A stretch of DNA of 64,000 nucleotides from Nymphaea colorata (lineage: Eukaryota; Streptophyta; Magnoliopsida; Nymphaeales; Nymphaeaceae). The stretch is from contig NC_045144.1 of the NCBI RefSeq assembly GCF_008831285.2, positions 17,809,716-17,873,715 of the forward strand. Reading direction: 5' to 3'. Positions 1 to 64,000 of this stretch are shown here, piece after piece. Numbering within the stretch: position 1 is the first letter of the stretch; every line of letters starts with the position of its first letter. A program made the position numbers and the translations under genes. The notes beneath the pieces were generated by a model that had not been told where the DNA came from, made no database searches, and saw nothing but the letters and a program-made list of their open reading frames with translations.

Positions 1-1553
1 TTTAGAAATTTGAAGACTATGTTGTGAAATTTCTTTGAATGGCTCGACAATTTTTTTTTTTTTTAAGAAAACGACATGTCTTCAAATCACATGCATTCAC
101 ACATTGGGGCCTCTAATGGGTCAAATTAAGTCTTCTCTTGCTTGTATATATAAATAGTAAAGACCTTTAGCTTCTCCTTTAACTTCTATTTAACAATGTT
201 GGAAATTTGCCTAGGTTATGATGGTTTGACCCAGTTCAGCCGTGTGTGTGAACCTAATAATTGTCAATCTGTCCTATGAAAAATATCATTTAATGAAAAA
301 AAAACTTAAAATATTTCTTTTATATATATATATATATATAGTTCGGCTGGGTTTCAAACATAGTTGCCGTTCAACATTTTGTCACTACTCATTAATATAA
401 TAGGGTGACCAACATATACGTATTTTGCACCAATATCAACAGGGACTATGTGCTTATCCATAGTATATCGATTGAATAGTAACTTGATTATTTGATTCAA
501 CAAGAGGTGACTAACTAGAAAGCATTTGGGCACCAGTCATCTACCTCCTATGATAATATCGGCTAGCAAATTATTTATAAGCACCTGATCAATCAGTTGA
601 TTTAAAAGAATCTTATCTAATTAATTAATACTCTAATAATTGATAGTCTCAAAATCCGCACCACATTTGTCTGATTCGCCTTACAAGTTTGAACAACAAA
701 CTATAAAGAAGCGTAGCCAGGAGGTTCATAAAAGTGGTTATTCTCGTATTGAAACTTTATGACAATTCTTGTCATTTGCATACAAGGTGCCCCATAAAAT
801 TTTGTAATGGCATAACTAGTACCTCTTAATCAAAATTTTCCAACTCCAGCCCTCTAATGTATCAATAACTTAAAAGTGCTGGAGCACTTGCACTTAGATG
901 TGCATCTTTGACACCCCATGCAAATTGCAGCAAGTTCCCTGCAAATTTGGAAGCCACTATCGTTTTTTAATGCATTAATTGCTCCTGAAGAAGAACAACT
1001 TTCGTCTCTTTTTACGTAGATAGAAGAATGTTACATATTTTTTAAGTACAATTAGGGAGCGTTTTTTAAGCACTTAAATGAAGGTTTACGTTTCTTTTTA
1101 ATTTTTACAATATACTGACTAAGTATTATATACGGCTTCAATTTTCTAGCTACATTTAGATAATGACAGTAAGCTCATGCGTTGTGCGTGAAAGTCAAAC
1201 AGTAGAGGCAACTCCTTTTGTTTTTAACTGCATTCTCTCTCTCTACACACACATACATATACACACACACATATAATATATATATATATATATTGAATTT
1301 GACTCTGATTATTTGTTGTTACCCAACTCACTCATGAAGGTTGGTTGATACATGGTAATGAACGATTGAAAGAAAAAACAAGGAGAAAAAAATATGAATT
1401 AAGATAAATAACTAAAATATTCATCATTTTTACCTTTTTTTTCTTTTCTTTTTGTGTCATTTAGTATTAGTTTCTATCTTTTTTTCTTCATATTTGTCTC
1501 CCAACAATTTCTTTGCATCAAATGAACCGCATTAGATGGTTGAATAAACTCTG

Positions 1554-1614
<61 letters not shown>

Positions 1615-4600
1615 AGAGAGAGAGAGAGAGAGAGAGAGAAAACTCTTTTGTAAGGCTTCGGTGGAGCACATGCAAGGGCCAGACAGATCTTTGACCCGTG
1701 TTTTAAGGTGCTAGCCACCAACACAGGAAGGCCTGACCGTCCTGTCCACTATAATTGCAACCATTCATTAATGGGTTGCACTAAAATAATTAATCATGTA
1801 ATAAACTAATCTCCAAAAGTGGTTTTGAGCAAAATTAACCTCGTTTTAACTTTTAATTAAAAATGGGCCTTTGAATTTGGACAAAGAGGAGAGGGCCTAT
1901 GAAAATGCAGGAACTGAGTATTCTACTTTTGACCTCCTTGGGATTTTGATGAACATGAATTTAAAATCGTACTGCTGGGAACGGTGCCGTAAGAATCAAT
2001 TCATCCGCTCAATCGGTGCAATTTCGGCGAAATTGCCAATTATCTGATTCGATTGAGTGGTTGTTTAATCGATCGAAGAAAGAATATTAAACAATTGTTT
2101 CTTGAACATTTTAATGAAAATTGAAAAATTCTTAAAGTATTCATAAATATTTAAAAACTTATTGGTGGGCTGGCTGAATAAGGCCATCTAATCGGGTCAG
2201 TTTGCCACCGATCTGATTAGAATCAGCCCATTCAAGGCGGATTTTAATAACATGGGACGAAAGTTTAATTCTTTTGGATTATAAATGTCAATTATTGAGG
2301 TCTTTATTTTAAGACTTCATTATGGGAGCCTCTTTTTTTTTTTTTCTTTGTTGGGTAAATGAGTTACATCAAAACAGAGGTGGAGCTAGAAATTTTTTTG
2401 TGAGAGGAGCCGAATTACAAAAATATCATTTTTTTTCAATATAGAATGAATGAAATTTATTAACATTTAAATATAAATTACCCTCCCCAGCTTAAATGGT
2501 TTTAAGGTGCTTTATGACAATAGTAACAATATGTTACTGTTTATCTACCTTTTTTTTAAGGCAGATTCATGGAGCAGCAACATGTTGCTATTACCAAGTA
2601 TCCTTGAGTCGAACCCAAGGCTAGGTGGGTAGCTCTCCGAGCTCTTATCGGCTTTATTACGCATGTTTAGAGATATCAACGGATCAGATTCAAATGGGAT
2701 GCATATTTTAGCATATTTATTTATGGTTTTTTTTTATATCTATATATTCAGATTCAAAATTTGGATAAAGAAAACTATACATCAATATCTACAATCCAAA
2801 TTCACAATCTAATATCCGCCACCCTAGACATCTCTCCGCCGGGAGTTAATCAGGACCAGATGTGAACACTAAGATGTTTCAGCGCAGTCAATAATTCACA
2901 AGAACATCGACTTTTGCAGCATTTCTTCAACAAACAAAACATTCTATCAATCCAAACAGATATCTTTTGTTCTTGGTCGTCGGCATAAATCAATCACAGA
3001 AAAATTTCAACAGTCCGGCCAGAATTTGAAGACTCAAAAAGCCAATCTTTCACTAAACAAACTATGTGGATCACCTATATCAGATCGGATTTGATCAGAG
3101 AAAATCCTTCTAGTCCTGCAAAAAAGCCAAGACTTGCAGAGGCTGGCATGATGAGGAAGCATGACTATGAAGATGGTTGCATCTCGTTTTTCTTTCGACA
3201 GTGGCCCGACGTCCCCAGAATGCGGGGCCGCGGACTATTGGTGGACTGGTCGAAGAAGAAGATTCACACTTAGAAATGGTCAGTAGAGACAGACGTGTAC
3301 TCTGGTCTGGTATGTGTTGGTCAATCAACTTTTTAAATATTTTCTTATGTAAGGACAAGAAGAAAGCAGGTTCTAGCACATTGTGTCAGGCCTTACTCCA
3401 TGAGAAAACTTGAACCCTGTTTGACCCAGCATGGCTAAATGTATTATGAAGAATATTTCTGGCTCTTGTTGAATGTTCATGTTTTGAAAGATAAGATTAT
3501 TCATATACTGTGTTAGATTATGCTTCGTCCGTAGATGGATCTGCCAGCAAAGCTGCTAATGATGCAGAGTCGTGGTTCGGTTTTCATGGGTGTTTTTTTT
3601 TTCCTTGCAAAAGCCAAAGATAGATCTACTTATTCTCGACCCTGAATGACTTCAAGGTTTTGGGTTTAGGGTTGTGTTTTCTATAACATGCGGTAAGGAG
3701 CCATTTAACATCCAAGACATTTTGGGGATTTTTTTGGGTATTTCGAGGATTTTATTTTTTTTCATTTCTATTTTTTGTCTTTACCAGATTATCAAGTGTA
3801 TTCTGATCATTTCACACTTCGGTGCACAATTTTTCATGCATAAGGGTGGTGCATGTAGTCGGCTTTCGTGCATTTTTTTTCCCTCAAACAGTTCAAGATA
3901 AAAGAAAAGGGAAGCTTCATGATGCCTGGGCGTGGGTGTATTTTGGTTTTTTTTTTTAAAAAAAAAAAGAGAGGTATTTTGGTCATTTTATAAAGACAAA
4001 GTTTCCCTCCCTATTTTTGCCCTTATAGGGGATCATACTTTCTAAAATGAAGAAAATATGCAACTCGGCCACGAACATCTAACCTTCTACAGCATGATGC
4101 AGCATTGAATTGATGTCACAGACTGAGAAAGGGATGAAAATGAGCAATTTAATCTTAGTTTCTGAGACACATTAATATTACAAAACATGAAACCATGACA
4201 AACCATTTACGAATCTGAAAAATCCAAATCACTATACTGTGAAATCCATATCACATGCTACCTTTTTAGACAAGCTCATTACATACAAGTAACACAATCA
4301 GGTCAAACTTAACCAGTTTTCTGTTCAACACAATCCACAATACCAAGCTTAAATCCAAACAATAACACAAAGTAGTGCCCGAAAGAAATTAATGGATCTG
4401 CCTTTTCTGTTAGCTTTAAATTTCCGGTTGCATGTTTGAGAAACGTAAGCAGTAAGGCCCAGACCCAGTGCACTACTTTCCTGGACAGTAAAAGAGTCTT
4501 CAAAGATGCTCTGTCAACCCTGGTAGGTGATAAACGCAGAGAGGCGCCTACGGCCTCCCTTCAGGGCAGTGAAAAAATATCCACTCACCCTGAAAAAAAA

Positions 4601-5178
4601 AAGAAAAAGTGGGTGCACCAAAAAAGCATATAGCAAAAGATTTATTTGATTTATTCTTTCATACGCACCAAAACATATATACATGATATACATATTTTTT
4701 TTAGTAAAAATCAAGTTTTAAATAATATTTCTTATTAATTTGTTATATGGGCAAACTATATTTCAGTAGAGAGGTTTAGTTACGCACCTAGTGTGTAAAA
4801 TGCTAATGGCCCACAACGTGTTAAGACAATGACAATCTGCCTGTTTAAAAACATGCAAATCAACACCAAGTCATATCACGTTATTTGGGACATGTAAGAT
4901 TAATTTTAGAAGAAAAAAAAAGTCAAACTATTGATTTGCCAATTTTATCTACATGTTTGGAACACAATTTTCAATAATATTTTCATTATGTTTTCAATGG
5001 AAAGGTCACATCCACAAGGTAGCAGTTTCTAAAATGAATGGAAAATACTAAAGATGAAGACACTGGTAGAACCAGTCTTATTTGGTTGAACGCATGTCAC
5101 ACACAGGCAAAATTTGTCGCGGCCAATACACAGGACGGATCATGTATAAATCCAATTCCACCAATTCAAACACGCATC
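1..5178. other. Intergenic, AT-rich, no supported gene
   Basis: No open frame here shows splice-consistent or family-like protein. The stretch holds microsatellites (AT near 321-340 and 1559-1612, GA at 1613-1640), poly-T tracts and unassigned sequence. ORFs of 60-90 codons at 3064-3413 and 3674-3901 overlap one another in several frames and show no domain-like pattern. Confidence 0.6.
1559..1640. repeat. Compound (AT)n-(AG)n microsatellite
   Basis: About 27 AT units run directly into about 13 AG units. An apparent minus-strand ORF across it consists of YI and LS dipeptide runs and is an artefact of the repeat. Confidence 0.95.
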
Positions 5179-5703
5179 TTTATTAAACATTGAAAAGTTC
5201 ATCTGCAGACTACAAGGTCTATGTGATCAAAACGGTTTACAATAACGATTTTTTGGAAGAGAGGAGAATAAGGAGGACTAATGGTTAGCCTAATATAGCT
5301 TAATCTGATTCTAACCCTTGGGTCACAGGGGGAGGGATCTTAAGGAGTTTAGATTGGTGATATTAAGAAGCTGTTGTTCACATTTACTGAATGTTCATCA
5401 GGGAGCTTGCAAATAAAGAGCTAAGCTACCCAGATCAGCATATGCATCTCTTTTGGCACAAGAAGCAAATTGATCAAATTTACAATCAAATTTCTTTTCC
5501 TTTCTTACCTAAATCACAGTAACATGCAAAAATTGGAACACATTCACAAGGATAACATACAAGTTCATAACAAACTGCAGGTCCAGTGGACAAAGAAAGG
5601 AAAATGGTTGAAACAATAAAAGGACTACACCACTGACAGGTAAGGGGGGAGGGGGAGGAATTCAAGTGTGATATTTGCTTCACTATATACAATCTACTTG
5701 TTT
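5179..5703 (-). other. Probable 3' UTR of the copine gene
   Basis: The stop codon at 5706-5704 is followed on the minus strand by about 520 nt without another coding exon. The first clear AATAAA on that strand is at 5184-5179. The transcript end is inferred from this hexamer only. Confidence 0.45.
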
Positions 5704-8700
5704 TTAATTCCTCCCATTGACCCCTAGAGGCAGGATATTCCTGACCCTCATGTAACTGAGAAACTGTGTAGGCAACTCTGCCAGCAGTGACTGAATAATT
5801 GAGATCTCCCCACCTGCAAGTTTAGGCCATAAAAGAAAAGCAATCTCCGTCATAAACGTTTGGAGAGCTTCAAAAAACAGCCAGACAAGGAAGTTCCTCA
5901 GCCAGCTGAACTCAGAATACTAAATGTTACATATGGATGCACTCACTTTGTACATCGCGGAATGGGACAAACTGAACAATGTCTCTTGTAGCTACGCGTC
6001 CAGAAGAGCTCTCAAGTCTATCCCCCTTGTCTGCGTCTAGGATCTGCAAGAAACATCATGCTAAAATGTTGCTCACACAAATTAACCCACTAATATGATA
6101 AATGACGGCATACAGCACAATCTGCAAAATTCTGATGCTACATTTCTCAAAGCTAAGAGAAGAACTCCCTGGGGCTAAGCTAAGGCTAAATGATCAGGTC
6201 AAAGTAATACAGACATGCAGATAACAGGTGAGTTTTTTCAGTCAAAAGTCCCCATCTGGAGCGGATGTCTGGAAATGGATTCCTCGAATGGTCCCTCCCT
6301 GAATTAAACTTGAGTTATACTGACAACAGACTCACGTGTTCTTCAGAGGTAAATTCCACAAGTTTATTGGGAAAGTTCACAGCTAAATGAAAATTCAGAT
6401 CCAGCTGCAGAACCCTTAGCCAGAAACCGGCTGAGAGCCTTCTTCAGCTTGTCTAGGGCATAAATGCACCAAGGCCATTTCCCTATCCCTTCGGTCCTGG
6501 CATGCATTGGCTTTCACAAAGGGGGGTGCCACCAAGATTTGGACCAGTGATTGGCCACCTACCAGCTGCTCAACCAACCAGTTGTGCCATACCCTCGGGC
6601 ACATCATAACAAACGACCATAGTTGCAGAAGTTCATCAAATTCTTGCGGAGGGCCCAAGCTGCCAACTTATGTTCCTAATGCACACAGTTCTTAAGCCAA
6701 TAACTCAAATCCCAGTAAATCCAAGTACCTAAGTTTTATCTCTGGTGGAAAAATTAACCTCTGTATCCACGATAAAAGAAAAAGCATACACGATAAAAGA
6801 TGGAAGGCGAATGATTACTGCAAATCTCACCCTATTATTATAAGAGAGGATGAAAGACAAAGTCCATACCTCCATTTCCTTGAAATCAGCACCACCTACT
6901 CCAACTATAAGGATTGACAAAGGCAAATCTGATGCTTTGACAATAGCATCCTTAGTTTCCTGGAGATCCGTGATGACTCCATCCTGGACATATATTTAAA
7001 GATTGAACTTAACAGAAAACAGGGAACTGGTGTGAAAAGAGAGTCTTTCTTTTGTAAGCCATACCGTTATTATAAGCAGAACAAAATATTTCTGTTTGTC
7101 GCTTGTCAAAGACTGAGTAGCTGTTTGAGCTGCTTTGTTGATAATGGGACCAAAAAGTGTTGGCCCAGCAAGCGATACATTTCGAAGTGCACTTTCATAT
7201 GAAAACATGATGCCCTCGATTCCATCCACCTACATTTTTGAAGTCATAATGATACCCACTTAGCAGGAGAACATCATAAGTTGTGCCAAACTAGCACAAT
7301 AAGAATAAGATTCGTAACAATCAAATCAATGGGAAAAATAAAGATAAGAATTCAGCCCTTAAGGATCAAATGTAAATTAAAGAGCTATTAAAGTCTTGCT
7401 GAAAACATATTGTCTACAGGTTTCTCATCAATTGACATGCACAAAGTACAGATTTTATCCGAGGTAACATAGACTCAACAAAACTTGGACTGCAACCAAG
7501 TCAAAACAAGTGCAGGTGCAAATATGGTGTGGCACTTTACTCAGTCACTGCGAGTTGAGTGCATTACAGTGGGTTGATCTTTCTGTTCATCTTTTTTACC
7601 TGTTTTAATCTGTTTTGCATATTCAGATTGATACTGGTTTATAAGTTTAACCTCTCTTAGTGTCTTATAATCTGTTTAAATTTAATTTAAATGTGTTTGT
7701 TATGATTCATGAACCTGTTTTAGCTGACATATATAATCTGTTTTATTATATAAACTGGTTTATAGGTATAACTCATCATAGTGTCATATAATATGTTTTT
7801 ATTCTAATTTAAATCAGTTCGCAACTTTGCTGTGAACCTCATAACCTGTTTTTGCTGACATATCATTTGTTCTACTTGTCTGTTTATATGAGATAACATG
7901 TTTAGAAAAAGTGACATAAAATCGGTTAACCTTAGAGCCAACAGCCAAATACCACTCGACCTTTTAAGCACAATAATTAGACACTCAACTTTTCAATGAA
8001 ATTCTCAACCAGCCTCTCCATAGACAGAAAAAAATTTTTGCAATGTTCGCATGCGTCTGCTGTTATTGCTAGGCAAAACAAGTGACTGATAAGATATCAT
8101 GGATTCATGGGACACGGCCATGATTGGGCAGGAAAACATGGGACACGGCCATGATTGGGCAGGAAAAAAGGCAATCATTCTTGACTCTTGAAAATGCATA
8201 AAGGAAGGCTTTCAGAGAGAAAAAAGCCTTTTCAAAACGAGGAATTTAACTAATATCACATATAACAAAATCATATGCGCACATGATTTTTTGGGAAAAA
8301 GAAAGTTGCCATCAAAATTTACAACTAATGGATAAGGAAAAGAAAAGGAAAACTGCAAAGGGAAAAAAAAAACAACGCAATGGTGAGGTCAGATGTTTCC
8401 AATATTTCAAAAGATCCTCAATTTCTTAAGCACACCTAGCTCTCTGTGTCGACTTAAACTGTCTGCCTTTTGCAAAGACGGTAGTTGTTCTGTCAGATAC
8501 ACTACGATAGGCTCCTTCTACCTACAGTGTGGCTGAACAGCCCATTTGCCCCATCTAGCAATGGTCAAATCAAATCAGGAGGGTCTGCTCCTCTAATGTC
8601 AGTTACTAATGAAGTGTGCAATCACCAGAGACGAGTGCTGTTGCCTCCAACCGATCTCCCACTCGATCAAGAAAAACAGAGTCGCCGGTGGAAAATAGTT

Positions 8701-10548
8701 GCCGTTTAGGTAGGGGTTTGCATGGGTTTAATTATGCTTGGGCTCGCATGGAGGCAGCGCACTAATCAGCAGCAGGAGAGAGAAAGGGATAACCAGCGAG
8801 AGTAGTACAAAATGGATAATTTTGTTATTTTGAAAAAAAAATAATGTTTTCCATCTATAAGCGACTTGTTAAGAGTTTGATTGAAAACTTGTACATCTAA
8901 TTGTTAAAGGTTGAGTGGTATTTTGAGATTAGCCCTAAAGTTAAGCAGCATTTTGTAATTTTTCTTTACTCTATTACATATTCCGCTTTATGTTTTTCAT
9001 TGAATCATTGGCAGAATGACATTGTAATAGCCTGTTAGTTGTTAATTATTACCTTTGTTGTTTGAAGATTTATAATGGAGAAATGTTCATAAAGCAAACA
9101 CTGCTAAGAATAAGACTGAAAAGTGAAATAAGCCAGAAAATGGTACATATGTTTGTAATTGTGCATGTGTGTGTGAGCGCGAGATAGAGAGAGAGAGAGA
9201 GAGAGATGGACCAAGAGCATATAAAACTCAACATAGATGCCATGCATATGCTTAAGTTTTGGAGAACAAAGGAAAAAGAAAAACAACTGAAAATGTTGGC
9301 AATGGCAGAGATGAAATGCTAAGAAAAGACGACCATTTGCACTTTTTCTCTCATGCCCCCACACACAGACACAAAAAAACATAGTCAAGTCTCATCATAG
9401 TGTCCATGAAAATTAATGTCCACCCATGAACTCTGTTAAAGACTCATATTCATTAATATTGTGAAGATGATGACAAGTAATCACCATTGTAAATGGGTTT
9501 TGAAGACAAGTAATCACCATTGTAAATGGATTTTATAGCAAACAAATGTCATTTGTTTAGTGTCTCACCTCAGCATGCTCTCTGCTTCCACTCAAATTGA
9601 AGCAATGAGATACAGGACCATCAATTGGCCTAGCTCCAAAACCGAAAGCAGGAAAGCGCTTATCAGTATCGTAGAACTGCAACACCTCTCCAACCTCTAA
9701 TATTGCCTTTTGGAAAAGCATTCAGTGAAATATGAGAATGGGAATGATAAGAGAGAAACCCAAAGAGTTTAGATTACTCTTACTCGCTGATAAGCATTCA
9801 GTCGCCCATTGTGGTCAATATAATGTAATGAATCTGGAAGCCGGGGATTTCCATTTGAAGCTGAGAATGAAGCAATTCCAATAATTGTGACAAACTTGAA
9901 GAAGGATAAGAGAAAGAAGCTACAAGTGAACTACTAATCAAGAGAGCAGATTCATTTACAAGTCCACATAATGGTATGATAGTGATGATACCTGTGAAGT
10001 CAATAGCCACCATGAAATTTAGCTCACATCCTCCAGCAATATAATCCAGAAAACTGTGTTGAACACTTTCATGAAACTTCTCAACAAACATCTGGCCTTT
10101 CAGTACCTATTGTAAGATTACTACAAAAAGGTTAAGCAAGATTCTTGAGAAACTCAGTGGAAAATCATTTCCCAAGCTCATGGAAACAAAACCTTGTTGT
10201 GACCATCTGTAGAAGGCAAGAAAAAGTTTTCCCCAGCATGCCCATTGTGAAGCCTTTCCAAGTCCGCCAGTGATTTCCGCATTTTCCTACCAATTATAAA
10301 ATCAATGAAGTTTAAATACACCATACAAACAATGACAAAAAGCTTATAAACATGTGAAGAAACGGAATTTCAGCTTTTATTACCCAATCAAGCTGTGCTT
10401 GCCATTTGAATTGAAGTCATAGCATTCAATAGTTAATGGGTTATCCTGTAAGAGCGAATAATTATTATCAGATTACTTATAGTTATAACCCGTATTATTA
10501 ATATGGATCCTTATCGGCCCCTTGCTCATAAAATGCAGGGGGGTTGCC

Positions 10549-10579
<31 letters not shown>

Positions 10580-13500
10580 CGTTTTAGAATATTTTAAAAT
10601 GGTTTTTCTAACTTAAAAAAATGAAAAATAAGAACATACAGGCTGATACCATTGCATTGATATCGATATTTTACAATGTTTGGTTATAACTGACATAGAC
10701 ATTAAGTATAAAAAACTAGGTTTGTGCTTGCCTTGCTTCCAATCTGCTGTAGATTTAAAATCACCGGCTTCCATGTAGGATTTAGGTCGTTCTTTTTTAC
10801 CTCTGTCTTGCAAATAGGAACAGATGCTCCACCCTCCGCAATTTTAGATATTAACAAAAAGGGATCCTGCAAGGAAAGTGTCAAGCTTTCTTTTTGTTTC
10901 CCACAGTAAAACAGAATTATAAACTTTCCAATTTAAACTTTAAAGATACTGCAATTTTTCTGCATTGCATACACTCTTTGAAAGAAGATCCTTGTTCTCA
11001 AGATTGGAGCACCGCAATATCAACTCAACTGCTGTCTTTGAGCTGATGCATTCTTCAGCTTGGATATTAAGCTGCCCCAAGATTTTGGAATCAGTTCCTT
11101 TCTCAGCAGGTTCAAGCTTTACTGTGAATGACCTGGGAGATTTAGTCACTATCTGGAAAATGAAAGGGAAAAAGGAAACTTGAAATGTAAAAGTCTCAAA
11201 CAGTAAAGCAACATATGCAAGCACTGTAATTGGCCTATCCAAGAGTTGGTTCCTATCAGATCCAGTCATACAGATCACAATGACATGGCCATATTTCAAA
11301 AAAGCATAACATTTGAAAATTTGGAACACTTATCGCATTTCACACATAAAGAACGGAGGAAACCTAAAAGGTGAACACCAAAATTAAACCATAAAAAATG
11401 CAACTAATTTCTGTTAATTAATATCATGTCTGTGATATTCAAAATTCTTCATTCTACAAAAAATGAACCCCATATATTCAAAATTTTCTAAGTACCAACA
11501 TCGAAGGCCTCTATTCTGAGCACTTCAAGTAAACCACTAACCTCAGATAAGACACAAGTAGCCTGTCCAAGAAATTGCTGATCCTCCAGTTTAAGTGTCT
11601 GCTTGAAGCCATAAAGCCAAAATATCAGTCAACATTTTAGGGAATCGTAGGTACAGATTCAAAGCTTAGCTCTTGTGGAAGGAACAAGAAACCTCAGTAC
11701 AAAAATGAAAAGAAATAGTAAAAGGGCATGCTGAACACTGTCATCATACGTATGATAGCAAGTAAAAGAAAGCAGCAGGCTAGCAGGAGTGCGGGAAAAA
11801 TTACAAGCTGGAACACTTTTGTCACTTTTTGATTGAGTATTTTATTTTCAAATACAGAAAGGCATAACATGAGGCGAAAATGACATAAGATGGTAAATAA
11901 GCAAAAAACACCATGATTTACAAGGTGGACACTCATGTCTGATGTCCAGACATCACAAGAATACTTCTACTTAAAAAATTACAGAAGATAAGAAAAAGCA
12001 TTCTCTGCAGAGGTTATGAGTCATTTCAAATAACAATAGAAGCATTAGAACCGGACGAGCCACTATCCATAGTATCTTAATCAAAATGACTGCTAGTGTC
12101 AACATCGTGTCAATTTTATTTCAAACATCAAAAACAACATATCAACAAAATCAAAAGTTTAATTACCTTCACAGGGACATTGTGAAAGTCTGAGTCTATA
12201 TCATACACTTGAAAACTGTTACAAAAAGTAAGCACAATCTTTTAAACTCTTTGACATAAAACAACAAAAAATGAGAAATTAAAGGTAGAAATATAATGAA
12301 AATCCAGATAATATGCACAGTATAGCAGGAAGGTTGAATACTTACACTAAAGGTTGGACCACTTCAAAAAGGTATGTAACAGAAATTTTTGCCACCCAGA
12401 CAGGATCTAGTGAATTTAATAATACTTCTGTACGGCCAAGTTCTTCGAGCTTTCCATCTCTTCTCTTTGCGTAGACAACTCCCATGGGATCACTCTGCAA
12501 AGTTTTGCAGCAAGAAATGTAATAAAAAAATGAACACACAAAAATTTGAACATAAAAGGAGATCCCTCTTCAGAAGTTCAAGTGCAGATGTTTTTCAAGC
12601 GAACTTGTTTTGTTAAGTGATTTTCTACCAGGATGGAAAGGATAGGAATATATATCTGCATGAGTGTGCATGTGTGTGCACCTCCATAATCAGGTGTGAA
12701 CCATCCCCAATGTTGACAAAAGACCCAAAGAGTAATAAGTAATAACACATAGAGATTCCTAATGGACAAATTCATAATACAGCCAGCAAACCCTCAGCTT
12801 GGATAAGCAAAAGACCAATGCAGCGAATTTATTAAAAGCAGTGACATGGTCTACTTTGTTTCAGTTTGATGGTATTAGCTAAACTAATTGCTTTGACTGG
12901 CAAACTGGCATAATGCACCATTACAGGGAAGGCCACAATTCCTTAATTCTTATAATCAAATTGACAAAGTTAAATTTATGCCCTTTTTTTTCATTAAATC
13001 TTATCGCCTTCTCAAAACTGTGAAGCATGAAATGCCACAACACCAGTTCATGAGCAAGAGTGGCAAGCTTTTGAAGAAAAATCTGGCGGGAGTGTATAAT
13101 TTCATGCATACATGGTCAGACTGCCATGCACAAGCAAAAAGATACAAGAAAATGTTTTGAATGAACTTTTATAGATGTTACAGACCTTGGAGAACACATC
13201 TCGATCTCGTAAGTTTGTTGCAGACAGTGATAACTGCATCCAATCCAAGTTTACAACCAGTCAAATGAGGGTCCATTCTGTAAAAATCATTAAATCTAGA
13301 TTAACAGAAAGTTAAAGCAAAACTAAAAGATTGTCAAACAAATCTTCTAAGTTCTAACTGATAGCTGGATCAACGAGGATGTGCATAACCTCCCTTCAGT
13401 GGTATGAACAATGAACATTGTCTTGGCAATGTTGCCAACAACAAACTCCAACAGCCAACTACATGGATGTGCTTACAGCAGTACCATTAACAACTGCATG

Positions 13501-14245
13501 GATTGCCATGCCCTCCAAAGCCTCAAAGATCGCATTAAGTTGGTCCTATAGTGATCAGAAAACACCCCAGACAAATACCCCCGAACGTAACTAATAAGAG
13601 TTACGTCGACCTTCCTATGAGTGACAGGACAGTATGAAGATCATAATGATCCCAAATGGAGAAAGGAGGTCTTATATCAAAATATATTATACTTGTCTAT
13701 TATGGACAGCAGATGGACATTTTATAAAAGAAAACAAACTGCCATAATTGCCTGGTGTGGATCTTCAATGCTGCACAACATCAAGACTCATATGGCTCCC
13801 AAAAATCGTGCAGATTAGAATATCCTGATACGGACTTTTCAACCTCAAGCACAATGAGTAACAAAAAGAAGCGCGAAACACCAGCATTTCATCCCTTATT
13901 GATTCTCATCATGCTCTCTGCCAGTAAACCACACAGTCAGCAAGACGTCTTCAACCTCTAATTCGGCGAGCAGAACGCTAGCGAGCACTTTATTCCCCCG
14001 TATTTCGCAAAACCATTCTCAAAACCAGTGAATTACATCACAGCGTTAACCCGCATTCACATATTCAATTTGGATGCATCGTCTTGTCGTAATCAACCAG
14101 CATTGCAAGAAATTCACGTATGGCCATATCCAACTTGCTTCATGCAAGAAATTCACGTTTCCCAATGCCCTCAATTCGTTGTTGTTTGCTTGCCAAACGC
14201 GCATTAGAGAAAATTGAAAGAAAAAGGAGTTGTACCTACCAACCT

Positions 14246-14279
<34 letters not shown>

Positions 14280-14864
14280 AAGAAATTCACGTATGGCCAT
14301 ACCCAACTTGCTTCATGCAAGACATTGAACGTTTCCCAATGCCCTCAATTCGTTGTTCTCCAAACGCACATTAAAATTAGAGAAAACTGAAAGGAAAAAG
14401 ACTTGTACCTACCAACTTCACAGGTGAGAGAGAGAGAAAGAGAGAGCCGATGTTTGTCTTACTGGCGGCCATAAGGATCAGATCTGAAGGTCGAGCCGAA
14501 AAAAGCGCCACATACGACAGATGACAACAAAAGCAGCAACGATGGAAACAAAGAATAAGAGAAAAGGGGGGAAATAGTATGACGGAAAGAATGGTCATTT
14601 CTCCGCAGAAGACAGAGGCGCGGAACCAAAAAAAAAAGAAAAGAGCACGACACCAATTTCGAATGTGACGAAGGAGGAGAACCAAGAGGAGAGCGGCAGA
14701 AACAAACTCACCTCGATCTGCGAATAGAGGCCATAAGAGCCGCGCCCCTTGAAGAAGTAATCGACGGCATCGTTGGCCTCCGCTCCTCCGCCGCCGCCTG
14801 TCTCTCCAGCCCCGGTGCCCACCGCCTGTGTCCCAGCACGACTGTCCGAGCAGCAATTTCCCAT
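5704..14864 (-). CDS. BON: BONZAI/copine family protein (C2A-C2B-copine vWA), 16 exons, 580 aa
   Basis: Copines are calcium-dependent phospholipid-binding proteins. Plant BONZAI members act at the plasma membrane in growth, calcium homeostasis and restraint of immune-receptor cell death. Exons (minus strand): 14864-14712, 13233-13186, 12494-12346, 12215-12167, 11598-11542, 11152-10973, 10866-10732, 10445-10384, 10286-10193, 10106-9992, 9860-9784, 9706-9569, 7229-7065, 6983-6870, 6043-5947, 5813-5704; they sum to 1743 nt in frame. The start MGNCCSD has Gly2 and two Cys, the N-myristoylation/palmitoylation pattern of BON1. Two C2 domains (about residues 48-180 and 185-325) carry SKSDPM and SKSDPF motifs. 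The copine vWA domain (about 335-555) has DFTASNG near 345 and LLIITDGVITD near 467. Length matches Arabidopsis BON proteins (about 580). [10 protein letters not shown] and HNVPVKTLKL resemble BON3 while the N-terminus resembles BON1, so the subgroup is open. Intron 7 uses a GC donor. Confidence 0.97.
7632..7870. repeat. Degenerate tandem duplication, unit about 120 bp, in copine intron 12
   Basis: Two diverged copies begin near 7633 and 7753 with ACTGGTTTATA(A/G)G. They share, in order, a CTTAGTGTC/CATAGTGTC block, TAATTTAAAT and AACCTGTTTT(A/T)GCTGACATAT. The stretch has no coding potential and lies in the 2.3 kb intron between the exons at 9569 and 7229. Confidence 0.7.
8106..8167. repeat. 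31-bp perfect tandem duplication
   Basis: Two copies of a 31-bp unit opening CATGGGACACGGCCATGAT start at 8106 and 8137, within copine intron 12. They look identical by eye, so the duplication is probably recent. Confidence 0.9.
9472..9535. repeat. 33-bp tandem duplication
   Basis: The word GACAAGTAATCACCATTGTA occurs at 9472 and 9505, each followed by an AATGG(G/A)TTTT tail. It lies in copine intron 12, just beyond the splice donor at 9568. Confidence 0.85.
14105..14430. repeat. 173-bp tandem duplication with GA microsatellite in copine intron 1
   Basis: Two near-identical units start at 14105 and 14278, both opening with GCAAGAAATTCACGTATGG. They share the blocks TTTCCCAATGCCCTCAATTC and TGTACCTACCAAC. 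A GA run separates them at about 14250-14277. This is a local segmental duplication in the first intron, close to the first coding exon. Confidence 0.85.
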
Positions 14865-15120
14865 CCTCCTCGACTCACCCTACTCCCTCAATGCGACCAG
14901 AGAGAGAGAGAGAGAGAGATAAGCGCGCACTGGGATTCGAATTTCCTCCTTCTCCGCCGAAAACTTTTCGGTCCGCCGGCGAAGGAATCGCACCCACGGC
15001 GTGTCGATCGGCGGAGACGTGAGAGCTCCGAACGCGCTTTTCAAAGACGTCGGACGCAGAAGTTGCTCTCCACAAACCCATGTGGGCCTCGCCAGTACAT
15101 GTTGACTCAAATGCCCTCAT
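14865..15120 (-). promoter_or_regulatory. 5' leader and proximal promoter of the copine gene
   Basis: Directly upstream of the MGNCC start lies a GC-richer stretch that contrasts with the AT-rich flanks. It includes a GA/CT microsatellite at about 14898-14919, typical of plant 5' leaders. No unambiguous TATA box was seen. Long ORFs here on both strands come from the GC-rich, stop-poor composition and are not supported as genes. Confidence 0.45.
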
Positions 15121-15465
15121 CATTGGCCGGTAATCACAACATCGTTCAGGTCTCCGTTATCGATATTGCCGCGTAACTCCTGAAACGTCATGTGTCATCA
15201 ATTTCACTTACCTTTCATTCTCTTCTTTATTAAATTAATTAAATTTTTAGAAACAAATATTTATCAAAAGAAAGAAGAAAACAATTGATTGAGTTCCAAT
15301 ACCGTAAACAATATTTTATATATATAAAGCTGTTTTTTAAATGACTCAATTAATCTTGTTTAAGGAAACTGATTTGTTCATTTTTCTATTTCTTCCTATC
15401 ATCCTTTAAAAGTATCTCATAATTTTCACTTATCTCCTTAAAATATATGGTCCAAAAGATTGTCA

Positions 15466-15512
<47 letters not shown>

Positions 15513-15516
<4 letters not shown>

Positions 15517-15565
15517 CTGTAAGTTAGGTCAGTTTGCATATGCCCTGTAAGCTAGGTCAGTTTGC
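15513..15565. repeat. 28-bp tandem duplication next to an AT microsatellite
   Basis: TGCCCTGTAAG(T/C)TAGGTCAG occurs at 15513 and 15541, directly after the 40-bp AT run. One mismatch separates the copies. Confidence 0.85.
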
Positions 15566-16679
15566 TCCAAAAACGTCACGAGGGCAGTAAAGTCATTAAA
15601 ATTTTCAGGAATGGAGACGTCATGGGGAACCAGCCAGCATTGTCTTCTAAACAATAAACAATGGTCCCAAATCCAGCAACTGGTCAGGCCTCCTTTTTCT
15701 AATGGCCCTTCCTCTCTCCTTCCTATTCCATGTGAAGAAGGTAAGGTGCAACGCTTTCACAATTTCCCTCAGTTTCACTTACTAGATTGTTGCACAATTT
15801 TCTTGCTCTTGTACTTGTCAAAATAAATATATATATATATATATAGTTGAAGACAAATATGAATCTGCTGTTATATTTCAAATTTGGTATCTATTAATTT
15901 TTGTGGCTACAAAACCGTGGTAAATGTGACATTCAAGTTGAAAGGTGTACCGTAAGTTTATGCATGTTTTAAAAAAACAATAACCTTGAAAAGATAGAAG
16001 TATACCATTATGGGTTTTATAAAGTCAGTTTACCTTTAAAAAAATAATTTGAAAAAAAAAAGGTGAGAGATCTCTGTCAACTACCAACTTTAGACAATTA
16101 GACTCACGAATGTAAGTATTGAGAAGTGGAAGGACTTCCTTCTTCACTATGCTTCTACACTTAACTTGAACTTCCAACATGTGGGAGAAGAGGAAGAAGA
16201 AAAAGGAGGATGAGAAGGAGAAGATGGGATGTTTGTGTTTTCAGAACATATAGTCCAACAACACTATGTTCTTATTATAGGAATGATCATGGTTTGATTT
16301 ACAGGCAGGCAAGAGGCAGTGTGGGCATTGTGTGGACAATTGCTTATACGGTTCTATGTTAATTTATATTAGCACCTGAAAGAAATTTTTCTCATTTAAT
16401 GTTCTTTAAAATTTTAAAATTTATTACTAGTGCCCCTTACCCGGTCATAAGCTGCTAGATGTTTGGTTAATTTGTAGTCCCTTCACAGATTGAAACTGAT
16501 CTTCTCACCTCCCAATGGGTTTGCGGAGCATGCATGTGACATGTTCATATATAATAATACTTAGTCATATAGACTCATGGCATGTCTTGGAGAAGGTGTT
16601 GCAATATCAACGAAAGGAAGTCCAGTGGAAGCGGCAAATTTTAGCCATCCGGCACATGGCAGCATATGATTTCTCTCTC

Positions 16680-16683
<4 letters not shown>

Positions 16684-16739
<56 letters not shown>
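16684..16739. repeat. (AT)n microsatellite
   Basis: About 28 uninterrupted AT units lie in intergenic DNA. The ORF reading across it encodes only a YI run and is not a gene. Confidence 0.95.
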
Positions 16740-16741
<2 letters not shown>

Positions 16742-17991
16742 CTCACACTTTGGAATGTACAGTTGCTATTTGCTAACGTTAGGCAGCATCCGATGTCAAT
16801 ATTAATATTAAAACCTAAAATTTCCATACTTGTCATTAATTAAATAAGGACATGAGTTTTTTTTACTTTTGTGGTTGTGTTTGATAGCTTCATATCTAAG
16901 ATCGGAGACTGCATTAAAAAAAGTGTTTTAGGAAATCCTCAATTTATTTATATCGGTAGCATGGATTTCAAATTCATGTTACATGCTAAAAGCAATGGAT
17001 TCAACGCAGGGGAGGGAGGTTAAATCTATGAATTTGAGATTTTAGGGATCTCCGATCCACAGTGAAACAAACACAACATCTATGTGCAGCTTCCAAATTT
17101 GAATGATTTGATGTCCTAGTGCTAGCAATATATCTCATATAAGTCTATGAAATCCCAGTTTTCAAAAACAATGTTGGATATGAGGGATCTATACACCAAC
17201 TTTATTCACTAAAAAAAAAAAGCACAAGCATAAGTAAGGAAAACTTAGATGCGGATACTTGAATCTTGGAATATACAATTAATTGTGATAAATGTTAGGC
17301 GGCATCTGATGCCAATAGGAACCTAAAATTGCCATCCTTATTATCGATACATTGAGATATGAGCTTTTTTACTTATACGTATAGTGTTGCCTGAAACGTT
17401 ACTTTCGGATATCTTTCCTGCTCAAAAATATGTTTTCTTTAAATTTGACTGTTGAAAGGACAACTGCCGAGCTTGCCAAGGGTAATCTCAGACAAGCTTG
17501 TGAGTGTATGGTAGATGATTAAAGTACATTTTCATTTTCTTTTCCTTAAAGAAATTTATGTCATATGATATATGGTTCATGTAAAATGTTTTTACTTGAT
17601 ATTTGTTTTTTTTTATGGTTTTAATTACATCCTTTCTTGCTAGTAGATTTGTCAGTGTAAACTGTTTTTCTTTTTAGGGTTTTAAGCTATCGTACATCAT
17701 ATGTTCCACGCTTTCTTTAACTGTGTATTTTTATCCTTGTGAACAGTTATGTACCTATCCCCAAGGGGGTTGGCCATTGGGATTGAGCAAGGGCTGGTGG
17801 GTGACCTGCAAAAAAGGGGCCACTAACGTCTAACTTTTTAAGTGCGGTGGGGGTGGAACCACGGGATCAAGGGTTGGATGGGGGCCTCGGCCTTCTGTCA
17901 GGTGGTGGAAAACCCTAATTGGAGTCCGATGAAAGTGGGTGGAATCAAAAATCTGGCCGCATTTGGAGGCGACTACTGGACTCCAGTGGCA

Positions 17992-18594
17992 AGGAAAATT
18001 TTGGGTCGAGCAAGGGAAATGATGATAATTTAATCCCCATTCTCAAAGTAACTGAGTGTGTATGATAGCTTAAATATATTGCTCATAGCTTAAAACATAT
18101 GGACTTTTCAACTGTAAATGGTGATAACGACTTTGTGCACATCAAAAGAATTTGATGAGGGAGCTCAACAGTAAAATTCCGATGATTCAAAAGTCGAACT
18201 CTATTAACTCTATTAACATCTGTAGGAACTGTTTGGCATTAGGAATGGTATGTTATTGTTTCATGAATCTGCCTGATTCATATAACAATAGCTTGTGTGT
18301 CTCACGTAGCTACTCTAAGTTTGGAGTTGATTCATGAAATACTCACATGGTGTTCCGCATGCCAAACGGCCCATAAAGGTTGGATTTCTAGGAAGAAAAT
18401 CCAACTCTTTTTTGAAATTTCATTTTTGAGCTTGGCTCATCAAATTCTTTTGATGTGCACAAAGTCGTTATCACCATTTATAGTCTAAAATGCTATTCCT
18501 TTTGAGCTATCAACATTCAAGCTATCACTCAATACCTTGAGAATGGAATTTTAATGGTAAGTACCATTTCCCTTGCTCGACCCAAAATTTTCCT
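17992..18594. mobile_element. 603-bp foldback element with about 270-bp inverted arms
   Basis: Left arm 17992-18269 is the imperfect reverse complement of right arm 18594-18329, with a 59-nt loop. A 45-nt block is perfectly inverted (18115-18159 against 18436-18480). Other matched blocks are the outer AGGAAAATTTTGGGTCGAGC, CATTCTCAA, GATAGCTTAAA/GATAGCTTGAA, TTTGGCAT and the inner TCATGAATC. There is no coding capacity. It could be a foldback or long-TIR MITE; a transcript through it would fold into a long hairpin. No clear target-site duplication was found. Confidence 0.8.
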
Positions 18595-20212
18595 CACTGC
18601 TGGCTTTGCCAAACCACATGCATTTGTCTTGTGTTCTTCGTGTTGTGTCTCTTTCATTTCCTATCGTTGGAGTTTGTTCATTGTCTCGTGGCCTTGCATA
18701 TACAGAATAGTAATTTCTTTTGTTTGAGTTCTTTCAATAAAAGAGGGGAGGTGGAAAAGAAAATTTCTTCTGTCCAGAAATAAGTAAACCAGCATTCATA
18801 TTTGGTACAAGCGAGAATTGGTTATTGTGCTTCCCCTGGTTATGACTATCTGAATGCTTTTTGGTCTAGCTTTTCACTTTTTTGGCAAGTTTATTGCCCA
18901 TTAGAGGGACAATAAACATAATAAACTAGATTATGTTTCAAATCCATAAAATTTAAACACATGGTGATATAGGTCACTAAACCAGTGCAGTTCCACCACC
19001 TCATGGAGGAGGATTTGGGTGCCTTTGGCTGAGATGATTCAAGCTCAAGGTCGGACAAACTATGAACTAAGCTGGCTCATTTGAAGGAAATTTTAACTTT
19101 TTGAATGAAAAACATTTGTTTATTGTTCATGGTTTCACTATATGAAGAGAGTATGCGATATATACAAGCTGAGCAAACATGTTCGCTTTCCACCCTTTTC
19201 TGGATGCAAGTGACCTTATGTGCGACTTATTTACAGTTTTTTTATGATCATAAACGCGCGTGCTCATCCTGACTTTCTTCTTAAAATGAGCCAATCACAA
19301 GGGCTTTGCAATAAACAGAGACAAGCAGCCAGCACCAGTGAGACGATGACATTCATATTTAGTTTGATCTTAAATCCCTATGAAATTCAAGACCGAACCC
19401 TCCCCTTTTGATTTTAGAGATGCCCTTTAGCTAGCGTGAAAAGGTAGAGATTCAGACCCTTCTAGACAGATTAATGAAAAAAATAATTGGATCAGATCAC
19501 TAATCGAATTTCACACAAATATCCCACAGGGATCCGCCAATAATCAGACCCCATTACACATAAATGCGAGACTTATGTTAGTCATATTCTAAACTCCATT
19601 TTAAAAAGCAATGCCTGGAAATCTAATTTCACATCAGTTGGACCTGATAAAGTCTCAATTCAAAGCCAATCTGAATCATTTACATGACTATGAGAGGGGC
19701 AGCATGGGGCATGTCCGGACAATGTAATGTTTTCCTTTTAAAATTGGGAAAATGTAAAATCAGGATATTATGCGACATGACAAACTTACTCTGCCTTATT
19801 GATAATGACAAATCGAGCAGCTTTTCTTTCAATGCTCCCACTCGTTTTTTGAGTGCCAATATCTCTTTTTCCTTAGCTTTGGCAGAGTTTCAAATAGTCA
19901 TTTGCTACCGATACAATTATGCATATAAGGAAAAAAAAAGACTTTCTTCATAAATTGAAAAAGGAGAGACCACGGACGGAGTTTGTACCAGCCCAGCAAG
20001 CTGATTGGCAGCTGCTTACTGGTTTGAATGGCGCCGATGGAACCTATGCATTGGTAGCTCCAAACCAAGGACCTATCTGGCCTTCTGAATCAAGGGGTTG
20101 GGAGAGAACTTCGGCTCTCGGTCAAGGCTCACAGGAAAAAAGATTGACCTTTACGGTGTCATAACCTTTACTGTGTTAACTCTGGCAGCCAATATCAAGT
20201 ACAGCATACGGA

Positions 20213-20491
20213 TTTATTACCATTGCTGTCTCGACGCTACAGCCCAAACACCTTGTTCTCCGCTGTCCTAAAGCGGCTACTAGCATTGGCCTTGTGGGAT
20301 CAAGCTATCGGAAAACAAACTGCAATTTGCATCGACCAAGACAAGAATTTGGAATTTTGCATCAACTACAAGATAAACTGTGTGCTAAATCATAAGTAGT
20401 GCAGGAAACCACATTCCCGTTGAAACTGTATTGGAACTAACAGCAGCGTCCATGTATATCAAAACAAAATTTACTTTTGAGATGCAGCTTG
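20213..20491 (-). other. Probable 3' UTR of the DCD gene
   Basis: The minus strand has AATAAA at 20218-20213, about 275 nt past the stop, and no further coding exon. The end is inferred from the hexamer. Confidence 0.45.
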
Positions 20492-23400
20492 TCATTGGTA
20501 GTAAGGAAGAGAGCCTGCAAAGGAGTACCTAGATGAAACTGGAATCGTTGCACTTTCAGATCCAAGATCACCATACAAACGTGCTGTGTCTCTATAATCA
20601 GCTCCACGGTAAGCAGGCCGATCATATGCTACGGGCAGATGGATGCTGGAATCCCCATAGGTTACCCCACTGTAAAGACGCTTCTCATATGCAACAGGCA
20701 ACCGTGCCCCAACAGGCCTGGAAAGATGCAAATCATCAGCATATTCCAGATGAGGTGCTGCCTGATACTCTCTTTCATAATAAACACGGTCGCGAGGGGC
20801 CATGTCTGCAGCTGCATATACCGGATCTTGCAGAACGGACCGGTATGGAACTCTTTCAGGAAGCACCCTGGTGATATCACCTCGGATCGTATGATTAGTC
20901 TCGATGGGATAGCGAGAACCCTGTGGAGGGGGCAGTGGTGGCAAAGGACCAAGCAGCTCTCGATGCCTAGCCACAGGATATTGTCGGTCCTTTGGATGTG
21001 GCACAAGCATCATCGGTTCACCATGGTGCTGATTCTCCATGTGATAATGCGGAGGAGTTGCAACAGTATCGGAAATTACAGTCCTAGGTATCCTATCAAA
21101 AGATGCTGGTGCAACTGCAGCAGAATGCACGGGAATGACACTCCTAGACACCCTGTCAAGAGGGCATTGTGCTACTGCAGCTGGAGTAATTGGAACTACA
21201 GTCCTAGGCCCCATAAGAGATGCTGCTGCTGCTGTTGGCACCAGCACTGGCACTGCTGCTTGTGCAGGGGCCAGCCGTTTCTCTTGGATAGGTCGGAACA
21301 ATTTACGGAGATTTTCAACCTGAAAATGCAATTTAGGACTCCTAAATAACATGACAGAGTATCAAGCATTTACAATTCATGGAGAACCAATATATTTCAA
21401 CCAAAGAGTAGAATGCAGCCACGTCACTGTCACGCCACTTCAATAGCATGCAGTTGCATGCTCTATGTTTCCATCACGTCAGACTGCTATAGCAATTGAA
21501 AATCCAAACAAGAAGCAGTCTGAAAAGGGAATTAAGAACCAATTTCACTTGGTCAACGCCCTATGACCGGATTACACAAGCAAAAAGCCAAGCAGTCATG
21601 ATGTGCAAAACACAAAAACTTCATGTCGGATCTAATTGGCAAAGATATTATGATATAAGCTAACAAGGGCTTGTGCTCTCAAAAATTAAAGTTTCCAAAA
21701 AAACACTTTGAAATGCATTACAGCATTTTTTATTTAGGTTAACATAATAATGAAACAACTTCAACAATAACAGCACATGAGAGTTGTATACAGCAATGTT
21801 ATCCGTATCGTACGATACGGACGCATATCGTACAATACGTATCGTATAGGTCAAGAAAACCTATACGATACGCTGTTTAAAGACGATACGCGTATGTATC
21901 GTACACGTATCGCACGATACGTGCGATACGAGGGCCGTATCGTACGATACGGGCGATACACCCCTGTATCGTACGATACGGGTTAAAACACAAAATTTTT
22001 TATTTTTTAAAGTTTAAACACTCTTCCCTCTCTCTCTCTTCTTGTATTTAAAGACTCCAAGAGACGTAGGAGGGAGAGATTTTGCACATTTTCATCAAAA
22101 ATAACCAAGGATTCATCGATTTGGAAAATATTATCGTTAAATCATGAAAGATGATAAGTTGATAACTATATGTTTTGAACTTATAAAATTGTGATGTAAT
22201 ATAAGTCCTAAAACTCAAAGTCCTAAGACTCTAAGTCTTAAAATTCTATAAAATTTTCAAGTTTAAAATTGTGATGGATGCTTATTATGTTATTTTGAAT
22301 ATCCTAATTTCTAATTTTTGAATGCGTTGTTGACACACATGAATGTTCCTTATGTATGATGATCTTTTTTATATTTGAATATATTTTCTTGATTTCTGAT
22401 TTTTTGTTTATTTTTTCAGATTTTTAATAATTTTTCTCTATTTTTTCTGATTTTTAAATATTTTTTAAAATTAAAAAATTAATTTTACGATATGCTACGC
22501 TACGTTTACGATACGTTACGATACAGCGTATAGGTTAGCCCGACCGATACGCGATACGCTACGCCTTTTATAACATTGGTATACAGTGCATAGGTACCAT
22601 AATGCTGCACAAAAATGTACCTGCTGTGCATTGAGCTCAGGATTAAATTTGAACTTGGCGATATAGTTGTCCTTGATTGCATCTCTGAAGGTACTTTCTG
22701 GCACAGGAAGACAATCCTTCACTACTCTAAACTTCACCTGTTGGCATAATGAAAGTTCGATCATAAATGACAAGGGTCATCAGAAACGATAACTAGAGAA
22801 GAAACGGTTCGGAAGAAAATAAGAAGCTCAAAGAAAAAATCCATATCAGCACCGAGAGTAATACATTTAAAACAGGAAAAGAACTTGCCGAAGCAAGCTA
22901 TTCCATTGTCCACTCAGAATCTGAAGGGATGCATATAATGAATGAGGCACTACCAGCATCACAATCATTTTCTAGCCACAGATCCTTCAAAGTTACACAA
23001 ATTAACATACACACAGAATGATCATAGGCACTAAGATAATGTGAAAACATGAGTCAAATATCTGTGTTCTGTTGTGTCCATATTAATACCAAGTTCGTCA
23101 CAGAATATGCAGCAAAAAGATACAAAGAGTGACGAGAGAATGACAAAGCCCTAACTAAGGTTTGCAAGCACATGGCATACTGTGTGACTGAGCAAGGTGC
23201 ATCACACAGGAAGCTTGCACCAAAAAAATAGCTCAATATGCAAGGCAACCCCAGGCATTCCGAAGATGAGACTGGCATCGAAGATTAGTATAGAAACCAT
23301 GCATAACCAAATGTGCCCATCAAGTAAAACTGTATTCCCAACCTCATTGCCAACACCAGGCACGTTTTCTAGAGTAACAACTGTTCAAGAAAAGCCTATC

Positions 23401-23766
23401 GAGTAACACCAAAAGCACAATCACTTAAAAATTTCCAACATACAAATCATGTGTACTGATAGTTACATGCATAGCCAAAAAATATTTTCTACATTTCAGC
23501 AGATATCATGACATTAGTACAGATAAACAAACTGTTAAAACCCTTAGGGCCTGTTGTCAGCCAAAATATATACAAAAATTTGGATATCAAGTTTAAAATT
23601 CAGTTCTACTTTATTGGTGTTCCATTAAAACTAGAAGAGATAAAACCAAGGGTTAGGTCACTTTCTGAAAACTGGAAAAAAGATCTGGTTTTAGGCAACC
23701 TGAAACATGAGTACCCCTTTCATTTTTATTACCAGCCACTTTCTTTTGGAAATAAATTGACAAAGC

Positions 23767-23814
<48 letters not shown>

Positions 23815-25557
23815 CCATGTTGCCTCCTTAGAGGGAAGAGACTCTAACATATTTTCAATATTTCTCTTTTTAGTTACTGGTTTTCATTAACCTAACATTC
23901 CAAATGTGGCTAACTTATGGTCTTTGTCCTGTCAGTACTTCTTCCATTCAAGATAGGACCAGAAACATGGTTTAGTTGCCACTTTTCCCTCCTTTCAGTT
24001 GTGATAATTAGATCTCATCTGAGCCACACAGGTATGTATGATCTGCCTAAGTACCAGTGTCAGTACGTGGGGTCAGGCGACACGGATACATGGGTACGGC
24101 TGTATTTTAAAACTTAGAAATTTATAGTTTCAAACTTAATTTTTTTCTTTAACCTTTCTGTTTTATTTCCCTTCGACCAAGATTCCATATTTTCCTTTTA
24201 TTTTCTTTAATTTTGAGAATTCTTGTGGATTATCATATATAATGTATATATTTACATATACACTCTGCCGTACCCCTATACCCAAATTTTCTAAAATCGG
24301 CATACCCGTAACCACACCAATGTGACTTAGGATCTCATGTATTTTTTTTATAGAAAACAAGGACTCCAATTAAAAGATCAACAATATGAATAACACTAAA
24401 AATTTAAAATAGCTCTGGTGAAACAGCTAAGTTAGCATTTTAGAATTTTGTTACATTCTTGAGCTTTTGTTGTTGCAACAGCACACATTAGCTTCTTAGA
24501 ATGAAAAAGAAAATAATTGAAGATCTCATGCAACTTCTAAATGAAAGCATCTTCATACAAAACAAAAGCAGCTAGGAAGTCTTTACAAAGAATAGACTTT
24601 TGGAGTCGGACATCACAGAAAACCAGTTAGGAAATCCTATAGGGATCAAAACTTTGTATGAACATACATGGCCATGCTAAATTGTTTTTAAAAATACACC
24701 GAGTATAATTACCAATGAAATTTGTGTGTCAGTTACTACTCATTTAAGCACTTTAATTTTTTAAGACACCTAAGCGCAAAGTAGGCCTTTCTGAAGGTCC
24801 ACCACCTAGCCACCTAGCACTTTTGACAACAATCCTTATTCCATTGAGCCACCTAGCACTTTTAACTACAAAAGGTTATAGCCCTCCATATTCCGATCAT
24901 TTTACATTTTGCAATCTGTTCATGTCATACTTTTCTATTAAAGCAGCTTAAAATTTTCCACAATATAATTTTTTTCAAAATTCTCTAATATAAATCATAT
25001 TTATATGGCATTCATAGCATTAATAGAATTTCAAGAAAGCTCCAAGATGAGCTTATCAACCTTTTTCTACGCCTAAGCTCAACCTCGAGTCCAAATGTGA
25101 ATTTTGATCCAACCCAATGAGCTCATGAAGAGGTCAAGCTTCCCAATAAATGAACAAGCCGCGCAATGGAACTTCCTTTTTCGTCAATAATAGAGAAAAC
25201 CATCCTTACGGTGGAAGAGCTGGTCACAATAACTTAAAACCCATTGTACGCATGGTTCCCTTTCCAACAATGTAAAACTATCTAGGTGAGACCTGTGGAA
25301 CTCCAATCAGCATAAGGGAACCAGATCTAAAAGCTAGGCACACTATGCACTTTAAACTTTAAAGTACTTTTCATGGAAGATTGATCTGTCAAACAATGAG
25401 GAGCAAGAGAAAGAGTTCTCAAAGTCAAAAGCATTATCTAAGTCACATGAGTGCAGAAGAGTACAGGTTAAGGAATGGGCATCGCAATGCAGGTCCAGAC
25501 ACAGCAATTTTGAATAAAAGGGTACAAGGCCAAGGCAAGATATAGACACACACACAC

Positions 25558-25609
<52 letters not shown>

Positions 25610-26288
25610 ATGTGTCAACAAAACTTATGTTTAACCATGTTTCTTTTAGGCATAGCCCCAAATTATCGTTCCCAGGTCTTTTTTTACTGGTGAGGTTTTT
25701 TTTTGGGTATTTTTTGGCAGAGTTTTTTTTTATTGGAAAATCTCAAAGTTCTTTAAAAAATAAAAAATCAAAATGTTAGGTAAGAATACAAGAAATGCCT
25801 AATAAGAAGTCATAAAAAAACAACTAGTTCAAATGATAAAAATGATAAAGTAATAAGTATTGTATTGCATCTAGGAGGTCATGTTAAATACCTAAAACAA
25901 GGGCAAATAAAACAAGGAAACAGAAGTTGAAAAAAATGAAAGCAGAAAATGACATGAAACATAAATGAAAAAATCGTGATAAAATCATGATAAATGGATT
26001 TTTAACGATTTTCAAAATATCGCAATATTTGCCTTTTTTTGTTTTCTTCATATTTTTCGTTCATATCACGATATTTTCAAAAAATAGATGTTTGTGACTA
26101 TGCTTTCAGCCTTTCAGGATAGTGAAGAAAAATACCTATTTGAAATATATTGGAAAAGTCAGCCGGTAATTTGTAGGTTTTGAAAACGTGAGCTTATTTT
26201 GTAATATGGGCAAAGCTTGAGTAGTGGTGAAGAAAGTTTAGAAATTTAAAAAGAAAAAAAAAATCATAGCTTACATTGGAAACCCATA

Positions 26289-26357
<69 letters not shown>

Positions 26358-29300
26358 TTCATTGGTTTGAATACATTAAAGCAAATGTCAACAGTGATCA
26401 TGATAGGAGAGTCTTAGATTCTCTTGAACCAACAGAAGAAGATGACAAGTTGGCATTCCTTCCCACCTCTTTTACCATTTCCTCTCTTGTAAAATTACCA
26501 AAATGAAAAAAAAAATTATCCACAATCAACTTCAGATTAATTAAGACTTGACCTATGTTTTATATATAGATGACCAAGTTAAACTAACAATAAAGTCCCA
26601 CCAAAAGAAGTCCACTTGACAACCAGCATCCATAAGTTCCTTGAGGTCATGTTGGCCACATACACTATTGTCCCTAGAGATAATTGTCAATCACAAGTGG
26701 CACCGGTAGTCAACATAAGGCAATCACGGCATGGAATTGAAAATACCAGCATAATAGGTTATAGCCATAATAAGCTGGGTCAGGCCAAGGGTCCTATTGT
26801 GCAGACCCATGTAGTCCCACTAAGGAGGCATCAGTGAACCGGACCCCAATAGCTAATGAATCATTAGTCAAGGTTTTTGTTAACTCTAGAGCCAACGTGC
26901 GTGAGTATTCTACTATTTCCTTCATTTTCTTGTAGGTGAAGGAAAAGGTAGCCAACAATTACCAACTTGTATCAAATCAGGTTGAATGTCGATGACGGAG
27001 GCCATCATGCCATCAAGGACCTGGAGAACTACCACATGTAGGCTAAGGAGGATCAATAGGCAATAGTCAGTTTGGTATAGAGACCATGGAGAAAAACTAT
27101 GGGGAGTACAACCAGAGATTGACAGGCATCAATCAAGCAAATCCCAGTTAAAATATTGAACCCCGAACAAACCAAAAGGCAGGTGAAGACAAGAGGTCTG
27201 TTTTAGTGCAATGAGAAATGGTCTATGGGGAATGTGCACGAGAAACTCCACATGTCCTTGGCGAAGGAGGATGTCGAAGAGGTTACCAATGTTGGAGAGC
27301 TTGAGGAAATCAAGGCTGTCCAAGAGTCATGGATGGAAGTAGTTCCTAAGATTTCTTTTCATGCGTTGGACATGGACATTGTTCCTCAAGTTATGAGGGT
27401 GGACGGAAGGCTAAAGCGGTGGCAAATCAGCAGCGCACACAAGGCCTACTCATAATTTCATTTGCAACAGAAGAGCCAAGGGGTGTGGGTGCACTATGGC
27501 GGAACACCTTAAATTCAAGGTGGCCATGGTAATGGTAGATCACTATCATGCAAAAGGAAATGCCTATTGGATTTGGCAGAGATACAAGGAGAAGGCTCCG
27601 ACATGGAGCAGTATAGTACCTATTCGCCACGGGAACAACTCATGTTGTAACGGGATTCAATGTCTGAAGCAACCAAGCAGCATAGAGTGGTACTTCATGG
27701 TCATGAAGATGAGATTTAAAAGGAATGATGGAGAGAAAACATGTGGGCAACACAAAACTAGATGGTGGAGGCCAACAAAGGAACACAAGCAGCTATCCTT
27801 AAAAGCAGCACTTGCATATACTCCTGATGTCAAAAAGTGCAACACAGCTCCAATGTGGCAACACCTTTGAGAGCTCCACCTACATGTTTGCAGCACATTA
27901 CCAAGAGGGGTGCCCCTTACAAGAACATCCAATTGCAAAATTGAAGTAGAATCAAGACGTAACCTGATAATCGAAGGTCATATTGCTCATTGGAGTAGTT
28001 ATACCAAAAAAGGGGAGATAGAACGACCGATTAAGGAGATTCTCCAAGAAGGCATGATGCACACACTAGAAGCCTCTATTCCTCACTGGGACTGTTGTTG
28101 AAGAAAAAGGACAGGTATTGATAGTTCTATGTTGACTACCGAGCTCTCAAACCTAGTAACATCAATAACGTTTTGGAGTTTTAAACAAGGAGGTTTTTCT
28201 CGAATATAATACAGTGAGCTTGAAAAAAACGGGAAAAAAAGGAATTTTTTTAAAATTTAAAAAAAAACTAAAAATAGAGAGAAAATAAAATAAATGAGAA
28301 ACTAATAGCACAAACATCAAAAAATAAGTAGATTGCAACAAATAAAAAATATAAAATGAAAAATTGGCAATAAAAAAACATGAAAATCTTGAACAAATGA
28401 AAAAAGCAAAAAAAACACGTTAAAACACGTTTTTTAACTTGTTTTTTCGCTTTTAGCATTTTTTTTCAAAAAACACATTTTTTATGTTTTAAATGGAAAT
28501 TTAATTTATCGCTTTTTTTTAAAAAAACGTGTTTTTGGGGACACTGGAACCTACATGGGAAGATTCCTCCAAACTGTAACAACATTTACCTATATTCACA
28601 CTTTCAAAACAAGGTGGTTGCCCAAGGAAGGGATATTGGTAATAACAGTCTAAAGCTAAGTCACATGGGTACGGGTACGGTTTGGGTACAGGTACAGAGA
28701 TACAGGTACGGTTTGGATACGGGTACAGAGATACGGGTACGGGTGCGACAACTTTAAAAAATGTGAGTACGCGACAACTTTAAAAAATGTGAGTACGGGG
28801 GTACGGTAGGATATATGTATGTATACATGCAAAATAACACAAAAAAATAAAAATGAGAGAAACATTTTAATAAACAAGTGATATAAATAAAAACATTAGT
28901 ATCTTAATGAACAATAACTCTAAGAATAGAATGAAAGTAAGGTGGAAAAAATTAAATCAAAGTAAACTTAAGCTGTTTGAATCTAAAGGTACCTAAGTGT
29001 GTCCAAGTACCCATTTTGGGTACGAGTACGATGACACAGGTACGTGCACCTTACTGAAGTACCCATGTGACTTAGGTCTTAAGCAATTTAATAAGCGCAA
29101 AAAAGTGGCCATCAATCCCCAGTAGAATATGGCAAAAGCTTTTGATAATACCATCATCCACACTCTATATGAGAAGTAGATTGTGGACATCCCATAAAAG
29201 CAAATGCAAAAGGTACCCAAAGTCGATCCAAAAGGTACCCAATGGTCTGATGGTCCAACGTCTCAAAGTAGTTGTACTAAGTTACTAAGTTACTAACAAG

Positions 29301-30048
29301 GGTATGCTAAGCCACTCCCATGTACCCATGTTACGTTTATTGATGGGATGGGTTTGCGTCCTACATGAACTTGTCTGAGGCATTTGTTTCCAACAACGAG
29401 AAACAATCCATATAAACTTCACAAGAAAGGAATTGTTCATATGCAAATTTCTCTAGCAATAAAAATTCAATATGGTAAGACGGACCATTGGAAGGACACT
29501 ATGCAACAAACTACATCCGACACCACCTTCAAGACAAGTTACAAAAGTAAAACACTGTAAATTGAAAGTAAAAAGAGATGTCGTTCCAAAGTCCAACATA
29601 AGCTTTTATAGATCATGATTAGCGACAACCTCACCTGAGCAGGGAATTTTCCACCGAAAGCATCTGGCTCCAAACTCATCCCACCGTCAGATGAAGCCTT
29701 GTATATTCCATACATAAGCTTCAAATCAAAGTCATAAAGGAAGAGCCTTGCACCTCGTTTAATTTGCAACACTACTTCTTCCTTACTTTTAGGAAGACCA
29801 AAGACACGATACTGAAAACACTCTGGCTTTGTTTGAGAATTGCACATGAAGATTAGGCCCGCAATTTTTCCACTAGTGCTAGCCTCATGGCTTTGAACAT
29901 GTGTTTCTTCCTTCTTATTGCTAATTACATTTGCTGCACTTGTTGTATTGAAGCTCTTTTGATGAGTGTTCTGCTTAATGATTTTTCCTTTCTTAATTGA
30001 AGAACCTCCTCCCTTGACCTTGTTTTTCAGCTTCTTGGACCTCCCCAT
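20492..30048 (-). CDS. DCD (Development and Cell Death) domain protein, 3 coding exons, 452 aa
   Basis: Coding exons on the minus strand are 30048-29635 (138 codons), 22737-22621 (39 codons) and 21319-20492 (275 codons plus stop), all joined in phase 0 at GT-AG junctions. Residues 4-33 are lysine-rich, as in a nuclear targeting signal. The DCD domain (about 63-190) shows [44 protein letters not shown], then [19 protein letters not shown] in exon 2 and [12 protein letters not shown] across the exon 2-3 junction, all landmarks of the family (soybean N-rich protein/B2 group). The C-terminal half (about 190-452) is low-complexity, rich in Pro, Ala, Tyr and Arg, with three imperfect repeats of about 20 residues. 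Known DCD proteins respond to stress, hormones and ER-linked cell death; the molecular activity is unsettled. The start ATG lies one base after a good 3' splice site (CAG|AATG), so a leader intron is likely. Confidence 0.95.
21794..22578. mobile_element. hAT-like MITE, GTATCG family, copy 1 (785 bp)
   Basis: The element opens CAATGTTATCCG and closes TTTTATAACATTG, so the termini are inverted. It is flanked by a perfect 8-bp direct repeat GTATACAG (21786-21793 and 22579-22586). The left 200 bp is an array of the palindrome GTATCGTACGATAC and variants; the right end has TTACGATAC repeats followed by GCCCGACCGATACGC. No ORF looks like a transposase. It lies in DCD intron 2, 43 bp beyond exon 2. 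An 8-bp duplication is the hAT superfamily mark. Confidence 0.88.
23770..23809. repeat. (CT)n microsatellite
   Basis: About 20 CT units lie in DCD intron 1. The overlapping plus-strand ORF ends in an LS dipeptide run produced by the repeat. Confidence 0.95.
24019..24330. mobile_element. hAT-like MITE, GTACGG/TAAGTCACATGG family, copy 1 (312 bp)
   Basis: Termini CTGAGCCACACAGG and CCAATGTGACTTAG are imperfect inverted repeats. A perfect 8-bp direct repeat GATCTCAT flanks them (24011-24018, 24331-24338). Inside are GGTACGG-type words at the left and CCGTACCCCTATACCC at the right. It lies in DCD intron 1 and is the most diverged copy. Confidence 0.8.
25546..25609. repeat. Self-complementary (CA)n-(TA)n-(TG)n microsatellite
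   Basis: A CA run, then TA units, then a long TG run form a nearly perfect palindrome able to fold back on itself. It lies in DCD intron 1. ORFs across it on both strands are repeat artefacts. Confidence 0.95.
25735..26105. repeat. Dispersed AT-rich repeat, copy 1
   Basis: It matches 34440-34765 in the same orientation. Shared blocks include AAATGAAAAAATCGT, AAAATCATGATAAAT, TTTTTAA(C/T)G, a GATATTTTCAAAAA stretch and GTG(A/G)CTATG(C/G)TTTCA. No coding potential. It is probably another short mobile element whose ends were not resolved. Confidence 0.6.
26290..26355. repeat. Compound (TC)n-(AC)n microsatellite
   Basis: About 13 TC units pass directly into about 19 AC units, in DCD intron 1. 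Confidence 0.95.
26880..28175 (+). pseudogene. Decayed Ty3/gypsy-type retrotransposon fragment (gag and start of reverse transcriptase)
   Basis: The frame at 27496-27870 has a retrotransposon gag-like stretch ([19 protein letters not shown], then [15 protein letters not shown]). At about 27997-28170 comes [18 protein letters not shown], then a frameshift, two in-frame stops, and VDYRAL, the usual order at the start of Ty3/gypsy reverse transcriptase. Gag and RT remnants are only about 150-300 bp apart, so the zinc-finger and protease part is largely missing. LTRs, RNase H and integrase were not found. It lies inside DCD intron 1, opposite to the gene, and cannot encode a functional product. 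Confidence 0.6.
28215..28540. repeat. AT-rich dispersed repeat, inverted relative to 61950-62210
   Basis: It shares, in reverse complement with 61950-62210, CTAATA(G/A)CACAAACATCAAAAA, AATAAGTA, TTGCAACAAAT and AAAATTGGCAAT-type blocks. It also carries AAAACACGTT and AACGTGTTTTT words. Ends were not resolved. Confidence 0.5.
28656..29075. mobile_element. hAT-like MITE, GTACGG/TAAGTCACATGG family, copy 2 (420 bp)
   Basis: It starts CTAAGTCACATGGGTACGGG and ends TACCCATGTGACTTAG. Flanks are GTCTAAAG (28648-28655) and GTCTTAAG (29076-29083), an 8-bp duplication with one mismatch. The left end is an array of GGTACGGTTTGGGTAC-type words. It lies in DCD intron 1. Confidence 0.85.
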
Positions 30049-30330
30049 TCTGACAACTGTTTATTAGAACACAAGCATTGGTTTAGTGTATGCAAATGAA
30101 ACTAAAGCTATGTCATATACCCAACATTAAAACCATAAAGTATATAAGAAAAATACTAGGATAAGCATAATATTAAATGTTTCTATGGTAAAACTTTAAA
30201 ACAAAGACTTCTTATAACTCAAGCACCCATGAGCCATGATTATCTTGTTGCTTCAAATCCAAAGCCACTTCGTGGAAAAAAAGAAAACAATTACATGAGA
30301 TCGACAATATTTTCTAGAAAGCTCTTGACT

Positions 30331-30693
30331 CTAAGTCACATGGATACTTCAGTAAGGTCCACGTCCCTGTGTCGCTGTACCTGTACCCAAAATGGGTACT
30401 TGGACACACTCGGGTACCTTTAGATCCAAACAGCTTAATTTTACTTTGATTTAATTTTTTTCACCTTACTTTCAGTCTATTCTTACAGTTATTGTTCATT
30501 AACATACTAATGTTTTTATCTATATCACTTATTTACTAAAATGTTCCTCTCATTTTTATTTTTTTGTGTTATTTTGCATATATACATACATATATCCTAC
30601 CGTACCCTTGTACCCACATTTTTTAAAGTTGTCGTACCTGTACTTGTATCTTTGTACCTGTACCCAAACCATACCCGTATCCATGTGACTTAG
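30331..30693. mobile_element. hAT-like MITE, GTACGG/TAAGTCACATGG family, copy 3, inverted (363 bp)
   Basis: Termini are CTAAGTCACATGGATAC and GTATCCATGTGACTTAG. The interior matches copy 2 in the opposite orientation, including the AACAGCTTAA...TTTGATTTAA block and CTGTACCCAAACCATACCC. A near-matching GCTCTTGA/GCTCTTGT pair flanks it, offset by two bases on the left. It lies in the inferred DCD leader intron, so copies 2 and 3 flank the first coding exon as an inverted pair. Confidence 0.85.
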
Positions 30694-31129
30694 GCTCTTG
30701 TCAACCTGTCATTGTCAATCCCCTGAAAATGCTTCATCAAGAAAAGAAGAAGGTGGCAATGCATTTTTGATAGAATTACTAAGAAGAAGCGGAATAGCTT
30801 CTAGGCTCCACCTACCAATGCCAAACGTAGTTTTGCTTTGCAATTCAATTGAGGTGGGAGTGTGGGACAAGGAGTCAACTATTCTTCCAGCTTAGTAGTT
30901 TGATAGAAAAAACTTGTTGAAACAAATGGCGCTAAAGTATCACTACAAATATTATCCTTTAAGTGTTTTGAACATTCAACATCAACTCAAGAAATGTTCT
31001 TAAACTTATTCTAGTAATAATAAAGTGTAATAAAGGATCATCTCCAAATATTTTATATTTTCCTTACAGAATATCTCACATTCCATCTGAACAGTTTCTC
31101 ATATCTTCAACATATTTACAAATTACAAC

Positions 31130-31933
31130 CAATGTTTTAAAACTTCTTGAGTCAACTTGTTGACAAGGTTGACTCGGCTCTACTTAGTGCCTTTTACTAG
31201 GTCAACCTATTGAAACTCGGTGCGGCTCAGTTCTGACTCTACCATGACTTGGCTTAACTAAACCGACACTCTATTGACTCACTAAAAACTCAGTTGACCC
31301 AACCAAACTCGTCCGAGTCAGTGCAAGCTGGTGATCAACTCTATATTTTATAATTAGTGAGGTGAATCGGTTACTAAATATTTAATCACTTAATTTTTAA
31401 TGTGAATCTTCTAACTTATTGAACTATAAGAATTTAGAATCATTGTTCATTTATTAAATTGGAACATTGCAAATGCAAAGTTAAAGTCGATTAGGCTTAA
31501 CTTCAAGTATAGTTATCTATTTATTTCATGCTATATTACATACATTTTGAGTTTGTGCACTATTATATAGTTGTAAATGATAAATATATTGATTCTAATG
31601 ATTTTTTTTGTTGACTTGTTTTCATTGATATATTAAAACTGGCTACTTAGTTCTGTTGATAGAAGCAACTATAGAAATGAGCGGTAGCTTAATTTTTATT
31701 TATCACATGAGTAAATATAACTCAATTATTGCTTTACTTGATGTTAGATTGACCTATTTCTGAGTTATAAATGTAATCAAATCCTTTTTTATGTTTAAAT
31801 GACAAGTTATATATTGTTTTTCTTTTGAAAACAATAGTAACAAAAATCAGCGCGAGTGACCAAGTCGACCCGCCAAGTCACAAGTCAAGAAATGGATGAG
31901 TTGCGTCCTAGGTCACTAGGTTTAAAAACATTG
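31130..31933. mobile_element. hAT-like MITE with GACTCGG/TTGACTC arrays (804 bp)
   Basis: Termini CAATGTTTTAAAAC and TTTAAAAACATTG are inverted. Flanks ATTACAAC and TTTACAAT match at six of eight bases, so the target duplication is degraded. The left 200 bp is rich in TTGACTCGGCTC and AACTCAGTTGACC words; the right end has GAGTGACCAAGTCGACCCG. No coding capacity. It lies in the inferred DCD leader intron. Confidence 0.65.
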
Positions 31934-32522
31934 TTTACAATTATGCCAGTATCAATAGGTGTTTCACAACATATGATAATAAAGGTACTAATTGTGATGT
32001 CCTCAAAATGCCCAAAGTTTTGTTATGAAAGTCAATACAGGCTCCAGCTTAGTGCCTAGGCGCACACTTAGGCGACAATTACAACAATGAAGCTATTAAT
32101 TAGCTTGTATTAAGTTATATAATACGACAACAATCCATAACAGTGAATATTATATTATATGACTTCTACTATATTTGTATAATGAAGACAAAATGCAAAA
32201 TTTATAGCTTCGAAGATTCAAGAAAAATGATCAATGGTTAGCAGAAATCACTAATCATTTTCAAGAAAATGTATAAAATGGTTCAAACACAAAAGAAAGG
32301 CTGTAAAACAAACCTAGCTCCTAAAAGTATAACAAAATTGAATCTAAAAAGATATATACAGCTTATAGTCCAGTTAATATAACGTATAAATAGTCTATTT
32401 ATAATTTTGCATATAATTAATATAATCAAGATTAATATGAGTTACTACAAGCCGAAAAGTAGAGCCATAGAACATGAAAACTCCAGTGTTATATGGTAAG
32501 TCGGAGGTGAGAAGATATGGAA

Positions 32523-33351
32523 CAGTGTTGTACGTATCGTACGATACGGGGCCGTATCGTACGATACGTATCGTATCGTTTGCAAAATACGATACGATAC
32601 ACCCCCTGTATCGCAAATGGGGGTGTATCGTACCTGTATCGTACGATACGTGCGATACGGGCCCCCGTATCGTACGATACGTGCGATACGGGCCCCCGTA
32701 TCGTACGATACGTGCGATACGGGCCCCCATATCGTACGATACGGTGCGATACGGCATGTATCGTACGATACGGACTGATTTCTAAAAAGGAGACTTGAAC
32801 CCCATTTTTTCGAGTTTTTTTTATAAAAACCCACCCCTTCTTCATTTCTAATCTATAGATTGTACCGTTTTAGATGGAAATCATTGATTTCCATTGTGAA
32901 ATCATCGATTTCCATTGTGAAATCATCGATTGTCACCGTGAAATCATCTATTAAACCATGGATTTGTGCATGGGTGGCTGATTCCCATTGAGAGGAAATG
33001 CTTTTTTTTTAAACCATGAAGATAAAGATGAAAAAGAATGATATTGTTATGAATTTTGATGTCTATGAAGTATGAATGATGAACCGTGAACGTGTAAGTT
33101 TGTAGCATTTAGCAAAATAATAAGTCTATCATTATCTAAAAGACTAAACCATGTTTTCTATGAAGAATTTATTATTTTTAATTTTTTCTGATTTTTTATG
33201 AATTTTTTGATTTTTTTTTAAAAATTTTTCTGATTTATTATTATTATTATTTTAAATGTACGATACGGTTACGATACGTTACGATACGTTACGATACGGC
33301 GTATCTTAAAGCCCGACCGATACGCCTTACGATACGCTTTTTACAACATTG
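32523..33351. mobile_element. hAT-like MITE, GTATCG family, copy 2 (829 bp)
   Basis: Termini are CAGTGTTGTACG and CTTTTTACAACATTG, flanked by a perfect 8-bp direct repeat ATATGGAA (32515-32522 and 33352-33359). The left end carries a 31-bp tandem unit at 32636, 32667, 32698 and 32729, each built on GTATCGTACGATAC plus a GGGCCCCC spacer. The right end matches copy 1 (TTACGATACGTTACGATAC, then GCCCGACCGATACGCC). It lies in the inferred leader intron of the DCD gene. The overlapping ORFs in several frames are Y-R-T-I repeats read from the array. Confidence 0.9.
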
Positions 33352-34439
33352 ATATGGAAAGTTCATTCATCCATGAACACACAATGCTCCCAGAAAATTC
33401 CTGGTTTTTATTGGCACCCATGACAGTAATGAATAGGAAACTCAAGGAAATTCAATATTTTAGGTGGCATTCGAACTTACTAGCTCTAGCCTGTGTACAA
33501 TACTAAGAGTATACTATATACATATTAATCCTGCCACAAAACAACAGAATCACTTAATGAAGCCGCCATGTTGGCCTAGTAGAAGAGCCACATAGAGAAA
33601 TTTCATAACCATGATTTTCTATCTAAAAAAATACAGTTAATAATAAACAGGTAAGACACTACCTCACGCAAGCCTAACTCTCGAAACGAATAAGTTTATA
33701 AACAAAGAAAAAGTAGCAGAGTCTATATGGAAGAACAGTTCACAGAGTGGCCATGATGACAGATCCTTTCCATAAAGCAATGATCTTCTCTATAGATTTT
33801 TATCAATCCTTCTAATGTCCACGATTAAAGTTTAAACTGCAAAGTGCAGTCAGAAATTCAACAAAGTGCATATGCAAAAGCATAAACATAATCGGGTACT
33901 TGACTGAGATGCTGGAACATACTCAACAGAGCTATATACGCCGAATAAACTCAATAAAGATGCTGGAGAAGCATCTTCGAAACCCCACCCCCCCCCAAAA
34001 AAAAAAAAAAGAAAGAAAACAGACAAGAGAACCCAGACTGAGGATAATATGTAAGGACACTTCTACTTTCATCCAGGGCCTGTCAATATAATAGGAGCTT
34101 CCATGTATACACAGACACATGGAATACATATATAAAACAAATACATCACACAGGTACAAACTGCAAAGCAATTAGCCATTAAGCACCCGTTTATGATGTT
34201 TTCATGACTTGAACAGTTGAACTTGGAACAAGAGCATCGCCATTTACCTCTCAAAATTGGGATAAGCTATGTCACATTAGGTGCATGTGCCGCTGTGGAT
34301 GCAGCACTTTTCAAACCCGATTAGGTGTGGTGTGGTAATATATATCTGCAAGTGTCTGTGTGTGCATGTGAAAAAAGTTAGACAATCTTTTATAATAAGC
34401 TTTAAGATTTCTTTTTCAATTATTAATTAAAGTTGTCTT

Positions 34440-34765
34440 TAAACTTGGAGTTTTTCAAAAGAATAAAAAAAGTCAAAATATGAGGTAAAAAGAAAAGAAA
34501 TGTGAAACTAATAAGGAGACATACAAATATCTTATTAAAAGGATAAAAATGGTAAGGTAATAAATAAAACAATTAAATAAAAGTTAAAAATAAAATAAAA
34601 ACAAAAAATGGAAAAAAATAAATGAAAAAATCGTCAAAATATTGCTTAAAATCATGATAAATTCATTTTTAATGTTTTAAATAACGCAAATTGTTCTCAT
34701 TGTTTACCATTTTTTCATTAATATTGTGATATTTTCAAAAATATAGTGATATTTGTGGCTATGGT
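34440..34765. repeat. Dispersed AT-rich repeat, copy 2
   Basis: Second copy of the repeat at 25735-26105, about 8.7 kb away, with substitutions and small indels. The ORF at 34746-35144 starts at its edge and runs into a CTT microsatellite; it is not supported as a gene. Confidence 0.6.
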
Positions 34766-34894
34766 TTCAAAAAATTCAAACCCCAATTGTTTCATGAATT
34801 CATCAACTGTGCATTACTATGCCACGCAGGTATGTTTCCCTTTCTTCTTTATTCCTTCTCCCTCCTTTCTCGTTCTTCTCCTCCTCCTTCTCCT

Positions 34895-34941
34895 CCTTTC
34901 TTCTTCTTCTTCTTCTTCTTCTTCTTCTTCTTCTTCTTCTT
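34895..34941. repeat. (CTT)n microsatellite
   Basis: About 15 CTT units lie in the inferred DCD leader intron. It generates poly-Ser, poly-Phe and poly-Glu ORFs on both strands that are not genes. Confidence 0.95.
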
Positions 34942-36018
34942 CTGTTACCTTTTCTTTTTGGGTGAGTATTGCACCCAAGAAGCACCCGCACCTCAGGCAT
35001 ACCCATGACACATTGATGCAGGTGCAACACGCAAAGTGTCATGTGCATGTTACACAGAGGATTAGTTTCATCACCCAAAAAGTACTGGAATGCAACTTGA
35101 GCTGCTTGCGATGCATTGTCACAAATATCCTTTTCGGCTATTAACGGCGAAGCTTTTCTCGAGCACAATACAAGTTTTTCTCGGAAAAAATATCAGGAAA
35201 ATCTTGATAAATTTTAAGAAGATAGTGTTCTGCTTATCGCATAGCTTCACATTAATATATCCAAGAGTAATGATCTATTGCTAAAAAGCCACCTTGTCTT
35301 GTAAGCAGCAAAGGACATTTCCACCAAAGCCAGGACAATCACTGTACCATAAATCCTTGCTATACAGTGTAGCACACTTCCACTAAATTATTGAAAAATT
35401 GTCAGATTAATAATAACAAAAAGTCCACAACGTAGACAACACCCTTGAAAAAACCAAGAAGAATGCCGTTCTAATAAGCGCATGCTTTCCTTCCATTCAG
35501 TAACAAAACAATCAGCAGTACTGGATATGCCACTCAATCGTTGTGGACGTACCAAACAAGAGGAAATAACTAGGAAAACTCAATGCATGGACTTTTTCTC
35601 CATAAGAACAAGAAAATAAGGTTAATCATGCGGGTAAAATACATTCATGGTACAGAGTGACAGGACAAAAAATGCAGATACATTTCAATAATAAAAACAA
35701 AAATGAGATTACATCATGCCGATAGAACCCCCGAAAGGCATGGAAAAGAATAAAAAAAACCATCAGATACGGCAAATAAATAGATGGTACCAAACCAACC
35801 TAATTCTTATCCACAGGAGAACTGCTCTTAATACATTCCGTAATCACCGAAATACTGCATGTTCTTTATCTAATATAAGCAACAAAAGAAACCAAATGTT
35901 GCGCCAAGATCCATCAAAGAAACCAAAATGCGATCAAGAAAGTACGGTAGTAACCAAATCTTGAGAAAGGAAGCAGCAAACAAGACCCAAAATCAAACAA
36001 AACCACGCCGATATTTAC

Positions 36019-36200
36019 CAATCACCCAAAGAGAAGGAGTACCAGGGATTGAACAACGATAACACGGCCGCAAAGAGCTCTTGTATCGCTGCCTGAGCAC
36101 AGAGAGAGGAAGAGAGGGAAGGGCAGAAAGGGTGGTGGCCGGTAGGGTGTGGGCACTGTGGGGCAATGGAAATTTGAAGCCCTAGGCGTCCTTAAAGCTT
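36019..36200 (-). other. Probable non-coding first exon and promoter edge of the DCD gene
   Basis: This is an isolated GC-richer island. On the minus strand it reads pyrimidine-rich leader-like sequence (CTTCCCTCTCTTCCTCTC) ending at a good donor, GATTG|GTAAAT, with the exon end at 36019. The matching acceptor is the CAG just before the DCD start codon (exon resumes at 30049), giving a leader intron of about 6 kb. Only splice signals and composition support this. It could instead belong to an unrecognised transcript. Confidence 0.45.
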
Positions 36201-38430
36201 GAATACAGTTTGGGTGATATGAATTATGATGTACCTCCTTCGAGTCCCGCACGTTCGAGCGTTTTTAACCTTAAATTAACGCATTCCCGTTAGAAACTTT
36301 TTTCCCATTTTCGCGTTTTCTTGGAAAAAAGTTCCAAAATTCAAATTAAGTGTCATAACATGAATAATTATTACACTATCCAAGTTTCAACTCGCATGAC
36401 AAAATTTTGGTTTTGTTCTATGCTATGACTCCGTTTGAGTGATCGAAAGTTTACTGTGTTATTCTATAATAGCTAGTCACCAATTCGATCTCATGAGCAT
36501 GAATATGCTGAATAAGCACGAGAATAAGCCCGAGCATGTATAGATTTTAAGAGGGCATTTGATTACTTCATATTTGAAACATATAGATCTGATATGGATC
36601 TAATGTAGAGATTTTGATGATGTTAGTGCATCAAACAACGTATCTTAAATCAAACATAAGATTTACACTTAAATCCTTATTTTACTATTTGCATTGAGAA
36701 AAAGTCGGATTTAAGATCGAAATGAGGAGTATATGATCTTAAATTCATGGTTCTCAAATCCCCAACCAAATGCCCCCTCCTACGCATAAGGATACCATCC
36801 TTAGGTAGTGTTTAGATAACACAATCAAAAAAATTGGTTTTATGAAATCCAACTTTTCAAAAATTTTGTTTTTCAATCAATTTTGAAAATCTGGTTTGTG
36901 TGTTGGATAATAGGAGAGAAACACATTTTTTTGTGAATAACTTAGGAAGTGTCACGTTGTTTACTCCCTTTTGAGAAACATGCTTTGCTAAAAATGAGTT
37001 TTAGTAGGACTCATTTTTTGTATCATCCAGACTCGTCCAAATAAATTCTATGCACCCAAACCAAATAAATTCGATCTTTTAATTCTCGGGTACATTTATA
37101 AACAATGATTCTGCCATTTATTTAACTGCATAGAACAATTTCTTGATCTTGAAACAGATACATGCCAAAAGTTATTTATACCACTATTATCCTGATTTTA
37201 TTGGTAGTTTTCTGGCCAAAAAAAGCTCTTCACCCAGAAGTTATCATGGTTGACTCCCGAAATAAATCAGGAACGTTCTTCATCGCAGAAGGTATGCCTT
37301 GCTCTGGCTAACACAAACAAGCGCTTGTAGAAATTGAATTATCATTCTTCTTGTTCAACCCAGCACAATATTACGGTTCTCTGAATCTGGAAAAGCAATT
37401 TTACCTGCTCATAATAACTTTCAGATACAGGGTAAAAAATTTATCAGCAATCGAGATTCATTTTATTTCGCTGGTTCCATTATATTTGGGAACGTTGGTA
37501 TTTTAAAAGTAGAGCCCCGATTTTATAAGGTAAAAAAGTTCCAAGTTTTTATTATTATTATTTGGAAGACTTTAAATAGGCAGATTTTTTATAACATAAT
37601 CATGATTTAGCATTGCGATAAAAAGCTTTGCGGGCACAAATATCACACTATTCAGCTATTTTCATAGAAAAGCAATCCGTGTATTATCCATACAATCAAC
37701 CTATTTCTAAGAACGAAGATTTTTTGTTTTAGTTTTTCAATAATTTTAGGGTTTTAAAATTTCTGCTATCTCATTTGAAATACGAGTTTGTGGCGGTTGA
37801 ATGCCATGGATCCCACTGAATGAGTGGCTGGAATAGGTCCCTTATTTTCTGGTCCCAGTCACTCAAATCTTGTAGGTTTTCATTTCATATTGGAAACTAG
37901 AATGATGCTGCCGCTAGAAAATGACCTATGCATCATAGTAACTTATACGGGATATAAACAATGGCAATGGTAAAAAATAGAAATTAATTTTTAATTTGCA
38001 TCGTTTCGGCCAATAGGCAGCAATGGCAATAGCATCGGCGTAGGCAGAAAACGGGAGATTTGGGGTAAATCAATAGATCTCACTCCGTTTTATATTTAAG
38101 TAAAAAACGAAAAATCAGCGATTAATCAATAGATCTCACAACGTTACTTGGCCCCCATTTCAAATAACTAAACTAAATCATATCCAGAAACTATTTGAGA
38201 AAGCCATGCATGCATTTACTCAGCTATCGAGTCAGTTACATAAGCAAAATTGACTGCAAACAGTTACCATAATAATCCGAGACTACCAGGCCCGCTTAGC
38301 AAGGAACAAGATCCAACTGCCAAATAAAACAGAGTCAGCCGGATCTCAAGTGTAACGCATAAGAAGCAGCGAGAAAATGGACACCAAAAAAAAAACAAAA
38401 AAGTACATACTTCGACGGAAAAAGCACATA
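36201..38430. other. Spacer between the DCD and Mei2-like genes, nothing recognised
   Basis: AT-rich single-copy-looking DNA. No ORF of note and no repeat with resolvable ends was seen. It should contain the DCD promoter at its left edge. Confidence 0.5.
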
Positions 38431-39034
38431 TTTATTTACTCATACAGGACGCAAAAGCACGACAGCAGAAGAAAAAGGTATACAGAAGAGTAAATACTCA
38501 GCAGCACAAAGTTGCGCATAAATTTGCAGAGGACTAATCTCCCCACAATTCCAGCATTTGCTTAACGGATCATACAAGTACAACAGCCATCTCCTTCGCT
38601 AAATTAGGATGGCACTCACTCGAAAAAGAACCAAATCGATCCACACTGCCAAAATTGAAGGAAAACAGACAACTTAGAGAAGCCTTCAGTTGTACCCAAA
38701 AATAGCCCTCTCGCTCGAACTCCTGTACATCTCTCGTGCCCATTCAAAAACGCAGGCTTCACCTTGTACACTTGCATAGCCTCAATTACAATTACGAAAG
38801 ACCGAAAGCCCAAAACAGACAAAAATAAAGTAGTCATTAGGACAGCGGTAGTTCCCAAAACTTCTGGTTCTGCACCATTATCCAGATGAACTCTGACAGC
38901 TCTTTTTTTTTGTTTTGTTTTTTGGAGGAAGACTGGGGGAAGTGGGGTTGTTATAGGGGTTTGCTTTTAGGACAAAAAAGACCAGATTTTTTCTTTAACC
39001 CGGTTTTCATTTCTAAGTTAGTTACAACAGCTGC
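38431..39034 (-). other. Probable 3' UTR of the Mei2-like gene
   Basis: The minus strand has AATAAA at 38436-38431, about 600 nt past the stop, and no other coding exon. The transcript end is an inference. Confidence 0.4.
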
Positions 39035-42000
39035 TCATTCTCCATCACTTGTTGAACCAGCAGAAGAGTTGGTTGCATTGGACGCAACCTCTCTGGTTGG
39101 AGAAGTTGATGGACTTCCTTGATTCTCATCACTTACACTGGTACGAGGTTTTCCAGACCTTGCCCGCACATTTACACCCATCGGAAACGGCTCCTAAAAA
39201 AATGAAACCTTACTATAAGCTTTATAAAGAGGAGAAAGGTCCGAGATAGAACAAACAGAAGAGAACAATGAGAATACATGAAAATTTGGGAACCAACGTT
39301 ATAGATGCAAAAGCATGGACTAATTTTGCCACCTTTTCCTTTTAGTTGAAGAAGCAAAACAGATAGTTGTGTCAACTAATTTTCTGTCCCTTCCTACATA
39401 GTACAATAGGCAAAACAAATAGTTCTAGCAGCACTAATAATTGAGTGTTTTGAGTCGGAAAAGTCGTATATTCGGTCAAATCTAGATCCCCGCTATTAAA
39501 AATAAAAACAGCAATTTGGGTTTGTTTCAGCTAAAAGAATTAATGACGGAATGAACAGAAACCTACAAGATGCATGCTAATAACGTTTTTCCTCCTCTCA
39601 ATTTTATCAATAGCTTATCAGCTGCCTATTTAAGACCACAAGCTCTAATTCACATTCTTTGATCACCCTACAAATGCAAGGGAAGGAACACAAAGTTATG
39701 TGCTTAGAAGGACAAACAAGTGATACCTGATCTCCTGCATTTGGGCCTTCAGTATGGAAAAGAATAGGTCTACAACGCTTATCCTCGTTCATCAAGCTTG
39801 AATTCTGAAAATGAGCAATTAGAGCTGCCTTTCCCTGAATCCGTGCGTATGCAAGAGATGCTACCTTCTCACTGTTGAATTTCTCCCACTTTTTACCATT
39901 AAATGCCTGTAAAGGAGGAAAAATTGCAGATGGTCTGTGTCAGTCCCCAAAAAGGGAATGAACCTCAAGTAAATTCTCAAACATGGTTACCTCATAAAAT
40001 GAGACAATGTGTAATGCATCAGTCATATTGATAAAAGCATAGCCGACGTTGCACTTATTCTGCATAATAGAAGGTAAAAAGTAAATAAAACTTTCTCAAG
40101 AACAAATGCATCGGCAACATGCAACATTAAAACAAAATCACCTTAAAATCAATGGGCAAGTAGATGAAGTCATAAGTTCCTCGATGGTGTTCATCAATTG
40201 CAGCCAAGAGCATTTTAGAAGTGTACCTACAAGGAAGTGATTAATTCCCAAACCAAGATGCACTAGAAAATTGAAACAGTGCATAAAGAAAGACAGTGAA
40301 TCAACCAACATACTTGTTGGGAATGTTCTTGATCATAAGCGTTGTTCTTGTGTCTTCACCACGTATTATGCGGTCAATATCCAATTCATACTGTTTTTTG
40401 TTGTCAGTTTGATTGCTTGAGTCACTCCTCCGTCCCCTCATCCGTTCATTGGGACTTTCAAATGGTGGCGGTGGCACAGAGATCATTTGGTTTCCATTAG
40501 GAAACATTTGGCATCTATGCTGAGGAGAAGGTAATCCCACATTACCAGCTGAAAGCAAAGAATCTAAACCATTTTTTCCTATATGGGAAAACATGTTTGG
40601 AGCAGAAATTTCCAATGGATGCAACCCATTGCTTCCAGAATAGCCAATCCTTCGAACAGATCCAGGAATAAGTCCTGTCAATTCAGCAGGATCCCCAGAA
40701 AAACCATGTCGTCGATCCCAAAGAGATGTTGGAGCTGAGCCCACATGGGGGTGATGTGAAGGTAATAATGTGTTGACTAGATGGGCTTGGCCACTAGCAA
40801 AACCATGCAGATGTGGTTGGTGACAACCATGGACAGCATTAACAAATGATGGTGAATTTGCCCACATCATGTGGCTTCCAGCAGATGGTTGGTAAGAGTT
40901 GGGATTGGCCCACATAAGATGGTGTCCATGCATAGCGCAAGCGCCATTCCCTGAGCCCCCATAGACTAAAAAAACACCCAACCAGACAAACATTAAGTAT
41001 TTTGCAATGAAAGACATGAGGAGAGACAAATTTTAAAAAGAACAGATTCACAGCTAAATAATTTGGTCATTTAGTTAAGTGCACCTTTACAACTAAGCAG
41101 GCAGATTAAAATGGAATGAGAAATCAAGTTCAATAAAAGTTAAGCTGTTAATGTAGCTAACTACAAAGAAGCTGATATAAAGTAAAATACAGAAGAGAAA
41201 AACCAAAAAGCAAGAAAAAAGTGATTTCAGCTTACAGAAACACCATTGATTTTCATGTTATGGAGTTAACATCATGGTTACCAACTCTAGTGTCGGCTCA
41301 ACAGGTCAAGTTCACGGAAATTTTCCACAACCAAACATGGAAGACTTAGCATGTTCAACAAAATAAAAAGACTGATGGTATGCAAAAGTTTATGGAGTAA
41401 CACAGAAAAGATTGAAAAAGTAATCAAGATAAGGGGGAAAAACAATATTTAAGTTAACAAGCGCGAATGTATGTGGAACCAGGTATGTCAATGTGAACAA
41501 CTAGATGGGAAGACATATTGATGGCAAACTCACGACTTGGAAATTCAGTAGTATTTGAAAATGTTATCCTTACGGACAAGCTACAAGATTTTCTAACTGA
41601 GAATCCCTTTGCCAATGAAAAGGACAAGAACAGACTTATATTCTTCGAAGAACGTATCTAGTGATGAATGATCAGGGAGAAATTTATCTTACACTAACTT
41701 ACCACTTTCAAATGAATGGCTTTGGAATTCATTAGGTCCAATCCTAGGTATATGCCTGCTCTGAAGCCCTTCAACATGCCTTGGAATCATATTTGTGGTC
41801 ATCGCTGACATGGTGCTAGGGGAATTATATGGCATAGAGTTGCTGATATCATGTTCAGGAAGTGAATGAGCGTGAAAACCTGGCATAACTTGTAAACCAA
41901 ACATGCGCCCCACAGAGTGATTAGGCTCCCCCAGGCTAGACTGGCTGCCATTATTACCAATAGATGAAACTCTCACTGAAGGAGATAGCCCTGGCACAAT

Positions 42001-45000
42001 ATCTGGGGAAGAAAATCCTTGCAATGCAGAGTCAACAAACTGATTCACAGTTGGACAAGTGGCTGAATTATGATCTTGGATAGCTCCATGCTCAGGACTG
42101 CTTATGGGGATTGACCTGTGTGAATGTGATCCTGGAAGAAAGAAAGAAGGAGATCATAAATATATTCACTTGATTATCTCAAGATAAGAAAAAGATACAC
42201 AGCAACCAACTTAATACCATAGCAACTCAGGGGCGAGGTATTTAAAGGGCTTCCCTGCTGTCTAAGCAAATTGGCATCCCCAAGCTCCAAATCGTGAGAT
42301 AACTGTTGCATCAAGCTGCATGAAAAATAATATCATCCATAAGGAAATTGTACCTTTTGTCAATATAGATACATCTATCAATTGTCAAACCATTACTATG
42401 GTCACATGTACATATACACAAGCACACGCACACACAAAGGGAGAGAGCAGATTTGCAGCATTCAGCAGTGTCCTATTCACAAACTAGATTCAATTTGTGA
42501 TGACCTGTCAAGGGTTATCACCTCCAGCGTTTTTATGATTTATCACCAACTTTTTTATTGAATTCATAAATTTATTTACTATTTTTCTATGTTCAATGGA
42601 TAAAGCAGATGAACTAGATTTGAATTAGTATGAATATTTTACAAAAGCAGCCACTGAGCAATTGGATGGTTCAATCATCAGTCATGGTTGCAAGTATCTT
42701 AGCATTAAATGTTGAGTATAAAGAAGTTACGATATGTAACGATACAGTTACGATACGTTACGATACGTTAATTTTTACTGATTTTTTATGATTTTTTTGT
42801 ATTACTTACTTTACGATATTTTACGATACAGCATATCTTAAAGCCAGACCGATATGGCTTACGATACACTTTTTAGTTTTTACAACATTGCTATAAACAT
42901 GGAGATACATTGCGTAGTAAAGAACCTGAATTCAAAGGAAAGATATCGAATAGACAAATAAAAATAAGAAAATTGTCTGCTTCGGGATGTTTGCTCAAGC
43001 ATATATCCATAAAATGTAGAATGCACATGACATCTTGAAAACTAAATTTTTTTTGTGTTACAAATCAATTTTTCTCAACCAAAGGACCAATCTGCAGCAT
43101 TGATTAGATATGTTCATTTATGTAAATTCAAAAAGTCACCATAGCAGCTACTTAGCTACCTAGGAGGTGATCAAGAGTTAATCAGCCAACACAACACACA
43201 CATGCATGTTAGGGCAAGACAAAACCCTAATTTCATTGCATCGAAAAGTCATAATGAGAGCCTTTTTTTCAACGAACATAATGAGAGCTATTAGCAGCAG
43301 CCTTCTTTACTTAGGCTGATATCGGGTCTGGTACACTCCAGACCCACCTCCTTATTTTTCCCAAATCCTAGACATTTGACTATTTACATATTACCTCCCA
43401 TTTTCCCAATTGTATCACACCAAGTATGAAAATACAATATCTGGTGAAGATTCAAATGCAACAGAATATGAGAAAGATTGGACCCAGTTGAATCTTTGAT
43501 CATCATTAGACATACCATGAGGAACATGGCAGAATAAATTATCAAATATTAGAATGTCAGAATTTAGATGCCATTATGACAGTATTTTACTGGAGCCTGG
43601 AGGTTTAAGGTTTACAAGATTGCCATGGCTCTGAGTGTGAAATTGTTTCCTTGTAAATCCTACCAATCAATCGGCAAGCAACATGAAGAAAAAAAAAAAG
43701 TGTTTTAGGCTTTTAGCTAATTTTCATCTCCAGTGTCTTTATTGTATACCCCTCTCATCAATGAAGAAAGTGCCTCATTGAATCAACAAGCTCATTATCG
43801 TCCAAGAAAAATGTGAAGCACTGTAGCTAATTTTTATTTGGAAGATTTGAGATTTGAAGGTGCTTGACTATGTTGCATGGAACATGAAGTGTCAATATTG
43901 GGCTGTGCCCAACACAGACATGAACATCTGTCAACATGCTTGGGACATGCCATTATTAAAAATATGAAGTGATAAAAAAAGACAAGAATGTCAAATACTT
44001 CTATGATATACATACCATGCATAGTGTTTGTCAAATGCTTCAAAGAACATGTGTCAAATGCTTCTGTGATTATTTTCTTTCTAAGTACATGCATTTACGA
44101 GAATGTTTACATAACCATGCTTCATGTATTGTAAGTCATCAAGAATCATATTTGCATTTTATATGTTTTACATTAGCATTTTGTTATTTTTCAGCCGTAA
44201 AATTTGTTATTTCCCTTTTCCTCATAATATGTGTGTGTGTGTATGTGTGTCTAACCTGTGTCTAACCATGTCCAAGTGTCTTATTTTTATTTTTAAGGTG
44301 TGCCTTGTTCAACACTCATTCCCATGTCCTACACCCACACCCATGTTGGTGTCCATGCAACATAGGTGTTTGACAATCAAAAAGGAGAAGGATGAAGCTA
44401 TTAATTAGAGAATCAAAATCCTCTTGGCAAAGAGCTACATTTTTCCATCCATGCAGAGAGATGAAACCCATAATTGCATCCGAGGAACATATGAATGAAC
44501 AGCTATGTTAGCTAAAGAGAGGGAAAAAAAAAAACAGAGATAGGGAAGAAATTTGTTATGTCTTATAAGAGATTTGAAACCCAGATGAAAGAAAATAGTG
44601 AAACAATAACTTGCTGGCATATCCACTGGAAAAAAAAAAGGCTGTGAATAAACAAATGACACAAAAATCTAACCGTGCAGTCAATCCCCATCCATAGATA
44701 CAAAAGCGCCTACCATTGGCAAAGGGAAAGAGGACTAACTTATCACTTAAAAAAATGTTGATTCATAGAAACAGTACATAATTGATCATTTAAGCGAGTG
44801 ATAAGTGAAAATCCATCTTGCACCACTACAGGGCAGAAGAAGGCAGCAACTTTGTCACCAAAAAAGAAAAGCAAAATTGTGAAAAGGGAAAGGGAAGGAA
44901 GGGTTGCTATTTCCTATCAACATGCCAAACAGTTTTGAGCAAACAGAGTAGCCTATGCATTGCCACAAAAAGGTCTGCAAGTTGAAAGATAGTCAACAAA

Positions 45001-48000
45001 AGAAGAAAGTGAAAATGTAAATGACAGTACCAGTGTCATTGAGGAAAGGGAAAGAGAAGAAAGAGTTGTTATTTCTTATAAAATGGCAAACAGTTTGAAG
45101 CAAATAGGGAAATAGTAAACAAATAGCCTATGCAATGCCACAAAATCTCCGTAATATGAAAAATGGTCAACAAAACAAGAAAGTAAAAATGTAAACAAAA
45201 ATACCACCGTCTTGCCCCGCCTGGACGACTTGGCTCTAGCTTTATTCGTTTCCCTGCAATATCACTCCTATTCAATGCTCTTAGAGCTGCTTCAGCTGCT
45301 CTAACATCGTAAAATTCGATAAACTTATGATGATGCTTGTGAGGTGTTTCACGAATCTGGCAACATTACAAGAAAGAAAAGGCTATGAGTTTATAACTCT
45401 CTGAAGAAAGTTTTCTAATTAGACAAAGTAGGTCTAACCTCCTTAATTTCCCCATAGGCACCAAAAATCTGGCGAAGATAATCATTTGAGACAGAAGAAT
45501 CGAGATTGAACACCACAAGTGTACCCTGATTTACATCTTTCTCTGAAGGATTGTCCTGCAAATGGTAACAAAAAGCAGATGGTGTTCAGACATTGGAAAA
45601 TTGCCAGATATACACCAGCCTTATTTAAATATGGAGTGAAATAGTAGATACTTGAGATCTGAACAATTATTAAAATAATAACTTAATATTGAAAAATAAA
45701 TCCGCGAATAATATTGCTAAAACATATTACTTTTGCAGAACCTGTACAGCCAAAAATCATGACGAAATTTCCCCCAAAGTACCTTCGGAATAGAAAAGTG
45801 TATATCAAGCTTCCGACGCCTGAGTGGCTTGTTCTGAAGTGCCCGCATAGCATTTCTTGCTGATCTTATGTCATAGTAAGAAATCATAACAAATCCACGA
45901 TGCTTGCAAGCAGTGTAAAGTGCACGAATATCTCCATATTGCTGAGAACAGATACAAAATAACAATTATGCAACTGAATTCCCCACAAGTGAAAACACTC
46001 AGACCAATGAGGAATTTAAGAAAAAAAGCACAAGTACCTCAAAAAGAGCCCGTAGCTCAGTGTCCTCTACGTTACTGTTAATGTTCCGAACAAATAAGGT
46101 TCTAGAAGGATGCTCTCCATAAGGATGTTCACCAGGAAAGGACCCGTTTGATCCTACCTGCAGGCTATTTGGATTAGCACCAACAAGATCAGGGTCTTTG
46201 TTGTTATGGTCACAACCCAATGCATCATCAGCTTCTAGTTCCATACCACCAACACTGCTGAATAAATCAAAATCCTCCATTTCGTCACTAGTATTCGTTC
46301 GCGCAATGTAATCACTCTCATCAACAACTCCAGAAAACAGTTCATCGTCATCAGGGAGGAGATTTCCAATAGTCTGTGCCTCTATCTCCTCAATGGATTC
46401 AAAAGCCTCGTCTCCATCAAAACAAGAAATAGCAGTATCAATAGAGTGGCCCGATGCATCAACCAGAGGTGATATTCTTACTGCAAGATTAGCACAAAGC
46501 ATGTAGATTAGAAGAGAGTACACAATCTGCAGATGCTCCACATCATGATCTCTGAACCAAGAGTGAAGCACCAAAAACAACTTAAGTTACAGAGTAAATG
46601 TCCTAAGATATCCATAAAAGGAAAACAACATAGACAACTTCCTAACCAAGAAGTATTTGAGTGAAAAAGAACATACCAAACAGAAGCAGTAAAATGGTAC
46701 TTACATTTCTTTTCAAGAGCCTCTGATAAAAAGCTGGAGAAGAGCCCATTCTCATATTGTGGCCTGCTCATGTCAGCCTTGTTACCTGCCATAGATAAAG
46801 TTGCAGGCTTTGCACAGATGCTTTGTTGAGGACCCAACTCCCACTCCACATTTCTCCAAGAGGCAGCTGATAAAACTGCAGATCTTTCAGATCCAATAGC
46901 ATTCTTTTCAAGGACATGGTTGACCTTAAGCTCTTTGATACGATTAGGCTCAGATTGTTGTAAACAGTCCAATGACTGCACTCCACTAAGTCCAAAACTT
47001 CCAAGAGGAGCAGAAATTGACTGCACTCCACTAAGTCCAAAACTTCCAAGAGGAGCAGAAACGACAGCATTGTTGCCTTGAAAGAGTGGTGTAACATCAA
47101 TTCCTACACCAACATGAAACATGAACATAGTTTTCATTTAGACCATAAATAGCAACATTTAGAGAGAAAAAAATCACACAAGTTAACAAACATTAAATTC
47201 TGCTCCAAATATAACAGTCTTTGACATCAAACAACCATAACAAATGAGTGGTCCCATATAGTAAGCGTACAAACATAATGGCGGATCTAAGGTCCAAAAT
47301 AAGAGTAAGAAAGGTCTTTCCAAAGAACAGCTGTCAAAGAATCATTGGATAACCATCATAAAGTGAGACCACATAACTGCAGTTCCAGAAAAACAAGTTC
47401 ACAACCATCTCAGAATTCAGCACTAGATTAGGTCAAACTTTGAGGGTTGCAAAACAATTCTATAAGAAGGACGAGATCAAACTGATGATGAAGATGAAGA
47501 AAACACACATTACACAGTGAGATGTTACTGGCCAGCCCATAATTGTTCATGCCAAAGATGAATCAGACAAACAAGCAGCAGTTGCACAAACTTGTCTATG
47601 CATTACAATTTACAGCACACATATGGTCTTACTCTTTCACCCTCAAATGCAATTTAAGCATTAGGTTTGGCAATAAAGATATCTCCAAACATACCAAAAC
47701 TGGCTGCCACTTGGGTGCCACCCCAATTCAGATTGACTTCGCAACTTAAATATATCTGCCATAAATGACAAAGTCCTTTGCAATATTCTCATAGACTCTT
47801 AGTCACACTGGAGGGTATTAACTATCAATACTTCCTTGGACCTGACATCAAGAGAAGCCATCTACGGGTGTCCCATGAATAACTGACATAGGGAGGAAAA
47901 AAGTTCAACATTTTCCAGCAAACCGTGTAAGCAGTCAAAATATGTTAAGGGAAAACTTGCAACAACGCATCAATTCTGAAGAGAAAACCAAACAAAACTT

Positions 48001-48983
48001 AATCATCATCCTTTATGAAAAAAGACTTTTTTCTACCATCATTAAAGACCAAGAATATTTGCCATTTTACAAATCTTCAAAAATCTGCCCTGCTAATCAA
48101 TAAAAGAAAGATCCATGACCTCACAAAAAACTCAGTCTGCTATATCATGATATAGTAGTTGGCCTACAAACGGAATCTAAAAGTCACCACAAAATAAAAT
48201 TAATGCATAAACATCCAAGCCTCCAAGCAGCATAAAGTATTAAGGTGCATACATATAAACAAATTATTACAAAAGGTGACTTTTTTTTTTCCTAACAAAT
48301 AACTTCTGTAACTAATGTCTAATTTACATCCAGACTCCAGTCACTGACTGCAAGATAGAATATATAACTGCACCATTAATTGTTATGTCATCTTTATCTC
48401 TATTTTTAAACGTGAGAAATGCTCTATTACTGCCCCTTGAACGTAGATCATTAATTGAGGATTTGATACCTGCTTCTTATTAAAAATATTTATATTAATT
48501 AGGCAGTTAACTGGCTGTTAAAATAGTTCACAATAATATATAAGTCATAACTGCCCATTTATTATACTTGTCATCTCTATCTCTAATTTCAACGTGTGCA
48601 AAATGCTTTACACATCTACCTCCAAAACTGCAAACCATTCATTAAAGTGTTTATTTCTAATTACTGCTCAGTATATCTCAAGAAATAGAGCAGTACGGCC
48701 TTATAGGTTGTTAGGCTAGTGATAAGTTAAAACTTGTACATGTATGTGTCTATGTGTGTGTCTGTGTGTATGTGCACGAGCGAGTCGCTGACACATCATC
48801 AGAGCGAGATTGTTTCCTTGAGATTCACGTGCACAATTTAGAATCCTCACCATGTTGGCCTGCTGCAGTCTCGTGCTTCCAGAAACCAACTTGCCTCTGC
48901 ATGAATTAACCAAATTAACATCTTTTATCCAAGAAAGGTAAAAAAATAGACGAGGCGGAAGCAGGTCTCCTTACATCATAATT

Positions 48984-49017
<34 letters not shown>

Positions 49018-49174
49018 GAGATTAGCATACCTCTGCCGGGAGGTGGATTTCTGTAGAAAACAAAGACGACGTAATGGATGAAGCAAATGGAGAGGATGAA
49101 AACATTTGCTCCATTTTTTGCTTGGGATCAAAACGATTCAGGTAACAACTTCGCTCGGCTCCTTCAGATGGCAT
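39035..49174 (-). CDS. Mei2-like RNA-binding protein, 14 coding exons, 1042 aa, three RRMs
   Basis: Coding exons on the minus strand: 49174-49031, 48896-48851, 47103-46705, 46480-46038, 45941-45783, 45555-45439, 45356-45208, 42315-42218, 42131-41703, 40965-40314, 40226-40142, 40059-39991, 39906-39727, 39193-39035; total 3129 nt, in frame, GT-AG throughout. The start MPSEGAER and the next-exon RQVGFWK are typical of plant Mei2-like (AML/OML) proteins. RRM1 (about 322-395) has TLFVRNI and HRGFVMISY. RRM2 (about 408-478) has TLVVFNLDS and HKFIEFYD. The Mei2-type C-terminal RRM3 (about 866-965) has [32 protein letters not shown] and FNGKKWEKFNSEK; the protein ends after EPFPMGVNVRARSGKPRTS. The family binds RNA and acts in meiosis and vegetative meristem growth. 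Exon 3 has a 15-codon in-frame duplication. The protein is somewhat longer than the Arabidopsis members I recall (about 800-915 aa). Confidence 0.96.
42729..42890. mobile_element. hAT-like MITE, GTATCG family, 5'-truncated or deleted copy 3
   Basis: It shares the right end of the family: TTACGATACG repeats, CAGCATATCTTAAAGCC(A)GACCGATA, and the terminus TTTTTACAACATTG at 42890. The left palindrome array is missing and no matching left terminus was found, so no target duplication can be assigned. It lies in the 2.9 kb intron 7 of the Mei2-like gene. Confidence 0.75.
43868..44365. mobile_element. hAT-like MITE, CTATGTTGCATGG termini (498 bp)
   Basis: Termini CTATGTTGCATGGAAC and GTGTCCATGCAACATAG are inverted. 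Flanks GTGCTTGA (43860-43867) and GTGTTTGA (44366-44373) are an 8-bp duplication with one mismatch. Subterminal words are CCCAACACAGACATG at the left and GTGTCTAACCATGTCC plus CCTACACCCACACCC at the right. It lies in intron 7 of the Mei2-like gene. Confidence 0.8.
46973..47062 (-). repeat. 45-bp in-frame tandem duplication in Mei2-like exon 3
   Basis: Two adjacent 45-bp units encode SAPLGSFGLSGVQSI and SAPLGSFGLSGVQSL (read with a one-codon phase choice). They are almost identical at DNA level, so the duplication is young. It lies upstream of RRM1 in the variable N-terminal part. Confidence 0.92.
48976..49014. repeat. Poly-T/poly-A tract in Mei2-like intron 1
   Basis: About nine T are followed by about 25 A, between coding exons 1 and 2. 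It could be a decayed retroposon tail, but no matching body was identified. Confidence 0.9.
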
Positions 49175-49834
49175 TCTGCACTTGTCAAAATGCCAAACTA
49201 AATGATAAACCAGCCTTTCCTCACCGCCGATCCAGCACTTTCAATATTCAATCGGACGCGCAAAAATTGGCTACGAGACGAAAGAATGCCTGGATCATAA
49301 AATTAAAATTAGAGCACCAGATTTTTCGACATTAAACTCCAAACTTAGCCGAAATTGTACTATATTCCAAATCAGATTCTCAGACATCAAAGCTGATCGC
49401 GTCAACCTTCAGCTAAATAGAAACTTCACAGACAAACCCCCAGAACATGATACACACAACAATGTTATTTCCTCTAAAAAATACGAAATCCGACAGGGGA
49501 TCGCCAAGAAATCCGCCTTCTGAATCCAATTTCTTGAAAGACGACCGGATCACTAGGAAGTGGAAAATTCTTTTATAGTGAAGCAAAAAAAAAAATCCAC
49601 AAAATTGAGCCTCAAAAACGAGAAACGAGCTCAGACAATGTTATTGGTTATGATTGGAGGAGATGAACATCCAAACGATAAAATTCAATCCCAACAACCC
49701 GCCGGAATACCCAATATCCTCTCCAAACCACTTAAACCAGGGCCAGAAGCGAATGATCATTCGCAACCCAGTCCAATAACGACATACCGGACGACGAACA
49801 CAGAAAACACAAACAAAACGACTAGGTAACTCAC

Positions 49835-50400
49835 GCGATCGGAATTTCCAGAGATCCAAAACGCCTCATGCAAAGTTTCCTCTCACCCGTCGCCGAAAAA
49901 CTCCTCCTCGTCCTTGCTGTACGCAGCAGCGAGTTGACACCCCTCGCATTTAAATCCAAAATTCGGATTTCGAATGGATTACGGCATAAGGCAAGGGACC
50001 TAAGAAACCTCGGCATCCGTGCCGTGAAGAACCGCCAAGGCACCACCTTTTCCCCTCATCGCACGGAAAATGCGAATATTTCTCACCTCAGATAAAAAAT
50101 AAATAAATAAGCAACAAAAAGCAAACCCCCGCTCTCTCCTATCTCTCTCTCTCTCTCTCTCAGAGTCACGCCGGACTGCCAGCGAGGGGGCGATCGGGGC
50201 TGCCTAAACCGGGAGCGATCGGTCGGAGAATCCTGGAATTCCCGGACAGAAGCGAACGCCAAGAGGGTCGATCCGTCGCCGGATTACTCTCCCTCTCAAG
50301 CACTCGTTCCCGCCCCCGAGCGACGCCCTGTCCCGCCCCCTACCTGCTGCCTCACCCTTTCTCTCCCTCCCTCCTCCCCCGATAAACTACCAACACAAGA
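49835..50400 (-). promoter_or_regulatory. 5' leader exon(s) of the Mei2-like gene, with CT/GA tract
   Basis: The start codon at 49174 sits one base after a good acceptor (GTGCAG|AATG), so upstream leader exon(s) are expected. Two candidate minus-strand donors are GATCGC|GTGAGT (exon end 49835) and CTGAG|GTGAGA (exon end 50087). The block is GC-richer than its surroundings and carries a CT run at about 50141-50160 (GA on the transcribed strand). If the first donor is used, the leader contains a 71-codon ORF beginning at 50046. Neither choice can be proved from sequence. Confidence 0.5.
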
Positions 50401-50700
50401 GAAGAGAGAGAAAGATAAGAACCGGCAATTTATGGATAAACGCCTGAGAGAGAGAGCGGGGGAGGGAAAAAACTGAAATCGTTGATGGCCGTTAACCGTC
50501 GATAGGCGGTCGCCTCTCGGCCACTTCTCCCGGTACGGACCGTCTACCTACCCGGACAACCGGTCACCTTAACCGCGTCCGACGGGAAAGCGCCGGAGCG
50601 ATCCGATCTCTCTCACCTCCACAAAAAGTCCCTCTCCCTCCTCTTTTTTTTTTTACCCGACCCATTTTTTTACCACAATTTACCGTGGTCAAGTCATGTT
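50400..50700 (-). promoter_or_regulatory. GC-rich promoter region upstream of the Mei2-like gene
   Basis: Local GC content is clearly raised, with many CG dinucleotides and further GA-rich patches (about 50399-50465). Composition returns to AT-rich after about 50740. No TATA box could be placed with confidence. Confidence 0.4.
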
Positions 50701-53069
50701 CCCGTCCCACGTGGCGCGGTTATAACCTTGAAAAAGGTAAATTGAAAAAAAAAAAAAAGAAAAGGAAGAAGGCGCGGGAATCATGTCAAGTTTCAGGTCG
50801 AGGGTAAGTAAACTGTCGTACGATATAACAATGACTAAACTACCCTTGGGCGTCGAAGTTGAGACCGGGTCGGAGCGACCTCGTTTTTAGTCTACGGAAT
50901 ATTCGCACTTGATATGGCATGAATTTTTTCATTCATTTTCTAAAATGAAATTTAAATTTAAATATATTAGTACCTGATAAATCAAATACAGTAAAAGGGA
51001 ATGTTATTATTATCAAATTTTGTATCGAATTGAAAAGCCAAATCATTCATGGAATCGGTAAATCGTACCGGAGTCAATTAAATTAATTGAAAATAAAAAA
51101 TTGTAAACACATAAACACTTCAAGAAAAAAAGGCAAAAATGATAAAACGTAAAAACACACAATAAAACTCTACAAACACATTATTAATCATTAGCGATAA
51201 GCAAATTCAATGAAGAGTGGTTTGACTATGGAAAGAAGTTTCCAAAAACTTATTTGAAGGACTCAAAACCTTTTTGTGTTTGCTGGACATAAATATATAT
51301 TTATGAAAACAAATTTACTCGTTTGACAGATAAATGGATGAAAATCAGAATCGGTGGGAAAATGTTTTTGTTTTCTTCTTTCCCTTGTTCTTCTCTTCTC
51401 ACCAAAAACCCAAATCGTTTTTTTCATCCCCAAAGAAGTTTTCCACCCCTTGGGGTAGGATTAAATTTATGAAAAGAAGTTTTTGAGAAGCAACCCAACA
51501 AAAGTTTGATGGAAAGAAAAAAAAAATTAAAAATTTGAATTTTGTTTCCAATGCTTAAAAGATAAAAAATTGTTGTCTCACAGCCAACCCAAAAAAAAGT
51601 ATAAAAACTATATATATTTATTGTGAGACATCACCTTTCTATCTCTTCAAGACATCCAATAAAATTGAAACGATACAGAGATATCATCATGTCAATGTCA
51701 TTGCTCAAATCTGTCCTCCCAATATCAGGCCGCCTTTAAAGGATAAATAGAAGTGACTAAGTAGAAACAAACATCAACATACCTTTCCCATGATGTGGGG
51801 CGAAAGTACAGGTGGCTACCGGTGGTCGGTGGCAGCCCACGAATGAGATGGTCTATTGGCCTAGTCCCTACTTGGTTTAATAGAGGTTGTAACACAATTG
51901 CCGACTTTCTCGATGAAGAAGAAAGAGGAAGTTTAAAATGGTAACTTTTGATTGGATGCTCATCGGAAATCGATTCTTGCCAAATTAAAGTGCTTCAGGT
52001 GGCATTTGAATATATGGAACTAATTACGGCGGCATCGAAATGCTGGATATTTAGTACTGGGTACTTTTTGGTGGAATATTTGTTCCACCTTTCATGTAAT
52101 CTAACTTGTTTGCTTTCTTGAAACTTTTGTTTCAGGTATTTTAATTCCATGTTTTTTTTGCTACATAGAATTAAATGCCACCTTCAATCTAACCACAACT
52201 ACAATTGTGAAAGCCAATAAATCTCATGGGCACCCCGAGGGGTGGTAGTGTATTGGGCGGCAATGTTGTTCACCTCTTCTAAGGACTCGTGTTCGAAACT
52301 TGAAGTGGTCACTGTCACATCACAGTGTACTTTACTTTTGGATCATAAAAGTTCTCGAAGCATGCTCTGTGAACCTAAGGGAGTGACCATAGGAAAGTGT
52401 CAGAAGCCTCCCCAAAATCGGTTTTCAAATAAAATCAAACCAAGGCAAACATGATACGAATCGGCCGATTCAGGACTGAATGGTCCGATATTAATAACAA
52501 ATGTAAAAGGTACATCTAATTCGACCCTTACTCATTTGAGAGTTGATAAAGATCCGACTCAATTACATATAAATGTCCTAAAACTTGTATGAGTAGGACT
52601 TGAAATATAGGCTGAATTGAAAATTACTGAAACACGTCTGAAATATAATGAGTATTTACATTCTTAATCGAGTTTAATCCAGTTTAAATATAGATTCCAT
52701 TTATAAAATAAGATTTTTAATGTACTAACCAACTTCATTTGCAAGTGAAAAAAAAAGAAAAAGTTGAGAGATTTGGGCATCTCTTTAATGTGGGGGTACA
52801 TTGATCCTTTCATAACATGCGGTGGACCACCAGTGAAGTAAGAGTCCCAACTCACACCATCCATGTGTCTCTCTTGAAATAAAAAGTTTCCCTGCCATTC
52901 TCTTTATCTATTTGCTGTCATGTTAATATTGTAGACCACAAGAGAGAGAATGTGAGGAGTGTCAAGTGGAAAACCCTATATCAAATCTAAATTTTTGATC
53001 CTCAAATGGAGTTGGACTAGTAGAATCGGGTTTTCGATATCAAAAGATAGCAATAATTTTGAGTTTTAT

Positions 53070-53477
53070 GAGAGCTAATTATCAACGAACTCGGGTTTGA
53101 CTCGAACTCGCTCAGTTAAGCTCGACTGGAGCTCCACTTGTTTGATATATAAGTCCAGTCCGATCCTAAATTAAAACATGAGCTTGTAAACAAGTTGAGT
53201 TCACGAACTCTACTCAAATAACTTCAAATAAGCTCATGTAACTCTACCCTTTCAAATGCAGAACTAGATATGAGATCATTGAAATAGTTTATGCAACTTA
53301 AGGCTTCCTCCTGCCCCTTCTCTCTCTAAACAAGTTACACATTGTTAAGTTGTTTGAACTTTGCTTAAATCAGTCAAACCGGAGCTAACTTTGTAAAGCT
53401 CGACTCAAGCTTGACCCGAGCTTATCAAGTTCAAGGCGGCCCAGCTGGAGCTCAGCTTGGTTCGCGAACAGCCCTAT
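53070..53477. repeat. Dispersed repeat rich in GCTCGA/CTCGAACTCG words
   Basis: The left part reads ACGAACTCGGGTTTGACTCG and GCTCGACTGGAGCTC. The right part reads AAAGCTCGACTCAAGCTTG and ends GGTTCGCGAACAGCCCTA, which resembles termini of plant hAT-type MITEs. The left terminus is degraded and no target duplication was resolved. Confidence 0.55.
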
Positions 53478-53839
53478 TTACATTGGTACTCGAGATAGAA
53501 CAACTTCTGGGACATTTTGTCCGCTCATTCAAACACTCCCCTATTTACTTCCATGGCGGTACTGAGGGAAAGGAAAATGCATGGGTTAATTCCTTTCCTT
53601 TGAAATGGTGGTGGAGCCCCAATAAAAGCCAAGCAGGGCACGTGAAAGTGAAAGATCCCGTTAGAGGAATGGGGCTGGCGCTTGTCGAACTCAAAGATGC
53701 ATTCATTTATGTCCTCCCTTCTTCCACCGTGACTCCCCACTCCGCAAAAACAAAAAAGTAAATCCCCTTTTCTCACATTCACCTATCTATATATGACTTC
53801 AATAATGATTCTCTCTCTCTCTCTTGGTGTTATATATAT

Positions 53840-53878
53840 ATATATATTGGACATACCAAGAAAGATGTATGGTTTAAT

Positions 53879-53940
<62 letters not shown>

Positions 53941-53975
53941 CATACCAAGAAAGATGTATGGTTTAATGAGACTAT
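53840..53975. repeat. Tandem duplication around an AT microsatellite
   Basis: TTGGACATACCAAGAAAGAT plus the following TGTATGGTTTAATGAGACTA occurs twice, at about 53847 and 53936. The copies are separated and flanked by AT runs of about 20 and 53 bp. Confidence 0.9.
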
Positions 53976-56010
53976 TATGAAATATTTACTTGGGCAAGCT
54001 GTTCTACTATGCTTTATGGTTTATCTTGGCTATATGGTTCATACTAAGAGAGATCAAGCTTCAGGAGATGGTGAACGGTTTTATCAATATACAAATGTAT
54101 AATTCTCGAGAAATTTAGAATCGCATGTACCTTGAGTAGAAATAAATGAACATTAAATTTAAATATCTCAACCTTTTTTTTTATTTCACACAATTAAGGT
54201 TTAATATGAACCATGGAAGAAAACATAAAGAACTTGTGGGATCATTAGATTGGCAGACAAAGTACATCCTACTTCAAGTGTAGTTAGAAATCATGGTCCC
54301 TCTTTTCCTTTCTCTGTCCCCCTTTACATATATGATTGATGGATGCTTTCATCGGGTTTAGTTTGGATGGAGAAATCCTCTCGTCTCTATCTCTAGACAT
54401 ACTGCATTGTATTGGGTGGCATGTTTAATCATTCGCATGACATTGAGCTGTTTATATGGAGTTTAAGATGGCAAAAAAGTTTCACTATATATATATATAT
54501 GTGTGTGTGGAGAGAGTGAGAGATTCTAATTTATTGGTTTATTAGTGAAATATACACGCTAAAATACTTTCTTCAGGAATTAGGAAGCTCCACATACAAT
54601 TGTCGCATGCTCAACTACTTTTTTTATGAAAACATTAATGAATGATAAGCTACACATATTCTTTTTGGTACGTCATGTGGTCTCAAATGCGATTGAATGC
54701 AAACGAAATGATCACTTATTACGGCTATCACAGTTTCCCATTCAAGCATAAAATTTTTAAATACGTACAAAGTTATAACTTTGTTTCACATGTACAAGTT
54801 AAAACTATTTTCCATTTATTTCAATAATATTTCCTTAAAACAAATTTATTAAACAAATTTGCTTAATAAACTAATAGCAAAATCAATTAAAGGACGGATA
54901 TTGTCGATGGCCCGTAAGACAACCGAAAGATCCAAACTCAGGAGTCAAGGGCAATTGGGTAAATAGGCTACCTAATTCGGGGGCACACAGTCCAACGAGG
55001 AAGATGGTTGGCACCAATCATTTGAAGAGGGCCAGTTACCGAATCCACTACGGCCCCACAGTCAAAAGCGTCTTAAGGTGATTGGAGACGGTGAAATGAC
55101 TTATTTGCCCTTGACAGTTTTCGTGCACGCATGGGGGGCGTCGGCAACTCATCAACCACCGAAGTCCCTTGACAACGACCGTCCAACAAAATGAAGTCAC
55201 AAGTTGGCTCGCCCGACCGGACGTCGTGGGCGTGCTCCGAACCCAGTTGCGTCTGCACCAAAACCACTCCAGCGAGTCAACGCTCAGTTGACAAGACCCA
55301 TCAGACTCACGTGATGGCTCACAGGCTTGTTATATTTCACAAAAGTAACAAGTAAATGATAATATGTACACATCAAAATGCACCATATTTACATACTACT
55401 TATGTAAAATGAAGTAAATCTATTATTAAAGTTTTTTTTTTCAATTCGAGTAGTGTCTCAAAACAATAAGGATACATTCATGCTATAGAAATAAAGCAAT
55501 CATCAATGAATGTGTGAATTCTAATAAGAGTTGTTCAGTGTTCTTTAAGACATCCAAGTTGAAAATGTAGAAGCTCAACGCTCCAAGCACATTACACAAT
55601 GATATCTTGAGGTCTTGCACATAATAGGCGAGACCAGTGGTAACAGCGAAACATGTTCCAAACACATTGCCATAACCCACTACATGTACTCTATCATATA
55701 TATCATCGATGTCTTAATGGATTAAAAAAAGTACTACATACATATGTAAGTATAATTTTGTGTGAAAAGATATCAAAATTGGGGTAAGTGTGAGAGTTCA
55801 TGAGTCAATTAACTCCGAATCAAGTCTCAACTTTATGCATTCTAAAGCCTTAACAAGCAATGGCTAAGCCTTACCAAGCTATACATTACCAAGAAAAAAA
55901 AAAACTGCTTTCAGCGACACATATCCTAAGGGACTGACCGTCGGTAAATGTATAGCAGTAGTAGCTTTGAGGGGTGCACCTGGTTGGGCTCCGATGAACA
56001 GATGACAGAA

Positions 56011-56012
<2 letters not shown>

Positions 56013-56062
<50 letters not shown>
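56013..56062. repeat. (AT)n microsatellite
   Basis: About 25 uninterrupted AT units in intergenic DNA. Confidence 0.95.
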
Positions 56063-56064
<2 letters not shown>

Positions 56065-57821
56065 TTGCTATGTGGCATTGTTAATTAAATAGATTATGTT
56101 AATATTATTTTAGTGGAAGATTATAACACGCCGTCCAAAACTTTGGGAATATATGCTTAGTTAGTGATAAAGTAAGAAACCTCAGCCTTGTTTTCTATCT
56201 TCAAAAACTATGTACGGATCAAAGGAAAGATGCACTTTAGCCTCCCTTTTACTTATAAAAGATGTGAGACATAGAGCATAATAGAGAAGTGACAACTAGG
56301 ATGAAGGGAATCCTCACATATGAAACAATATATCAACTACTCGTGCTTAAATTAAAACTAAAAGCTTAGTTTGGTAAGTTCTTGTCTGTTCATCTAACAC
56401 TTAGTGATATTTTTTCAAATCAAACGATTTTGTAGAATTTGTTTGCATTTATTTTAGTCTACATTTCATATAAAATGAAAAAGAAATCAAGTATAAGAAG
56501 GCATGCCTCTTGTGGCGTTTTACTTTTACATTGACAAAGGACAAACATAGAGGGTGTCTAATTGGTTCATATCTTAGATCTCAGATCTTAAGATTTCAAA
56601 TCCTTGATGTCCAACTACGATTTGAGTATCTTTTATCTTGAAATTTTGAAATCTATGATTCTCATATCCACTGTCTCTTAGAACCATGTAGTTAAAGTGA
56701 GCCCCATGTTAAAATCCAAGTAACCAAATGTCACCCGACTTTATCTTCATTCTGTTAAACGAGGCTGTTTCACTGATCGCCTTGCCTTAAGCAAACACTA
56801 ACCATCCTGTGCAGGAAAAGTTTTACATGGGGAAAATTGTCATACGAGAACTATGGCGGAGCCACATATTGCAGGCAAGTGTGCCTTACCTGTTATAAAA
56901 TTTTTCTTTATTTGCATATGGTGTCTTCAAATATTTTGTTTATTTATATGACTGAGGTGAACATGTGTCTTTTTCCCCGAGGACCACCCTGCCCCTCCAA
57001 TTATTTAGAGAAGTGGTTAAAAGATTTTGGGAAGCTCAAAGCCACCTATATTTTGCCAAATGTAAAGAAACTACTGGTAGACATGAAATAGGTCTAGTGG
57101 GGACCTTGAAGTGGAGCTAGGACCACATCACATTTAAATACATCACAAACACGGTAGCGAGAAGTTAGTTAGGCAAAACATTCACATGGAAAAAATTATC
57201 ATGGACCAACCCCAGCCCAAAGGGGTAAAGAAAACGTGAGGGCGTTTGATTAACTCAAATTTCATCTAGTTTCGAGACGCTCAAGCTTTGGGACTTGGAA
57301 TATCTGTTTTTATTAATTTTTTAATTTGTCAAAAATTACCAAAATATCAATCACCTTTGATGTACATAATGACCATTTTGCCCTTCCTTTAATAAGGAAA
57401 AACCCCACTTACAAGGACCAAAATAGTCATACATACTGAATACATGCTGAATGTGTGAAACTTGGATTCATTTGGTGTTTGATTCATAAATGTAGGAGGC
57501 AAACTCCTTTTACTCTTGGACAAGATATCAACGCAATCAAACGTGACAATAAGGTCTCAAGCTCGGCTGCATAATCGGCTGAGTAGAGCTTCAATTGATC
57601 TAAATATTGGAAGGGAAATCAATGCAAGAGCCCACTGGCAAAGCCACGTGGGGCTCACACCACCCCAGTGAAATCGTCTTACGTATTGATATCATATCAA
57701 TTTTTACTTATATACTGTGAGTGCACTTTTGAAGATTAAAATTTAGAATACTAAAGTTTCTTGGCAAAAAAAATTCTAATTCTGCCACTTGTCTAGCTCT
57801 ACTCCACATGAGTAATTGGTA

Positions 57822-58113
57822 AGCCTAGGCATCAGGCCGGGCTGCTCGTGGGTACCTAGTACCTGGTCCAATTTAAACCCGAAAACAATGGCATCGGGCC
57901 AGCCCGAGTGAGCCCGATAATATTTTTAATATATATTTTATTAATTTTTATATATAATTATAATATTTTATTACAATTAATTATATCCATATATTATTTT
58001 ATATTAAAATATATATTTTAATTTAATGGGTCAAGTCCGAGCCGAGCTTAAGCTCTGATTTTAAGTGTCGGACCAAGCCGGGCTCAAGCTCGAGTTATGG
58101 TGTTAGGCCTGGC
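57822..58113. mobile_element. Short GC-ended MITE, GGGCC/GAGCCCG family, copy 1 (292 bp)
   Basis: Flanks AATTGGTA (57814-57821) and AATTGGGA (58114-58121) are an 8-bp duplication with one mismatch. Both ends are rich in CAGGCC, GGGCC and GCCCGA/GAGCCCGA words, with an AT-only core (TTTTATATTAAAATATATA). A related copy lies at 59330-59650. The family resembles common plant hAT-type MITEs. Confidence 0.65.
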
Positions 58114-58357
58114 AATTGGGATATGCTTTTCGGGATATGCTGTCATCTTTTTGCCTACCATGCTTCAGCAATGTATTGAATTTGAAAAAAACAGTGGTTT
58201 TATTCAGCTGGAAGCTAGAATTTTGGGATTTTCATACCTCTTGTTTTATGTCTTGATGCACTTCAGCATATTCACTTGGTTTGCTGCAAAAAGATCTTCT
58301 TCTTCTTCCCACCACTGCAACTGCAAATCTGTACAGCCAGTACAGGTTTCTCATTGA
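58114..58357 (+). other. Unrecognised hydrophobic ORF, possibly a terminal exon or gene fragment
   Basis: The open frame continues from the adjacent MITE to a stop at 58355-58357. It encodes two membrane-like stretches (GICFSGYAVIFLPTM and LLFYVLMHFSIFTWF) separated by QCIEFEKNSGFIQLEARILG, then a Ser/His/Cys-rich tail. A pyrimidine-rich CATGCTTCAG just before the QCIEFEK segment could be a 3' splice site. It reads like real protein rather than chance, but no upstream exons were found on the plus strand and I do not recognise the family. It may be a captured fragment or a pseudogene. Confidence 0.3.
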
Positions 58358-59329
58358 TGGTTCCCTATGAACAGATCAGCTGTAGAAATGAACCTTCTTA
58401 GCTGCATCTACAGTGCCTGCTGATCTCATTCGATCGTCACACCTGAGAAGGACTTCGCCTCGCCGATCGGTTGGTGATCATGTGGGGACAAACAACGTCG
58501 TCAGCACTCAGAGAAGGAAACGGACCAGCGTTCACATGCTTCTCTTGTGTCTCTGCGCCATAACGTGCGCAAGGACACCAGTTGTTCTCCTGTCTCTGGG
58601 GATCTGTGATCTTCCTGCTGAGAAAACGATGACATGAAGCGGAAAAAATAAAAAAGACGAAGAAAAGCCACTTGCGCTTCGATTCCGAACAAAAAGCTTC
58701 TTTGCCACAATTGGCAATATATTGCTATATAATAAGGAAATGCTTCTCGAACTCTGTGATAATAGATATCGAGGTTAAAGATGCTTGTAAATTGTAATCT
58801 CGGCCTCTTCTTTCCAGAACAATGTTCCTGAAGACTGTAATTCTTTGTCGTTTTCTACTGCGGCACTTTTAAATTAAAAAACGATGGGTGCATCTAACCT
58901 CACATCAATGTTGCCAAATATTTTCACCTAAAATATTTTCACTAAATATGTTTTCCGCTTGATTATAGAGGGTGCTATCCTCATGGGATTGAAGAATGTT
59001 GATTTGTGTTGAGGCTTGTTGTTCTCGACAGTAATGTGACTGAGTCTTAGCCCTCCATCTTCCAACTTTCTTGGTTGTATAATTTTTTTTTCCATTATGT
59101 ATTTTAAATGATTGAATGTAACATATTCAAACTTGCAGCATGAAATAGAGGCAGATTTCCATGTTGGGTAGCTAACATGGGAACCAGCACTCCACAGTTG
59201 GAATAAATAAGTTGGTAGTTAACTTCCATGTTTTGAGGGGTATATATAGCCTAGTTGGTATGATTAATAGCCGGATAAAATTTTGGGTGTTAGTTTGATT
59301 TTTGTAGATGTTATCTAGACTGTAAATAA

Positions 59330-59650
59330 ACATGGGCACCGGGCGGAGCCGCCGCCGGGTACCCAGTACCCGGCCAGACTAGGGAACGGGCTCAAAAAAA
59401 TGAGACCTAAGCCAGCCCGATAAGCCCGGATCGAGTTCGATAATTTTTTTAAATTTTTTATTAATATATATATTTATAATATTTTATTAAAATTAATTAT
59501 TTTTATGTATTATTTTATATTAAAAATATTTTTTATGTAATCAAGCTGAGCTTAGGCTCGGGTTTTCCGAGTTGAGCCCAGCCCGCCTGAGTTTTAGATG
59601 TCGGGCCGGCCCGGGCCCAACTCATTATCAGGGTGGGCCAGGCTTAACTG
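59330..59650. mobile_element. Short GC-ended MITE, GGGCC/GAGCCCG family, copy 2
   Basis: It has the same order as copy 1: GGGTACCCAGTACCCGG, CCAGCCCGATAAGCCCG, an AT-only core (TTTTATATTAAAAATATT), AGCTGAGCTTAGGCTCGGG, then GGGCCGGCCCGGGCCC. Ends are approximate and no target duplication was found. Confidence 0.6.
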
Positions 59651-62600
59651 CAAAAGATGGATGCATAACACTTTAATTGATGTGGGTTTAGGTTTCAACC
59701 TATATTTTGAAGCAATCCTACATCTAGGGGAATGGGAAGAAACTCCAACCTCTTAGTGGTATCTCTCCATTTTGGCATTTACACATATGCACTTTTTTTT
59801 TCAAATATTTTTCAAAATTTCTGTAAATGCTAAAATCGTTTCAATCTGCAGCCGATACGGTCAGTGACTCAGTATGGGGCCGATACGGTCGATTATGATA
59901 CCTTTTCTCCATAACTGACACAGTTCTCCACATGATCTTAAAATTCTTCACTGTGTTGATTGGTTGAGTAATTTGGAAGGTCCAGAGGATCAGCTTCCAA
60001 AAGGAAAAAGCTTATGAGGACCACTCACTTGGGGAGGAGTCCCCAACTCATGAAAGTTCTCTGCGTTAAATGTGGTGGTGCTCCTTATGCAGTTGCCTTC
60101 TTCTCTCAATCCATTCATATGAACAGTTCTCCATGGAATGAGTAATGGGCAAGAACTCGGAACCAGGACAAGCAAAAATTTGCACCTTTTTTTGGACAAA
60201 GGAGTCAACAATGAGCATTTATATTTCTAAAGGATCTCTTGTTCAAGTGGTTGTTCAAAAAATTAATACTGGCGCCTCATTCAATTAGCTTGAAAATCTT
60301 GCTTCAAAGTCTTCGCATCTTGACGTGAAATGCTCGTCTGCATTTATTAAAAACGATCCTCACACGAAAAATGTCATGATTGAATAGCCTTATTACAGTT
60401 ACCAATGAACATATTTGATCAAAGATTAGTTTCGTTCCTGCACAAATCATTAATATGCCTCAAATTTATGGATGAGAGCAGTCTGACTCAAACCGTATGG
60501 GTTTTAAGATGCAAGAGTTACAAATTTAATGAGCAATCCATGCATCTTTTGAACAAATCATTTCATGTTACAAATCAAAGATATTGAATCTTGAAAACCA
60601 AGACCCCGAGATTTTAGAACACTTTGCATCTTAGATACTAGTAACAGAAACACACCTTAACAAAGACAGCGAGAGAAAAAAAGAGATTTACAAATTCATC
60701 TTTTGTTTTTGTTATGAAAGGTCGTCAATCAAAAACAAATGGAGAACCACCAACTTTTTCTCCTTGTTTTTTTCTTAGTTGTCCATTATGTTGGATCGAA
60801 TGTACCTGGTTATAGATAGTTGGGTGACTCGAAAAAGACAGAGTATCTTTTAATTTCTCTCTCTCAATTTTATATATATATATATATATAGTATTACACT
60901 GTATGATCAAAATTATGGCGGTAAAACCATCAGATTTCCTTGTAAAACTACCAACCCTTTGTTGCAATAGTTATGATTCTCAAAATGTAGGTTGCCTATG
61001 AACTATAGGCTAGAGTACTCCCTCTCTACTGCGCTGTACCATATTCTCCAAGGAAACACAGATCCATTTGTGGGTAGTTGTCAATTAATAAGGCAGTTCT
61101 TCCGACCTTGTCTTGATTACTATATTACTACTTTCCGCCGGCATATATTAAAAGAATTTCTTCTGTTGGGTGGTGCTCAACAGGATTTCAGACCCTGCTG
61201 TTGAATTTTAGGTGCCCTACAAACAGAGGGGCAGCATGCCCTTCGGTAGGGCAATCACACAGCACAAGAATTATATGGGGAGGGGCGCAAGTGGGCTATT
61301 TTTAAAGTAGTTTATCTTCTTTCTTTGCTTCGTTATTGCATTAGAAAATGCGATTGATTTCAAATTCGAATCATTGTGAAGCGTGAAAGAAGGTGGATTT
61401 TGAATGCTTCCATGATGTAACGTGATGAAAGAGACATGCATGTGAACTTCACAGTTGTGGTCGTTGTGGCTCTAAAGAGGCAGAGGTAGAAGACAAGCCA
61501 CTGTGCCCGGAATTCATGAAAGTGACCAGATGCTCTTTTTCATCATGGTTATGTGGAATGAAGACTATAGTGTTGTAAAAAGCCAAAACTAAATCGAATG
61601 TGGTCTGGTTGCTCATCCGTGAATCGGCACTAAGCATTGTTATGAATAATTAAAAGAAAAGAAAATTTTGAATATTCAGAAAAACAAAATAATGAGTATT
61701 GTGTGACGCATGGCACCCAATATCAACTCATAATCAAATCTATTTTTCAGAAATTTAGTTCTAATTGGTTGATTCGGCCGAATTTTTATAATATTGATTG
61801 AGAATTAATTAAAACAATGTTTACCTTTAGGTCATGTTTGGTAGCATCGGATCCATAGTCACACAAAAAATGAGTTTATTTTTTGGAAGAAATAAGAAGA
61901 AAACGTAAAAAAAAAACTATTTAAAACTAAAAAAGTGCATTTTTTGAGAACATGGAAAACAAGAAACACGAAAGATGTGGAAAAACACTTTTTGTTTTTT
62001 TTTTTTCATTTTTTCATGTTTTTTAATAGCCAATAGTTTTTTTTTCATTTTTCAATTGGCATTTGTTGCAAATATACTTATTTTTTGATGTTTGTGTTAT
62101 TAGTTTGTCACTTATTTTACTTTTCTTTATTTTTAGTTTCTTTTTTGTTTAAAAAATATTATATTTATTTCATTTTTTTCAATTCAACTTATTATATTTG
62201 AAAAAAACCTCGCTGTTCCAAATTATTTTTTTGTAACTATTGTCAAATCTTAAATGGTTAGATTAAGTCGATCCTATGTCACATCAGGCGTCGGTTTTCT
62301 CTATATTCTCTGCCGGCGAAGGTTCTCCCTCTCTCTATGGTTTCATCGGAATCTCAGTAGCAGAATATCATGTCAAGCCAGGCAGCCAGCGCCAATTAAG
62401 CTTCCAAGTTCCACTACAAAATGGAAACCAATATTTACAACACTCGTAGAAGGTAAAAACGACATACTTTCTACTAAAATCTAGCCCTCTGGTAACTCAA
62501 GCTAAGGTCAGGTCACCTCAGTGTCTCCCAAACGGGAAATGCCATCGTAAAATCATTTGCTTACTTGTCGGTGTAATATTATTCACACATTTACAAAAGA

Positions 62601-64000
62601 CTGACAAGGTCATGAATGCGGTTAGTTTTATGGGCATCAATTTCTGAAACCTTAGTAGCCACACATGCAAATGTGTGGGATAAAATGTCAGGTCAAATTC
62701 CGATACTCTACACCATACACCAGTATATATTGTAAGAAAGCACTTCAAGACTCCACATCGAAGCATATATATATATATATATATATATATCAGTTGACAT
62801 GCATCATATCGACCTCTTGCAATATGTTCCATGCAGCTCTACATACGTAGTATGTTGTATTTATATAGTAATGTGTATATAGTCGGGTATGTCGTATTGA
62901 TGAACAAACCGATAAGACATTGATACCTTTATTTACGATACCCTTATGCACAGCCAATTCCTATACTAAATTCCACCGATTAAAATCTCAACTATGGATA
63001 CCAAGGGGGTTTTGGCCGGGACAGGGATCAGTAGGTGGTCGGTTTTTGTTTCGAATTTCTATGGCATTAATCATTTGTACCGTAAATAAGACCATTGACA
63101 TGTAAGATGAAGCACGACAAGGGTGACACCTCGAAGCACTGAAAGTAGGCCTTGTACCTGAGGATAAAGAGTTGGGTAGCGCCACTTTTTTGTACAAAAA
63201 ATGACATGACCAGGCACCTTGGATAGATAGGAAATGACTGTATACTAGGATATGACCAGTCATTTCTAATTGATAATAGGGAGGTCGTTTGACAATAGTA
63301 ACACACTATTACTGTCGCAAAAAGGGTTATGATAAAAACACTGAAACAAGTATTCTATGAATTTGATTCATTGATACAGGTTCATGGGACAGTAACAGTC
63401 TGCCACTATTTCCAAACAACTTCTAAAGCGTGAAAAGTTCATCCTCTGCAATACCAAGAGCAACAAACTGCTTAGACTCTAAGCAGAAAACAAAAGAACA
63501 CCCAACCTATTGCCATGTCCAATTCTAAATCTATGGCCCTAAATAGTCTTGACTTGGAGACGTGGACATCAACATTCATAAATACCAACGCTGAGTCTGA
63601 AAAACATTGAAGGCCATCAGGTACAAGGATGCAAATGGACAGTATGCGATTCCATTTTAAATCCATTTAGTTGGATCTAGTAAAGAAATTTGAATCTGGT
63701 TATTGATAAACTTAGATTTTGGTTTTGCAGTCCCACAACCAAATTCAAATTCAAATTTGGTTTTGATTGAGATCTGATAAAGATTCAGTCTGAATGTCAA
63801 TTTTTATGCCAGGAGTTTAACAAATTGAGGCTGAAGAACCCTTGCTCGACCCGAATTTGAATTGTTTACATCCTCAATAAAATCTACACCCTATTTCCTC
63901 AACGATCTAAATCTGGGTTTTCCTCTTAACTTTGACAAAAGCAAAACCAAATCTCATCCAGATGAAGGTCTGACCTTTGTGTTTAGGATATTCTCACCGT
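59651..64000. other. Intergenic, no supported gene
   Basis: AT-rich with short microsatellites (60872-60891, 62766-62790) and an AT-rich repeat at about 61950-62210 that matches 28215-28540 in reverse. Small ORFs at 60992-61204, 61449-61637, 62254-62484 and 62988-63306 show no domain-like pattern. Confidence 0.55.
61950..62210. repeat. AT-rich dispersed repeat, inverted relative to 28215-28540
   Basis: It carries CAATTGGCATTTGTTGCAAA, TACTTATTTTTTGATGTTTG and TGTTATTAGTTTGTC blocks that reverse-complement the copy in DCD intron 1. Boundaries are unresolved. Confidence 0.5.

Follow-up and report, generated by a model that had tools for sequence, protein, structure and literature searches.

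The region analysed is a 64,000-nucleotide stretch of the Nymphaea colorata genome (NC_045144.1, positions 17,809,716 to 17,873,715), hereafter the window, which is plant nuclear DNA; no tRNAs were found in it, and it gave no Rfam match at the gathering threshold. It contains seven elements of 312–829 bp, E1 to E7 (Table 1), whose intervals look like real insertions and carry at least three kinds of tips. E7 is situated between RRM matches belonging to a minus-strand Mei2-like gene. The seven elements are clustered in 22.6 kb (p about 0.009), a post hoc observation on which no claim is built.

Table 1. Elements, palindromes and relic, in positions of the window
Feature	Coordinates	Strand	Description	Tips	Duplication or flanks
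E1	21794..22578	+	non-autonomous hAT-like, 785 bp	CAATGTTAT	GTATACAG (8/8)
E2	24019..24330	.	312 bp	CTGAGCCACAC / CTAAGTCACAT	GATCTCAT (8/8)
E3	28656..29075	+	420 bp	CTAAGTCACAT, perfect, 11 bp	GTCTAAAG/GTCTTAAG (7/8)
E4	30331..30693	-	363 bp, inverted relative to E3		3/8
E5	31130..31933	.	804 bp	CAATGTTTT	6/8
E6	32523..33351	+	829 bp	CARTGTTGTA	ATATGGAA (8/8)
E7	43868..44365	.	498 bp	CTATGTTGCAT, perfect, 11 bp	GTGCTTGA/GTGTTTGA (7/8)
Palindrome in E1	21804..21819	.	16 bp, perfect, E1 bases 11–26; within a 20-bp palindrome, 21802–21821		
Palindrome in E6	32533..32548	.	16 bp, perfect, E6 bases 11–26		
Relic	42727..42890	+	right end of an E1/E6-type element	CAATGTTGTAAAA (minus-strand reading)	

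Short inverted termini were confirmed in all seven elements, with 8–11 of 11 bases matching (9, 8, 11, 11, 10, 9 and 11 from E1 to E7). The perfect or near-perfect 8-bp flanks given in the preliminary description hold for E1, E2, E6, E3 and E7, but not for E5, nor for E4, where 7/8 is reached only with the left copy placed 2 bases further out. Random pairs of 8-mers in the window match at 7/8 or better at a rate of 8e-4, and at 8/8 at a rate of 7e-5. In the three elements with perfect duplications the length is exactly 8, and all other lengths between 2 and 12 fail to fit. The cores are AT-rich, as had been described, with a GC fraction of 0.21–0.29; that of the ends is 0.26–0.53 and that of the window 0.37. 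When searches were guided by the tips, three out of eight inverted CARTGTT pairs had flanks matching at 6/8 or better, two of them at 8/8, and so did three out of 37 inverted CTAWGT pairs (16354–17248 lies outside the seven elements).

The Ac family prefers target sites of the form nTnnnnAn. The corresponding T2/A7 bias was seen at 8/10 positions in the five clean duplications (p=0.0023, a small sample), and at 10/14, counted by eye, when E4 and E5 were added back. The Buster-type target site nnnTAnnn (PMC3517528) scored lower and was rejected, with 5/10 positions by eye in the same five duplications.

E1 and E6 are about 75% alike in their ends, an alignment that was equalled in 0/200 shuffles at either end, but the cores are unrelated: their alignment is not convincing (12/200 shuffles; 194/200 when reversed). 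The two elements form one family by their ends, and not by their core. A relic of the same type was found (Table 1), for which neither a left end nor a duplication with at most one mismatch could be found. E4 is 92% identical to E3 over 304 bp in opposite orientation, and E3 is longer by 57 bp, with the added sequence in its left array region. E2 is a diverged relative of this pair, and it contains E3/E4 words. Among candidates for further copies, a pair starting at 25438 and 34267 has the left tips CTAAGTCACATG and CTATGTCACATT and about 200 bp of interior in common; no right tip was seen. Downstream of 25438 there are two 8-mers within one mismatch of its flank. E5 and E7 are single copies within the window.

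According to the preliminary description, each family carries its own array of one short subterminal word. The most frequent 5-mer and 6-mer of the two ends of each element were compared with those in 300 dinucleotide shuffles, and none of the shuffles equalled E1, E6, E3 or E4 for either word length; E5 gave 0/300 (5-mers) and 1/300 (6-mers). The array is overwhelming in E1/E6, with CGATACG occurring 42 times in the window versus 0.89 expected, and strong in E3/E4, with GGTAC words in the ends of E3, while in E5 (AGTCA/GTCAA/ACTTG) it is supported mainly by the left end, where most of its words are found. No separate array was seen in the ends of E2 (100/300 and 300/300 for 5-mers and 6-mers), and E7 has none common to both ends (89/300 and 181/300), being self-repetitive at the right end (4/300) and not at the left (97/300). 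The claim of a separate array for each family stands for E1/E6 and E3/E4 as against E5, does not hold for E2, finds no support in E7, and is weakened by the overlap of words described below. Cores were negative in the same test except for those of E6, where the 0/300 for 6-mers reflects a 21-bp tandem repeat of another, unrelated word, and E7 (7/300 and 1/300 for 5-mers and 6-mers). The words of the E1/E6 family are confined to the ends: E1 has 18 CGATAC words at its two ends and lacks them from element base 187 to 715, and E6 has 29 at its ends and lacks them from base 250 to 738. At the right ends they all point one way (4/4 and 6/6), and at the left ends the orientation is mixed (8+/6- and 13+/10-).

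That the word differs from family to family was also part of the description, and this is only partly so, as the words of E1/E6 and E3/E4 overlap despite their different tips (CARTGTT and CTAAGTCACAT, with 5–6 of 10 tip bases alike). In a leave-one-out analysis the words of sister elements were scored in each end against GC-matched non-element controls, and they exceeded every control in 10/10 ends of E1, E6, E2, E3 and E4; in an earlier version without GC matching, nine of these ends exceeded 500/500 controls and the right end of E3 exceeded 499/500. The overlap between the two tip types likewise goes beyond GC-matched controls and consists of a common GRTACG-type word core; these tests reuse the same elements and are not an independent replication. 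A shuffle test of word sharing was set aside as not clean because, among the best 32 of 210 pairs, 0/200 was also obtained for some core-to-end pairs across families (the E1 core with the left ends of E2 and E3). An apparent enrichment of E7 words in the right ends of E1 and E6 (11/500 and 5/500 without GC matching) vanished in a stricter test, with GC-matched controls and words with fewer than two G/C dropped.

We propose that the seven elements are non-autonomous (miniature) hAT transposons of the Ac/Ds-like type, inserted by cut-and-paste near or inside genes with transposase supplied in trans, a reading to which we assign a probability of about 0.9. The hAT membership put forward in the preliminary description is well supported by the 8-bp duplications, the short TIRs, the small size, the words in 5/7 elements and the T2/A7 bias. 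All seven have sizes and TIRs within the limits given for hAT elements, i.e. short TIRs of 5 to 27 bp and a total length under 4 kb (PMC3517528), and they resemble MITEs in being small, non-coding and TIR-bounded. In six-frame Pfam searches at E<=0.01, no match was found inside the elements and no hAT transposase domain between 10 and 60 kb of the window; an Ac-like element was not found in that range either. A transposase encoded elsewhere would bind to these words, probably with a BED zinc-finger domain, pair both ends, cut at the tips and insert the element through a cut staggered by 8 bp. It could distinguish the two ends of E1/E6 by the inverted word pairs at the left and the words of the same orientation at the right. 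Several autonomous hAT lineages, as suggested in that description, may have mobilised such elements, possibly across families.

Relatives were also sought elsewhere. Six loci with exact pattern matches (L001–L006) were obtained: four in genome contigs, all for the E3/E4 tip, and two in viral contigs, one matching the E3 tip and one the palindrome. They are taken as chance matches because blastn of the seven elements gave only 13–49 bases (best E 8e-4). E1 had no match to plasmid DNA, and among the papers listed for the tip words, titles and abstract openings pointed to none on plant transposons.

An unguided scan of the window for TIRs with duplications gave 18 hits; the 20 order-2 Markov controls averaged 7.55. 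Of the seven elements, just E1, E3 and E7 were recovered in this way, E2, E4, E5 and E6 remaining below the thresholds of the scan. TIR plus duplication by itself is therefore not decisive for these elements, and this result is what could be said for regarding them as chance inverted repeats in AT-rich DNA. That explanation is hardly credible in view of the common tips, the homologous ends and the arrays of E1, E6, E3 and E4, and for these four elements it is already refuted. Assignment to another TIR superfamily, such as Mutator (9–10 bp duplications) or PIF/Harbinger (3 bp), is very unlikely: short TIRs and small non-coding elements do occur in several superfamilies, but the three perfect duplications are exactly 8 bp long, a length assigned to hAT (both according to PMC3579700).

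The arrays could instead be ordinary tandem repeats that expanded inside the elements and play no role in transposition. E6 contains 4.5 tandem copies of a 31-bp unit, an array of a kind that can grow by slippage, in addition to the unrelated 21-bp array in its core, and the extra sequence of E3 also falls in an array region. Moreover, most maize Ds1 elements (314 of 331) are described as lacking the hexamers and yet presumed mobile, and Ds-l3 and Ds-l4, whose hexamers the authors point out, showed no excision when tested (PMC3260210). As mobility in maize neither requires the words nor follows from them, arrays alone are no proof of mobilisation. Tandem growth is nevertheless improbable as an explanation, as CGATAC occurs at both ends and is absent from the core in both E1 and E6, and their palindromes coincide, or nearly coincide, in position despite unrelated cores.

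Under the hAT interpretation, the end words are ordinary, and the twist is that part of one word is common to two kinds of element with different tips. Tips and words may evolve at different speeds, and the common GRTACG-type core leads to the idea, conceivable though rather unlikely, that one DNA-binding specificity serves both tip families, which would be mobilised by one transposase lineage or by two recent descendants. If so, a mobilisation group would be defined by subterminal words and not by TIRs, and classing by words could reveal where the transposase of orphan miniature elements comes from; MITE families are classed by TIR and TSD (PMC3579700). E1 and E6 form a natural pair, with the same ends, a similar word layout and unrelated cores, which could be used to map the subterminal words that a plant hAT transposase requires.

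The E5 tip would match that of Arabidopsis Tag1, which we take to be CAATGTTTT, and this provides a lead. Tag1 transposase, like the one proposed here, binds short subterminal repeats, with a left motif AAACCC and a right motif TGACCC of different affinity, in a literature that also includes Herves (PMC3143072); these motifs are not among the top words here. DNA folding of three of the seven elements gave z-scores of -8.8 (E1) and -15.5 (E6), each with 20 shuffles, and -3.1 (E3, 100 shuffles), and in E6 a large part of the pairing falls inside the left array and does not form a hairpin of the whole element. The hATpin family reportedly has a highly stable secondary structure. It and the Solanaceae families, compared by description only, are likewise reported as plant MITEs of the hAT superfamily (PMC3579700). 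In the housefly element Hermes, BED domains bind to repeats of a subterminal word, and at the left end its first two copies make up a quasi-palindrome within bases 11–27, a position close to that of the E1/E6 palindrome; its word is AAG(T/C), unlike here, and it is an animal element (PMC10368747). Close parallels are with maize Ac/Ds, in which Ds1 and Ds2 have 8-bp duplications and 11-bp TIRs, the transposase binds hexamer words located in the last 200 bp of either end, as is putatively the case here, and Ds2, like E1/E6, combines common ends with unrelated filler cores (PMC3260210). The present elements differ from it in their tips (CAATGTT, CTAAGTCACAT and CTATGTTGCAT) and in their words, which are CGATAC and GGTAC instead of AAACGG.

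The seven small intervals designated E1 to E7 are very probably non-autonomous hAT elements, ordinary in kind, and their tips are of three or more kinds. All seven start and finish where the preliminary description placed them, and their inverted tips agree at 8 to 11 of 11 bases. The 8-bp flanking duplications reported there stand in part: they are perfect in E1, E2 and E6, where 8 is the sole perfect duplication length among 2 to 12, reach 7/8 in E3 and E7, and are weaker in E5 (6/8); E4 reaches 7/8 only with the left copy placed two bases further out. Random pairs from the same window match at 8/8 with a frequency of 7e-5, and at 7/8 or better with 8e-4. Inverted tips plus duplications do not by themselves prove individual elements: a scan for this combination gave 18 hits in the window, whereas 20 Markov controls averaged 7.55, and of the seven it picked up only E1, E3 and E7. 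When every inverted pair of one tip motif, 150–1500 bp apart in the window, was considered, flanks of at least 6/8 accompanied 3/8 CARTGTT pairs and 3/37 CTAWGT pairs, one of the latter outside the seven-element set. In the five cleanest duplications (E4 and E5 dropped), T at position 2 or A at position 7 is found at 8/10 positions (p=0.0023); the count is 10/14 by eye when both are added.

Elements, neighbouring features and other repeats, in window coordinates unless indicated
Feature	Position	Remarks
E1	21794–22578	CGATACG words
E2	24019–24330
E3	28656–29075	GGTAC words
E4	30331–30693	GGTAC words
E5	31130–31933
E6	32523–33351	CGATACG words
E7	43868–44365
Perfect 16-bp palindrome	element bases 11–26	E1 and E6
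Relic	42727–42890	right end of third E1/E6-type element; left end not found
Dev_Cell_Death (DCD-domain) exon	29542–30060	minus strand; Pfam E 9.6e-34
RRM_1 matches	near 45.9–45.4 kb	minus strand; Pfam, one above and one below curated cut-off
RRM_2 matches	near 40.3–39.8 kb	minus strand; Pfam
DUF6492 match	~33423–33599	weak, unrelated, below cut-off; sole such match in 10–60 kb; outside elements
AT-rich pair	25438–26130; 34267–34790	related; left tips like CTAAGTCACATG; outer limits estimated; 73.5% over ~200 bp (25905–26108 / 34562–34769); right tip looked for, none found
Small inverted-repeat element	18105–18490	55-bp arms, 45 bp perfect (18115–18159, 18436–18480); unrelated
Tandem repeat	14105–14446	two copies of 173-bp unit, 84% matches
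Exact 56-bp repeat pair	53831–53886; 53920–53975	overlaps TA microsatellite
Two CGATACG words	59853–59887	in no element recognised here

E1 and E6 have about 190 bp (left) and 180 bp (right) in common at 75–76%, and their cores show no clear kinship (12/200 shuffles score as high, 194/200 when reversed). Because their ends differ by about 25%, yet each duplication is perfect, their divergence is probably older than their insertion. E3 and E4 lie in opposite orientation and are 92% identical over 304 bp, E3 being longer by 57 bp in its left array region. E2 is, as judged from alignment, a diverged relative of this pair, with a single 66-bp match to E4 (76%); no shuffle of 200 reached the real score against E4 or reversed E3. 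In the window, blastn detected no relatives of E5 or E7; E7 gave only short matches, in TG or AC repeats.

The cores are AT-rich, as described (GC 0.21–0.29; the ends have 0.26–0.53 and the whole window 0.37). CGATACG occurs 42 times in the window against 0.89 expected, and CGATAC is found 18 times in E1 and 29 times in E6, being absent from element bases 187 to 715 and 250 to 738, respectively. In the most-frequent-word test of the ends (5-mers and 6-mers, figures out of 300), E1, E6, E3 and E4 each gave 0 for both lengths, E5 0 and 1, E7 89 and 181, and E2, without an array of its own, 100 and 300. Self-repetitiveness of single ends was 0/300 for both ends of E1 and for the left ends of E3, E5 and E6, and low for E6 right (1/300), E7 right (4/300), E4 right (8/300), E3 right (11/300), E4 left (20/300) and E5 right (25/300), but not for E7 left (97/300) or E2 left and right (130/300, 207/300). 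Words common to both ends of one element gave 0/200 for E1, E4, E5 and E6, 1/200 for E3, 5/200 for E2 and 41/200 for E7. When scored against non-element controls, the left-end words of E5 gave 9/500 in its right end and the right-end words 105/500 in its left; the corresponding E7 values were 126/500 and 86/500. The proposal that each family has its own array therefore holds for E1/E6 and E3/E4, with weaker support in E5; it is not borne out for E7, with none common to both ends, or for E2, with none of its own. Both E2 ends carry E3/E4 words (leave-one-out 0/500 each; GC-matched 0/1081 and 0/2347).

That words differ by family proved only partly correct, as E1/E6 and E3/E4 words overlap in some ends (GC-matched controls, 6-mers with at least two G/C, 42 comparisons). 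E1/E6 words were enriched in E3 left (0/1559), E4 right (0/3646) and E3 right (17/3534), and not in E4 left (505/1806) or the E2 ends (222/1673, 318/3679). Conversely, E2/E3/E4 words gave 0/1439 in E1 left and 0/347 in E6 left, versus 661/997 and 42/803 in the respective right ends. Taken alone, E6 words gave 0/1003, 0/2264 and 0/2326 in the left and right ends of E3 and the right end of E4, respectively, and E1 words 0/1003, 39/2264 and 10/2326; values were not low in the left and right ends of E2 and the left end of E4, whether for E6 words (140/1081, 216/2347, 222/1155) or E1 words (168/1081, 185/2347, 541/1155). Among the cores, used as negative controls, E1/E6 words were not low in E2 to E7, nor E2/E3/E4 words in E1, E2, E4, E5, E6 and E7; the two low values were within-family, namely E2/E3/E4 words in the E3 core (3/451) and E1/E6 words in the E1 core (0/49), where the E1 and E6 core stretches overlap right-end stretches that supplied words. 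E7 had one low value in the 42 comparisons (E2/E3/E4 words in its right end, 10/3534) and E5 none in its share. Sharing is therefore confined to the E1/E6 left ends, E3 and one E4 end. The top common words are CGTATC, GTACGA, CCCGTA and ATACGG, and only 5–6/10 tip bases match between the two families; this word sharing across tip types is the mildly interesting point in otherwise ordinary elements.

The window is plant nuclear DNA, judged by the exon for the plant-specific DCD domain and by a putative Mei2-like gene. E4 is upstream of the DCD frame, about 280 bp by calculation from its first Met. The latter, on the minus strand, is named from its RRM_1 and RRM_2 matches (Pfam positions calculated from residue ranges). 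As E7 and the relic both lie between these matches, they are probably in introns of the Mei2-like gene. No transposase domain was detected in six frames of 10–60 kb (E<=0.01), the part of the window that was scanned. A trans-acting hAT transposase would bind the subterminal words and then move the elements by cut-and-paste, a likely mechanism proposed because of Ac/Ds (PMC3260210), Herves and Tag1 (PMC3143072) and Hermes (PMC10368747), as described in passages of these reports. Maize calls for caution regarding a word-based mechanism here: in a passage of the first report, most Ds1 elements are without hexamers, yet presumed mobile, and the tested Ds-l3/Ds-l4 showed no excision, although the authors noted hexamers.

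Copies of the E1/E6 palindrome (at most 2 mismatches) recur at 31, 113, 143/144 and 172/175 in both elements; E6 alone has two more, at 206 and 235. Right-end CGATAC words are uniform in orientation (4/4 in E1, 6/6 in E6); left-end words are mixed. By analogy with Hermes, BED domains may bind the words of this palindrome, whose place is strikingly like that of the two-word quasi-palindrome at bases 11–27 of the Hermes left end, crystallised with two BED domains according to a passage of PMC10368747.
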